Assembly: GCA_009746045.1 (NCBI GenBank) | Contig: RPFO01002263.1 | Coordinates: 1-64,000 of the forward strand | Length of the DNA stretch: 64,000 nucleotides | Reading direction: 5' to 3' | DNA from: Mesostigma viride | Taxonomy: Eukaryota > Streptophyta > Mesostigmatophyceae > Mesostigmatales > Mesostigmataceae | Shown here: in pieces, positions 1 through 64,000 of the stretch | Layout: each line of letters starts with the position of its first letter | Position numbering within the stretch: position 1 is the stretch's first letter | Notes under the pieces: model-generated | Database searches by the model: none | Seen by the model: only the letters and a program-made list of their open reading frames with translations | Told to the model about the DNA's origin: nothing | Translations under genes and position numbers: made by a program

Positions 1-411
1 GGATCGTCAAGCGTGACCTCTTCAAGGTCGTCATTCTGACGATCCTGACTATGGCGCCGAGAGTAGACACTGACGCAGAAGCTGGAGCAACGACTCGACG
101 GCGCCGTCACCCAGATGCTGCGCAAGCCCTTAACATCCCCTTTGGTTTGCACATTAGTATGAGGATTCGTAGTTTTGTACGCTGATTTGCCCTATGTTTC
201 CACATTATTAGGCACAGGCGCCTGGGCCTAGCCCGGCACCTGGCCCGCACAGATCAGGTAGATACATCAGATAGACTAGCTGGCACCAAGCCCGCCCAGC
301 CTGGGCGATATGTCCTCACCTGGCGTGCCCCGGCCGCGCGCGGCAGGGCCGCACCCGTGGACTTTTCGTGATAGACTCGCACGGACATGTTACACTAGAC
401 GTGACGGGCTC
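1..411 (+). mobile_element. RTE-like LINE remnant (RT C-terminal part)
   Basis: Broken plus-strand translation resembles the C-terminal part of LINE B at 35.3-35.9 kb: first a segment like LFKVLVLTVLTYGAEAWTL, then one like LDGTVYRMLRQ, then HLARTDQVDT followed by QPGRYVLTW at about 235-335. Frameshifts and a gap around 130-200 separate the blocks, so it is not functional. The copy is more diverged than LINE A or B. Its last bases (to 411) abut the target duplication of the hAT element. Confidence 0.7.
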
Positions 412-419
412 ACCCCCGG

Positions 420-438
420 CAGTGTTCCATTGTACGCA
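420..438 (+). repeat. hAT left terminal inverted repeat
   Basis: CAGTGTTCCATTGTACGC matches the reverse complement of the right end over about 16 bp (one mismatch in the first 15 bases). Confidence 0.8.
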
Positions 439-2901
439 ATACGCGGTTATACGCGCGGGGTCCGTATAATGGATAATACGGTATAATACGGTTTATCCGG
501 AAATTATACGCAAATACCGGATTTCATCGTTTTTGGGGTTGTTTCATGCATTTTGATATCATTTCAAGCAGTCCACATGTTTCTGACACTAAATTACACA
601 TGATCGATACATGGGTTGCCACTGCTCAGCAGTGCTTGGGAACACTGGACGTGTAAACCAGGGTTCACGAGGAGCTAGATTACCTATGCATTATACCCTA
701 AAAAACAACGCCAAATGAAATGGAAAGATGAAAAAAGCAAAAGAAGTAAGATGGCTATCTATGCTAATTCCATGCAAGCAGGTCCTGGGCATCTCCATGT
801 TTCTTGTATGCATGAGGAGCACACAAGAAGAAAGCTGACTTTGGCAAGCAAAACAAGAAATAGTGGCTAGATCTGGCCAGAAAACCACTTGTTTCGAGAT
901 GTTTTTAGCAAGAAAAAACATCGCGTTATCAAGCTTATCATATTTACAAACAATGCCAAGCACTACGTCACTGCTTTCGATGAAGCATAAGCTAATAGCA
1001 GACAAACCTGGTCCAAAATCTGCATGTCGTAGTGGTATTCCCCAACCATCACAAGCCAATAATGCGTAGAGGCAGTAAAGCAACCAAAAGACAAGCAGAA
1101 AACCTCCATTACAGGTCTACGACTATATTACAATCCACCCAACAACTTGATACAGTACAATGAACACGTGAACAGGATAGCACGTACCAGATCAAAACGC
1201 ATATTACCTTTCTTGACGGATCGAGCCAGCATGCCCACCTGATGGACGTAGCTGCGAGCCTTTCCTGGCCGTCGTCGCTTATAAATCATGTAAGGAATAA
1301 CGTGAAACATCTATCCGCGTTCAAATGTAGGGGCATTTCCCGCCTATCAACAGTTAGCACATGCACGGTCGCCACCTGGTTGCTGAAACGAGGTTGGCGC
1401 ATCGAGCAGAAGGTCGAGACATATCTGCGCACATCCATGCCAAACGTTGCCTGGCCAAGGATATAAGCTTTTCAAGACCTAAGGATCATGCCTACAGATT
1501 GAAAATGTAAAGCGGCCATGCTCTCGTACCAGTCAGTTTTCTGTATGGCTTCTATTAATATTCGGTGCATGGCTGCCCGAGAGGCAAGGGCAGAGACCTA
1601 AACAGCATGGAGGGTTGCCAACTTGGGTTGCCAACTTGCCATGCTACAGTGTAGCTTGCTTGTAAGATCCTTGTGTCTCACGGTCGCCAAATGTCAACCA
1701 GTGGATGGTTTCCGTAGTGTTTCTAACCCTAAATGGTCTGAGATCCTGCCGATAAATCGGCTGGATCTTCACAATTTTGCAAACCAGATGCCATCCAACC
1801 TACCCATATCCAATGGCTGTCCTTGGGGGCCAAGCATGTCCATGAGTTGCCCTTCGGGTTGGTATATCACAACCTCACATATATGCAGGGTAGGCCATGT
1901 TTAACTGCCGTCAAAGTCAGGGGGGTCAAGACGCGCGTTTTCATTTTTGGTAGAATGTGCATTTTGAATTATGTTATAAGACCTAGGCACCTACCACTTC
2001 AGGGATGATAAACAATTAGTTGCTGAACAGCTTGAGCCATCGGGGTCATCATTTGGGTGGGTATACCAGCAGTTACACCCAGTACAGCCCATAGGGGTAC
2101 CGTTGGTAAAAAGCAACCAAGGGAGTAGGGGTGGGCATACGACCTCCTAATATGGCCACCAACCATGCCAAACAATACATTTCCCTTCCACAATGATGGG
2201 GAAACATAACTGCATCATCACACTGCCCTTACATGGCACCTATGTGCAGGTGCCACCTTGTCCATGCACGTAGGTAACGTGGTACGGACACCTACGCAAG
2301 GCATGCATTCTAGGAGGCAGCCACCAAAACTAGTGGTGTTGAGCCTATTTCAGCCTGCCCTAGCAAGGATAAACTAGGCCTAAGCTGCTATAGCTTGCCA
2401 GGTGATGGCCAGCACACCTGGTGGCACATGCTGTCAATGGGAAGCTTTTACTCACCAGTTACGTGCTTGATGATGCCACAGAGACCAGCCAACTGCCTCA
2501 CACTCATGCAATATGTGTATGGGAAATGTATAACAAACATATATGGAGGTATTCAAACCCATACAGCCTCTAAAACTTATCACCATCACCCTGTGGCAGG
2601 TCAACTGACTGAGGGAAGCATCTAAGAGTGGTGTTTTAGAAAGGGGCCAGGCCAGGGTCAAGAAAGAGCATGAATAGTGCAAAAAGAATGTGCTACACAA
2701 GCTAGTAACGGAATGTCAGATAGGAAAACGATGCTTAAGCTTTACCAGGCATGAGGTGGCGTTACCTTGGCCCAGGCGGTGGCCGCAAAATGGCGCATTT
2801 CGGCCGCTGTGCAGCATGGTCGCTGGATTCGGCGATTTCTGGCCACCCTTGCACGTTTACGACTACTATGTATCATAAAAAGTAAAAAGAAGAACCGATA
2901 T

Positions 2902-3023
2902 TTCTATTCCCACTATTACCAAATCCACCAACATTTGATTAAAAACAATAAGTGGGCAAACAAACCATGAGTGAGCCTGCCACGCTGCACCCATTTCATG
3001 ATTGATTGTAGTTCTCGTTACCC
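2902..3023 (+). repeat. Direct repeat 1, copy A (inside hAT)
   Basis: About 120 bp, beginning TTCTATTCCCACTATTACC, recur at 3298-3420 with a few 1-bp and short indels. Confidence 0.8.
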
Positions 3024-3060
3024 TAGAAACAAACACAAGAAGAGGGAGGGAGGGCGGGAC

Positions 3061-3299
3061 AAGAAAAAGAGACCTAGAACATCGTGCAATTGGCACTTTA
3101 GGGCGGCGTAGCCCGGGCTCGCCTCATGAGGAGCAACAGTAACTTAATTGCTACTTAACTTAACGAACTAGAAATGGAAGGCCAACTAATTCTAACTCAT
3201 GGAACCGGTCCAGCCCAAGCCCACCGTCCCGTAGTACCACTCACATAGCGGCGTTCATTCTCATCTGTATAAAGAAACTACGTTCAGAGAACACCGATT
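3061..3299 (+). repeat. Direct repeat 2, copy A (inside hAT)
   Basis: About 240 bp from AAGAAAAAGAGACCTAGAAC to AGAGAACACCG, repeated at 4400-4650. Differences are mostly small insertions and deletions. Confidence 0.85.
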
Positions 3300-3420
3300 C
3301 TATTCCCACTATTACCAATCCACCAACATTGATTAAAACAATAAGTGGGCAATTACAGAACCCATGAGTGAGCCTGCCACGCTGCACCCATTTCATGATT
3401 GATTGTAGTTCTCGTTACCC
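3298..3420 (+). repeat. Direct repeat 1, copy B (inside hAT)
   Basis: Second copy of the 2902-3023 block, ending GTTCTCGTTACCC. It directly follows copy A of direct repeat 2, so the two blocks occur in swapped order here. Confidence 0.8.
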
Positions 3421-4399
3421 AACCCCCCTTTCCTGGGCTGATCTCCAAAGCTCCGCCAACCACTTTCGCTCAGTGGCTCTCGAGGGCCTGCCGCAACGGG
3501 ACGATTACAATCGCCGGCGGCTGTAGCGAGCCTCATGCACGATAACCCTTCGCAGGGCCCCCCCCAGCCTTCCAGGCCAGTAAAAGAGGGTGTTGAATGG
3601 GCAAAGACAAGGAAGAAGACGCCTCGTTTAACGACCACGGACCTCCCTCAAAGGCCAGTGCCGCCCTAACGTGACGACAACTTGTAGGACGTCACCCGAT
3701 GCCACCATATCTCGATTACTGTCAACGTTGTCACCTGGGGGAGTAACTTTCCATATTTCAGGTTTTAGTTGATGAGCAGGCTCTCATCACACACCCCAGC
3801 GGCCGATAAAGCGCAAGCGCAACTGGGCCGGCCAAAATATTTGGTCCTGCCCGGCCCAGGTCCGTCTGTTAAACTGGCCCCTTAAGTCTCGGTCTGAATC
3901 GAAATATTGCATAATTCCGGAATTCGTCCCCACCACATTCCCGAGACCTCACGACCCATAAGAGCGGATGCTGGTAAATATTTTTCTACTTACGCGAGGG
4001 CCGACAGACTTGTCGTCCATCACAATGCCCACTGAAAGTAACCCGACCACCCTTCCTTCGGCAGTCAGTAGTCAGGAACTGCAACCCTGCTGCGACATTC
4101 CGCAGCAAAGCGGTAGGCACTGCAGCGTGGCACGGAAATCTTACTCATGGTTTCAGAGTTCCGTACAGGACGCGCAGGCAAACGCGAAGTATTTTATAGT
4201 CTCTCGTCGGCCAAGAACCCAGCTGCGGGGAGAAAACCGACGAGGGTAATTAATTTCTTTTTCACAGTCACGTGACTGTTCAAGCTATGTCAGTCACGCG
4301 CTATCTCTAATCGGCCACCGCCAGCCAAAAGGCTGACGCGATTAGGGCAGCATTAAATTTCTTGTAATCCGCCATACCATACCCCATACATCCGATTAC

Positions 4400-4650
4400 A
4401 AGAAAAAGAGACCTAGAACATCGTGCAATTGGCAGGGCGGCGTAGCCCGGGCTCGCCTCATGAGCCGTCAGCAACAGTAACTTAATTGCTACTTAACTTA
4501 ACGAACTAGAAATGGCCATACAAAACTGGCCAACTAATTCTAACTCATGGAACCGGTCCAGCCCAAGGCCCACCGTCCCGTAGTACCACTCACATAGCGG
4601 CGTTCATTCTCATCTGTTATAAAGAAACTACGTTCAGAGAACACCGAATC
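4400..4650 (+). repeat. Direct repeat 2, copy B (inside hAT)
   Basis: Same orientation as 3061-3299. It carries short extra segments (for example after GAAATGG) that copy A lacks. Confidence 0.85.
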
Positions 4651-5365
4651 CTTTAAAATACGCCGGAAAGGTATTGCTGTCAACGTTTCTATCGTCCGGC
4701 CTGATCGCAGTTTTTTCCAGCAAGAACGCTGCCGACACCTATCAAATGGCATTCCCGCGAACCAAAAATTGGCCTGTATGATCTTTAGGACGTTTAAAAT
4801 CAATATCCTAAGTTTGGCCAGAAAATTCGAACGCAAACGTAAATGCCATGCGTGGGCGCAAGCCGCCATGGCCAGGTCGTCGTTTTCCGGAATGCACGTT
4901 GTACGTGAAAAAGTACCCTGACCCCTTGTACTTTGACCGGCCAGAACACCTCTATAACTTTGTCAAAAGTATGCAAACCCTAGTACCATGCTGTGAAGAA
5001 TTTTATAAACTTCCGATCTTCTCAGCTAAACGTTTCCTAATTCTCAATAGATTTCGCGGCATCTGGTCCCCCGAGAAGGGGCCGATGCATCGGCTGGAAC
5101 TCGATTTTTGGCGGAAAATCGGCAGCAAGACCATTTAGGGGCTAAGTTCCCTTGCTTTCCCGCCGGCGGGAATGCAAGGCCTTGGTTCCCGCACGAAAAA
5201 TTTGGCTGCCGGACCTCGGATGAGCGCGAAAACCCCATTATACGCGCGCTTATACGTGTTATTCGCCGTATCATACGTAAAAATACGCAAATCGTATAAA
5301 ACGGATAAAAATTATACGCTCGACCTTGTATAACGCGTATTATACCGTATAATACCGTATAATAC

Positions 5366-5384
5366 GCAGTATAATGGAACACTG
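5366..5384 (-). repeat. hAT right terminal inverted repeat
   Basis: Read on the minus strand it begins CAGTGTTCCATTATAC. It is followed directly by the second copy of the target duplication ACCCCCGG. Confidence 0.8.
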
Positions 5385-5392
5385 ACCCCCGG

Positions 5393-5561
5393 GCAGCCTC
5401 CTGGTTTGTCTGTAATATGGAGGCAGATGGTGCACAAGGATAGATGGCAAGTAGTGATGAAGGAGACCACCCCCAAGCCTGTGGGGGCTCCGCGTGTGAC
5501 CAAGTATGGCATTCATAGCGATTCGGGCCGCGGTGCCCACACCCCTGTAACTAGGACCTAG
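5393..5561 (+). pseudogene. RTE-like LINE, C-terminus of an upstream ORF (ORF1?)
   Basis: A plus-strand frame runs through LSVIWRQMVHKDRWQ and MKETTPKPVGAPRVTKYG to THTPVTRT-like end AHTPVTRT and a TAG at 5559-5561. The same sequence lies upstream of the endonuclease frame in LINE B (38626-38500 on the minus strand). It is therefore a LINE segment, probably the end of ORF1. The hAT element inserted just before it, so upstream coding is cut off at 411/5393. No conserved domain is recognised. Confidence 0.6.
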
Positions 5562-5578
5562 ATAGCTTACACCATCCA

Positions 5579-5665
5579 TTCCATCCGGACCATCCCATGT
5601 TCCCCAGCTCCCACTGAGGACTTATGCTCACGTGACGCAGTCACGTGTCTATTAATTAATTAACG
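5579..5665. repeat. Dispersed TTAATTAA/CACGTGAC repeat, copy 1
   Basis: About 80 bp from CCATCCCATGTTCC through the inverted repeat CACGTGACGCAGTCACGTG (5629-5647) to TATTAATTAATTAA. It recurs in reverse orientation at about 35020-35110, with a truncated third copy at 35113-35150. Confidence 0.75.
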
Positions 5666-5744
5666 ATGTGCGCTAATATCGTTTCAAGTGTTGTAATGCC
5701 TAATAATGCTATCCCATCATCGATTGCCCCCATCTAGACAACTA

Positions 5745-7040
5745 GCTGGAGTGCTCTATCCCGGGGAGCCCGGGGCCGGGGGCTTCCACAGTTTCTTGTT
5801 GACATAGAGGTCCCGCCCCGCCAGTACACTTGGGGCTTCTCGGGGTTGGTCTTGTGGCGGATGTAGTCGGGCCACTGATCGCGGCGTTGCTGCTGCTGGG
5901 CTGGCGTCAGGTCGTTGTCAACAGACTAGGAGGTGTCCACCAGCTTCTTGCGGCGAGAGAGGAACCGGACTCGGGCTGTGATGTCGCTGAAGGTGAGGAC
6001 CACTGGAGGGGGCCCAGCCTTAATTGGCCCGTGGATGGGGCAGGCGGTAGGCGCCTTGCAGTGCCGCACCTGGCAGCTCCATGCACGCCAAGAGCTGTTT
6101 CTTCAGCTCGTCGAGTTCTAAGAGAGTCTGGGGTCTCCTCCGGCGGCATGTCGCAGCGCCTGAGGATGACCCGGCAGTGGCGACGGTCGCGGTCAGCGGC
6201 CTCGCGGCGGCGCGTGTCTTCCAGCTCTTGGAGCTTGGTGGTGATGGCGGTCGTGGTAGAGGATGCCTGGCTCAGACTTGAGCAGGTCCGCCCAGGAGGC
6301 GCGAGTCGAGGGGTCATCGCTAGCCCTACCAGCAGGTTGGGCGGCGATGGTGGCCGTTCGCTCGGCGATCTCGGGGACCTGCGTGGCCAGGGCGTCTACC
6401 TTGGTAGCAAAGTTCTGCCTCAAGTTTCACGGTGCCTTGGCCGACTCGGCCTTCCACCTGGTGAAGGCGGGTGGTCACAGTGGCTGTGGCCTCGGAAACT
6501 TTGGTGGCAATGTGCTCTTGCGTAGCAGTAAACTGACTCAGGCTGGAGCTTAAGTGCGACTCTGGCTTCAATGCTGTTGACCTTGGCCGAGAGAGTGTTG
6601 AGTGGGCCGTCAGGCGCGTTCAGGGCGGCGAGCTGCTCAGCCATCGGCGCCAGCTGCTCCGCCACTGCAGCTCGGATGGAGTCCGTGCTGGGGGAGGTGC
6701 CGCTCTGCGGGGATGCTGCAGCTGCTGTGGCTGCCCGTCTGCGCTCATGCAGGAGGCTCCTGAGGCCAGCGTAGCCAATCTGGGTGATGTCCTGGGCGTC
6801 GCAGCGCAGGTAGCTGCATGCACATGATGACTGCCTTCAAGTACGCCTCCGGTTCTTGATTGAAGCGACCATTCCCAGTCGGGCTTGGTGACCTTGTCGC
6901 CAGGGCCGGGTAGGCAGGAAAAGTTCGTCATGGCGGGCCATGCAGGAACTTGATAACATCGTCACATTGTGCCTTCGTGAGCGTAAAGATTTCCAAGATG
7001 CAAAAATCCCGCTGGCCGGCGCCGAAGCGGCCGACATCCC
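5745..7040 (-). pseudogene. L1-type LINE ORF1 protein remnant
   Basis: Minus-strand reading in shifting frames gives, in order, a heptad-rich coiled-coil stretch (AEQLAALNAPDGPLNTLSAK, then TRLHQVEGRV, then FATKVDALATQVPEI; about 6660-6340), a basic RNA-binding part (RRCDMPPEETPD), an RRM-like strand PVVLTFSDITARVRFLSRR, and a C-terminal LTPAQQQQRRDQWPDYIR followed by KPQVYWRGG (about 5905-5790). This layout is that of ORF1p of L1-clade retrotransposons, which chaperones element RNA. At least four frame changes and an in-frame stop make it dead. It belongs to a different family from LINE A/B. The open plus-strand frame opposite is a shadow. Confidence 0.65.
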
Positions 7041-7861
7041 ATTTGGTATGGGAAGTTCGGGTTTTCTTGGGAATGGGCGACAAATTTGGTGTATAGAGCA
7101 TTGCGTTGAGGGAGGCAGACCGGGGGGGAAGCTTTGATCAACGCGAATTAAAGGTTGGCGTCCGCAGGAGTTGATGTCGCACGTGCTGCTGGCGGCGGGA
7201 ATGCCGACGACAGCTCAAAATGCATGTTTGTCAACTAGGCTGCGTTTTTGTGGCATTTGCAAAATACTGCGTTACAACCGTAACCGATTGTACGTACTAG
7301 CAGATGCAGCGTCTTGAAAAGACGCATCTGATGCAAGTATAGTAGCCTGACTGAATTTGGGGCTCATACGCAAAAGTTCTGAGCTCCGCCGTCAGCCATG
7401 TCCGCTCGTGGCTCGTGGCTCGTGCAAGGACTACTCGTAGTCGTGCATGGACTATTGGATGCAGATGCAATAATCACTGTGTAGACTGTACTCTGTGGTC
7501 ACTGTGCCTGTATGTAGCAGACCTGCTGTATATGATCTAGACGCTGTACAGGTTATTATTACTGTAGAGGGGTGTTAATCCTGAGCAGGCCAGACGATGC
7601 TGCTCACGCCTTGCAAAGCACAGTGAACAAGTATATAAAGAATAGGCCATGCAGTGCCAACTGGTCATCTTGCGAGAGCGCCTCACGTGCACATGTTGCC
7701 TTGACTTGGCAAGCTCGTGTCTAAGCCTCAAGTGTCTGAGTGCTGTAATGAGTAATCCTATCCATTTTTTAACAAGGCTCCGTTCCAACCACATTCGCAT
7801 AACTGCTGCATTGCAACAACATCCCTTATCAAAAATTAAATTATCCCTCATTAAAACTATC
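7041..7861. other. Spacer without recognisable genes
   Basis: No convincing coding frame or repeat family was seen. A small hairpin (CGTCTTGAAAAGACG, about 7310) is present. Sequence near 7840-7880 is AT-rich and merges into the LINE A tail. Confidence 0.5.
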
Positions 7862-8323
7862 CCTATAATTCAAAATTAAATTATAACATGACTCCGTTGG
7901 GAGATCATGTAGCACATATTCCCGTGGATGGATGGAGGGGGGACAAAGCCGCGAAACCGAACTAATCTAACTCTAATAAGCTAGTCTAATCTAGAAAACC
8001 CTACCTATTCTACTCAGCAAAGCGCCCCTTCCGCTTGGGGGGAGGGGGCTTGCCCACAGGGGCGGGCGTATGAGCCTGGACAATGGTCTTCCACCTCTTC
8101 TTGTCCTGCATAGCAGTCCAAGCAAGAGAGAGGGAGTGAATGCGATGTTCAAACTGAGCTGGGACCACTAGGTCAGCCATCAACTGCTGTGGGTAGGTCA
8201 TGACATGTTTGCCTACCTTCTTAGGAATGTCCTTGGGGCCAGGCCAGGTTAGGATATGCCGCCGGCCCTGGCTGGCCAAGCCGCTGGGGCCGGCCAGACC
8301 GAGGTCGGTGTCTACCTGGCTGG
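7862..8323 (-). mobile_element. LINE A segment 1 (3' end, RTE-like)
   Basis: The minus-strand frame 8279-8010 reads GRRHILTWPGPKDIPKK, then VVPAQFEHRIHSL, then VGKPPPPKRKGRF and a stop. It is close to the LINE B C-terminus. The 3' UTR (8009 down to about 7880) matches LINE B and ends in an AT-rich TTTAAT-type tail instead of poly(A), as RTE elements often do. At 8323 the element is cut by the first Copia element and resumes at 15270 (GCTGG duplicated). Confidence 0.85.
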
Positions 8324-8668
8324 AGTTAAAGCCCGACCGGCTCAGCTATGGCGGTCGGTCACGTTGAGCTTGGGATAAGGTGAACACAGAGAACTGCTGT
8401 CGGAGCTGGCCCACCACTGGTTTATGTCTTAGCCAGCAAACCCTATCCGGTTAGCCGTAACCGTGGGACAAGCTAGCTGTCCGTACCGACCCGGATAAGG
8501 CCCCGGACTGGGGCCTAGGTGGCGCCGGCCCTAGGCGCCGCCCTTAGACCGGTCGACCGCATCGGACCGCCGGATTATAGCCGGCGGCTTAGCGGACGCT
8601 AGCGGAAGGCGTGCGGACGGACATGGGGAACTTAGAGCCAGATCCTAGGGCTCTAGAGTTACTCAACT
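8324..8668 (-). repeat. Copia 1, 3' LTR
   Basis: 345 bp, AGTTAAAGCC ... ACTCAACT on the plus strand. It is the downstream LTR because the coding strand is minus. The adjacent internal sequence on the minus strand (AAAGAACAAAAGAG) is a weak purine-rich tract. Confidence 0.92.
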
Positions 8669-9045
8669 CCGACATACTCTTTTGTTCTTTGATTAATTAT
8701 CAAAATAATTACATCAAATGCAGACCATACAAAACCCTCTAAGGTAGGGAACTCAAGGGGGCCTCAAGGCCGTCAAAATCACCACGGTATCGACCCGCGC
8801 CCTTGTGATCACACATGAATAGTGATGTAATAAGTATCGAGAAAAAAACAACTATGCCACCAGACAAAAGGTGACCCATTTATTAGGACCAGTGACCCGC
8901 CGACGGGCCCAAGGCACCGTCCAACGTGGCTAGGGTATGGTCAGGACAAGCAAAAAAACTACCACCATGATATTCGTGAATGCTAGCAACACAGGGTGAG
9001 TTATGGCTGTATTCATAAAGCGCCCGAGCCGTAACCCTGTGTGGC
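8669..9045. other. Copia 1 region between pol stop and 3' LTR
   Basis: About 380 bp without a gene, AT-rich near 8690-8740. It presumably holds the 3' untranslated part and polypurine tract of Copia 1. Confidence 0.5.
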
Positions 9046-11364
9046 TCACGGGTGTTGCATCGTCATGCGCTTGCGCAACACTGCGTACTGCGGGGCAGCC
9101 TCCCGCGCCTCCTTGGTGAGTGCATCCGCGGGATTGAGTTCATCCGCGATGTGCTGGAGACGCGTGACGCAGGAGGCCGCCTCAGCGAGTACGAGGTAAT
9201 CAACGTCCTGTGACCGCGCATAGGGATTGTCAAGGAAGGCCAAACAACTTTGTGAGTCAGTGTGCACCGTGCTAGTCCAGTGAAGAGTGAACCCACACGA
9301 GCCAAATACCCAACCCAGCAAGTACCGCAGCCACATGCCATGTGAGATAGCTGAAACAATGCCCCGGCATTCAGCCGTGTTGGGGCTAGTGGCAATGCGG
9401 CTGTGCAAGCGCGAGTACCAATCTAACAACATGCCAGGCTGTCCCTCATTGCTAATAAAGAACAGTGCCCCCATGCGGGCCCGCACTTGGCTGACTGTGC
9501 GCGTCTCTAGATTAGCATCCGTCACTATCTCGAGGTGCACCGGCTGTGAGCAATCGAGCCCACGAAGCACAATGCCGGGCGTCATGGCCAGCTGCCGCCG
9601 AACATGAATGGACCCTAGTCCTTCCAGCACATCATCGGGCAGGCGAGCGAGCACCGCCAAATCAGGTGCCACCGTGTCCGCCAACCACCCGAGCTTGCCC
9701 TTAACCGAGGGCCCATGGGTTGCCAACAGCGGGGACGGGAGGTCGGCCAGCAGGTCAACCACATAGTTGCGGCTATCCTGCATGTGCATGACCCATTCGC
9801 CAGAACGCGAATCCCGCTGCAACGTAGACTGCACGCCGCAAAACACCACGGGTTTACCCTCCTCATGATCCACCGCCCTGCCCAGGGGAAACTTAGCCGC
9901 CACTGCAGCAAGAAACTGGGTAGCAAAGGTGCGAGGTGCCACCAGCTTGAAGTCATCGCCATGCCACACGAAGAGGGCTGGCTCGCCAGGGACGCCGGTG
10001 GGGACCACAAAGAAGTTAGGATCCGCGCGATGGTACGTGGCCCCTAAGCTCTGCAAGACCTCCTCCGCGGAAATGCGGAAGATGATGGGAGAGCTCTGCA
10101 GCCCCTCCACCCCTGTCAACAGCTCGATATACTCGCTGCCAATGGTGCCATCCTGCCAGACCACCGGGACCTTCACCACGTAGCGGGTGCCTTGCCATGT
10201 TTGCTGCGCGACCCCAGCGTCGCTGTGGAGGAATGCCCGCTGAAAGTCACCGCACCACATCCCGTAGTCCTTGCCCGCGTTCCGCTTGCCCAAGTAGATG
10301 ACCGTCAGTAGCCGATGCGAAACATGGTTGAGCCCAGGGGTATAAAGATCCTTGGCGTCCAGCGGGGAGGACCCCTTCGTCTCCGTGACCACGGGCCTTA
10401 CCCGGAACACCACCGAAGAGTTGGTCTCGTCCGGCTTGTAGGTGAGCACGAACTTCAACCGCAACCGCGTGGCCCCGGCTGGCACACTCTCCAATCCTCG
10501 GTAGACCTCGCGCTCTCGCCACTGCTCCTTGGCTCGAATGAACGCGTCGCGCCACAAAGCAAACTTGAGAGGATCTTGACAGTCCAGGACAAGTTGCTCC
10601 CACGTCACAGGGCTATCCGCCGCCAGTGAGTGTGAGTGGAGGCCGAAGCTGCGCGGGTGCCAATCCTGAGGCTGAATGATGGACTGGACGAGCGGCGGTG
10701 TGGAAAACGCCGCCATCGGTAAGCGCCGCACGACGCCGGGCTGCCCGACCACCACCCCCAATGGAGCGTGGTACTCGCGAAGCGGGATGCTGCCCACCCC
10801 CGCGACTGACAGCAAGTCAGCGGACACTGAGAACCCCGGGTATGATACGAAAGGTTCGCCCAGCAAGGCCACATCCTCGTAGCCATCCACGACGTGAAAC
10901 GGCGTGTCAATGCCCAACACCGGCAGCACCACCATCCCGGTAACTTGATATGCCGAAGTGCCTGCAAAGTCGGTCACCGATTTGTACGGCGACTCTAGCA
11001 CTGGATACAGGGTGGCTGCCCGACGAGAGATAATAGACACGGATGCTTGCGTGTCCACAGCCACCAGCTGCCACGGTCTACACGTAGGAAACAAGGCTGA
11101 CTTAACCGGCCTGACCCCCTGTGAGAGAGTTTTGACCTGAGCCACCCCTGATGCAGCTTTCGCTTTAAGCGCCTGAGCACGCCACAAGGCCGTGACCGTT
11201 GAAGCCAGGTCCCTAGGTGGGCGAGGCGCATGGGCAGGACCCTGACCCTCCGGCGAGGCCACGCTAGGCGGGCCTCCCACATTATCCGTGGCTAGCACAG
11301 GAGGTGAGTCACTACGTGCACTAGGTCCCGTCAAACCCACCCCATCCTCATCCCACCCATCCAC
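9046..11364 (-). CDS. Copia 1 Pol: protease-like, reverse transcriptase, RNase H
   Basis: 772 codons. Residues about 100-205 form a retropepsin-like domain: LVAVDTQASVSIIS (the D-T-G motif is D-T-Q), then ALLGEPFVSYPG in place of the usual ILG-D-F strand. RT follows (about 300-520): RLKFVLTYKP, then DFQRAFLHSDAG, and an active-site box FVWHGDDFKL where Copia RT normally has YVDD. After GKLGWLADT comes RNase H (about 610-755) with VTDANLE, TAECRGIV and HTDSQSCLAF supplying the acidic residues, ending NPADALTKEA. Upstream coding continues in the -1 frame (integrase) and the join lies in the run of eight G at 11389-11396. The protein would copy element RNA into DNA in a virus-like particle. Confidence 0.9.
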   Translation of the reverse strand: MDGWDEDGVGLTGPSARSDSPPVLATDNVGGPPSVASPEGQGPAHAPRPPRDLASTVTALWRAQALKAKAASGVAQVKTLSQGVRPVKSALFPTCRPWQLVAVDTQASVSIISRRAATLYPVLESPYKSVTDFAGTSAYQVTGMVVLPVLGIDTPFHVVDGYEDVALLGEPFVSYPGFSVSADLLSVAGVGSIPLREYHAPLGVVVGQPGVVRRLPMAAFSTPPLVQSIIQPQDWHPRSFGLHSHSLAADSPVTWEQLVLDCQDPLKFALWRDAFIRAKEQWREREVYRGLESVPAGATRLRLKFVLTYKPDETNSSVVFRVRPVVTETKGSSPLDAKDLYTPGLNHVSHRLLTVIYLGKRNAGKDYGMWCGDFQRAFLHSDAGVAQQTWQGTRYVVKVPVVWQDGTIGSEYIELLTGVEGLQSSPIIFRISAEEVLQSLGATYHRADPNFFVVPTGVPGEPALFVWHGDDFKLVAPRTFATQFLAAVAAKFPLGRAVDHEEGKPVVFCGVQSTLQRDSRSGEWVMHMQDSRNYVVDLLADLPSPLLATHGPSVKGKLGWLADTVAPDLAVLARLPDDVLEGLGSIHVRRQLAMTPGIVLRGLDCSQPVHLEIVTDANLETRTVSQVRARMGALFFISNEGQPGMLLDWYSRLHSRIATSPNTAECRGIVSAISHGMWLRYLLGWVFGSCGFTLHWTSTVHTDSQSCLAFLDNPYARSQDVDYLVLAEAASCVTRLQHIADELNPADALTKEAREAAPQYAVLRKRMTMQHP

Positions 11365-12146
11365 GGGGTCATATTGGGGCCCAGGGGAGGGGGGGGTGTA
11401 GCTGTGTCTGCCCCTGGGAGCGACCCGTGGGGTACCACCTCAGATGCTACGACAGGCGCATTATCCTTCACTACCCACCCCAGTGCCCTGTTGGCTGCCA
11501 GCTCACTCTCCATGCTATCCCCTTGCTTATAGCCTGCCACCGATGCCCATGGTACCCTATACACCCGATCATTCCACTCTATGTCTATGACCCGCAGCGG
11601 CCAGTCTAACTTTGTGATGGCCCCAGGCCCCTGCATGGTGCCCCGTTTGCCGCTGGGCGAGCTCTCCTTGTGGAACATGACCAACTGCCCGACCTCAAAA
11701 GCGCTAGACAAATCAGGCAGCGTGGCATCCTTGAGCCGCAGCTTGGCGGCGGTATCCTGTAGATGCTGTTGGTATGCCTCTACTACCTCGGGTGAGTAGG
11801 TGCCCGCTGACAGCCCCCGAGGCGTGACTAGCCCAAAGCCCTTGACATCAAGCACGTGCCTATGGTTGCACACATGCATGAGCTCCTTGCACCACGCCGT
11901 CTTGACCGCGTAGGATTTGCCATGTGGGTTATCCTGTCGCTTGGCTGCCACAGTCTTGACATAGCTTACAGTGCGATCTATCATGCCCATATTGCCGTGA
12001 TCCTCACGCCCCACGATGACCACGGCCTCCATCCCCGGCAAACCTTGCACACAGCGGAACTGCTGGTCTAGCATGAGCTCCACTACGGGATGAAAGAAAG
12101 CCAGGCTGATCTTGATAGCCCTGTGCAGGTCAGCCTCAACATGTGA
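11331..12146 (-). CDS. Copia 1 integrase, catalytic C-terminal part
   Basis: The minus-strand frame carries VVELMLDQQFRC (second catalytic Asp) and GMIDRTVSYVK (position of the catalytic Glu, here D in MIDRT, so the E seen in the other two elements is replaced). An SH3-like tail follows: GKRGTMQGPGAITKLDWP and VYRVPWASVAGY. It follows the N-terminal half in another frame (break near 12147) and overlaps the protease-RT frame by 34 bases. The catalytic Glu-to-Asp change could mean weak or no activity. Confidence 0.8.
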   Translation of the reverse strand, partial: SHVEADLHRAIKISLAFFHPVVELMLDQQFRCVQGLPGMEAVVIVGREDHGNMGMIDRTVSYVKTVAAKRQDNPHGKSYAVKTAWCKELMHVCNHRHVLDVKGFGLVTPRGLSAGTYSPEVVEAYQQHLQDTAAKLRLKDATLPDLSSAFEVGQLVMFHKESSPSGKRGTMQGPGAITKLDWPLRVIDIEWNDRVYRVPWASVAGYKQGDSMESELAANRALGWVVKDNAPVVASEVVPHGSLPGADTATPPPPLGPNMTPWMGGMRMGWV

Positions 12147-14113
12147 GGCAGCGGCTCAATGTAGGTGGCCTTGCTGAACCTATCCTTGACTATGAAATAG
12201 GTGTCCCCCCCTTCCATGTGCATGACATCCCCCACAAGGTACCCTCGCTCCAAGGGTGGAGTCTTGGCATGCCGCCTACGCGACTTCTTCCTGATCTTGA
12301 TGCAGGCAGGACACTGAGCACGCACATTCTTCAGCTCGTTGTATAAAGGTGCCCCCAACATGTGTGCCCCCTCTACCTCGGCTTGGGCCTCATGCCCGTA
12401 TGCACGGTGCATCTGGTATGCTAACAGTTTCAGGGTGACAGCCTGAGGTGCAGTGGCATTGTCAGGATTCTCAACAGGTGGGGTGACTACTGGGGTAGTG
12501 ACATTGGCTAACTGGGCAGCTTCAGAGGCTGCACGAAAGGCCGCCCGTGTGAGCACCTTGCCAATGTGAAGATCCACACTAGGGTGGTGTGTACCGAGAA
12601 CATCTGCCCGCCCAGCATTCTCTTGCACTGTCACAACATTCCTCATAGGCCCAACCGCCCCAGTATCTAGCTGGGGTGCTGCAGTAGTGCTTGGTCGCTC
12701 GGCGTTGTACACACCCGACCTAGAAGACACCACATTGCTTAGGTCACGCATTGTAGACCCGTGCTCAGGAAGCACGTGATCCTGGCGCGACAGAGCCAGA
12801 GCAGCATCAACGGATTGCGTGAGCACATCACGGAAGGAGACAGAGGATGCAGTCACGTTGCTTTTAGGAACGACGTCAGGCTCTACGACGGCCCGGTTCA
12901 GCGTGACGCATTGAGCAAAAGAAGGGGTATCGAGCGTGCTCTCACCTGACTTTCGTGCTGCCCGTCGCTCTGCCCACTCCTCGCGTGTGCCGTGGACGAC
13001 GATGCGCTTGGCCTTGCACGCCTCCACGCTGTGACCACGCAGAACGTCGTGGCACTTGCGGCAAAGGTTGTCCTCGAGCTCCAGGTCCGGGCGAACTCGG
13101 CAGTCATCCCGGACATGGCGACGTCCGAAGCAGCGCTCACAGCGTTGCTTGCGGTCAGTAGACGCCCCCTGCTGCCGCTTGGCCGGGGGATGATCACCCT
13201 GCTTGGCGTCGCCACCATGCCCGCGCTTGCGCCCTCGCTGGCCCCCGTTGTTGCCGTGGCCGACGACCTTTTTCAGGATGGCCGTAAGCTCCGACCGCGT
13301 AATTGGAGCCTCTGCGCCTGAAGAAGAAGACGCGCCGGCATCCACCTTGCGCAGGGATGGCAGAGCAGCCGAGGCAGCCGGCTTGGACTGCGCACTCTTG
13401 AAGCATGAGATTAAATACAGCATGCCCTCGTCGAAACTGACAGCACTCTTCTTTTTGAGTTCCGTCGCTATGGTCAGATGCACATCCGACGACAGGTCGC
13501 ATTTCTTGAGAAATCGATTGCACAGGAAAATGGGCTTGAGAGTATCTAGCAGCTTGTGCTTGTGCACGAAGACCTGGAAATCACGTGCAGCCCCGGGCAA
13601 ATTTGCCTTATTAACTGCATAGCCCTCGAAGTCGTTGAAGGCTTGCTCGTCGGCCTCTTCCTTAGACCGCGACAAGTGGGCATCTAGACCGTTGTAAAAA
13701 ACTTCCCAGGTTTGTTTGTTGTCGTCCGCAATGCGAACTAGATTGGCAATGTTTGGGTGCTTTGTTGTACTGCAGAATACTGCACGGAACTTGCCAATCA
13801 GCTCCGAATCTTTGTCTGCGCGTCCATCGCGCAGACGCTTGAGGGCAGCTAGAAAATCTGCTGCGTCGTCCGCCGTATAGTCGGCAGGTAGATCCGCGGG
13901 CACCTCCGTTTGCTTGAGAGGGCCGCGATTCAGTGCATCGTCAGCAGCAAGCATCAGATGCTTGAACTGCTTGGCCAGTTCAGGTTGCGCCACGAGGGTT
14001 TGCATCCACCTCGTGGCCTCGTCCGCACTAAAGCGTGGCAGGACGGTCCCTGCGGCCTCGCCACTTGGCGTATCTGTGTGTTCGCCCGTGCGGCTCCGTG
14101 TACCGGAAGCCAT
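12083..14113 (-). CDS. Copia 1 Gag plus integrase N-terminus
   Basis: 676 codons starting 19 bases inside the 5' LTR boundary. Residues 1-270 are a helical capsid-like region. CERCFGRRHVRDDC near 320 is a CX2CX4HX4C zinc knuckle, followed by a second Cys/His cluster (CRKCHDVLRGHSVEAC). After a Ser/Thr-rich linker comes the integrase zinc-binding start (HRAYGHE ... CPACIK) and the first catalytic Asp in GDVMHMEGGD. The last ~20 residues are out of frame: the integrase continues one base over. An isolated LDTGAVG in the linker lacks protease context. Confidence 0.88.
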   Translation of the reverse strand: MASGTRSRTGEHTDTPSGEAAGTVLPRFSADEATRWMQTLVAQPELAKQFKHLMLAADDALNRGPLKQTEVPADLPADYTADDAADFLAALKRLRDGRADKDSELIGKFRAVFCSTTKHPNIANLVRIADDNKQTWEVFYNGLDAHLSRSKEEADEQAFNDFEGYAVNKANLPGAARDFQVFVHKHKLLDTLKPIFLCNRFLKKCDLSSDVHLTIATELKKKSAVSFDEGMLYLISCFKSAQSKPAASAALPSLRKVDAGASSSSGAEAPITRSELTAILKKVVGHGNNGGQRGRKRGHGGDAKQGDHPPAKRQQGASTDRKQRCERCFGRRHVRDDCRVRPDLELEDNLCRKCHDVLRGHSVEACKAKRIVVHGTREEWAERRAARKSGESTLDTPSFAQCVTLNRAVVEPDVVPKSNVTASSVSFRDVLTQSVDAALALSRQDHVLPEHGSTMRDLSNVVSSRSGVYNAERPSTTAAPQLDTGAVGPMRNVVTVQENAGRADVLGTHHPSVDLHIGKVLTRAAFRAASEAAQLANVTTPVVTPPVENPDNATAPQAVTLKLLAYQMHRAYGHEAQAEVEGAHMLGAPLYNELKNVRAQCPACIKIRKKSRRRHAKTPPLERGYLVGDVMHMEGGDTYFIVKDRFSKATYIEPLPHMLRLTCTGLSRSAWLSFIP

Positions 14114-14317
14114 CGGGATTTTTATGAATACAAGTTAAAGCCCGACCGGCTCAGCTATGGCGGTCGGCATTACAATTCGTTCAAGTGGCCCGCCGGAGCG
14201 GCTGTACAATTTTTCCCAGTGAGCGCGCTGCCAAGTGTACTTGTGGGCAAATTTTTAGGTGCCCCGTCAGTTCGAGGTACTAAAAATTAGGCTACGGTAC
14301 GAATTCAGCGAATTTCA

Positions 14318-14522
14318 GCGAATTTTCAGTCGAACCAAAGGAAGTGACGGCAACTACCAAAAAGTTTCCGTTACGAATTTTCAGCCCAACACTCGCGCAA
14401 AATGAAGTGACGGCAACTACCAAAACGTTTCCGTTGGGAATTTTCACTCCCACACGTTTGCACAAGAGGAAGTGACGGCAACTACCAAAAAGTTTCCGCT
14501 ACGAATTTTCAGTCCCACACTT
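14318..14522 (+). repeat. Three ~64-bp tandem units in the MITE
   Basis: GAAGTGACGGCAACTACC recurs at about 14340, 14404 and 14469, each followed by a TTTCCGTT/CTACGAATTTTCA-type segment. Confidence 0.85.
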
Positions 14523-14832
14523 CGCGCAAATTTTAGTAGGGCTGCACGCAAGCTACCTTTCAAAATTTTGCGGTAGTATGGAACGCATTTCATTCGTCTG
14601 GAGGAACGCTGCCCGCCAACTACCCCCGTTCAGAAAGTTCCGCCGAAATTTACTTGAGATTTGGAAATCTGAACGTCCGCGCAAATTTTAGTAGGGCTGC
14701 ACGCAAGCCACCTTTCAAAATTTTGCGCAAGTATGGAACGCAATTCATTCGTCCGGAGGAATGCTGCTCGTCAACTGCCCCCGTTCAGAAAGTTGCGCCG
14801 AACTTTACTTGAGATTTGGAAATCTGAACGTG
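14523..14832 (+). repeat. Two 155-bp tandem units in the MITE
   Basis: CGCGCAAATTTTAGTAGGGC starts at 14523 and again at 14678. Both copies run through TTCAGAAAGTT to GGAAATCTGAACGT. Confidence 0.85.
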
Positions 14833-15269
14833 CGGTTGGAGTTTCGCGGGGAAACCCAAGTTCCCCAGTAATTCACCAATGACGCGCTTCGAACACTTGC
14901 CCGCTAAAACCTAAGCAGCCGCTCCGGCTGGCCACTTAAACGAAACTTGATGGGTGACGTTGAGCTTGGGATAAGGTGAACACAGAGAACTGCTGTCGGA
15001 GCTGGCCCACCACTGGTTTATGTCTTAGCCAGCAAACCCTATCCGGTTAGCCGTAACCGTGGGACAAGCTAGCTGTCCGTACCGACCCGGATAAGGCCCC
15101 GGACTGGGGCCTAGGTGGCGCCGGCCCTAGGCGCCGCCCTTAGACCGGTCGACCGCATCGGACCGCCGGATTATAGCCGGCGGCTTAGCGGACGCTAGCG
15201 GAAGGCGTGCGGACGGACATGGGGAACTTAGAGCCAGATCCTAGGGCTCTAGAGTTACTCAACTGCTGG

Positions 15270-16281
15270 TGCGAGCAAGATGTCCTACGAATGCTATCCT
15301 ACGCTGTCTAATCTCGTCCGAAAAATGCAAGGCATGCCCTGGTACAAAGATTCTAAAGACCTATGCGGGGAAAACCCTACATTCAGGGCCTGACGGAGCA
15401 TCCTGGTTACCGTGCCGTTTAGCTTGGCCGCCATGGATTGGCTGCAGCGTGTCCGTGAGCGTCCATGCCTCAGCACCATAAGTGAGCACCGTGAGGACTA
15501 GGACCTTGAGGAGCATGCATGCACTTGCGGTGCTCGCCGAGGACCTTCGATTGCCAGTAGGTTTTGGGCGAACGGTGCCGAGCCCAGGCCAGGCCGCGAT
15601 GCGGATGTCCAAATCGGCGGCGGTGTCAGGAAGCATGCTCCCCATGCAGCGATCACGAAACGGGACCTCCGTCCCGTCTAGCAGCCGTGGTAGCGGCGGG
15701 CTACTGGAAGCCCCAATCACCATAGCCTCAGTTTTGACACTAATCTCCAACCCCACCGCCCGCGCCTCCAAGCCCAGACAGTCCAGCCACTGGTCTGAAT
15801 GTGCTCGGGGCGCGTGATGAGGGATCGATTGAGGGCCGTGGTGTCGTAATCGCAGAAATCAGGTCGGCCAGGCGGTAGCCAGTGCTAACCCCGCCATGCT
15901 CGCGCTCGTTAAGGATGTCCAAGCCAGGCTCGAACCCCTTAAAAGCAGTAAAGAGCTAGCGCACGTGCCCGGCGCATGACGTGATCCACGACAATAATGT
16001 CTGAACAGATATGCATGGGGACAGGACACAACCTAGTTGCCACACCCTGTGGTGAAGGGGGAATTATGGTGGGGTGGTGCCTTCCGCAGTCCGCACTACT
16101 GCCTGTGAGCCCTCATACAGTCGACGAATGGCAGCAATAAACGCTGGTGGTACCCGATCCAGAGCTAGGATGGCCCAAAGAGCCTGAGTCCCAGAGGACC
16201 GTGTCAAAGGCCTTGATATAGTCAACAAAAATGAAGACTAGCGGCAAACTGTCAGGGCAAAGGCGACGCACCTCCTCCATC
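15270..16281 (-). mobile_element. LINE A segment 2 (RT region)
   Basis: Continues LINE A after Copia 1. On the minus strand it matches LINE B 35598-36560: AEAWTLTDTLQP, LEISVKTEAMVIGASS, GLDILNEREHGG. Where LINE B has the RT catalytic LIYADDTTLIE, this copy reads LADLISAITTPR, so the active site is destroyed. Several frameshifts. At 16281 it is cut by Copia 2 and resumes at 25594. Confidence 0.85.
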
Positions 16282-16919
16282 AGTTAATATTGCCTGGCAA
16301 GCAATATTATTCTACTAAGCTACTTGGCTTGTAGAGATTCTACTTCCGGTTACTACAATCCAGAACCGGGTTCATTCTGATGAGTATTGCTCGAGATATG
16401 AGCAAGATACTGTTCTACTACATTCTACTTGGATTCGGTGATTCTACGGTGGTTCTTCAAGTGACGCGTGGCATACGACGTCTTGTTGACACAGTGTACG
16501 ATAGGACATTTAGTCTCCGACACTGCGGTCTATTCAATGCTATTGATTAGACGTAACAAATAGTGACAGGACTTGTGCGACAGGACACTGATGTGACTAT
16601 TTATGGATAACGAGTCGAGATCTGCTGGTCCAGAGTGAAGGACAGCAATATTGTTGTGAGATGATCTGTCCTATCAGTCATCTGGATGTGACTGCGTCAC
16701 AATTAATTAGTGTATAACGAGCAGGACGCTGCCACTTGGTAGCACCACTTTCCCTGCACCTGTGTCCTCGCACCTTTGGCGACGGTTCTCACGTGCCTCG
16801 TGCATTCTGTGCTGGTAGCCATAACCAGCAACGTAAACCTATTGATTAATATAACTACTTCCTCTGTAGATATTAATCAGTGCAGGCTGAACCACAGTTC
16901 AGTCACAGTTTCTTTAACT
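16282..16919 (+). repeat. Copia 2, 5' LTR
   Basis: 638 bp from AGTTAATATTGCC to TTTCTTTAACT. Versus the 3' LTR it carries, or lacks, blocks of 3-7 bp, for example near CTTGTTGACACAG and CTCACGTGCC. Confidence 0.92.
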
Positions 16920-16999
16920 CGAATTACAATCGAGTTCGTAATCTACTGATTACGGCATTGATTTCTGGTGTCGGCAAATTTTACGGTGTTTTCCATTAT

Positions 17000-17563
17000 A
17001 TGGAAAACACGCGTGAATATCGTGAGCCATCTCCCGAGCGTGCGTCGGCTCCGTCGTCTTCAGGCTTCAATTTCAACGTTCAACGTACGGCATCTACTGC
17101 TGAGCTGCATTCGCGTGCTGCTCAACCTTCGCTGTCTCAAGCGCTCGTCAGCAGGCCGCCGGTTTCTAACGATCTGCATCAGTTCGTCGACAACCTTGCT
17201 CAAGATTTGGAAATCCTGTCGGAAAATTCCCATATTTTCCGAAGGCTTGCAGCGTCGGGATCAGAAGAACAAGCTCAAGTAATTTCGGCGCTTCGCACCT
17301 ACGGCTTGGGTGTTCTGGCGTTGGCGACAGCGTGGTCTGAAATTTCGGCGACTCTTCCGGCTGTCGCTGTTCCGATTCGCAACGTCGAGTGGGCGTCGTC
17401 AGTCGACGGTATCATAAACGTTGCTGCTTCGATCCAGCGGCAATCAAACGCTGAGGAGCCAGGCGAAAATAGCGAGGGGCTTCCTGATTTATATCCGGGT
17501 ATTGTGCAGCAGATTTTGGATAACGCATTGCAGCATCCGCGCGACGATATGCGGCTGGATTAA
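17000..17563 (+). CDS. Copia 2 ORF0, unknown protein
   Basis: 187 residues from MENTREYREPSPERASAPSS. It starts just inside the element, ahead of Gag. An earlier ATG at 16880 would lie inside the LTR. The N-terminus is Ser/Pro-rich. The middle is helical with an acidic segment (NLAQDLEILSE), and LGVLALATAWSEIS is a short hydrophobic stretch. No zinc knuckle or known domain. It could be a diverged Gag-like or accessory protein of this element. Confidence 0.5.
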   Translation: MENTREYREPSPERASAPSSSGFNFNVQRTASTAELHSRAAQPSLSQALVSRPPVSNDLHQFVDNLAQDLEILSENSHIFRRLAASGSEEQAQVISALRTYGLGVLALATAWSEISATLPAVAVPIRNVEWASSVDGIINVAASIQRQSNAEEPGENSEGLPDLYPGIVQQILDNALQHPRDDMRLD

Positions 17564-19692
17564 ATTTTCTGTTATAATTAACAGTGAATTAATTCAGGAA
17601 AAAAATTTTCTTGGTTCCAGGATTAATGTATTAATTCCCCAGCTGTATTCTTTCTTCGGCATCGGCATCGGCAGTTGTCGTCGGCAGTCGCAGCAACCAT
17701 GCAGGGTTTGGAAGACGGCGAGATACCCGGCGAACGGGGGCTGCGGGGTCAGAATTGTAATCGTCCAGCGGCAGCAGCAGCAGCAGCAGAGCAGCCCCGC
17801 AGAGCCAAGGCCCAGGAGGGCTTTGCTATTCTTAACCAGCGTCCCAGTCTCAAGGAGCACTGGACTGTTAAGGATAAGGATATCACTAGTAGGCACCTTA
17901 AGGGATATAAGGGCTTGTATAATGTTAAGCCTCCCACGGTCCTTAATTTAGGACTTTGTCCTAAATTTAGGACCAATTTACTATAACCGAGGTACCGGGG
18001 GGGGGGGGGTCACTATATGGACCGTACCCCATGTGGACCGTACCCGGCATGATGTACCCGACCCGTGGTACCGGCACATGGTACCCGGATTCCGTACCCG
18101 GGTACCGGGTATAATGGCGGGAAAGTAGGTACCTCGACCAAAAATATAACCGATTTTGGAGCGAAAAAGTGGGTGCGGGAATGATCTGAGGTGGATATGG
18201 CGACCTGACAATCGTGGCCGGCGTTTTCACGTGCGTTTATCATTTCGAGCGCCCAGTAGCAAAAACGAAAGGTCTTTAGTTATGCTTAAAGGCTGTGAAA
18301 TTTTCTGCGCAAGTTTTTATGTGTAGCGCTGTAGCACAGCGGCACAACACAAATGGGTCGCAGATCGCCTGCTCGCGGAGGGTCGATTTTGGCACAAACA
18401 TATTAGTGTATTAGCAATGGTGGTGCGAATCAAGCCAGGAAATTTTTGTGGACGATTTTGATTATAGTCTGGAGTTTATAAAAGGAGTATTTGACATGGG
18501 AGCGCCTGGGCCGTGATATTCTTGCCCGATTTCCATTGTCGACCATGTTTTAGGGACGTTCAGGCTGGGCAGCGAGCGCACCTTATAGGTCTTCACTTTC
18601 GGTATTTCTTGGACCTAGAACGCAGCACAAGCGTGGTTTATATCATTTTCGAACCGGTTGGCCAGCTTTGGTGCGCTCAGCTCTCGGAAAGCTGACCTCG
18701 CTGCGGATTTCAGCGACTTTTTTGCAACCATCTGGAATGAGGCGACGTAAGTAGCAGGTACGTGCCGGGGTGCCCTAGATCATGAGTGTAACTGGCAACG
18801 CTGTCGTGGTGTTTTGAGTCAGTAAGCTATGCCTAAAAAGAGGGGACGCTCTCTGTGCACATAACTGTCACACATAGTTGGTTTACGTCATACAATTTTT
18901 TACGTCTCTATCTTCGTCGTCCGCTGCAGCTAAAACACACATGCGTAAGAGCAGTTTTACTCATGTGTTAGTTATAAACCATGGTCCTATGGCCTGCAGT
19001 CGTTCAGGGTGTTCTCAGACAGTATATACAATATGGTTTACGTGTTACATGCACCCTGAATTCGCTCACAAAGCGTTGCATGTTAGCACAACGTTGTTCT
19101 GTAACTTGATTTGGCTGCATTCATGTGTTAGTTGCAATGCAAATGCAATGTTTTTTCATCGCTGGGTGGTGGCCAGCATGTCCGTGATGTCAAAGAAGGT
19201 TTGGCATATGCTTAGAGAAAGTTTACCGCAAGGGGTGGGCCATGTTCAAGCCGGGCAACCTCAGCAACCATGCAACCGTATATTGCAATGATTACCTGCA
19301 CCATCTGTGACACCGTTAAGCACGCGTATATACAGAGGCAGCCACAGCAGGGTATGGCCTTGTTATACGCTGCCCCGCCATCCCAAGGCCTCGTAGGGTC
19401 CCCTAGCGCTCGTAAGATGCTCAAGGGACCGTGTGGATAGCATGGTCATGCGTTGACACTAATTGGTCCTATTGGTCCTAAATTCTCATTTTGACCAAAT
19501 TCGCGGTTTGAGGCCTGCCATGGGCCAGGGTCCATTCAGGCACTAAATGTAATTATTTGAACCCAGGTTTTTGTCCAAAATTCAAAAAGTGTGTTATCTG
19601 TCAGTGGTAAAAATGCCAGGGTCAAAATTTGATGTTTGCACATATATTTTTTAATTCAAACTGGTCCTAAAATAAGGACTTTTCTTGGGAAC
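17564..19692 (+). other. Copia 2 long leader, no clear gene
   Basis: 2.1 kb between ORF0 and Gag. It contains a short GCA repeat (17768-17788), the perfect 16-bp palindrome GTCCTAAATTTAGGAC (17958-17973), a run of 13 G (17997-18009), repeated GGTACC/GTACCC motifs (17990-18150) and TGGTCCTAAA motifs again at 19470-19670. It may be an old insertion into the element. A 95-codon frame at 17699-17986 has no recognisable domain. Confidence 0.5.
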
Positions 19693-20500
19693 ATGGACAA
19701 TAATGGTAACAATCCTCTGCAGGTGCTGTGTATGTCTCAGTACCTTCTTAAGTGTCCCAAGAGGGTGCAGAAGTATGTAAATGACAAGTTTGAGGACGGA
19801 GATTCCTGGGATGTTTTTATAGCTGAGTTTGAGGTGTTCCTAGATGATAAGAGGGCTAGTGATGGGTCCTTTTGGAAGAAGGAGTACATTGATTTCAAGC
19901 TAGGCTGAGGGCCTGATTCTGCAGGCATTTGAGGATTTTCAGGAGCTGAGGCACAATTGTGCTGGCAAGGGGTATGTAGTGTCAGATGAGATTGCCATGG
20001 ATGATTTCCTAGGTAGCCTGGGATTGGATGAGGTCACCTTGGATAACCTGCAGATGCACATGCGTACATGCACCACCTGGGCTGCTATGGTGGCCAAGAT
20101 CAAGGATTATTTCAGGGGCAAGTATGTGGGAGGCAAGAAGGAGGCAGACAAGGCCAGGGAGAAGCAGAAGGAGAAGGACAAGGTGGAGGTGGCAGCCGCA
20201 GCAGGGGTCAGTGTTCCCAAGGTCAAGGGCAACCAATGGGGGGGGCAGCCCTCCAACGGTTATGGCCCACCAAGGTCAGGGCCTTCCAAGCGTGGGGGCT
20301 TCCAGGCCAATGGCTTCAGTGGCTTCAAGCGTCGTGGAGGTCCTTCCCAGGAGCAGCCAGCGGCTCAGCGTCCCAGATTTGATTTCAACAGGGTGGGGTC
20401 CCAGCGGGGACCACCTGGGGTGGGGACACCTCGTATCACATGTTATTTCTGCCACCAGCAGAGCCACATCCGTAAGGACTGCCCTCGCTGCATGGCGTAA
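19693..20500 (+). CDS. Copia 2 Gag (frameshifted)
   Basis: Starts MDNNGNNPLQVLCMSQYLLK. One base too many near 19896 moves the frame (FKLG stop versus AEGLILQAFEDFQEL). Downstream come a basic Lys/Glu-rich stretch, a Gly/Pro/Arg-rich segment and the CX2CX4HX4C zinc knuckle CYFCHQQSHIRKDC near the end. The product would package element RNA. Confidence 0.8.
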
Positions 20501-20801
20501 GCAAAGGGGCCAAGGTGGGTATAGCAACCCAACCTGACAGGCTCAGCCTTCCCTGGGCTTGCTAGGGTCCGCCAGGGAGCTAGGGGGCTAAGAGTGACCC
20601 CCCCATTACTCTGGATGAAGTTGATTTGCTCCCTGCACAGGTTGAGAGTCTCCCACTTGAGGTTGAGAGTCTCCCTGCACAGGTTGAGGGTGCATCCATG
20701 ATCCATGGAGGAAGAACACAATGGGGTAGTGACTGGGTCTTCCCACGTCACCGTGGTGAAAGCAGTTACCACAAGGCAACAACGTTCCCACATGGCTCTA
20801 A

Positions 20802-22321
20802 TTGGAGGTAGTTTGCGTACTCCTTCAATGTTGGAGCGTGGAAGTCCTGCCTTATGTAGGGCAGGAGGCTCCTTTAGAGGAGGAGGATGAGGCTGATGGC
20901 CTGAATGATGCAATGGGGAGCATGGTTGTAAGTGAGAGTGCTGTTCCAAGCACCTCACCTGTATTTAATAAAATGTCTCTTGTGTCAAACATTGCATTGA
21001 GATTGCATCACATGTTTGGTCATGCTGCCCAGGCACTCCAGTTTGCAAGGAGGCTGGGAGGGACATCTTTGTTTAATGCAGTAAAACAGGTTGCTGAGGC
21101 TTGTTCCTGTAGGCTGGTTGCTCCCAAGCCTAAGAAGTCTCATGTCAGACAACCTGTGTTGCAGCCTGGATATGTACAATGTGATATCCAAGAAATCAGG
21201 AAACTGATTTTGTTGGTTGGTGTTGACAGATATACCAAGTACAAGGTGCTGGAGCTGTTGCAAGACAAGTCTAAGCCATGTTTGGTGGCTGGGCTCCAGG
21301 CTATCAGATCCAGAATGAAACCAGTGATCCAGCTGCAGTGTGATTTAGAATTTGAGTGCTGCATGGGGAATGAAGACCTCCCTGAGTTATTTGTTGTACA
21401 CAGGGAGTCCCATGGCAGTCAAGGCGTGGTGGAGAGGACAATCAGAGAACTCAAGACTATTCTGCTGACGGAGAAGAAGATTCCAAGATTGGTTCCAGCT
21501 ATTATCAAGACGGCCTGGTTAAGGTCAGTTGAGGACAGATTGAATGTCAGGGCATCCATGTATGTTGGAGAGGTCCCTGTGACTCCATTATCATTGCATC
21601 TTCGGGAGCTCCCTACTGAGGTTGAGCAAGCCTGGAAAGATAGCCTTATGTTCAAGTTTGCCAAGTTGAGGCAGAAAGACAAGGGCTGGAGTGTTCTGAA
21701 ACCTGTTGTTGGCCAGAGGGTAATTGTGTGGAAAGAGCCCAAGCTTGCAGGCAAGCGTGGTAGCTGGCACCCTGGAGTAGTGACCAGGGTGGAACTAGCT
21801 GGGCACAAGTGCTGGGTGAAGATGGAGGATCCTCCCCAGAATGTGCACCGTCTGTCGTGGTCATATGTACGTCTAAGGGGTGCTGAAGCAGAGGCAGTAG
21901 CTCCTGATGTGACAACCTTGCCAGTTGGTCATGACGTCATCCCTGATCATCACGTTCAAGCTGGAAGTAATCCCCGGGTAAGTCCTGGCCAGACCCCTGG
22001 ATCGGTTAACTTTCCATCCTTAGGACAGGCAGATGTGGTCCCCTCTAGCCTCACTAAGCATAGAGGTGTGGGCCTGAAAGATGTGGTGCTGGCTATGCAA
22101 AAAGCCAAGCAAGGACCTCGGGTGTCCAAGCTCAGCCAGTTGGAGGAGTCCGAGGATGCTGTCCTAGAGGTAGATACCAATGCTGAGGTTTCTGTTATGG
22201 GATCTCAACATACAGGTCAACGGCAGGTGCTTTCGCCTAGTTGTGCTTGGGTGTCTGACTTTAGTGGCAGGACACACATTATGGTATTGGGAGAGGTGCT
22301 GGTACCCTTCATTCATGGGTG
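20802..22321 (+). CDS. Copia 2 integrase and start of protease-like domain
   Basis: The frame is open from about 20800. The integrase zinc region reads LHHMFGHAAQ ... CSCR. Catalytic residues lie in YVQCDIQEI (D), LQCDLEFECC (D) and GSQGVVERTIREL (E). An SH3-like part, GKRGSWHPGVVTRVEL, follows. After a linker the frame enters the protease-like domain at VLEVDTNAEVSVM, where DTG is replaced by DTN, and stops at 22321. This confirms the order integrase then protease. Confidence 0.85.
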
Positions 22322-22938
22322 AGAATTTCACATTTCTTGCGCTTGAAGATTATGATGGCCCTATCATTTTGGGTCAAAATTTTCTGAGCTCTCCTAGAAT
22401 TGTTGTGGCATCTGATAAGCTGAGAAAGTTTGGCTGGGGTAGCATACCCTTGGTCAACTTTAAAACCTCCCTTGCCAGTGTATTTAATTCTGTGAAAGCG
22501 ATCAAGAATGTGCAGTGGACTGAGGATCAGATTCCTGTGGCTTCCAGTCTTGTGATGCCAGCTGCTCTTCATCCTAGCAGTATTGTTGGTATTACTAAGA
22601 GATCACTGGCTGCTCATTCTCCTCTTAGCTATGATCAGCTTGTCCAGGAAATGAGTTCTCCTATGATGTTTGAGGCCTGGAGGCTAGCATTTGCCAAGGC
22701 CCTAGAGGAGTGGTTGTAGTTTGACTGCTGTCAGCCTGTGAATGAAGTTCCCCCATACAGTACACGGTTGAAGCTCAGATTCGTCATCAAGCGGAAGGAG
22801 GTGGAGGGGGTGTCTATTTGCGTCCAGTTCTCAATGAATACCGTGGTACTGGGGATCTTCTGGGCGAGGAGTTGTATACACCTGGGATGCTACATGATAC
22901 ATGGCGTATTTTATTATGTCTGTATGTCGGTATGCTGA
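22322..22938 (+). pseudogene. Copia 2 protease C-half and RT start
   Basis: The next frame supplies GPIILGQNFLSSPRIVV (the ILG strand of the protease) and WGSIPLVNFKTS. A TAG after EEWL ends it at 22719. A third frame (to about 22815) gives YSTRLKLRFVIKRK, the RT N-terminus. Several frame changes within 600 bp. Confidence 0.7.
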
Positions 22939-23696
22939 ACCAGGGTGCTGATGTGTCTTCAGTTCTGCTAGATTTCAAGAGAGCATTTCTGAAGGGTGAT
23001 CCCAGTGTGGCTCAGCAGGTGTGGCATTGTGAAACTCCATTTCATGTGCCAGTTCCTGTAGCCTGGCAGGCAGAGCTCCAGTCTAGCTACCTGCTGATTC
23101 TGAAGGGTCTAGAAGGTCTCAGGTCCAGTCCCATCATTTGGAGGCTTACCCTGGAAGACTTCTTGACTAAACACTGTGGGTTGAAGGTGTCATCTGTGGA
23201 CCCATGTTTATTGCTGGGTAGGTGGCATGATTTACCTGTGTATGCTAGCCTGCATGGTGATGACTTGCACTTGATTGCTCCCACTAAGTGGTTGAGTCAG
23301 TTTGTGCCCATCATTAATGATGCATTTCCTTTGGGAAAAGAATTGTGGCAGAAGCCTGGAGAGGCTGTCACGTTCTGTGGAATGCAGGCTACATTGGTTC
23401 AGGAGGGGAGTCAGTGGCTGATTAAGCTGCAGGCGGGCAATGACTACAAGAGTACCATTCTTCAATCTGTTCCAGAGGTCATGACGTCATCCATTGCACC
23501 TGAGCTGAAAGGCAAGTTGGCCTGGTATGGCAGCATTTGTGGGCCTGACATGATGGTCCATAGCAGATCCCCTGATGATGTGCTAATTCTGGAGGAGCCT
23601 TCCCAGATTATTGCACATGTTAACAAGTCTCCTGGTATTACTTTAGCTGGGATTGATTTAATTGTCTTTGCCATTTTCCTTGGATATCTATGTTGA
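22818..23696 (+). CDS. Copia 2 reverse transcriptase
   Basis: 292 codons. DFKRAFLKGDPSVAQ (first RT aspartate block), GLEGLRSSPIIW, and the active-site box YASLHGDDLHLIAP (HGDD). Then GKLAWYGSICGPDM, the Copia connection region. The frame ends shortly before RNase H. Confidence 0.87.
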   Translation: MRPVLNEYRGTGDLLGEELYTPGMLHDTWRILLCLYVGMLNQGADVSSVLLDFKRAFLKGDPSVAQQVWHCETPFHVPVPVAWQAELQSSYLLILKGLEGLRSSPIIWRLTLEDFLTKHCGLKVSSVDPCLLLGRWHDLPVYASLHGDDLHLIAPTKWLSQFVPIINDAFPLGKELWQKPGEAVTFCGMQATLVQEGSQWLIKLQAGNDYKSTILQSVPEVMTSSIAPELKGKLAWYGSICGPDMMVHSRSPDDVLILEEPSQIIAHVNKSPGITLAGIDLIVFAIFLGYLC

Positions 23697-24161
23697 TAGC
23701 TCCATGGATAGCAGGCAAGTTTCTAAGGTCAGAGGCAGCTAGGTCAGCTGGCTTGTTTGTGCTTCAGCAACATAGGCCTAGACTTGTGGCCTGGTACAGT
23801 CGTCTTCAAAGAAGGGTTGCTCTGAGTTCAGATGTCTCTGAGTGCAGAGCCATTTGTGAAGGGATTCAGTCCAGTTTGTACATCAAGGAGCTGTTGCTAG
23901 CTATGGCTTCAGTGACTCCTCATACTCTTCAGCTGGAGACCTTGATCCTGTCAGATAACATGGGCATCGGTCCAGTTTGTGCACAAGCAACTGGCCAGAA
24001 GCAGAGATCTGGATTATCTCCTGTTGAAGGAGTTGGCAGGTCTGGTGGATATTCAACATCTTCCAGGTTCTGAGAATCCTGCTGATGCCTTGACCAAGTT
24101 GCCTCACAAGTCTGCTGAGCAATATAAGCTTCTTTACAAGCTGATGATCTCCTCTGTGTGA
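23690..24161 (+). pseudogene. Copia 2 RNase H, frameshifted
   Basis: Frame 23690-24073 gives WYSRLQRRVALSSDVSECRA (acidic residue block). The C-terminal part moves to another frame (RDLDYLLLKELAGLVDIQ, then ENPADALTKLPHK) and stops at 24161. Homologous to the RNase H of the other two elements. Confidence 0.78.
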
Positions 24162-24881
24162 GTTGAGCAATTCCAGTTGGAGCTTTAAGTTTGGTGACTG
24201 TTGGGTGAGAAGAGCTTACATAGAGCTGGGCTCTGTTATGCTGAGAGCTGTGATGCTCTGAGGGCAGTAATGCTCTGTGTACATATGTGTATAATACTGT
24301 ATTCTATGTAATGCTCAGTCATGGAGCATGGTGTTGGTTGGGGGTTTGTCCTCAGCTTGAGGTTTGTCTCAACCAAAGGGATTTTATAGGGCAGGGTTCG
24401 ATTCCCTGGGGCTGCTTATAGGCGGATTTTCCCGGATTGGCTGACCCATCAACCTTGCAGTGTCCTTGCTGGTGAGGTGGCGACAGGTCCCCCTAGTTTT
24501 GTCCCAGACAGAGGAAGGTAGTTTGTCATGTGCTTAATATATTTTGTGATGTGCTATTTCTCAGTCCATGGTGGGCGCCAGTTCTGATAACTATCAATGT
24601 CTACCTGATAAGGTCTTGTGGGTAACTTGTGGGGTTCCAATCAGGAGCCATTATGGTGATGATTCCATTTTGGTCATTATTCTGGTTAGCCACAAGCTGC
24701 TACTCCAAACACTTGGCTTTCTACTTCCAGTGGATAGGGAATTCATTGTAATTCGTCATGGCTGAGATGTGTTGTGATTTGGTGCTTGCTGATTAATCCC
24801 GAGCAGAGACTACAGAGAGCTGGGAGGGATGTCAAGTGCTATGCATGTTGTTCTATATATGTGTTGCCAAGCCTAACAGCT

Positions 24882-24951
24882 CTAAAAGAAAGAAAGGGCT
24901 GGAGTTAATATGGCTGTTACGTCCAAGCTCTAAAAGAGAAGAAAGGGCTGG
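24882..24951 (+). promoter_or_regulatory. Copia 2 duplicated polypurine tract
   Basis: AAAAGAAAGAAAGGGCTGG followed by AGTTAATAT, then 58 bp later AAAAGAGAAGAAAGGGCTGG followed by the real LTR start AGTTAATAT. The polypurine tract and the first bases of the LTR are present twice. Confidence 0.75.
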
Positions 24952-25593
24952 AGTTAATATTGCATGGCAAGCAATATTATTCTACTAAGCTACTTGGCTT
25001 GTAGAGATTCTACTTCCGGTTACTACAATCCAGAACCGGGTTCATTCTGATGAGTATTGCTCGAGATATGAGCAAGATACTGTTCTACTACATTCTACTT
25101 GGATTCGGTGATTCTACGGTGGTTCTTCAAGTGACGCGTGGCATACGACGTCTTGTCACAGTGTACGATAGGACATTTAGTCTCCGACACTGCGGTCTAT
25201 TCAATGCTATTGATTAGACGTAACAAATAGTGACAGGACTTGTGCGACAGGACACTGATGTGACTATTTATGGATAACGAGTCGAGATCTGCTGGTCCAG
25301 AGTGAAGGACAGCAATATTGTGAGATGATCTGTCCTATCAGTCATCTGGATGTGACTGCGTCACAATTAATTAGTGTATAACGAGCAGGACGCTGCCACT
25401 TGGTAGCACCACTTTCCCTGCACCTGTGTCCTCGCACCTTTGGCGACGGTTCTCACGTACGTGCCGGCTCGTGCATTCTGTGCTGGTAGCCATAATAACC
25501 AGCAACGTAAACCTATTGATTAATATAACTACTTCCTCTGTAGATATTAATCAGTGCAGGCTGAACCACAGTTCAGTCACAGTTTCTTTAACT
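24952..25593 (+). repeat. Copia 2, 3' LTR
   Basis: 642 bp, AGTTAATATTGCA ... CTTTAACT, followed by the target duplication CCATC. Confidence 0.92.
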
Positions 25594-26409
25594 CCATCAA
25601 CCGGCGCGCGATGACAAACACAGCCATGACAGTGTTACGACCACGACGGAAACCCTTCTGAGACTCACCCAGGTACGTGTGGGTCGATCGAGCGTGGCGC
25701 GGAGCCGGTGCATGCAGCATCATGCGCATGAAGACCTTCAGCGCGGCGCTCTGGAGGCAGACACCCCGATAGTTACCGGGGTTAGCAGCAGAGCCCTTCT
25801 TGTACAGCATGACTCGGATTGCCGTCTGCCACTCAGCAGGCCGGGCGGAGGCTCATCAGAGCCGCAGGACACGGTTGCAGAACGCCAGCAGAAACTCCCT
25901 CGCCGCAAGGTCAGGGGTCTTCAGCAACTCAACCGAAAGCCGGTCGGCACCGACCACCGCGTCGTACCGCAGGCGAGCAAGGGCGCCGTCCAATTCCTTC
26001 AAAGTGAAGGGGGGGACAGCGCCGTCGGTGGCGAGGCAGCCCTCGATCCTGTGCACAAGGCGGGGACTTGGTAGTACGCGGCCAAGGAGGGGGGCGCAGG
26101 CGGCGGCGGGGGTCTGGCAACAGTGACCTAGACGGGCGGCCGTCTCGGGGTGAAGCGGCGGGCTGGGGAGGGGCGCGGGCCTTACCTGTCAAGGAAACAT
26201 TGTGGGCCAACCAGCGGTCAAGGCTGACCGGCGCCGTGCCGTCCCCCGTGTGCTCCACCGGGGTGCGCTGCCGCGGGCCGCCGAGCCGGTCGAGGTGGTA
26301 CCACATGTCCTTGCCCTGGTTGCGAGCTTGGCAGGCCTTGGCATCTCGATGCACATGCACTGGGCCGCCTCCGCGTCCTGAGCATGTGCGTAGGCCTCCC
26401 CAAGGGTGG
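25594..26409 (-). mobile_element. LINE A segment 3 (RT N-terminal and linker region)
   Basis: Matches LINE B 36566-37335 on the minus strand: RRGRNTVMAVFVIARRLM, KKGSAANPGNYRGVCLQSAA, TLKELDGALARLRYDA. Scattered indels break the frame. Cut at 26409 by Copia 3; resumes at 34066. Confidence 0.87.
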
Positions 26410-26882
26410 AGTTAGTCTCCATGCTTTGCTGTAGACTAAGTCTCAAAGGCATTGTGAATACAACGTATGAATAAGCCTTGTAAACCCACGTTGGTATGTG
26501 AATATAAATACCACGTGGGCTATGCAGATAGGGATGCTAGTCGAGTCGCATACGTTTCCCTAGATAGGTACTTTGGGTACTGAGGTACGTGACAGATGTC
26601 AGTACCCAGTATACGTAGTGTCCTGTCATTGGACGGTACTAGAGTATCCTAGATAGGGACCGTACTGCAGCGTGCATTGATTTGTGATCGCACGATGCAG
26701 TGACTAGGCAGCTACCTGTCATCGTGCGGCCTCGGGCCAACGGTCTGCACCCAACGGTCACTGGCGGCGCAGCCGGTGAGAGGAACGTTGATAAAGGGTA
26801 AACCTATTTTCTAATGAAGCAAGCAATTCATTGCTCCAAGCCTTCAGTGTTCTCAAGCAATATATCCCACCGCATTCTAACT
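26410..26882 (+). repeat. Copia 3, 5' LTR
   Basis: AGTTAGTCTCC ... GCATTCTAACT. The Gag ATG follows only 18 bases after the LTR. Confidence 0.95.
26503..26517 (+). promoter_or_regulatory. Probable TATA box with adjoining CACGTG in Copia 3 LTR
   Basis: TATAAATA at 26503-26510 followed directly by a CACGTG palindrome. The same pair occurs in the 3' LTR at 33686-33700. Position in the first quarter of the LTR fits a U3 promoter. Confidence 0.5.
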
Positions 26883-26900
26883 TGAATTTTATTTGCTACC

Positions 26901-28270
26901 ATGGCTATCACGAACAAGAATGTCGCTAAGAAGCTTACCTACAACGAGGATGATGATGGGCAGGATCGGCGGATGCCCAGAGACAACAACAAGAAGCCGG
27001 CTGGCGATGCGGCCATTTCCAAGAAAAAGAAAAAGAACAAAAAGACTCACAATGGTTGCCAGGACGAGGGGACGGCGGCTGCAAAGCCGACCGACCTACC
27101 CCCCTCCCCTGCGAGGCCGGAGGCCGAGACGGCTCCCCCCGGGGAGACCGGCTTACCCTCGACTCCGGCGGCCGCCCCAGCCGCAACCACGGCTGGCGCG
27201 GCCATGGCTGCGGAGACCTCGGTGGTAAACCCCACTGAGGCTCCACAGTCCGGCCCCACGTTGCCATCTCTTCGGGAGCGTATGCCCCGTCAGACGGCCT
27301 CGGTGGCACCGGACGGGACGATTACCTTTCGTCCCGCCACATCAAACCTTAATGTCCCTTTCGCCCAGGGACATAACCACATTGAGCTAACGTTTGGGCG
27401 ACCCTCTGCGTCCCTTCTTCGCAAGAAGAAGGACATGGAGAGTATTAAACTCGCACGGGTGGTGCGAAAACCTGTGGAACCCATCGCCGGACAACCAATG
27501 TCCGACGATGAGGTATCCGACACTGCCAGTCTCCCCGATGGGGAGACTGAGATCAATCTTACCCCAGCGCTCCTGGCGGTCGAGCAGGCCGCGCTGGTGG
27601 CAAATGAAGAACGCCGAGAGCGGCAGCGGGACCGAGAGGTCCGCCGAGAGGCGGCTTTTCGGCTCGCCGCTAAGCGGCAAGAATATGAAGAGGAAGCCGC
27701 CCGTCGCCTGGCTACCCACCAGGCGATGGCGGACGCGTACCGCGAGGCCACCCAGCGGTTACGTGACCTCTTAAAAAATGCTGACTATCCCATGGACTAT
27801 GCGGACAGTCAAGACCTGGCCGAGCTTGCTCGGTCAGCACACTTTAAAACCATGTCCTCCATCACCCAAGCCAGGGTCACGGAGGCCATCTTGGCCAAAC
27901 ATGGGGTGGTAGCTGAAGAAGCCCCCCCGCTGGAAACCACCAGCAAGAAACCCTCTCCCCCCCAACCCCTGCAGTACAAGGAGGGACTGCTGGCCCTGGG
28001 CGCGAGGAAGGGCAAAGAGGCGGACTGTCCAGTCCGGCCTGCTATGATCATGGGAGAACCACTCCCTGACATACCCGAGGATGAGGCTGCTTTTCAGGCA
28101 GCCCTCCGGGAGCATGAGGTACGCAAGGAGATGAAGCGTCTCATGCGGGAGGAGGCCAGGAGGAGAGCAGAGGCAGACACCCCTGCCCGCCCCTCCACCG
28201 ATGGGGCTGGACCCAGTGGGGTTACCCGGACACCCCCGGGCTCCCCCAGGGCCACCATGACCCCCCTCCC
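26901..28270 (+). CDS. Copia 3 Gag, N-terminal extension
   Basis: Starts MAITNKNVAKKLTYNEDDDG. Residues 1-130 are Lys-, Pro- and Ala-rich. About 220-320 form a long charged coiled-coil (EERRERQRDREVRREAAFRL). A further charged helix and Pro-rich tail follow. This ~450-residue extension has no counterpart in the other two elements. The frame proper ends in the C run at 28261-28266; one more C would join it to the next Gag frame. Confidence 0.75.
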
Positions 28271-29695
28271 CCTCCCCCACCACCCCAGGTTCGCCCTGTG
28301 GGTTGGGGCCCCCTCCCAAACCAGGGGGGGTGGCCAGGACCCCAGGAGGCCCTGGGGGGAGGTGCAGAGGTGCCACAGGCACCCAACAGGCCTGCTGAGG
28401 CCCCCCCAAGGAGCGGGGATGTCCTGGAACAGCTCGCCATTCTCCAGGCCCAGCTGGCCTCGTTGCAAGATCAGCAGTTAACAGCTAACCAGCTGCAAAC
28501 TGTCGAGGGCCTGCGCGCCCTGATGTCGCGGTATGAGCGGGGGACCATCAACCTGGACCCCACCCGCCTGCAACAAGCAACCGACAGCTTCTTGAGGGCC
28601 AACCCCCCTCTCACAGGTGTGTTTAACCCTCATAAAAAGGAATCCAAAATCAATATTGCTGGCTTGCCTGAGGGTCACACTGTTGAACAAGCTAAGCAAT
28701 TTGTTTTTGCTTTGGAGTATGGGATGGAAGGTCTTAACCTTAGACATCAGTTTAAGGCTCTCAGGGCCTCCTCCACATTCCATCAATCATCTCCTGCAAT
28801 CAGAGCATTGATTCAAACCTATCAGGAACGTACCCTGACACCTGAAGCAGCCATTGAACAGTGGCCTACCTTTATCACTGATCTGAAACAGCTAGTGCTT
28901 ACCAATAACCACATGGAAGCAGTAGAACGTTTCAACTGGCTTGCTGCATATAAGGTGAACAAGAATAACCTCTCTGGGGATGCAAAAACATACAGGGTAA
29001 TGATTGAGAAAGACCTTGAGCTTCTCAAGCTCCAACCAAGGTATCTCATCCACACCTGGCTAACAAAAGCTAATTTGCAACCTTCTGTCCTGGCTACCCT
29101 GCTTACAGGCCTCAAGTCCCTCTGGGACAACTTCAGAGCTGCCATGCTCTATATCGAGGAGGCAGTGGACCCCCTGGGTACTGGCAACAACCAGGCCCAG
29201 GACCCCAAGGTCCAGGGTGTCCAAGGCCACAAACGCAAGGGGCAGGCCAGCCAGGGGGGGCACCCAAGACCCACAAGTCCTCCCACCAAGGGGGCAGTGG
29301 CTCTCAGGGGCGTGGCAACACGTGGCACCGTGTGCCCCTGCATGGCAACCCCAACAACAACAACAACAACAACAACAACAGGTCCCAGCAGGGCAACAAT
29401 AACAACAGGTCCCAACAGGGCCAAAACAACAACAACAACAGGTCCCAGCAGGGCCAGAACCGGTCCCAGCAGGGAAACAACAACAACAACAACACAACAA
29501 CAACCAGCCTGGCAACCCTGGGGGGTCCATAAGGTGCCTGAGGTGCTTCCAACGAGGGCACGCACGGCACAACTGCCCCAACAACGACTCCCTGGCCAAC
29601 GGGGTGGATCTCTGCCCGGGCTGCTGGCACGCACGTCATCCCCTGGGGCCTCCAGGCAGCCGTTGCAACAGGCCTCGCTACCCAAATCAATGTGA
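28271..29695 (+). CDS. Copia 3 Gag, capsid-like part
   Basis: Frame joined to the preceding one by the C-run break. LEQLAILQAQLASLQDQQL is a short coiled coil. The region to about 29180 is an all-helical capsid-like segment (LPEGHTVEQAKQFVFALEYG; FNWLAAYKVNKNNLSGDA, the latter resembling EGYAVNKANLPGAARD in Copia 1 Gag). From 29350 the CAA microsatellite begins, and the true frame probably changes there toward the zinc knuckle. Confidence 0.75.
   Translation, partial: PPPPPQVRPVGWGPLPNQGGWPGPQEALGGGAEVPQAPNRPAEAPPRSGDVLEQLAILQAQLASLQDQQLTANQLQTVEGLRALMSRYERGTINLDPTRLQQATDSFLRANPPLTGVFNPHKKESKINIAGLPEGHTVEQAKQFVFALEYGMEGLNLRHQFKALRASSTFHQSSPAIRALIQTYQERTLTPEAAIEQWPTFITDLKQLVLTNNHMEAVERFNWLAAYKVNKNNLSGDAKTYRVMIEKDLELLKLQPRYLIHTWLTKANLQPSVLATLLTGLKSLWDNFRAAMLYIEEAVDPLGTGNNQAQDPKVQGVQGHKRKGQASQGGHPRPTSPPTKGAVALRGVATRGTVCPCMATPTTTTTTTTTGPSRATITTGPNRAKTTTTTGPSRARTGPSRETTTTTTQQQPAWQPWGVHKVPEVLPTRARTAQLPQQRLPGQRGGSLPGLLARTSSPGASRQPLQQASLPKSM
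29353..29510 (+). repeat. CAA/CAGCAGGG microsatellite in Copia 3 Gag
   Basis: Runs of CAA alternate with GGTCCCAGCAGGG, coding for Asn- or Gln-rich tracts broken by RSQQGQ in the likely frame. Repeat slippage probably explains the frame change here. Confidence 0.85.
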
Positions 29696-32600
29696 GTTCA
29701 CTCACCTTATGTACTCTGAGGATGATGATCTCATTACCATTGGGGATGGCAACCAGGGCATAATTGATTTTGAGGCAGCAACCTTACTGTCCTCCCAACA
29801 CCCTGTTCTGGAACCTTACATAAAAGCACTAACCCCTACTGTTGACAACTCCATAGATATCAAGGAGCTTGCTCATCAGCTGCACCTAGCCATGGGTCAT
29901 GAAACAGTGGCTGAGGAACTGGCCAGACGGCTGGGGGGTAGTAGCATGGGAAAACAACTCAGGAATGCAGTAAAACTGGCTAGACAACACTGTCAAGAAT
30001 GTCAGTTCAATAGCCCCAAACCTCAAAAATGGCATACTGCAACTCCTTCCACCAATAGGGGCATGATAGTGGGGGATGTGATGCACATCAACAAAGATGT
30101 CCAACCCTACCTGATCCTAAAAGACTCATGGTCCAGGTTCACAGTAATGGAACCCCTACCTGGCATGTCTGCAGGGCAGCTACGTGTTGCACTCATGATT
30201 GCTTTACCCAGATTCTACCCAGTTGACAGAATTTTGCTTGATCAACAATTTTCTTGTCTGACTGACCTGGAAGGGTGTGAAGCAATAGAGATTGCTGGGC
30301 TGGAAGATCATGAGGGTCAGGGGGTCATTGAAAGAACCATCAGATCTGTCAAAACCCTACTAGCCAAAAATCCTTCCAAGGATGCTACTTCAGGGGTCTA
30401 TTGTGACAGGGCACTCTGGTGTCATGAAATGTGCACAACCCTAAACATGAGACCTGTCTTGCATGCCACGTGGGGTGAAGTAATCCCAGCAGGCCTGCAG
30501 GCAGGTGTATATCCCCCAGAGGTGATAGCACTGTACAACACTGCACGTGCACAAACCTCAGCAAAACTGGCAGAAAAAGATAAAACCCATTCCAGGCCAG
30601 TATTCCAAAAAGGTGATCAAGTTCTCTATTACAAGGAAAACAGCTTTGGTAAGGTTGGAACTTGGCTAGGTCCAGTTACCATCCGTGGATTTACCAAAAA
30701 CAGCAAGACCGTGGAGGTCAAGCACAATATCAATGGGAAGCGTCACAGGGTGAGCTGTCATAGAATTAAGAAGTATTATTCTCCCATGGCAGACGTGCCT
30801 GGGGAAGAGTCTTTAAGCATGGACTCACTACTTCTATCTGGCAACTCCAGCATGCCCAGCAGTAGCTCTGAGCCACCAATTACTGCTGTTGACAGCACCA
30901 CAGCACCCTCTGTGAACCCTTCCACCCTCAGTGAAGCCAGGCCCACTTCACAACCTGGGGATTGCTTAACCAGGCACGAGGTAGCTGGGTTGGAAGCATT
31001 AGCTCAGCCCCAAGGCACCAAATTGTCTGCCAACCCTCCCGCTCTGAGGTCAAGATTGGCAGTCGCCTTGCAAGCATTACACAGGTCACATAAGCAACAA
31101 GCTGCTGTGGCCGCAGGGTTGGCAAAAGTCTCAGCTGTGTGCACTAGTCAGGACCCCTGGACCCTGGCAATAGACACTCAGGCACAGGTCAGTGTGATCA
31201 GTGCACAAGCCATCCCTGGTCTTGAGATTGCACCTTCATTTTGGGCACGGGTGCAGGATTTCTCAGGCCAAAGCTCACTGGATGTAGTGGGACAAGTGAT
31301 GCTCCCTATACTTGGTATTCAGACACCCTTCCAGGTGGTGGAGGGGTACTCTGGTAACACCTTGTTGGGGGAACCTTTTGTATCCTATCCTGGGGTGCTT
31401 ATCTCAGCTAATGAGCTCAGTGTCACAGGGGTGGGTGCAGTTCCTCTGGACCACTTTAAAATCCCTCTCTCCAGTATTGTCCCTGGTATGGATGCTGTCA
31501 TCAAGGCAGTCAACACTCAGTATGCACCAGGGGAGATCCCTGATCTGGACAAGTTAGTGCACAGCCAGTTCCTCCATCCCTCAGCCTTTGGGCTGGGTAA
31601 GTGGGACATAGCCATGCACTCACCCCACCAAATCTCCCACGTCATACAAGAATGCAAAACACAAAAAGGGTTTACCAAGTGGCTGATGGCCATTGTCCAC
31701 CAAGCCAGGCAGGAATGGGTCCTGCCCAACCCCAAAAACCCTCAATACAAACCGCCTGTCACCCCTTCATGGGACGTGCCAGAGGGAGCCAAAAAGCTCA
31801 GATTAAAATTTGTTCTCAAACAAAAACCACAAAAAGTGGGCTCCCCAATCTTCCATGCCAGACCATGTGTCACAGAATTAAAGGGGACCTCCACACTGCC
31901 AAAAGGGGAAACATACACACCTGGGCTGCAACAAACCTCACTCAGGATCATGCTCTCCCTCTTCCTCCACAACCTCAATGCAGGCCAAGACTATGTCTGC
32001 AAAGCCACTGATATTAAAAGGGCCTTCCTCAGGGGGGACCCAGAAAAGGCTGAATCTGTGTGGAAAGGGAAGGTGTACGTGGTAGACACCCCAGCTGTGT
32101 GGAAACCTTATATTGATGAGCCCCACCTTATCATCAACATTGGGGTGGAAGGGCTTGTCAGTGCCCCAAAAATTTTCAGAGACTCAGCAGAGGAAGTATT
32201 CAAAAAGCTCAAGGCCACGTATGATGACCTGGACCCATGCTTTTTTGTTGTACCCACCCCCTCTGGACTGCTGTTCTTTGTGTGGCATGGAGATGACCAA
32301 CTCATTTGTGGGCCTAGAGCTGAGGTGGAAACCTTTATTCAGCAGGTCCAGGAATCATATGAGATTGGCAAACAGGTGGAATTGAGCACAACCCCCATCC
32401 AGTTCTGTGGCATCATGTTGCAGCTGCATAGGCAGCCAGATCAGTGGGTCTGCTCTCTCTCCCCTCCTGCAGAATATATCCAAGATTGTCTAGATCTGCT
32501 GCAGGACAACTACCTCCCCTTACATATGTGTGCCACTGTTCAGGGCAAACTGGGGTGGTGGTCAGCCATCTGTGGGGCTCCCTTAGCTGTCATCAGCAGG

Positions 32601-33218
32601 GTCACCCATGATGTTCTAGTCAAGATCAAATGCAGTCACATCAGGAAGTTGGTCAATGACTGTCCCCCCCTCATCCTCCATGGCCTGAATCTGATGGAAG
32701 ACATCCACATCCAATGTGTCATGGACAGCTCCATGGAGAGCAGAACAATCAATCAGATGGGGGCACGGGAATCAGGGCTGTTTTTTCTCACCAACAGGTC
32801 AGATTACATGTCCCTCACTTCCTGGTACAGCAGGCTACACCGCAGAAAACCTGGCAGCAGCAACTCAGCTGAATGTCGTGCTGTGGTGTCTGCTGCATTG
32901 CATGCTCGTTCCCTGCAGCACATGCTCACCTGGCTACAAACCCAGGCAGGCAGCACATGCAATGTCATCTCACATCTCTATACTGACAGCCAATCTGTGA
33001 TCAGTTTTCTAACCAAGAAATCTGTCTCTGCTGCTGTCCACACTGACTTGGATTGGGTGATCCTCAAACAGGAGGCCACCTATTTTTCCAGCTGGACTCA
33101 TGTGGATGATGAGGACAACCCAGCAGACGCTCTCACGAAGCTGCGGGATGCTGCTGGCCAACAGTACCAGCTCCTCTTTCAGAACATGAACCCCTATGAT
33201 ATCAGAGTCAGTGTTTGA
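29521..33218 (+). CDS. Copia 3 zinc knuckle and Pol (INT-PR-RT-RNase H)
   Basis: The frame is open through IRCLRCFQRGHARHNC (CX2CX4HX4C at about 29530-29575) and a second Cys cluster (CPGCWHARH). Integrase: LHLAMGHE ... CQECQF, then IVGDVMHINKD (D), ILLDQQFSCL (D), GQGVIERTIRSVK (E), SH3-like tail GKVGTWLGPVTIRGF. Protease-like at 31160-31430: LAIDTQAQVSVIS and TLLGEPFVSYPGVLIS. RT at 31790-32560: LRLKFVLKQKP, DIKRAFLRGDPEKAE, FVWHGDDQLIC, GKLGWWSAICGAP. RNase H to the stop: VMDSSMESRT, SAECRAVVSAA, YTDSQSVISFL, DNPADALTK. The first residues listed by position are upstream of any ATG, as expected if Pol is translated through from Gag. The most complete Pol in the window. Confidence 0.93.
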
Positions 33219-33592
33219 ATAAATGACTGGCCATAGCACAGTACACAACCACCACACCCCCTTACCACAGCGATAGCTGCTGGGCGCCATAAAATTCAAC
33301 ACATTCGTTGTGGGGTGTGAGTGCTGGCTAGGTCAGATTTGTATCCATTTGCAGCTTGAGGACACAAGCTTTGTATCCATTTACTTAATGTGTGCTTCAG
33401 TACCTGGCCAAACCAGCCAGCTGTGTACACCTTATTTAATGTGCAATATAACACCTGGCCAGAACAGCCAGCTGTAACCAACCTGGCTCAACCAGCCATG
33501 TCTCTTTTGTACCCCTAATCAACTTAAAAACAATAACAATAATGTTGGGGGTGCAGACCTGCATTAAGAAATAAATAATAAAACAATACTGG
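33219..33592 (+). other. Copia 3 region between pol stop and 3' LTR
   Basis: 374 bp with CCTGGCCA-type repeats (ACCTGGCCAAACCAGCCAGC, ACCTGGCCAGAACAGCCAGC, CCTGGCTCAACCAGCCA at about 33400-33500) and an A-rich end (AAATAAATAATAAAACAATACTGG) before the LTR. No gene. Confidence 0.6.
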
Positions 33593-34065
33593 AGTTAGTC
33601 TCCATGCTTTGCTGTAGACTAAGTCTCAAAGGCATTGTGAATACAACGTATGAATAAGCCTTGTAAACCCACGTTGGTATGTGAATATAAATACCACGTG
33701 GGCTATGCAGATAGGGATGCTAGTCGAGTCGCATACGTTTCCCTAGATAGGTACTTTGGGTACTGAGGTACGTGACAGATGTCAGTACCCAGTATACGTA
33801 GTGTCCTGTCATTGGACGGTACTAGAGTATCCTAGATAGGGACCGTACTGCAGCGTGCATTGATTTGTGATCGCACGATGCAGTGACTAGGCAGCTACCT
33901 GTCATCGTGCGGCCTCGGGCCAACGGTCTGCACCCAACGGTCACTGGCGGCGCAGCCGGTGAGAGGAACGTTGATAAAGGGTAAACCTATTTTCTAATGA
34001 AGCAAGCAATTCATTGCTCCAAGCCTTCAGTGTTCTCAAGCAATATATCCCACCGCATTCTAACT
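33593..34065 (+). repeat. Copia 3, 3' LTR
   Basis: 473 bp, no difference from the 5' LTR found by eye; followed by GGTGG. Confidence 0.95.
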
Positions 34066-34439
34066 GGTGGCCATGAGCACCGGTTTCAGCAATGGGTCGC
34101 GGTTACGCTTGAGGCGGTGCCGGGCGGCCAAGACCTTGGGTTCCTGGCGGTAGAGCGGGCCGGGGCGGCGGCGGGGCATGACCGGCAGGTGCCGGGCCGC
34201 CATGGCTGCAGCAGCGGGGCGCGGGCCGCAAAGCCCGCAAAAATGGCGGCGTTGGGAGCACCCTTGTCCAGCTCGTCGACGTCCGCCCGGGCGTCCAGGG
34301 CGGACAGGTACTCCAGTCGGCACCGGTTCCACTCGCGCTCGGCGTCCGTCCAGTCCTCAGGATCTCCCGGCCCGGACCGGGCGTAGAGCAGACCAGTCAG
34401 GACGGGCCACTGGGGCGCGGCGCTTGGATGCGTGGAACC
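34066..34439 (-). mobile_element. LINE A segment 4 (5'-truncated end)
   Basis: Matches LINE B 37330-37690 on the minus strand (HRLKRNRDPLLK, RHLPVMPRRRPGPLYRQ). Similarity ends at GTGGAACCGG (34439), where LINE B continues into the endonuclease. LINE A is therefore 5' truncated, normal for non-LTR elements. Confidence 0.85.
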
Positions 34440-34463
34440 GGTATAAATATCCCTTACACATTG

Positions 34464-34765
34464 AGGTATAAGGGACTGTCATGCATGCAGAACACGACGC
34501 GGTGCATGGCAGAAGATTGCCATGGCTCACACGCTTGACCCTGTGGGCAAGCCACCTCCCCCCAAGAGGAGGATCGGAGGCGTTTTGATGAGTAGGGTAG
34601 TTAGGATTTTTTCTAGACTAGATAGCTTAGCGTTAGGTTAGTTAGATTACGCGGCTCTCTCCACTCCACCATCCATCAAGGACTGATATGTGTACATGAT
34701 CTCCCAACGGAGGCATGTTATGATTTAATTTTTTTTTAAATTTAAATGTCCATTTTCCCAGTTGC
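34464..34765 (+). mobile_element. LINE C, short 5'-truncated RTE-like insertion
   Basis: The plus-strand end AHTLDPVGKPPPPKRR matches the C-terminus of LINE A and B, followed by their 3' UTR motif (TCTCCCAACGGAGGCATGTTAT) and a TTTAATTT-type tail. It is flanked by a 24-bp duplication starting GGTATAAATATCCCTTA at 34440-34463 and 34766-34789 (one mismatch), so both ends are defined. Confidence 0.85.
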
Positions 34766-34789
34766 GGTATAAATATCCCTTATACATTG

Positions 34790-35019
34790 CACTTAAAAAC
34801 GATAACTATAGGTGACATCTAGTCGCTCTACACGTAAGCCAGCCATAATTTCAATGCACACGGATACACATTTCCATCACCATTCATATTCATCATCCTG
34901 AACGACTCGAACACGCGGACAAGATAACGGCAGGCTCGAGCTACCATGGTCCGGATTCTCCCGATTTCTGGCCTGCGCTGGTTGTCTCCTTGATAGGTGA
35001 CATATCTCCACCCACAGGA
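34790..35019. other. Spacer
   Basis: 230 bp following the LINE C target duplication; no gene or repeat recognised. Confidence 0.5.
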
Positions 35020-35157
35020 TCCATGTTTAATTAATTAATTAATTAATAGACACGTGACTGCGTCACGTGAGCATAAGCCCTCAGTGGGAGCGGAACATGG
35101 GATGGAATGGATTAATTAATTAATTAATAGACACGTGACTGCGGGATGGAATGGATT
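35020..35157. repeat. Dispersed TTAATTAA/CACGTGAC repeat, copies 2 and 3
   Basis: ATTAATTAATTAATAGACACGTGACTGCGTCACGTG and following bases repeat 5579-5665 in reverse orientation. A shorter second unit, cut after GACACGTGACTGCG, follows at 35113-35150, then the LINE B tail. Confidence 0.75.
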
Positions 35158-38100
35158 AAATTAAATTAAATTAAATTAAATTATAACATGCCTCCGTGGG
35201 GAGGTCATGTAGCACATATTTCATGATGGATGGGGTGGAGGAAGCCGCGTGATCGAACTATCCTAACTCTATCTAGAAAGTCCTAACTGCACTACTCATC
35301 AAAACGCCTCCTCCGCTTGGGGGGAGGTGGCTTGCCCACAGGGTCGGGCGTGTGTGCCTTGACAATCTTCTTCCACCGCGTCTTGTCCTGCATGGCAGTC
35401 CAAAGACGGGAGAGAGAGTGGATGCGGTGCTCAAACTGGGCTGGGACCACGAGGTCGTCCAGCAGCATCTGAACGTAGTTGGTGACAGGTTTCCCTACCC
35501 TTTTGGGAATGTCCTTGGGGCCAGGCCAGGTCAGAATGTGCCGCCCTGGCTGTCCAAGCCGCTGGGGGCCGGCCAGACCAAGGGTGGTGTCGACCTGGCT
35601 GGTGCGTGCAAGGTGTCCTACAAATGCTATCCTACTCTGTCTAATCTCGTCCGAAACACGAGGCATGCCATGATACAGAGACTCTGATGACGGACGCTCG
35701 GAAAAACCTACATTAAGGACCTGCCGGAGCATCCTGTAAACTGTGCCGTCGAGCCGAGCTGCCAGTTTGGGGGGGAGGGTCCACGCCTCGGCGCCATACG
35801 TGAGCACCGTGAGGACGAGGACCTTGAAGAGCATGCGCTTGCGGTGCCCGTTCAGGCCCTTCGAGCGCCAGTAGGGTGTGAGCGAACGGAGCTTGGCCCA
35901 GGCAAGGCCGATGCGGGTGTCCACATCGTCGGCGGTGTCAGGAAGCCAGCTCCCCAACAGCTTGAAGCGGTGACTCGCGGAACGGGACCTCCGTCCCGTC
36001 GAGCAGGCGCGGCAGCGGTGGTTTACTGGATGCTCCTATCACCATCGCCTCAGTTTTGACACTAATCTCCAGCCCCACCGCCCGCGCCTCCAGGCCCAGG
36101 CAGTCCAGCCAGGTCTGAATGTGCTCGGGGCGCTCGATGAGGGTGGTATCATCCGCATAAATCAGGTCGGCAAGGCGGTAACCAGGTCTAACCCCGCCGT
36201 GCTCTTTCACGTTAAGGATGTCCAAGCCTGGCTCGAACCCCTTAAGAGCAGTAAAGCGCGCACGTGCCCGGCGCATGACGTGATCCACGACAATAATGAA
36301 CAGGTATGGGGACAGGACACAACCTTGCCACTGTCACCCCGTGGTGAAGGGGGAATGGTGGAGTGGTGCCCTCCGCAGTCCGCACTACTGCCTGTGAACC
36401 CTCATACAGACGGCGAATGGCAGCAATAAACGCAGGTGGTACCCGATCCAGAGCTAGGATGGCCCAAAGAGCCTCCCAGAGAACCGTGTCAAAGGCCTTG
36501 ATATAGTCAACAAAAATGAAGACCAGCGGCAAACTGTCAGGGGGAAGTCGACGCACCTCCTCCATCAACCGGCGCGCGACAAACACAGCCATGACAGTGT
36601 TACGACCACGACGGAAACCCATCTGAGACTCACCCAGGTGTGGGTCCAGCGCGGCGCGGAGCCTGTGCAGCATCATGCGCATGAAGACCTTCAGCGCGGC
36701 GCTCTGGAGGCAGACACCCCGGTAGTTACCTGGGTCAGCAGCAGAGCCCTTCTTGTACAGCATGACGCGGATGGCCGTCTGCCACTCAGCAGGCGGAGGC
36801 TCGTCAGAGAGCAGGACACGGTTGCAGAACGCCAGCAGAAGATCCCTAACCGCCAGATCAGGGGTCTTCAGCAGCTCAGCAGAAAGGTGGTCGGCACCGA
36901 CCGCCGCATCGTACCGCAGGCGAGCAAGGGCGCCGTCCAATTCCTTCAAAGTGAAGGGGGGGACGACGTCGTCAGTGGCAAGGCAGCCCTCCTGCAAGGC
37001 GGGGACTTGGTAGTCCGCGGCCGAGGAGGGGGCGCTGGCGGCGGCGGGGGTCCGGCGACCCCGAGGCGGGCGGCCGTCTCGGGGTGAAGCGGCGGGGGGG
37101 GGGCGCGAGCCCCACCGGTCAAGGAAACATTGTGGGCCAACCAGCGGTCAAGGCTTACCGGCGCCGTGCCGTCCCCCGTGTGCTCCACCGGGGTGCGCTG
37201 CCGCGGGCCGCCGAGCCGGTCGAGGTGGTACCACATGTCCTTGCCCTGGTTGCGAGCCTGGCAGGCCTTGGCATCCGCGATGCACTGGGCCGCCTCCGCG
37301 TCCTGAGCGTGCTCGTAGGCCTCCACAAGGGCGGCCTGGAGCAGTGGTTTCTGCAGCGGGTCCCGGTTACGCTTGAGGCGGTGCCGGGCGGCCAAGACCT
37401 TGGGGTCCTGGCGGTAGAGCGGGCCGGGGCGGCGGCGGGGCATGACCGGCAGGTGCCGGGCCGCCAGCAGCGGGGCACGGGCCGCAAAGCCCGCAAAAAT
37501 GGCTGCGTTGGGGGCACCATTGTCCAGCTCGTCGACGTCCGCCCGGGCGTCCAGGGCCGACAGGTACTTCCGTCGGCACCAGTTCCGCTCGTGCTCGGCG
37601 TCCGTCCAGTCCTCAGGATCTCCCTTGACCGGGCGTAGAGCAGACCAGTCAGGGCGGACCACTGGGGCGCGGCGCGCGGGGACGTGGAACCGGAGCCGAA
37701 GGGTCGCGCGCACCAACCGGTGGTCAGAGCACACCGTCGGCGTGTCAAACACTCGGGTGTCCAGGACCGAGGTGCACCTGGACTGCCGTACCACCACGTA
37801 GTCCAAACAGGCCTGACGGCCGTTAGGACCACGAAAAGTGACCAAGTCCTGTGAGGGACGTTGGAAGTGGCAGTTGACAGCAACCATCCCGCTATCCCGC
37901 AAAAAGGCAGAAAACAGGGGAGTGTTGTCGTTAGCAGTAGTGTCAGCAGGCGCAAAGCGGCTGCCAGCAGTGCCCACGGGGAGCGTGGCATTGGCGTCGA
38001 GCAGCATAACCAAAAAGTGGCGGGCCGGGGTGACCCTCTCAAGGTCATGCAGGGATTCGAAGAACTCCTCACGGGCCGAATCAGTTAGACCACTGTGGGG

Positions 38101-38626
38101 TGCATAGCCCACCCCCACCGTGAGGTGGTGTTTAGACCGCCCCTCGACAGAGGTGAAATGTGCTACCATAAGGCGTGGGGTGAGAAACTTAAGCGTGCTG
38201 AGGCTAGCAACTGCTAGCGGCGAACACAAAAGACCAACACCACCTTGGCCAGGCGTACCGCTGCCAGCGAAGTAAAAACCGCCAGCCACCCGCCAAGCGA
38301 GCAGTGCTCACCATGCCAAGTGGCACCGTGCGGCGGTGTTCCTGGACGCCCAATATAGATACACGATGCTCAATGCAGAATGCGACTAGCTCCTCTACCC
38401 GGTAGCTATGGTCGTCATCTAGCAATGTGCGGGTGTTAAAAGTGGCAAGGGCCAAGGATGCCTGCTGGCCCACCAGGGGAGGACGACGATGGAATGGATG
38501 GTATAAGCTATCTAGGTCCTAGTTACAGGGGTGTGGGCACCGCGGCCCGAATCGCTATGAATGCCATACTTGGTCACACGCGGAGCCCCCACAGGCTTGG
38601 GGGTGGTCTCCTTCATCACTACCATG
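35158..38626 (-). mobile_element. LINE B, RTE-like non-LTR retrotransposon, near full ORF2
   Basis: The most complete LINE of the window. Minus strand, 3' tail at 35158-35185 made of ATTAA units, ORF2 pseudogene 38473-35292, and the end of an upstream ORF (MKETTPKPVGAPRVTKYG) at 38626-38518. It ends abruptly at 38626 in an A-rich stretch, so it is 5' truncated inside ORF1. A C-terminal domain of the type YGAEAWTLPPKL plus FVGHLAR and a tail of short repeats point to the RTE clade. Confidence 0.85.
35292..38473 (-). pseudogene. LINE B ORF2: endonuclease plus reverse transcriptase
   Basis: In order on the minus strand: APE-type endonuclease (LALATFNTRTLLDD, ILGVQEHRR, LDANATLPVG, CSDHRLVRATL; about 38470-37700); a basic linker (RHLPVMPRRRPGPLYRQ); RT (MGFRRGRNTVMAVFVARRL, LVFIFVDYIKAFDTVLW, LADLIYADDTTLIERPEH); a C-terminal part (LTYGAEAWTLPPKL, FVGHLARTSQVDTT, VGKPPPPKRRRRFDE). 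The RT YADD box and endonuclease residues are intact, but at least four frame changes (near 38250, 36950, 36320 and 35950) break the protein. ORF2 would nick target DNA and prime reverse transcription there. Confidence 0.87.
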
Positions 38627-38735
38627 TTTAATAAAAGGAAAAATATACAAGAAAATTTAAAGGAATAGGAAATTAAAACAAGGAAGATAAAAAGGAAAAA
38701 CCCTAATTAACATAAGGAAAGGGAAGCAATTTAAA

Positions 38736-39128
38736 TCAATCCTTTTTGGCAACAGTAATAGAGAGGGAACCAAATTCCAACGTGAGAGGAGTGTCTAACC
38801 TGGAGGAAGAGGACACAGCACGACGAGGGGGGGACGGGGGAGGCGTAACAAACACTAGAGTTTCCACAGGAGGACGAACATGAGGAGCAGGGTGTGCATG
38901 AAGACCTAAATCTGATTCACTATGTGCTATAAGGAATTGCTGGGCATCTTTAAAGGCCATAAATTTCTTATATCTAATCACATTGTAGAAACGGTTTTGT
39001 ACAATCTTTCTAGCATCAGACCAGGACAAGAAAATGGAGGACCATTGAGGAGTGATTACTACGTAATATTTAGCTAAGCTATCACTAGAAGAATGGGGAG
39101 GAGCAGTAAAAGAACGCCGCTGGCTCAT
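38736..39128 (-). CDS. Protein with viroplasmin/RNase H1 N-terminal-like domain
   Basis: 130 residues. YYVVITPQWSSIFLSWSDAR followed by VIRYKKFMAFKDAQQFL has the pattern Y-x-V ... G/S-I-x-x-S/T-W ... F-x-x-x-Y/F-K-x-F ... A-x-x-F-L of the small RNA/DNA-hybrid-binding domain at the start of eukaryotic RNase H1, also found in viroplasmin and in some retroelement proteins. The rest is Pro/Ser-rich. The A/T-rich stretch just downstream (38627-38735) resembles a retroposed tail. It could be a domesticated fragment, a retroelement ORF or a single-exon host gene; no catalytic RNase H domain follows. Confidence 0.5.
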   Translation of the reverse strand: MSQRRSFTAPPHSSSDSLAKYYVVITPQWSSIFLSWSDARKIVQNRFYNVIRYKKFMAFKDAQQFLIAHSESDLGLHAHPAPHVRPPVETLVFVTPPPSPPRRAVSSSSRLDTPLTLEFGSLSITVAKKD

Positions 39129-42100
39129 GTTTACGCACCTTGTTGGTAGCTTGTGATGTCACGCTAGGAAACTGAGGCGTAGGCGAATTATCTACGGAGT
39201 CTGAAACCGAACCGATATATAATGACGACGCACGTAGACACGAGGAAATTCTAGCGCCAGGTGGTCGTAAGTATCCGGTTCAAGAGGATTCTGCGTAAGG
39301 CGAAGGGCGTCTAAATAGCAAAACATGCAAGGTACAGAAAGAGGTGTAATCTACGAGACGCTAATCGTCTCACTACCATGGAATGAAAGCCAGCACCTGA
39401 AAGCCGTCACCTAACTACGACAGGAAAACAACAACCTAAAGACATGCCGAAAGAGGAGCAGGAACTATCTAACAAGGATTTTCCGCTTCGAGCAGGTCTA
39501 ACTAACTACTAGCCAGGCGTGTCCCGAATCGGGCAGCACTACTCTGCTAGCTTGCCGGCGACCCGCCCATTATACCTGCAGCAAGGATGTGTCCGTACAC
39601 AACGGTCTGAAAGTGCCAAAAAAGGAATATCTAATTCCTCCTAGCTGCAGCTAGTAATATTCAGATTAACGGTCAAACTTAGTGGCAAGCTTCCTTATGA
39701 TACCTAGTTTTACTGTGCCAAGTTGCACCTTGGTTGGCCACCTGGTGCTCACTGAACGGTGACGTCCAAAAGCATAAAAAACACAAAAATTGCCAGTTTT
39801 ATTCATATTTAATTCCACAAACAACACAATTAAGGTCGGTTTGACCTGGAAATGGGCAGACACACTAAATATATTATATTCAGCTCAAGTACCAAGTTGC
39901 ACCCCTGACATGCAGAGACGGGATGGCCAGAAATTATGCTGTCAACCGTCACATATACGGTCATTTGGAGCATTTCATGGATCATTAATTGCACTAAACA
40001 ATGCAAATGAGCTCAGATTAACCTGGAAATAAGCAAACACATTACTTGCAACATCTGCAGGCTGGCTGCAATTAAGTTGCACCCTGATTGAACACCAACT
40101 AACTACAATATTCTGCTGTCAAGCGTCACTCTCGCGCTAATTTGGATATATAATGCACCACAGGTAGCGTAAATGAGTTCATCAGACAGATCTGAAATTT
40201 TGCATGCAATTTCAATAGAGCATGCTGAGCATGATTGCCAAGTTACTATTGCCTCAGTAGCACCACAGATGACGGCGTATAACAGTGACAAGTCACAAGT
40301 GACAGCAGCCAACTTTGTGTATTTCCTTACAAGTTCATACCCCATAAAAATACAAGCTGAGGTAAGGTTGAACTCCAACTTGGTTATCTCCACCCATGTC
40401 GCACGCACTTCATCATGGACATGCATTAATAGTTGGAACTACCAACATTGCAATGGCGGTGTGTGTTGAGTATAAGAGAGAGCAACTAGTTGGCAAGTCA
40501 AATGGTGGCCCGCATGGCTGCACACTGTTGGCTTGCAGTTGCTATCTAACATCTTTAGCACATTAACAAGTGGCAGCTAGCTCTCATGCCAAACAATTTT
40601 CAAGGTATCATGGGCATTTTTTTATGTGTTGTTCATCACACCCCAGCCAAACAATGCCTAGTGAAGCATGGGCTATGCACGGCAGATGGAGGATATGTGG
40701 CCATGGGCATGCCATGAGCTGATGCCAGCGAAGGTGCTGGCAGCAAGCAGAATAGGCAGCAGTAGTGGGACCTAGTGATGCAGAAGAGAGTGGCACATAT
40801 GGTAGAAAGTAATGCACATGGCAGTAGTATATGGCCAGTGGCACCAGGCAGCGATCATGAAGGCTATCGGTCATGCAAATATATGTTTTGGTCTAGCATT
40901 GAGGTTGTGATGCTACTGCTGCATGATGGAAGCAAAATTCATGTGGCAGGTGGCAGGGTGTAGCCAACATTGGTGTAGTGTGCAAAGCAACACATTGGGG
41001 TAGGCTTGTGGTGAAAGCCCTTCATTCAGATTTCCGTGGCAATACACCAGCTAGGTCATGACATTCTGGCAAGTGGTAGTGACAGATTGATCGTGGCAGT
41101 GATGGATAGTAATGGTGAGCAGTAGGTTGCCTTCTTTGATACTAATGGCATTTGCTGCATGTTGTGACAGGTGCCAGCTACATCAGCTGGCGATGCTGCC
41201 CCAGTTTCTGGTGCTATAATAATAGAAAGGATGAAGAGGGGCAGGTACTAGTGGCTGCAATCATGATGATCAAGGCTGCGATGGGCAAAGTCAATATGGC
41301 AGATTGTGGCAGCAGTGGTGCAGGGCCTGGCATTCTCATTTATGGCAGATTCCATACTGAGTTATAGGGACACTGCCAGCATTAATTATACACCAACAGG
41401 CGAGAGTAATGGTGGTAGACGTTGCTGCTGGTGGGAGTCTACTACAATAACTGTCACATGGTTATATGCACACGATGCACCTGGTGGTCCCTCCGTGCTA
41501 ACAACACGAATGTTGGTAATGCTAGGCAATCGTGGCAGTGCTAACAAAGGCGTATCAGTGGTAGGTGTGTTGGCCGTGGTGGGGAGTGCCGCGGCGGTAG
41601 TGTGGCAGCAAGCACTTGTGGTGATCGTTATTGTGACATTGTTGTGAGCCCGTAGAAGGTGTCTTGGTGAGATTCATGCCTCTCATGTAGTGCTATATGC
41701 CCAGAGTGCACTCTGTTGTGCTCGCATTAATATGTTAATCATAGGCGGCAACCATATCAAAGACAAAATAGCCCCCTTCCATGTATAGTATTTAGCTCAG
41801 CCTGCTTCAACACATCTGAATAAACAAGGGAAATGAATCCTTTGTTTCCCAAGGCAGGAACAGCATTATTACCAAACTTCACATACCTGGGGTGCCCGCA
41901 GCTGGTTTCTTCGTGCCTCCCAGCCCCAGTTTACAACACGCCGCCAATCATCGATATGCAGCTGTGGCATGCCTTAGGCATGAAGGAGACTGGGGGTCTC
42001 TGCCCTTTCTCCTGTAGTGCACACACAGGGATTAAAAGCACTTCGGTGCTCCGTGACTCCCCAACGGGAGCACGAGTTTAATTAATTAATTAATTAATTA

Positions 42101-44190
42101 ATCATCGATAAACATGGTGCATTATGATCTCAGTGGCCAAGGAAAGAGGTTTAAATACTTACCAACATTCTGCTACTAAAGTGGAGCCCCAGCAGTGTGT
42201 TTTATATATATGTCCTGTTAAAGCTGGATAAACTTCAGGGTTGAAAATCAACACCTCTGCTGAATGTTGACTAGAGGACACGGGCCTTCTGCTTGTTGTC
42301 TTCAGGCTCAGCTTCATCCTACTACGCCATGACTTTCACTTGGAATCATGAACAGGCGCACATCACGCTGTTTGCGGAGGCTGGCCATGGCTTACGTCTC
42401 CCTCTCGAGCAGCGATGCTTGACGAGGCGTCCGGCGTAACATGAACGAGGCGCTTTCACGAGGCTCGGGGAAAGAGTCGGGCAGAAAATCTGGATGGCAA
42501 TCGGGGCTGGCTTCACTCATCACCAACAATCGGGATGCCAAAAAACCAGGTTGCAGTAAACAGCGTCGACTCAACCAGCGCAAGGTGTATTCATGCTTCA
42601 TTCCGCAACGATCGCAGCTGTGATATTCAGTGATGCGCGCAGGTCTACACTACAGAGCCAGCGAAAAATCAGGCTGGGCCTCGCTCTAGAAGGTATTTAA
42701 GCGCCCTGCGCAAATGGGATGACAAAAATGAAAGAAACAAAGAAGTGGCATATTTTTACGTGCGTTGCCATTATCAGCCCCGCACGTACCCTCCTGGCAC
42801 CTCCAATTGCTGCGGTAGCGCGGCATTTACGATGGCAGTCATTTTAACAAAAAGTTTTTCGGTAAAAAATTTTTGAATTAGTCACAGAATCGTGCAAGCG
42901 GCTTACCTCAAGCTAACTCATCGCCATGTTCGATAAGTTTCCGGTGCGACTTTTCGGGGGTCCGCTGAAAAATGCAGCGGACCTGACCCGAGCCCGCGAA
43001 ATTGCCCGCCTATTTCCTGTTTCCCCGGGAAAATGGGCCGATTTCTTGTTGAGGATAAAAAAAATATGTACGTGAAGTAGATGAGTTATGATGCAAGCTT
43101 AAAATGCATTCGCTTTCCTTAATGTGATCTCAAAACCGCCACTAGGATTTTCACGGCTGCCATGGGTGCTGCGTGAGTTTTGGCCTCGTCGGCACCATCC
43201 CGCAGACCAGATTTTCGGGATCTCGCGCCAATTTGGTGACGGAATTAGAAATCCGTTTTTCGCGGGTCTCGGACCGTTGTGTCGTCTTCGCGATCCCGAC
43301 CGCGGAAGGCCGTCAGTGGTAAGAATGGGTTCTGCAGCAAAGGATTGTCGTCACGATCCCTACCTAAACTACCTCCGAGTCCATTGTTGCGGCTCTGTCC
43401 TCTACCGCCGCCCATACCTAACCCACGTCTAACGGAACCTAAGCTAGTGAGGCCGTTTGTAACTACACATTGGGCGAAAGATGGACATGACGAACCTGAT
43501 CTCATTCAATGCATTAACATATGTGTGTTTATAATATGCCATTAACCACTCAAACCAAGACCCTTTCAATTCAGGATAACGAAGGTAACACCTAAACTGC
43601 CGTGACCCTAGCTAAATGTGTTACAATTCATAACACACGCCGAGTGCCAACACGAGGGGTAGAACGTGCATAAATTATCACTAACGGTCCGACTATAGAT
43701 TGATACGGTCCGACTATAGATTTATATCTATAGATCCGACATGGCCCTCGCACACAGGATGCACGCTGGTCCACTACATCTACAAGAAGGATAAGGACCA
43801 CTAATAAAGTACGCGGCGCGGCGCCAAATGCCAACACCTATGCACCGAAGTACCGTAGCATACAACAATTGAAGGTTGCAATCAACATTGTCCACCGGTA
43901 CTAGCAACATGTAAACCCAGGAAAGCCAGTAGACTATTTCGGAACGACTGAGGCAAAGGACCTAATTTACGTCCGTAACTACAACAGATGATTGTTACGA
44001 CGTAACACGAGGGTCTCGTAATATTAAACCTGGGAATCTTGAACGTGGGTGGGTGGGGGTGCGGTGGGGGTGGGGTGGGGGTGGGGGGCACCATTGCTGT
44101 GAGCGCTCTCCCACCATTTACGAGGAAATACCCGCAAGGCAATGATATATATATTTTGTAATGCCGCTCAATAGTGATCGCATCATGATA
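39129..44190. other. 5-kb spacer without recognised genes
   Basis: Only short frames with no recognisable domain. Weak diverged direct repeats occur at about 39820-39965 and 40005-40150 (both with AAGTTGCACCC and CTGTCAA.CGTCAC). A GT-rich low-complexity stretch runs over 40700-41650, a TTAA microsatellite lies at 42077-42102, and a G-rich tract (GGTGGGGGTGGGG type) at 44047-44090 borders the CACTA element. Confidence 0.5.
42077..42102. repeat. (TTAA)n microsatellite
   Basis: TTTAATTAATTAATTAAT-type run of 26 bp. Confidence 0.9.
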
Positions 44191-44215
44191 CACTAGGAAC
44201 TCGTTGGTGGTAAAA
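44191..44215 (+). repeat. CACTA left terminal inverted repeat
   Basis: 25 bp identical to the complement of 58036-58060. Confidence 0.95.
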
Positions 44216-44535
44216 GTGGTAAAAGTGGGTGGTAAAAAGTGGTAAAAAGTGGTAAAAAGTGGTAAAAAGTGGTAAAAAGTGGTAAAAAGTGGTAAAAAGT
44301 GGTAAAAAGTGGTAAAACGGTGGGAAAACGCTAGGAGAAAAGCAGGTGGTAAAATCATTTTACCACCTTTTACCACCCCTTTTACCACCAAAGTGGTAAA
44401 AAATACCACCAAGTGGTAAAAGCGAGGGTGGTAAAAACACGCCACAAAGTGGTAAAAGTGAGGCCGGTGGTAAAAAGTGGTAAAAAGTGGTAAAAATGAG
44501 GGTGGTAAAAAAATACCACAAAGTGGTAAAAATGA
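44208..44535 (+). repeat. CACTA left subterminal array
   Basis: About ten consecutive GGTAAAAAGT units (44231-44310), then further single copies in both orientations, with some facing each other as hairpins (GGTAAAATCATTTTACC near 44347). In CACTA elements such motifs bind the accessory transposase. Confidence 0.9.
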
Positions 44536-45119
44536 CAGTGATAAAAAAGGGGAAAATGCAGATTTTGCCAGCATTACAACACAAGCACTGTTAAGAACAG
44601 CTTAACAGGCCATCATTCCAAATGGTTTCTTTATTACAAATAATAATACATCCCATTAACAGTTGTCTCTCTTGATTTACAATGAGGATTTAGCCCCACA
44701 TTGGGCGTCTCATCGATACGTTTACACCATTGTGAAATAACACAGGCCGCATCAAGCCCAGCCAATTAATTTACTTCTTCTTCAGGTGTCATCATGATCA
44801 ATGATGCTTCTTTGCCTGAACAAAGCCACACAGTTGCCAGCACTCATGCTCTGGAGGCCTGCAGGCACACAGAGCACCACCATTGAAGAGGACACAAGGG
44901 CAGCAAGGCAGGGGGGGGGGGGCAGTCAGGCACGGCAGATAGTTGTTGCCCAGCAAAACATCCTATGCATGGTGAAATGGGTTATGCCTGTGGGTATGAT
45001 GCATGACCTAGCATGAGAGTGATACATACATGAGTAACAAAAATATACGCACATGGCAATTGGGTGTGACAACACCACATCACTACATAGCTAAAACGTG
45101 CTTCAGAAAAAACATTCCA
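44536..45119. other. CACTA left untranslated region
   Basis: 580 bp between the subterminal array and the stop of the companion gene; contains a run of ten G (about 44911-44920) and no gene. Confidence 0.6.
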
Positions 45120-47364
45120 CTAAATTACCGGATCAGGAGTCTGACTCTGGGACTCCTTTGCTTGCCGCTCCAGCTCAACTTTCCGCTGCGCTTTTGCCAT
45201 CATGGCCTTGAGCGCGGCAAGCTCCAGTTCCGCCTCGGTGAGATCTGGCGCGGAGGGAGCATCGGCAGACGCCGTTGCGGCCGGAGAGCTAGAGGCAGGC
45301 GGGATCGCTGGCGCGGAGGGAGCACCGGCAGACTCCGTTGCGGTCGAAGAGCTAGAGGCAGGCGGGATCGCTGGCGCGGAGGGAGCACCGGCAGACGCCA
45401 TTGCGGGCGAAGGGCTAGAGGCAGGCGGGATCGCTGGCGCGGAGGGAGCACCGGCAGACGCTGTTGCGGCCGGAGAGCTAGAGGCAGGCGGGATCGCTGG
45501 CGCGGAGGGAGCACCAGCAGACACCGTTGCGGTCGAAGAGCTAGAGGCAGGCGGGATCGCTGGCGCGGAGGGAGCACCGGCAGACGCCTTCTCCTTGGGT
45601 GGCGCCCGCGCTCGCTTGGCCGGTACATACTCATCCGACACCTCCTCCTTCTCCTCTGCTGGCCCCCAACTCTCCTTCAATTTCGCACGTGCGCCTCGAA
45701 GGTCGTCGTCAGTGACGTTGCCCAGAAGGACCCACGCATTCTCGTTGCCCTCGGCGTCACCGTAATGCATCGTGGCAAAGTCAACAAACAGCATTTGCGA
45801 GCCCCCATCACGCTCCACAAACCGCGTGCCGTAAGGGGCCTTGAGCTTCGGCTTCACCTCCACCACTTTGCCAGGCTCCCAAACATACGCAGCCGGCCGC
45901 GCCCCATCGCGCTCGTACTTGTACCTTTGTGCCACGAAGGCCCCGTGCAGTGCTTCTCCGAAACCACCAGGGCCCGGTCGCTCTTGAACCACCGCGGTTG
46001 GCAGTAAGGTGCTCAGATAGTGCGCAAGCCCCAAGTCCATGGGACCACTAGGAAGCTTTCGCTTTGCAGCCGGCTTCTTGCTGGCGGGCGGCTTCTTGCT
46101 GGCGGCCGGCTTGTTGCTGGCGGGCGGCTTGTTGACGGCGGGGCGCGACGTGATGGGCTCGAAGACATCTGGCTTGATGGCAGGCACACGAGCAGGCGGG
46201 AGACCATCCGGCATTGGCAGGTCGGCCAGCTTGGGCACCGTAGTGGGCGGCTCCACGGTGTTGTTGGGCACCGGAGGGGACGGCTGCACAGCGTTGCTGG
46301 GCACCGGAGGGGGCGGCATGACAGGCTGCGTGCCAACGGGAGGGGGCGGCGGTACAACCTTCTTGGCCACCGGAGGGGGCGGCATGACAGGCTGCTTGGG
46401 AACGGGAGGGGGCGGCGGTACAACCTTCTTGGCCACCGGAGGCGGCGGCCTCACATCCGATACCTCCACAGGTGCAGGCGCGTACCCTGCCACTTCCTGC
46501 TCTAACTCCTCCTCAAGGGCTTGGAGCCGAGCTCTGAGTCTCCGAATTTCATCTGCTCGGACGCCTGTGGCATGCTGCACAGGCTTGGCCTCCGGCTTGA
46601 CCTCCGGCTTTACTTCCGGCTTTACTTCCGGCTTGACCTCCGGCTTGGCCGCCGGCTTGGCCGCCGGCTTGGCCGCCGGCTTTGCCGCCGGCTTGGCAGC
46701 AGGAGTTGTCTGCAAGCAGAGGGCGGGGCATGGAATAAGGACGTTAACATTCGGGAAGTCGGTTAGTAGCAGACCTGCGATGAAAGAAAAAACCAAGAAG
46801 CTTGCAGACTCCTGTAGCTAAAGATAGCGTTATTACCTTTGGCATGTTGGTCACGTCGCTTAGCGCTTTGGTATTTTCCTTCACGTCATCATCCTCGTCC
46901 TCGGCAAAACTCTGCCTCTTTTTTAAGCTGGAGTTGCTTAGCCACCGGCTCAGCTCCTTTTTTACGAATTCTTCAACACTTAGGGCTTTGGGTTTGGAGC
47001 CCTTGGGCTTCTGGGCGGTGAGCTCACCAGTCGTCGGGTCTACCACCCAGCATGATGCCTCATACTTATCCAGCTCGGCACGGTTGTCGTCAGCCACACA
47101 TGTTTCTAGAAAGTTTATGCAGCTCTTCTTTACCCGGTTAATGAGAGCATCCACCATGGCGCCATCCTGTTCCTTGAGGACATACCCCTCTACGAGGTAT
47201 GCACGGCCAAAGGTCGTGATTTGAAGTCTTAAGGTCCGCACATATTCCGAGGGAACGACGTTTTGTTTCGGCTTTTCCTCTTCTGTCGCTCTTGCATCAA
47301 ATCGCTCCCACTCCTCAGGACTGCACACGTGAGCTGGTCGTAGCACTGCTACCCTTCTCGGCAT
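45120..47364 (-). CDS. CACTA companion protein (TnpA-like position), two exons
   Basis: Exon 1 is 47364-46837 and exon 2 is 46709-45120. The junction is AAAG/GTAATA ... TTGCAG/ACAAC, phase 0, giving 705 residues. Exon 1 (MPRRVAVLRPAHVCSPEEWE) is globular with a charged end (AEDEDDD). Exon 2 opens with repeats of PAAK then PEVK, a leucine-rich helix (EIRRLRARLQALEEELEQEV), Pro-rich PPPPVAKKVV repeats, AAKRK-type Lys/Ala repeats, a folded stretch around GEALHGAFVAQRYKYERDG, and five 21-residue repeats of SAGAPSAPAIPPASSS type. It is divergent from the transposase gene, as tnpA-like genes can be. No known domain; a DNA-binding accessory protein is an inference from position and basic repeats. 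Confidence 0.75.
45251..45590 (-). repeat. Five 63-bp coding repeats (21 residues each)
   Basis: The GCAGGCGGGATCGCTGGCGC-type unit recurs every 63 bp, coding ASAGAPSAPAIPPASSS-like segments of the companion protein. The opposite strand is also open, which produces long shadow frames. Confidence 0.9.
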
Positions 47365-47826
47365 TTACAACGTTCGGTCGCACACCACCATGCAGATGAC
47401 CAAGGCTGGCTAAGTCCGGAATCCCCCCGTTTTGCGAACGGAGACGGTGCCAACGTATACATGACGCACTGCACCTGCCTCTGTCCGCCGTTGGATTCAG
47501 CAGATCGACGAACCTGGCAGCATCCCGCGCAAAAATTTTTTGAACGTCTTTCGCCAAAAGGCACCAACGGCAGCTACACAAACGGCCGGACCGCACGCCT
47601 CGCGCGGGGCCCGCACGCCCCGCGCGGCTGCGTGCGGATCGGCTAAACTCCGTACTGCTTGGTACAAGTACAGAGGCCTCAGGAGCTAAGGCTGTACCGT
47701 TTCAGTAGACTTCTACCAATGAGCCCGTGACTAACCAACACTACCGTACACTGACCGTAATATCTACCATTTGAATGACTGAGAAAATGTCCGTTTGATC
47801 AAAAGGGATCGACGACATCGAAAGCG

Positions 47827-48129
47827 TTGGCGAGCAGACTCAAACTTGCAACGGGTGACTTAGCGGCTATCACGGCGGCGGGTGGCACCAGAAAGATGGC
47901 GGTCGGTTGCTACCCACCCATGGATACCGGACTCGAGCCGAACACTTACATCGACACACATGCTAGCTGGCCAAATTTCGTGATGTCTCCTTTCCCTTCC
48001 TCCACGGATACCTACATTGTCCAGTTTCATTGGTCATCCTGCAGGCTTCCTGAGTTTTATCGCCAAATTATGTTGGATGCGTTCCTGGAAATGTCGACTG
48101 AGCCGGACTTCATGGTCACGGTTGATTAG
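47827..48129 (+). CDS. Unknown 100-residue ORF between the divergent CACTA genes
   Basis: Frame MASRLKLATGDLAAITAAGG to a TAG at 48127. It lies in the 900-bp gap between the two divergent starts. No domain is recognised; the phrase DTHASWPNFV resembles DTHSSWPAFV in the transposase, so it could be an old partial duplication. It may instead be untranslated leader. Confidence 0.3.
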   Translation: MASRLKLATGDLAAITAAGGTRKMAVGCYPPMDTGLEPNTYIDTHASWPNFVMSPFPSSTDTYIVQFHWSSCRLPEFYRQIMLDAFLEMSTEPDFMVTVD

Positions 48130-48207
48130 TGAGCTGCCAGTGGTCTCACTGGCGCAGACGCCCTAGCGTGGCTCGATTTGTGATCCCGATGGCGACTGGT
48201 TAGCCAC

Positions 48208-48249
48208 GGAGGGCCGGCATTGACCATCAACGGTCGATGCCGGCCCTCC
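48208..48249 (+). promoter_or_regulatory. Strong hairpin just upstream of the transposase ATG
   Basis: GGAGGGCCGGCATTGACC, loop ATCAA-type, then GGTCGATGCCGGCCCTCC. An 18-19 bp GC-rich stem with one wobble ends 15 bases before the ATG at 48265. In the mRNA leader it could slow initiation; it may also be a protein-binding inverted repeat. Confidence 0.65.
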
Positions 48250-48264
48250 ATGTAGAGATTGTAA

Positions 48265-51200
48265 ATGCGTCAAGGACAGACAGTCGATGAATTCATGGCC
48301 GAGGACCCTGACGACGGGTCGGCCAGTGGAGAGGATGCAGCACGCCAGTTTGCTAGAAATTATGACGAAGCAGTGGCCAGAGTCAAGGACGATACGCCAT
48401 TGTACCCGGGATCTGAGAGCAAGGCCTTGATGTTTACATTGCAATTGCTGACGCTAATGGGGGAAAACTCATGCCCTCAGAGCTTTGCTGATGAGCTCTT
48501 CAAGCTGTTGGGAAACGTTCTCCCCGCGGGCAACACTCTGCCCGACAGTATCTGGAAGGCACGGAAAGTGATCAAAGGCTTGGGCTTGGGGTACCGTGTG
48601 TACGATGCCTGCCCATGCGAGGGTTACTTGTACAAGGACAAGATTACTAAGAGCTGCCCTCTTTGCAAGCTGTCGCGCTACGAGACGTACACTGACAGAA
48701 ACGGTGACATCGTCAACTCGCGGAAAGCGCATCGCCAGGTTAGGCACTTCCCCCTGATGGATCGGATTAGGGCCTGGTTCCGAGTCCCGGAAATGGCGGA
48801 AGCCCTTCAGTACGCTGCGAAACATGAAAACAGGGAGCCAGACTCATCCACGCGCGTTGTGGACGGCTTGAAAGGCAGGTTTGCACTTGTTTCTACGCCT
48901 TCTGTTATGCAATGTGTGCCAAAGTATCAAGTTCGAGATTTTTCCTCTTGCGCTTATCTTTTGTTTGTACTGCTCTGATGGATACCTTTCTTTTTACGTC
49001 TGGTGTTTCTTGTGCATGGACCTGTTCGTGCAGACAGCCGTGCCATCCAGCACATAAAGAACAACTGGGACTTTCGCAGCCAGCCGCGGAACACCATCTT
49101 CCTTCTGAATTTTGACGGAGTATGTCCAAGGTCTTTCATGGATACCCACAGCAGCTGGCCCGCGTTTGTTTCCTGTGTCAACTTGCCCGAGTGGGTGATG
49201 GTGAATGGGCGGTTTTGCCCTATGGTGCTTCTTGTGGGCGCCATGAAGGGGAAGGCACCCAAGAACATGACCATTTTTTTGGACTTGATCGCTGAGGACT
49301 TCCTGGTACTGTGGAAGGGGTATTACATTTGTGATGTGACGCTGGACGTGGCGGGTGTTTACACTACGACATTTGTGAGGTCCATTCTTGCTGGCATAAT
49401 TCACGACTACCCGGCATACTCCAAGTCCCTGAACATTCCAGATGCAGGGTACTATCAATGCGTCCTACATGGTGATGAGTGGCGTGGGGTTTTTATCTCA
49501 AATGGCCGTATCGTTCTCCTTGGCAATGACCGCATGTTTCCCGAGGGTGACCCCCGCCGGCCGGCTCACGCTCCTGTTGTTCAGGAGATGGACCATGCTG
49601 GCTACCTGAAGTACTGTGCTACGCTAAAAAAGCAGCCCGAGCCGTTTCTCAAGTTACCGTACTGGGTTCACCTGAAGATCCGTCATTTTATTGACGAGTT
49701 CCATCTGTGTCCCAACAACTTCAAGCGGGTCATTCATTGCACAAGCGGTAATTGCTAAACATTTAATTGTATCATTTCATTGTGATTGTTGCATGCATAC
49801 ATTGACTGTGGCCTATCTGTTCACATGGAAAGCTGATGTAATATTGTTTTTTTTTTTTTTCTGTTTGTACTCCATGCAGGGAAGGCTATGGCGACCGGGT
49901 CACTTCGTGGCAGGCTGAAGGTCCTCGGTCTGAACCCGGAGCTGTGGCGGCCTGATGAAGACCCTCCACCGGAGGGAGACCCACCACCGGAGGGAGACCC
50001 ACCACCGGAGGGAGACCACCAAAGTCCACCGAAGAAAGGCCGCAAGAAGAAGAGGGCGCCAGCACCGCGCCCCGGGTTCCAGCTGACGGCTGAGGAAAAG
50101 GCTGATATCAAGCGTAAGTGTGACATTGGGTTTTTATTTTTCCCGTAATTTGGAAATTTAATATGTAGGACTGACTATGGTCTGTGTGATTTACATTGGA
50201 CTGACTACAGGGGCAGCTCACGTAGGTGGGACAGTGTTCCAACTCCGGTAGGTGGGACAAATTCAGCAAAGCGGGACATGTTCAGGTGTCCCACCTAACT
50301 GAAATTATGTCCCACCTTGTTGAATTTGGAAAAACATGGTGTCCCACCTACCGGCATTTGTGATACAGGTCTGTCTCACCTACCCGAACTTGAAGCTGTG
50401 TCCCACCTAACTGTATGTTTCTATGTGTCCCACCTTCCTGAATGTAGTGGCTACGCACATATGGGCTCTATGTGTCATACTCCTACATATGTTATACATA
50501 CATGTCCCTATTACTCCTATGGGGCATGCTACCTATTCTGCACGTTTGCTCATGGCGTAGGGACACTTGATCTGTGTGCAACCGATAATACGCTGGAAAT
50601 TAAATCAATCAAGTGCAAATATGGTAGTTCTTGCAGATTTGTATGACAACATTGTTATTGTTATATGATGCATGGGGGTGGGGTTAGAACCCCCCACCCC
50701 CACCCCACTTCACCCCACTTCACCCCACTTCACCCCACTTCACCCCACTTCACCCCACTTCCCACCCCCCACCCCACCCCCACCCCCACCCCACCCCCAC
50801 CCCACCCCCACCCCCACCCCCACCATATAACAACAACATAACAACACCACGATAAGAAATGACATCGTGGTGCAGTCGCCACCGCCATCATCAAGGAGAC
50901 AACCTGCGCAGGCCAGAAATCGGGAGAATTCGGGCAATCATGTACAAGACAACAGGCTCCAGGTCAGCCAAGCGCTCGTACGTGCGAAACTTGATGACTG
51001 GGTCTGCAATCGCCATAATCCAAGTGATGCACATGTACAACCACGTCATAACTCGGAAGCTTTGGATTAGGATCATAAAAGATTGACTCAAACAATTACC
51101 GTGCTAGCAAGATGTGGGCAAGAGAATGCATCCATGGTTGTTGTAATGGTGTAAAAAGGGTGCCAGATTTTCAAGTAAGGAATCATGAATAACCATGCCG

Positions 51201-54200
51201 CACCTCATGGCCATGCATATACATGGTGGCAAAAAATTTCACATCATCCACACGGCCATGTGTGTGCCTGCACGTGTATGGTTGTGAAAATTGACAGCAT
51301 TTTTATTATGCACACGCCCATGTATGCATGATTGCCTATGACGTCCACGCAGGTATTAAAATTCACAAGGCCTCGCATTCGATCGTGCTTGCAAAAAACT
51401 GTCCATCAACACAATACGCCTAGCCTGCAGCCTGCATGTAGTGCATGGTTGCACAAAACAGAACTACATGAACACAATGAATGAATGCGCAAACTTTGTG
51501 CCCACACTTGGAATTACCCCAAACTGAACAACGCGGTTATAATGCACATGGCCTCACATTTACTCATGCGAAAACCCTTTAAGCATCAGCACAATGGCCA
51601 TCATGGGGAACCCAGCAACGGGATTCGTGATTGGAAGGATTCTGAATCACGCACCTGTGTTCAGTCATATTTGCAAAGAACCGACATCGGGTTGACCAGA
51701 GCTGACGTCCACGGACCACTCTTCGTCACTGGAATTCCCTTCATTATCCTCAGAACTTGAATCGCTGGGCTCAGAGCTTGAACCAGCTGCGACGTGTAGA
51801 AACTGCCCCGGCTTCTTGGTCGGTAAGAGAATGCCTTTCTGGGTGCGCACCAGCTTCCAAAACTTCTCCGAATCCCCGGAATCTGAAGACCCCCCGGAAT
51901 CTGTTCTTGCCAAAACGGCCTCCGCTTCATTCCCTTGCCGGTTGTGAGTCTCAGAAGCCAAGGATGCAGAAGCTGGTTGTTCTTCCTGGATCACTGTAAG
52001 ACCTGAAGGCGATGCCTTGGTACTTATGTCCTCATCATTTGTAGAGGACGCTAGGTCTGGGGTGGAGTTCAACTCATCATCAACATCAACGCTGGGCTGG
52101 ACCTTCACCGGTGTAGAGGCCCCGGAAGCTGCCTCATAAGCAGCCTCCGAATCTGCCTCTGAACCATGATGAAGCGCTTTAATCCATTGTTTCAAGAAGA
52201 AAAACAAGCTATATTGTACCGCTAGCTGCTCACGTAGTGCAAGTATTTATGCAGTTAACGATACCTGATAATAAAGCCACGTCGAATTATATACAATACG
52301 TATGTGCGGTGTAGTGAAATATAGGTCTTGGTAGTGATATGTGACCACTTGTGTGTATATGTACACAGTACAGTACACCGCCTCACGGGTACTTGGGCTG
52401 TTCCCACACCACGTGGAAGTGGGACGTTTGCGTACTACGTAGCCGTGAAAGTGGGACGGTTCGCGTACCACTTAGCCGTGAAAGTGGGACGGTTCGCGTA
52501 CCACGTAGCCGTGGAAGTGGGCTGTATGCGCCTGTGGGACGGTCTCAACCACAATCTGAGTACGTGGAACAGGTGCCCCACCTTGCCGCGTAGGTGGGAC
52601 AGTCCCATCCAAAATCCGAGTACGTGGAACATGTGGCCCACCTTGCTGCGTATGTGGAACAGTCCCATCCAAAATCTGAGTACGAGGAACAGGTGCCCCA
52701 CCTTGCTGCGTAGGTGGAACAGTCCCATCCAAAATCTGAGTACGTGGAACAGGTGCCCCACCTTGCTGCGTTGAGTTGCTGCGTTGGTGGGACTGGCTCT
52801 TCCAAAATCTGAGTACGTGGAACAGGTGGCCCACCTTGCTGTGTTGGTCGGTGGGCTGTCGCATCCACAATAACCGTACATCAGTACACGTGGCACTGTA
52901 GGCGCCCCACCTTATGAATTCCCCTTCTGCCGGCGTAATTAACATGGTATACTGTAAGGAGGTGAGAGAGGCACACGCTGGCTACGTACAGTACGTTGGC
53001 ACGTGACTTTTGTTAGAGAGTGCTAGTCAGCTGCATCAGTTAATGATCAATTAACTAATTATTGAACACGTGACTGCATCCGTGGTCTGAGGTCTCTAAC
53101 TATATACGGTGAGCCGCTATGGCGAGCGGGTCAGGCGAGCCGGAGTGCAGTCCATCATCCGCAGGGCCAGCTGTCGGCGGCTCGCGTGATGCCCGGCCCC
53201 CGCAGGTCTGGACCTGCAAGCTTTCTTGTGCCGCATGTCACCGAGGACGAGGGAAAAGCAACTACGACAGGCAGGGCTAACCACGGCATCAGAAGCGGGG
53301 CTGGTTAACTCCGACAAACCAGCTGACAAGGGCGAAAAAGTAAGCCGTGCGCCGCGAGATGAAATTACATGTTCAGGGATATGCGCACCAAGCGGAAGAT
53401 TCTGGACGCCTTTCACGAGAGCGGATTGTCGCAGCGCCAATTCTGCAAAACTAGCGACCCCCCCATCCCGATTTCAACCTTCAACCGCATGCTCACAGAG
53501 GAGGCGGCCATCAAGGCTGCAGCAGACAACCCCAAGCTAGCGGGGAAGAAGTGCCCAAGTCGTGTCAGAAACCCGACTACGGCCAAGTTTCCCTTGGTGG
53601 AGAAAGAGGTGGCCACTGAGATTCGCGAGTATCGGAGCAAGGGGTACATGGTCAACCGCGCGCTTGTGCGCGTAAGTTTATTTCCATCATAATTGTCGGT
53701 ATTTTTCCTGCTGCATTTTGTACATGTCGCACTAGTTTGCTGAGTTTCGATTGTTTCATGAGTATGCATGCAGCCCGGCCCCGTGAGAATTTGACGTGGA
53801 AGAGCCGAAAGTATGTAATGGTCTTCTTCGTTGCATGCAGCCAAATGATGCAGCGTAACCACCCAGCAACGGGTGATCATGAATTATGTAAGGGTTGGAA
53901 ACTAGCAGTCTTGCTCATTTCTTGGCGATATCCCAGCTGCCCCCCCTTTATTTGAAAGATATTGCTCATGATGCAAGAAGGCTGGAGCAGTGAAGGCAAC
54001 CTGGGACAAGGCCGGATGTGAGGCAGCTGACGTGGTGGGAAGGGGGGGGCAGCCGACCAGGTGGGGGCAGCAGGGGTCGGCAACCCAGCCGCGGGAGCAC
54101 CACCACCAACGGATCAGGCCACCCGCCCAGCCAAGAAAAAGTCCAAGCCTTCTCTCCCTCCTCTCGAGCTTCCGCCACAGCGCACTGTGGCAAAGCATGC

Positions 54201-57200
54201 CGAGGTGCTGACAACGGCGGACTGGGCCAAATACCAGGTTTTCACCTTGTATGGTGACGGCCTGACGTACTACGGAAACCCTGACCCACAGGACCCGTAT
54301 GCAAAGAAGTATGACAACCACTGGCGCATGGTGGTCAAGTAAGTATCGTTGCATGGGTTGCATGCATTTGGCTCCAAGATATACTGGACCATTTATGTGA
54401 CAAGAATGTACACTCTGTATGTAACTCTGCAAACCCATGCCATGTGTGACTAGGTAGCATGCAGTACATATGTCTACCGCACACATGCGACAGGTCACGT
54501 CGGCATGATCAAATGGGCCAACATATTAGTAGGCGTATGAGCACACACACATCACACATCACACATCGATCACACATCACCCATCACACATCGCACATCA
54601 CACATCACCCATCACACATCACGCGTACATATGCACTGTCACACGCACACGCACCACAACACAGGGACGCACCCCCCACCCCCCACACCCCCACACCCCC
54701 ACCCCCACCCCAACCCCCACCCCCACCACCACCATGTACCGCCGCCGCCGCCGCCACCACCACCACAACAACAACAACCACCACCAACAACAACAACATT
54801 GTACTTCGCATTTGTAATGCATTATTATGGTGTGTGGTTGTGTGTCTTGGCACGTTTCTTATGTGCAGGTACCCTAAACAGCATGAGCAGAAGCGCACGG
54901 AAAGGGTGAAGCAAACGTTTGTGATCGCTGACTACGGAGTCGCATGGTGCCTTGTTGCGATGTAGACTTTTCCCTGTGGGCCCAACTGCCCTTCATGTTT
55001 TTAATATCTGGCCATCATGTTGTAAACGGAGGTATTAGGGTTGCCGGTTGCGTCATTAATAATCGCACCCGCCTGCCGTATTTCTGGCACACCTTGAATA
55101 GGCTAGGTAGGGCTTGCCGTGACCTTTCCGACACAGTTTATATAGCACTGAAACGAGTGCAGACAGTATAGCTGAAACTAGCGCATTATAGGTGTTACAC
55201 ATCCATGCCACACAACTCGGTGGGACATGTCCCACCAACCTGTGTTTTGTATGTGTATGAACATGTGTCCCACCTACATGTAATTGAAAATTTGCCTGTC
55301 CCACCGACCTGAATTTTGAACATGTAACTGTCCCACCACACTGAATTTTGAAAGCTACCCTGTCCCACTTACATGAATACCTGAAACATGGCTGTTCCAC
55401 GTACCTGAACCTGGTGTCTCTCCTAGGTGAAAAGTGTTCCACTCGCGTCCCACCTACGTGAGCTGCCCCTGTATTTTTTTCGGCTGTCGTGTTACTACTA
55501 TGTGTTATTTTTTTGCGTGTGGTTGTAATGCGCAGGTCTCGATGACATCATGGCGCATAGCCTACCCGACTACTTCACCGGCCGGATCAGTGGCTTGCTC
55601 TGCGATGCGAAGAGTACTGAAAAATCCAAGACGCGTGACAAGATCCTCTACTTTTGCAAGCGACTCCCGACCATCTTGCGTGGGCGGTTAGATGACGATG
55701 CACGGCAAGCATTTCTCCTTCAATCAGCGGCCTGGGACTTTGTGTTTTCTAGCGGCCCGGCGACTCAGCAGCAGTTGGATGACTGCGGCGAGATGTTTTT
55801 GCTTGCTGCTGTGGCGATGGAGCGTATAGCGCCAGCGTCTGAGATGGCAAAATCTGTTCATATGATGGCCCACCTGGCCCAGCAAATCCCCTTGTTGGGT
55901 CGATGTGACACCCGCACCATGGCGTCGGGCGAGCGGATGATGGGGGCCATCACGAAAGCTAAGCTGTCCAACGTCAATGTGGAGTGCTCCATGGACGGAG
56001 CATATCGCAAGTCTGAGGCGCTGACCCATCTGGCCTATCACATGGTGAAAACCGGGATGGTAAGTACACGCTAGTGACCGATTTTTTTTTTTAATTAATG
56101 GATTTGTGTGCAGATTTAGTGTTATGTACGCGCTCCTTGTGGCACGGTCTTGTGCTGCATGCAGCTAATTTCTGTGCATATTTGTGTGCGCTGCTTGCAA
56201 TGTCTTGTTTGCTTTCTTTTTTTTCTTTCAGCCAAAAGACCGCTACTACATCTGGGACGTCATCCACGCAGACCCGTCCAAGAAGGTCGAGTTGGGGGGC
56301 GCAGCCGCAAGAATTTCTACACTTTCACCGCCGCGGAATCTGATGAAGTGGGCGCGATTTTGTTGGAGTATGCGCTGCCCAATGCGGAGTACAAAGATCC
56401 CGAAGTCAACGGCGATGAGGCCTACTGGTAAGACGCCGCTGTCCTATTATTGTAAGTTGCTATTCTTTGAGCTGATTTTCTTTCAGTATAGGGAACTTCA
56501 TCTGATTTCCAAGGACTACTGCCGTTATTCTAATTTTTTTTTTCTTGCATTGCTATCTTGCTTTGTATACGATGTGCATGCAGGCGGCCCTTGTGCAGCG
56601 ACCTCTCATGGCTCAAAGACTGGATCGGACTCAACCAGCAGCCGCTGGTCCCGGAGCTTGTCCAGGCTGCAGCAGCCGGCGTGCAGCTCAAGGCTGAGGA
56701 GTATGATAGGGTGCACTTGTACGGTTTCAATTACCGGACAAAAGAAGCTGACAGGAAGCAAGCATGGCGGACTGCAAACTGTGGTGTAGCCTACCATAAG
56801 GAGGGAAGCAGCACTCAGTACGGCTACCTGACCCACATTCTCGTGGCAAAGCTGGTGCAGCCGGTGGGGCAGTGGACTCAACAGCTTGTGCTGAGAGTAG
56901 AGCTTTTCGATGCATCGGAGGTGGCTTACATTCGGGATCAACGCTTGGTGTTGGTCCGCAGCGCCGAGGCACCACGCACGGCAAAGCTAGTGTGGCCAAC
57001 ATCTGTTAGCTCTGTTGGGTTTGTGCTGGACCCACGGCATCAGCCCCAGCTTTCGGTCATTCACTGCAAGCTGCCCCGTCACCTGGCAACCGGGTGGGCT
57101 TTGGAGAACGAGTTTTTCCAAAGCACGGCGACAAGGTGGCAGGAAGACATCAGGTACTTCCCACCTGAGCCGCCCGCTGAACGGCCGCCCGCTGAACCGC

Positions 57201-57615
57201 CGCCCGCTGATCCGTCGCGGGGCCCGCGCCATCAAGCACGGCGGCACGACCTTCACGCGCAGCCCCGCCGCGCAAGAAAAAGAAGCCGCCCGATGAACGG
57301 CAGCCCGCGCCGGCAACCACGGCGGCAGGACCTTCACGCGCAGCCCCGCCTCGCAAGAAAAAGAAGCCGCCCGCTGAACGGCAGCCCGCGCCGGCAACCA
57401 CGGCGGCAGAACCCTCACGCGCAGCCCCGCCCCGCAAGAGAAAGAAGAAATCTGAGGCTTTGGCGCCTGCATCACACAAGGGGAAGGAGCCCATGCCCCC
57501 GTTGCGCACAAGTGCACGCGCGCGCACGGTCAGGGACTATAGAGAACAAACCCCTAGCAACGAGGGGAATGACAGTGATTTTAACGGTAGTGATGCCAAG
57601 GATGATTCTGATTGA
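48265..57615 (+). CDS. CACTA TNP2-type transposase, six exons
   Basis: Exons 48265-48878, 49038-49747, 49880-50113, 55536-56059, 56232-56427, 56584-57615. Junctions fit GT-AG rules and phases agree through exon 4. Exon 1: KARKVIKGLGLGYRVYDACP, Cys pairs (CEGYLY ... CPLCKL) and RHFPLMDRIRAWF, the Transposase_21 start. Exon 2: LNFDGVCPRSFMDTHSSWPA, then FVRSILAGIIHDYPAYS, the catalytic core region. Exon 3: basic, with EGDPPPEGDPPP repeats. Exon 4: AKSVHMMAHLAQQIPLLG, like the DUF4218 domain of plant CACTA transposases. Exons 5-6: TQYGYLTHILVAKLVQP, like DUF4216, then three Lys/Pro-rich repeats and an acidic end. One base is missing in G runs at 56294-56299 and 57219-57222; with both counted, 1,103 residues. 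Cuts at the TIRs and rejoins DNA. Confidence 0.9.
50208..50232 (+). repeat. Nested element left TIR
   Basis: 25 bp identical to the complement of 55447-55471. Confidence 0.9.
50225..50460 (+). repeat. Nested element left subterminal GTCCCACC array
   Basis: GGTGGGAC or its complement GTCCCACC occurs roughly every 20-30 bp, alternating with CTGAA or TTGAA. The right end (55215-55460) has the same pattern. Confidence 0.85.
50694..50825 (+). repeat. CACCCCACTT decamer array and C-rich tract
   Basis: Six CACCCCACTT units (about 50700-50760) followed by 60 bases of C4-5A repeats. The G-rich minus strand could form G-quadruplexes. Confidence 0.85.
51665..52207 (-). CDS. Acidic Ser-rich ORF in the nested element
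   Basis: 180 residues starting MFFFLKQWIKALHHGSEADS. Very rich in Ser, Asp and Glu (DSGGSSDSGDSEKF, EPSDSSSEDNEGNSSDEEWS). No recognised domain; low-complexity acidic proteins of this kind occur in transposons and as activation-type regions. It could be a real element gene, an exon, or chance. Confidence 0.4.
   Translation of the reverse strand: MFFFLKQWIKALHHGSEADSEAAYEAASGASTPVKVQPSVDVDDELNSTPDLASSTNDEDISTKASPSGLTVIQEEQPASASLASETHNRQGNEAEAVLARTDSGGSSDSGDSEKFWKLVRTQKGILLPTKKPGQFLHVAAGSSSEPSDSSSEDNEGNSSDEEWSVDVSSGQPDVGSLQI
52426..52524 (+). repeat. Three 33-bp tandem repeats
   Basis: Units of GTTCGCGTACCACTTAGCCG plus GTGAAAGTGGGACG, carrying the element's GTGGGAC motif. Confidence 0.9.
52561..52860 (+). 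repeat. 60-bp minisatellite
   Basis: Three exact-length 60-bp units (52561, 52621, 52681), then a 72-bp unit and a partial one. Each holds TACGTGGAACAGGTGCCCCA and AGTCCCATCCAAAATCTGAG. As 60 is divisible by 3, both strands stay open for long stretches. Confidence 0.92.
53369..54965 (+). CDS. Helix-turn-helix protein of the nested element
   Basis: Exons about 53369-53671, 53978-54338, 54869-54965; junctions CGC/GTAAGT, GCAAG/AAGG, AA/GTAAGT, GTGCAG/GTACC. Exon 1 has two helix-turn-helix units typical of CENP-B/Tc5/pogo proteins: KRKILDAFHESGLSQRQFCK and FPLVEKEVATEIREYRSKGY. Exon 2 carries a basic patch (RPAKKKSKPS) and DWAKYQVFTLYGDGLTYYGN. The frame changes in a run of eight G (54042-54049). 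It ends ADYGVAWCLVAM with a TAG. No DDE domain. The start is uncertain: an upstream open stretch from the ATG at 53119 may be an earlier exon. Probable role: binding the element's ends. Confidence 0.6.
54540..54800 (+). repeat. Low-complexity CA/CATC/C-rich/CAA run in an intron
   Basis: ACACATC repeats, then C4-5A repeats, GCCGCC, and CAA repeats, within the second intron of the helix-turn-helix gene. Confidence 0.9.
55447..55471 (-). repeat. Nested element right TIR
   Basis: GTCCCACCTACGTGAGCTGC and following CCCTG, complement of the left end. Confidence 0.9.
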
Positions 57616-57662
57616 TGCTGCTGTGCAAGCATTTTGCGGCCTCATTAGATGCTGCTCACAAG

Positions 57663-57667
57663 TGTAA
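57663..57667 (+). terminator. Possible poly(A) signal TGTAA of the transposase gene
   Basis: TGTAA, the usual chlorophyte polyadenylation signal, 48 bases after the stop codon; AATAAA also occurs at about 57684. Confidence 0.4.
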
Positions 57668-57751
57668 TCATGCCGTATTATGTTGAATAAAGATGCATCA
57701 TTCATTGTTTGGGCCTAAACTGACTTGTTGTCGGTTCAGCCCTTGTGTTTT

Positions 57752-58035
57752 TTACCACTTTTGTGCTCGTCGTGGTGTTCTTTTTACCACTTCAGCCACT
57801 TTTTATCACTTTTTACCACTTTTACTGCTTTTTACTGCTTTTTACTGCTTTTTACCACCATTTTCCACCTTTTACCACTTTTACCACCTCCGTTAGGTGG
57901 TAAAAGTGGTAAAAGGTGGTATTTTTTACTACTTTTTACTGCTTTTTACTGCTTTTTACGGCTTTTTACTCCTTATGGGTGGTAAAAAGTGGTAAAAAGT
58001 GGTAAAAAGTGGTAAAAAGTGATAAAAGTGGTATT
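57752..58035 (-). repeat. CACTA right subterminal array
   Basis: TTTTTACCACTTT units (complement of GGTAAAAAGT) mixed with TTTTTACTGC variants, then four direct GGTAAAAAGT units at about 57978-58020. Confidence 0.9.
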
Positions 58036-58060
58036 TTTTACCACCAACGAGTTCCTAGTG
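58036..58060 (-). repeat. CACTA right terminal inverted repeat
   Basis: TTTTACCACCAACGAGTTCC and TAGTG; mirror of the left end, followed by TA. Confidence 0.95.
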
Positions 58061-58106
58061 TAACCAACCAAGCATCGTAGCTTGCACTTGCGTGATACGT
58101 CAACAC

Positions 58107-58256
58107 GTAGTAATAATAAGAGAGAAAAGTGTTGGACATGATGAAGGAACTAGTGAGACTAGGTAGGTGAAGGTGGGAAAAGGAATAATAAGAGAGAAAA
58201 GTGTTGGACATGATGAAGGAACAAGTGAGACTAGGTAGGTGAAGTTGGGAAAAGGA
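58107..58256 (+). repeat. Two ~75-bp tandem units beside the tRNA genes
   Basis: AATAATAAGAGAGAAAAGTG ... GGGAAAAGG occurs twice, with two substitutions. Confidence 0.9.
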
Positions 58257-58257
58257 A

Positions 58258-58359
58258 TGCGTCGTCCGGGAATCGAACCCGGGCCTGGCCCGCTCAACAA
58301 TCCAATGGTATTTACCCGCCTGCTGGCAGGGGCCTATCTTACCACTAGACTAACGACGC
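58258..58359 (-). tRNA. tRNA-Gly(GCC) with 31-nt intron
   Basis: Minus strand: GCGTCGT pairs with ACGACGC (acceptor stem), D arm GTCTAGTGGTAAGAT, anticodon stem GGCCC/GGGCC around loop CTGCCA + C, T arm CCGGGTTCGATTCCCGG, discriminator A. The intron interrupts the loop directly after A37, the canonical place. Internal A box (TAGTCTAGTGGTA) and B box (GGTTCGATTCC) are present, and a TTTT terminator follows on the minus strand at 58250-58253. Confidence 0.93.
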
Positions 58360-58437
58360 GATTCCTAGGCGTCAGATGGATCTGACGTCACATCAGAGTT
58401 CAGGCGCGCGGGTAAAAAGGAACGTGGTAAAAGGGTT

Positions 58438-58538
58438 TGCGTCGTCCGGGAATCGAACCCGGGCCTGGCCCGTACAACAGCTAGTGACCGTGGGCTGCCC
58501 GATGGCAGGGGCCTATCTTACCACTAGACTAACGACGC
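58438..58538 (-). tRNA. tRNA-Gly(GCC) with 30-nt intron, copy 2
   Basis: Mature part identical to copy 1. The intron differs strongly (TCGGGCAGCCCACGGTCACT start) and is nearly the same as in copy 3. TTTT terminator at 58429-58432. Confidence 0.93.
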
Positions 58539-58616
58539 GGTTCCTGGGCGTCAGATGGATCTGACGTCATATCAGATCTCGGGAGCGCAGGTAAAAAGGA
58601 ACGTGGTAAAAGGGTT

Positions 58617-58717
58617 TGCGTCGTCCGGGAATCGAACCCGGGCCTGGCCCGTTCAACAGCTAGTGACCGTGAGCTGCCCGATGGCAGGGGCCTATCTTAC
58701 CACTAGACTAACGACGC
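58617..58717 (-). tRNA. tRNA-Gly(GCC) with 30-nt intron, copy 3
   Basis: As copy 2, with two intron substitutions. Spacers between copies share GTCAGATGGATCTGACGTCA and TAAAAAGGAACGTGGTAAAA, so the ~179-bp unit was tandemly duplicated. TTTT terminator at 58608-58611. Confidence 0.93.
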
Positions 58718-59216
58718 TGTTAACATGACGGAATGAAGATTTCTTGGCGCATGTTGCTATATTTATTAAGTAACATCTAATTATTCCTCGGTTGACACGT
58801 GGCATTGTTATATTTGCCTGTTGTCAGTGTTGATGGTAGCAGACTTCATCAAAGTCAACAAGACGCGATTTACCAAGGGAGAACAGCGACGAGTACCACG
58901 ACACGAGTGCCACGTCTTTCCGTCGGGTCGGAGGCTAGCAATGCCAGCCATGGAACCGCACGTATCTGTTCCATGTCTCCAAGCGTTGGACGGTGGTGGC
59001 TGACGGCAACTGGAGAAGTTGGCGCTTAGAGCAATCCTGTGAAAACCCTGAGCCGTAGGAGGGTTCCGGCATGGGCATGGGTTCTGTCATGCGAGTTTGC
59101 TAGGTAGTTTTGCTGTTTGATGTAAAGCCGCATCGTTGCATCCACGACACTTTCCCTGTTTTTCACGCCAAATTGAAATTGCCATCGGATTATTGCTTTT
59201 GTAGTATAGGTTCACC
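58718..59216 (+). promoter_or_regulatory. Intergenic region upstream of ligase gene
   Basis: 500 bp between the tRNA cluster and the ligase ATG; must hold the ligase promoter. No clear TATA box or repeat; the ATG context is TTCACCATGG, a good eukaryotic start context. Confidence 0.4.
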
Positions 59217-62200
59217 ATGGCTGACAAAATGAAGTTTAAAGACATATGTAGAATGTTTACGTCCCTCAAGACCTCGAAAGCTAAGAAGGAGACTAAACAG
59301 GAGAAACTTGCGATTTTTTGGAGGGAAGCAGCAAGGCAAAATTACCCAAGAGAAGAGTTTTTCGAAGCCCTGCGTCTTTTTGTGCCGGAGGTAAAGAATC
59401 ATGCAGTGTCTTTTCTGCTCTGCCTTGCTGCGCTGTGTTTTATGCGGTAGCTTCATCTTTCGATAATCATATCTGCGCTGGGAGATTCCCAGCGTCGCTT
59501 TGGTGACGTCTAATTGCAACCCCTGCTTTGCTTGAGGTAACATGCCGCTTCTACCAGATTGACCGTGAAAGGCTGTATCGTATGAAACATGCGATGCTAT
59601 CGGAGACTCTCGGCGAGGCTCTGGGTGTGAGCAAATTTGGCGCGGCGTATCACAACATCAAGGATTACAAAGGAGGCGAGGGCACGTCGCATAATGTTGG
59701 GAAATACTTGGAGGTCGCGATGCAGGTACGGCAGCGACTACAATTTGGAGTCAGGATTGAAGTCAGCAATCGCGTTGTGTGTTGTCGTGTCGTGTGTGGA
59801 CGAGGGCAGGTTGAGGGGAAGTGTGTTTGGGGGTGGGGGGTGATCAGTCTTTTTCAAGAAATTTCCTAGTAGAACAAAGTAACTATGGGTTCTATACTTA
59901 CCAAATCATTCCTATCCACATTACAAACCTCGTAAAAAAAAACGACTGTTTTTAAAAGAGCATTCCAGTTGGTCTACCTTTGTCCTTCAAATCGTTTGTA
60001 CGATGTCTATGTTGTTGAAATGCTAATCATCCTGTAAAGGTATCCTTGCCTTAACCTTTCCTATCAGCTTTCCGCCCTTGCACGCATTGCACCTCGCTGC
60101 GTGCCCGCTCCTGGTCATTCACGCCTGCGGTGGGCCAACGTGCAAATACTCAACCATAAACACGACGTCCACCTACTCTCTGCCGTGCGTCCCATGTCAA
60201 GGCCTGCCATGTGGAAGGCACTTGGGTAGCCCTCCGACCCAGGCGGCTGGCACCCCCACAATGAGATGTGCGCCCTCAATGGACCGAGGTGAATGATGAA
60301 GTAGTTTCAGAGCATCTGTCAGGGAAGTCCCTATGTAAAATGTTGTCACTGGCCCGTTGGGCTTTCATCCTTTTGCCTTCGATTTCAACAGGATAATAGT
60401 CAATTAGTCCCTGTGTGTGTCTAGCGAACCCCTTGGTCTCTGGCCGCCTGCCCCTCGAATTTTAATGTTCCTTTGGCTTTTGTTGACTCCTTGCCTCCTA
60501 CTCCACTAGGAGATCCGCACGCGCGCCAAGGATGAGTCCAAGGGGATGACTGTGCGGGACGTCAACCGTCTGCTGGATGACCTGAAGGAGTGCTCCAGCA
60601 AGCTGTGCGTTCAGGGGTGTGCAGCGCAGCATGGGCAGAGGATCGATAGCACGCTTGCTACGGACAGTGCTGGCTAGAAGACTGTGCGTATGGGGGTGCG
60701 CCCTGGGCAAGTTTTGTGCGGGGGGAGGTGGGGCATCAAATTTGTCCAGTTAAGCAGTGGGGCTGCACGTTTGTATGTAAGGTTGCGCATGCCTTCACTA
60801 CCGTGCCTCCATCAAGCTTGTCGAGGCAGCTGCACAGTAGCAGGGTGGTCTAGCAAACCTCCAGGATAGGTGGAGTGCAGCCCCAGCTGTAGGGTGCACC
60901 CGGCTTTTTATTATTTTTATCTGCTTGCCTTGCCTGCCGTTTGCGATGTGGTGCGAAGTTATTTGGGAAGCAAACTTTGCCTTCTACAACGTCTGTGGCA
61001 CCTTCCACTTCTGCTTACCTTTACTTCTTCTGTTTTACCTTCTACTACTTCTGTTTTACCTTCGACTACTTTCGGCTGCCTTTTTTTTTACCTTCTCACA
61101 CCTTATCACCTGCAGATGGACCTGGTCATTTTGCCGCCCAATCAGCCTGCCCACCCTCCTGGCCTTGGCCTTGGTTCTTTCTTCCCTTGACACTCAGCCA
61201 CCTGGCGAGCAAGTATCCCAGCCTGTCCAACTGCCCTTTCCCTCTGCCTGTGTGCTTACCCGCCAGATGTGTTACTCTGTTACGTCTCACCTCTCCCTCG
61301 TTCAATGGGGCGCCAAATGTGGGCACATTTCCGATTTACCTGGCCATGTGGGCGTTAAAGCTAGCCCGCCTGCAACCTGTTCTGTTTTGGGGGGTGGGGG
61401 TGGGATGGCAGGGACCGCTTCACGGTGTTCAAGCGCATGCTGGATGACATGGACTTTGAGGAAATGGAGTGGTTCCTCGCCATTGTGCTCAAAGGCAAGG
61501 ATGTGCTAGCCGTAATGGTGGATGTGATACTAATTGAAGGGGAGGGATGGGGTTTAAGAATGCGATTCCTCACCATCATGCTCAAAGGCCAGCATGCATT
61601 CGCTGCTGCGAGAAGTCAGCAGTGATATGTTCTCTAAAAGAGAAGGATGGGTGGAAGGACATGAGGCAATATCTTGCCATTGCATTGAAAAGGAAAGGAA
61701 AGCCTGCATTGGTTATCATCCCCATGCAGCAACTCAACCTATGTAATGGGAGGGGAAAACGCTCAAAGTTTTTACAAATGTTTCAACCAGGGTCATGGAT
61801 GATGGTCTGCGTGCCACGATGTTGTCAGATGACCGCGTTGAGGTGATTTTCATGCAAAGATTTATGCGCAGCCCCCTGCGTAGTACCTACAATGTTTACT
61901 TGCTGCGCATAAAATCATTCCGTTCCCCCTTTGGTTAGATGTTAAAAGGGGATAGCCGATGTTTTCACTCGGGATGCAGGGATGTGCATTGTGTAGAAGT
62001 GATTGGCTGTGCCCATGGCATGAATCATCGGAGCAGCGAGCATGTCAGTTACTGGCCTTGGCAGAGCATGGCTGAGATCATCTCCCTGTGGGCGCCCGCT
62101 CCAGAAACGTGCCTAGTGGCCGTGCACCACTCGCGTGTTTGTGGAACCTGCCGTTTCCCCAACTTCTTTACGCTCCACTCATCCAACAGTCCAGTTTATT

Positions 62201-63992
62201 CGTCTTTCAAGTTTGAATCGTCTTTCATCACCTCCTCGTGGGTGTCTTCTGCCTGCCCTTGGCGCCCAGAGTTGAAGATCGGCCTCGGCTGTGATAAAAT
62301 CCTGGACACGTTTCATGAGGTGCGAGCAATCAGCAAGCGCAGAAGTGCAGGAGCTGGAGTACTGTCGATACCGGTGCCGGCCCGAAACTTGGAAGATTCG
62401 GACCAGACGGGCGATCCAGACTAGTTTCATGTGGTTGTTATACTACTGACATACGGTGGTATTGTCATGTATGATGAGGCAGGGAGACCATTTTAGGCAC
62501 TGTGAGCCAGGGTGGTACTATACTATTCTTGTAGCACTTATATAGTAACAATTGTCAAATCTATCATGACTTGTTTCGCAACCAACGGTCGGCCCACAGG
62601 ATATTCATCCGTCAGCAATCGCATCCCATACCATCTTGACTAGGTAGATCGTCGTGCTGTAGTCCATACAAGCAGCGGTTATAAGCTCCTTGGTTACAAG
62701 TGTTTCCGTTGTAGTCTCCAGCCAAGAGGCTCTTGAGTACAATTACCCCCACAAATTAGTTGGATTTACCGCCAGTTGGCAGCCCAGCTCAATGGCATGA
62801 ACCTGACTGCCTTCAGCACAACGTGAATGATGGCATTTCCTTGATGTCGTCAATCCTCCTGGCGCGCCCCCACAGCTGGCCAGCTCTAGCATGCGGTTCT
62901 CAACAGCCCACTAGCTTTGCTTGCCGTGCATTCGAGGCTCATTGCTGGCTCAAACACGCACTCTCTCGCTCTTATCTGCCTCTCCCATGCTGGCACACTC
63001 TCTGTCTGCCCCTAGGTCTGCCTCTCACACTCCCGCGCGCTTAACTTGCATGCATATTTTTTCCCCTCTACTTGTCATGTTTCCCCTCACTTGTGTTTCC
63101 CCCACCCACCCGCGACAGAACGCCAAGGGATCGTACAACATGTGCATCGACCTACGCGAGGTGTGCAAACAGCTGTGCAAGGACGACGCCGGGTTCGTCC
63201 ACCGTGTGAGTGTTGCGTGACTTGCATCCCTAAGACGGGACCTGCCTACGATCTAGGCTACGATCTAGGCTACGATCTAGGCTACGATCTAGGCTACGAC
63301 GGTTGTTAGGCTTTGATGGTTGCTGATGAATGGCGCCTCTTCGCTGTGCATGCCTCCTGAACACCTGGCCCAGGAGATCTGGTGGCCCAGGACATCTGAC
63401 AAGGTTGCCTGTGGTGATCGTATGGAATTTATCGGTTGCAGTTCATTTTTTCTTTTTTTGCTTTTTCTGGCAATCGGTTTTGGTGTGGGATGGGAATTTG
63501 GGCACCGCATAAACAAGACTTGTAGCTATGCTGTGCTACGTAGGTACATGTTGACACCAAAGACGGGGCGAAATGAAACACTATTGTTCTTTTGAATAAA
63601 ACAGAAGACGTATTCCTGTCCCTTTTCTCCCACCTGCCGTCTCCTGAGCTCTTGTGCCTTGGTGGCATATGCCCCGGGGACGTTCAGGTACCCTGTATTG
63701 CTTGCATCGTTTGACCTCTGCCTCACACTTTCTTTCCTGTGGTATCGACACCTGACCGTGTTTGGCTGGTTGCATCCTTCATGGCTAACCATTTCATTCC
63801 CTTGACTCGGCTGCCTGGCCTTCAAGCTTGTCCTCACGCCATGTCAATCATCCTCATGATAATAATTCTCCTGGCTCACCTGCATGTTCGGAATGCTTGT
63901 TTGTAACGCAAGGGCAGGCGATCGAGGTCGGCTATCCGGTGCGCCCACAGCTCGCCAAGAGGGTGAATGCGCCCAGAGTCGCGTGGAACAAG
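59217..63992 (+). CDS. LIG4: DNA ligase IV, N-terminal part (gene continues past the window)
   Basis: Exons 59217-59390, 59558-59725, 60510-60604, 61412-61494, 62270-62319, 63119-63205, 63918-63992 give 244 residues in frame; the last donor (AAG/GTATGC) is at the window edge. The protein follows the N-terminal domain of ligase IV: FKDICRMFTSLKTSKAKKE, FFEALRLFVPE then IDRERLYRMKHAML, GMTVRDVNRLLDDL, MEWFLAIVLKELKIGLGCDK, YNMCIDLREVCKQL, IEVGYPVRPQLAKRV. The catalytic lysine motif and BRCT repeats would lie downstream. Intron 4 is of GC-AG type (AAAG/GCAAGG ... CCCAG/AG). Ligase IV seals breaks in non-homologous end joining in the nucleus. DNA ligase I is less likely because of the conserved DRER and LKELKIG order. 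Confidence 0.85.
63246..63293 (+). repeat. 12-bp tandem repeat in ligase intron 6
   Basis: Four exact copies of CTACGATCTAGG, 41 bases after the splice donor. Confidence 0.95.
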
Positions 63993-64000
63993 GTATGCTG

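What the first reader, a model, noticed from the sequence alone, without database searches (positions are those of the whole stretch)
8324..34065. Three Copia-like retrotransposons with integrase before protease (Gag-INT-PR-RT-RH)
Seen in sequence: in all three elements the integrase (H...C zinc region and D, D, E motifs) comes directly after the Gag zinc knuckle. A retropepsin-like domain (hydrophobic-DT-x-A-x-VS, then LLG/ILG-x-x-F) lies between integrase and RT. Known families: Ty1/copia is PR-INT-RT-RH and Ty3/gypsy is PR-RT-RH-INT. I know of no described lineage with INT-PR-RT-RH. Three independent copies with different sequence make chance unlikely. This could be a new clade of LTR retrotransposons.
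Basis: partly seen in the sequence, partly recalled or inferred. Interest (0 to 1): 0.88.

Follow-up and report, generated by a model that had tools for sequence, protein, structure and literature searches.

The report
Retrotransposons with reshuffled enzymes, self-encoded primer
Three mobile elements in this eukaryotic DNA carry their integrating enzyme before their protease, an order we found in no described family, and each seems to carry its own matching primer for copying itself instead of borrowing a host tRNA.

Summary
E1 (8324-15264, minus), E2 (16282-25593) and E3 (26410-34065) are LTR elements with 5-bp target-site duplications, inserted in one repeat copy. Their order is Gag zinc knuckle - integrase - retropepsin-like domain - RT - RNase H. 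The 50 listed Foldseek rows are all integrases for INT and all retropepsins for PR (none below E 0.001). A fourth family, E4 (L061), has INT-PR-RT-RH in one 1196-aa frame; its PR segment is identical in 150 of 150 scored copies. A canonical copia element of the same genome is PR-INT-RT, with TG..CA LTRs and a tRNA-type PBS. E1-E4 have AGTT..TAACT LTRs and no TGG-type PBS. New finding: the 12, 11, 10 and 10 nt directly after the 5' LTR are perfectly complementary to one site in the element's own 3' UTR, in register with the LTR end, with different letters in each family (4 of 4; cross-matches only 3-6 nt). I read this as a self-encoded primer in the 3' UTR, unlike Tf1-type self-primers at the mRNA 5' end. 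RT is remotely copia-like. Relatives outside this genome were not found, but the main protein database was off.

The parts
8324..15264 (-). Element E1, LTR to LTR; TSD CCAGC on the element strand
14133..15264 (-). E1 5' LTR (1132 bp, AGTTG..TAACT), with 787 bp, including minisatellites, that the 3' LTR lacks
8324..8668 (-). E1 3' LTR (345 bp)
14121..14132 (-). E1 primer-binding site, 12 nt directly after the 5' LTR
9008..9019 (-). E1 3'-UTR segment perfectly complementary to the PBS (proposed primer), in a hairpin loop in the predicted fold
12086..14134 (-). E1 Gag, CCHC knuckle (13100-13141) and N-terminal part of integrase
11334..12155 (-). E1 C-terminal part of integrase, in another frame; third acidic position is D (MIDRTV)
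9049..11439 (-). E1 PR (DTQA about 11055, LLGEPF about 10866), RT (HGDD about 9963), RNase H, 797-aa frame
16282..25593 (+). Element E2, LTR to LTR, with broken frames; LTRs 16282-16919 and 24952-25593 (97.2%); TSD CCATC
16920..16930 (+). E2 PBS (11 nt)
24745..24755 (+). E2 3'-UTR segment complementary to the PBS
20928..21929 (+). E2 integrase region
22116..22716 (+). E2 retropepsin-like domain (DTNA at 22173; ILGQNF), frame broken inside
22815..24146 (+). E2 RT and RNase H pieces
26410..34065 (+). Element E3, LTR to LTR; LTRs 26410-26882 and 33593-34065 identical; TSD GGTGG
26883..26892 (+). E3 PBS (10 nt)
33289..33298 (+). E3 3'-UTR segment complementary to the PBS; present in 30 of 30 fetched copies, the window's own among them
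26886..29695 (+). E3 gag region in two overlapping frames
29403..33218 (+). E3 CCHC - integrase - retropepsin-like - RT - RNase H in one 1271-aa frame
29820..30849 (+). E3 integrase region folded (HHCC, DDE, SH3/Tudor-like C-terminal part)
31110..31637 (+). E3 retropepsin-like region folded
31740..33215 (+). E3 RT and RNase H

Best explanation
E1-E3 (with E4, and a fragment of E5, elsewhere in the genome) are LTR retrotransposons of a copia-related but distinct kind. Gag and Pol are made, the Pol order being integrase, retropepsin-like protease, RT, RNase H (order shown; activity inferred). In the particle the RNA folds so that a 10-12 nt stretch of its own 3' UTR, between the pol stop and the 3' LTR, pairs with the PBS next to the 5' LTR (complementarity shown; folding inferred). 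A cut just 3' of that stretch leaves a 3'-OH that primes minus-strand DNA at exactly the LTR end (inferred). When the plus strand copies the primer, the PBS is rewritten from it, which keeps the two matched while the letters drift between families (inferred). The rest is the ordinary LTR cycle: template jumps, plus strand from a purine tract, and integration by the integrase with a 5-bp duplication and AGTT..TAACT ends (ends and TSD shown).
For: Order: E1-E3; E4 in one 1196-aa frame, with 101 of 150 scored copies in open frames of 1196 or 1198 aa (my count of the table). Folds. Copia-related RT: RVT_2 in E3, E 1.2e-4; hhalign E 7.6e-6 over 197 columns. Primer: the longest complement of the 25 nt after the LTR lay in the 3' UTR and began at the LTR end in 3 of 3 elements tested without fixing position or offset (E1's offset of 1 was a coordinate slip, corrected). 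Only 0.17%, 0.45% and 1.4% of positions in E1, E2 and E3 have so long an anchored complement. Dinucleotide shuffles of the 3' UTR reached the match in 0, 0, 9 (E1-E3) and 26 (E4) of 20000. E4, found afterwards, has 10 nt in the same register. Longest non-nested match at other offsets in the first 170 nt: 8, 7, 7, 8. PBS x 3' UTR matrix: own 12/11/10/10, others 3-6. E2 and E4 differ at PBS position 2 by a compensated G:C to A:U change. The 5' LTRs hold only 4, 5, 6 and 5 nt. The canonical copia control has a tRNA-type PBS and only 3 nt in its short (101 nt) 3' UTR.
Against: No RNA data and no mapped RNA ends. A hairpin around the primer is supported for E1 (z -2.6) and weakly for E3 (z -1.8), not for E2 (z +0.9); and E2's own PBS sits in a stable local hairpin (z -3.1) that would have to open. 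Extra pairing beyond the 10-12 nt is not significant (combined p 0.055). Whole-3'-UTR duplex energies do not single out the site in E1 (-27.1, against control windows down to -35.3 and -30.0 with E3's 3' UTR); E2 ties its best control window, though by the script's ranges some control windows overlap its 3' UTR; only E3 stands out. E4 also has a chance 9-nt match 16 nt before the LTR end. All families come from one genome. Pfam recognises no RVT_2 in E1 or E4. The PR lacks the DTG/DSG glycine, and E1 has D for E in the integrase triad.
Confidence: 0.64

Rival explanations
1. The order and lineage are real, but the PBS/3'-UTR pairing is a long-range contact that circularises or packages the RNA; the primer is some other RNA.
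For: From recall, some LTR elements and RNA viruses use end-to-end pairing. No cut site or small RNA is shown here; the hairpin around the site is not supported in E2, whose PBS is itself in a stable hairpin.
Against: The match starts exactly at the LTR end in 4 of 4 families (in E3 one further base into the LTR also pairs), as expected of a primer but not of a plain contact; no PBS begins with the TGG seen in the canonical element.
Confidence: 0.23
2. Ordinary copia elements: the INT-PR order is an artefact of nested insertion, recombination or misassembly, or the DTQ/DTN domain is not a protease and the true one lies before integrase.
For: Pfam recognises neither INT nor PR; E1 and E2 are split over frames; E1 has one DTG between knuckle and integrase (12659-12667). 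A published plant survey discarded unexpected orders as likely mispredictions (PMC6317226, passages).
Against: Same order in four families, one in a single frame repeated in many copies. Only retropepsins among the 50 listed hits. No D[ST]G in the E3 and E4 pol frames or in E2 20802-22319. The canonical element in the same genome has its PR before INT (PR recognised by eye).
Confidence: 0.05
3. [quoted passage not shown] the 3'-UTR match is coincidence.
For: Self-priming is known in Tf1/sushi elements and proposed for copia TAR elements (passages).
Against: The complement anchored in the 5' LTR is only 4, 5, 6 and 5 nt in E1-E4, against 12, 11, 10, 10 in the 3' UTR.
Confidence: 0.03
4. The retropepsin-like domain has lost catalysis (G to Q/N) and is now structural; Gag-Pol is processed by a host protease. 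Compatible with the best explanation for the rest.
For: DTQ in E1 and E3, DTN in E2 and E4.
Against: Amplified families keep the aspartate and the motifs of the fold; the canonical copia of this genome also departs from DSG (DSA).
Confidence: 0.2

Closest known systems
Ty1/copia (Pseudoviridae)
   Same: RT remotely of copia kind, integrase before RT, copia-like H-x4-H..C-x1-2-C start of integrase (by eye), RNase H ending in NPADALTK (by eye), 5-bp TSD
   Different: PR lies after INT; LTRs AGTT..TAACT, not TG..CA; PBS does not begin TGG; INT and PR show no sequence-level match to the canonical copia of the same genome
Gmr1 Ty3/gypsy elements
   Same: A precedent for moved pol domains: INT upstream of RT (passages of PMC8220671 and PMC2774666)
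   Different: Gypsy RT; per the cited title (Goodwin and Poulter 2002, seen in reference lists only) it has the copia-like order, so it is not INT-PR
Tf1/Tj1 self-priming elements
   Same: PBS complementary to the element's own RNA and not tRNA-based (passages)
   Different: [quoted passage not shown] here it lies in the 3' UTR
TARE1 and other LTRs without TG..CA
   Same: Atypical LTR ends can be amplified to high copy number (abstract and passages of PMC3701649)
   Different: TARE1 is a one-base change (TA..CA); here both ends differ (AG..CT) in all four families with both LTR ends seen

Membership tests
Ty1/copia | RT of the RVT_2 type | tested here: inconclusive
   E3 22.2 bits, E 1.2e-4, below the curated 31.6; E2 E 0.1; E1 none; E4 none; hhalign of E1-E4 against canonical copia RT E 7.6e-6, prob 84%
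Ty1/copia | pol order PR-INT-RT-RH | tested here: not met
   INT-PR-RT-RH in E1-E4
Ty1/copia | LTRs TG..CA | tested here: not met
   AGTT..TAACT in E1-E4
Ty1/copia | tRNA-type PBS (3' end of a tRNA, TGG..) | tested here: not met
   PBS begin TGT, CGA, TGA, CAA; half-tRNA priming was not tested
Ty1/copia | short TSD (5 bp) | tested here: met
   CCAGC, CCATC, GGTGG, GAGTC for E4
Ty3/gypsy | integrase after RNase H | tested here: not met
Retroviral-type integrase | zinc N-domain, DDE core, SH3-like C-domain | tested here: met
   E3 model, (core 1.8 A over 77 residues); E1 has D in the third acidic position
Retropepsin | fold | tested here: met
   [not shown]
Retropepsin | D-[ST]-G active site | tested here: not met
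   DTQ/DTN
Tf1-type self-priming | PBS complementary to the element's own RNA | tested here: met
[quoted passage not shown]
   only 4, 5, 6 and 5 nt anchored in the 5' LTRs of E1-E4; transcript start not mapped

The most novel reading that the evidence does not exclude
A deep relative of copia in which the protease lies behind the integrase and tRNA priming was replaced by a primer carried in the element's own 3' UTR, rewritten into the PBS each cycle; in part of the lineage (E2, E4, E5) a tRNA T-arm or Pol III B-box in the 3' UTR may help to make or release that primer.
Probability: 0.5. Interest if true: 0.88.

Novelty: new variant of a known kind. Interest (0 to 1): 0.8.

Why it matters
Pol domain order is used to sort LTR elements into superfamilies, and a large plant survey discarded unexpected orders as likely errors (PMC6317226, passage), so such lineages may be overlooked. 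A primer in the 3' UTR would be a further way to start reverse transcription in LTR elements, beside tRNAs and 5'-end self-primers. It is directly testable because each family predicts its own primer sequence.

Tried and rejected
PDB sequence search of the E3 pol at E <= 1: nothing (8).

Longer pairing beyond the 10-12 nt: not significant. Whole-3'-UTR duplex energies did not separate E1 or E2 from control windows. A shared hairpin for E2 and E4 was not convincing. The Rfam mascRNA-like hits (19.7 and 15.1 bits) are far below the gathering score of 42.5. L073 was fetched as a diverged E2 relative; it proved an E2-like rearranged copy (96.6% over the main stretch) next to the 3' end of a fifth family, E5, whose PBS I could not look up because the genome search stayed busy. 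Host identity (a chlorophyll-binding family search) did not complete. The RT tree cannot place the lineage among copia clades, nor show that E1-E4 are one clade; the gypsy row is too long-branched.

Literature searches: 11, 30, 35, 36, 38, 55, 106, 107 (58, 10, 118, 5, 0, 39, 24 and 93 papers held the terms; 20, 10, 10, 5, 0, 15, 12 and 15 were listed). 'INT-PR-RT', 'int-prot-rt', 'gag-int-prot' and 'integrase-protease-reverse' gave 0 papers (38). I found no report of this order or of a 3'-UTR self-primer in these listings and in passages of six papers; the library holds open-licence papers only. No paper was read whole.

Full report
What is there. The window lies in a genome of 440 Mb in 2243 contigs, of eukaryotic size; the host is not identified. 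One repeat copy (it looks like a non-LTR element by eye; Pfam found no family in two frames of its paralogue region), with a paralogue at 35173-37693, has been hit by three LTR retrotransposons: E1 8324-15264 minus, E2 16282-25593 plus, E3 26410-34065 plus. Each is flanked by a 5-bp duplication (CCAGC, CCATC, GGTGG). The LTRs begin AGTT and end TAACT in all three, not TG..CA. E3's LTRs are identical, E2's are 97.2% alike, and E1's share 312 bp at 99.7% while its 5' LTR carries 787 bp more, including minisatellites.

A fourth family settles artefact doubts. A search with the E2 RT gave 138 scored matches, 98 at 78% or more and 40 at 65-66% (my count). One of the 40, fetched as L061, is a complete element, E4: LTRs 1590-2284 and 8925-9621, TSD GAGTC, and one 1196-aa frame INT-PR-RT-RH with DTNA at aa 533 and LGQNFLG at 597. 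A search with its PR segment scored 150 candidates; 150 of 150 are 100% identical over 172 aa and 101 of 150 sit in open frames of 1196 or 1198 aa (my count). E1's RT-RH has 90 of 90 scored copies at 100%, and E3's 87 of 87 at 98-100%. The tool scores only the best candidates, so these are lower bounds. They suggest recent amplification, not that any copy is active.

Internal control. The same genome holds canonical copia families (150 scored RVT_2 hits, all above the cut-off). One, on contig C712, reads CCHC - PR (VLDSAASSH, recognised by eye) - INT - RT - RH, with rve and RVT_2 found by Pfam, TG..CA LTRs and PBS TGGTATCGGAGG. In a tree of 9 RT rows, four canonical copia rows form a clade on a branch of 3.6 changes per column (99/100); E1-E4 are unresolved among themselves and the long gypsy row falls beside E3 with weak support (42/68), so their unity rests on the shared architecture. 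hhalign ties the E1-E4 RT to the canonical RT (E 7.6e-6, prob 84%), but finds nothing for INT or PR. So the RT is copia-related, while INT and PR are very diverged or of other origin.

The primer. None of the PBS positions begins TGG. I searched each element for the longest complement of the 25 nt after the 5' LTR without fixing position or offset. In 3 of 3 the best lay between the pol stop and the 3' LTR and began at the first base after the LTR: 12 nt (E1, whose offset of 1 was a coordinate slip corrected), 11 nt (E2), 10 nt (E3). In E3 one further base into the LTR also pairs. So long an anchored complement occurs at 0.17%, 0.45% and 1.4% of positions of E1, E2 and E3. Anchored lengths in the 5' LTR are 4, 5, 6 and, for E4, 5. 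Dinucleotide-shuffled 3' UTRs contain the match in 0, 0, 9 and, for E4, 26 of 20000 trials. E4, examined afterwards, has 10 nt at offset 0, its only copy in the element; a chance 9-nt match also exists 16 nt before its LTR end. Each PBS matches only its own 3' UTR: 12, 11, 10, 10 against 3-6 for the other three. E2 (CGAATTACAAT) and E4 (CAAATTACAA) differ by a compensated G:C to A:U change. The canonical copia control has 3 nt in its 101-nt 3' UTR and 5 nt in the element pieces searched. In E3 copies the segment is present in 30 of 30 fetched, the window's own among them; 68 of 380 columns of that alignment vary and none of its 10 does, which is weak evidence alone.

Reading. A mere end-to-end contact need not start at the LTR end, but a primer must, because the first base it adds defines the end of U5. 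Copying the primer into the plus strand would rewrite the PBS each cycle and explain perfect matches that stop at 10-12 nt. [quoted passage not shown] How a 3'-OH is made here is unknown. The segment lies in the loop of a supported hairpin in E1 (z -2.61) and in a mostly single-stranded junction in E3 (z -1.84), but E2's region is no more stable than shuffles (z 0.92) and E2's PBS lies in a stable hairpin of its own (z -3.05); E4's was not folded singly.

What argues against or limits this. Pairing beyond the core is not significant. Duplex energies over whole 3' UTRs do not stand out for E1 (own -27.1; best control -35.3; -30.0 with E3's 3' UTR), tie the best control for E2, where some control windows overlap the 3' UTR, and stand out only for E3. 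All families come from one genome. No RNA evidence exists here. The PR lacks the usual glycine, E1's integrase has D for E, and E1 carries one DTG between knuckle and integrase.

Literature. [quoted passage not shown] Gmr1 shows that integrase can move (passages). Searches for the order by name returned 0 papers. Absence from print is claimed only for the open-licence library as searched.

Noticed in passing
E2 3' UTR 24395-24405; L061 8370-8380; L073 reverse strand 885-895 (E5): A perfect Pol III B-box / tRNA T-arm (GGTTCRANTCC, 11 of 11; consensus recalled) in the 3' UTRs of E2, E4 and E5 (1, 1 and 0 of 1000 mononucleotide shuffles), not in E1 (9 of 11) or E3 (8 of 11); in E2 and E4 it lies about 340-360 nt upstream of the proposed primer. 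Role unknown.
   Followed up: partly
E3 copies, pol residue about 497; E1 frame break near 11367-11445: 9 of 30 fetched E3 copies have their last in-frame stop at the same place between INT and PR, 3 have it elsewhere and 18 have none in the 500 codons read; one such copy differs from the window's by a single gap over 1500 nt. E1 is split near the same place, and 79 of 90 scored E1 copies share a 797-aa PR-RT-RH frame (my count). Possibly a regulated frame junction.
   Followed up: partly
14133-15264 versus 8324-8668: E1's two LTRs differ by 787 bp, including tandem repeats of about 63 and 155 bp, though their shared 312 bp are 99.7% identical.
   Followed up: no
11967-11984 (minus): E1 integrase has D where E2, E3 and E4 have E in the third catalytic position (MIDRTV).
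   Followed up: partly
L073, reverse strand 3-1740: 3' end of a fifth family, E5 (RNase H end, 3' UTR, LTR starting AGTTAGC), beside an E2-like rearranged copy.
   Followed up: partly
58258-58717: Three tRNA matches of about 101 bp, so probably with introns, in tandem on the minus strand (Rfam tRNA, 54.9, 54.9 and 54.8 bits); ARAGORN under its bacterial setting reported none.
   Followed up: no
49003-49755: Transposase family tnp2 (Pfam Transposase_21, E 2e-16).
   Followed up: no
5451-5585 and 38488-38622: Inverted pair of 135 nt, 99% complementary, 33 kb apart around the nest.
   Followed up: no
45182-45651: Array of 63-bp repeats inside a 325-aa open frame.
   Followed up: no
L072, canonical copia frame 1-1398: The canonical copia protease of this genome reads DSA, not DSG (by eye).
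   Followed up: no
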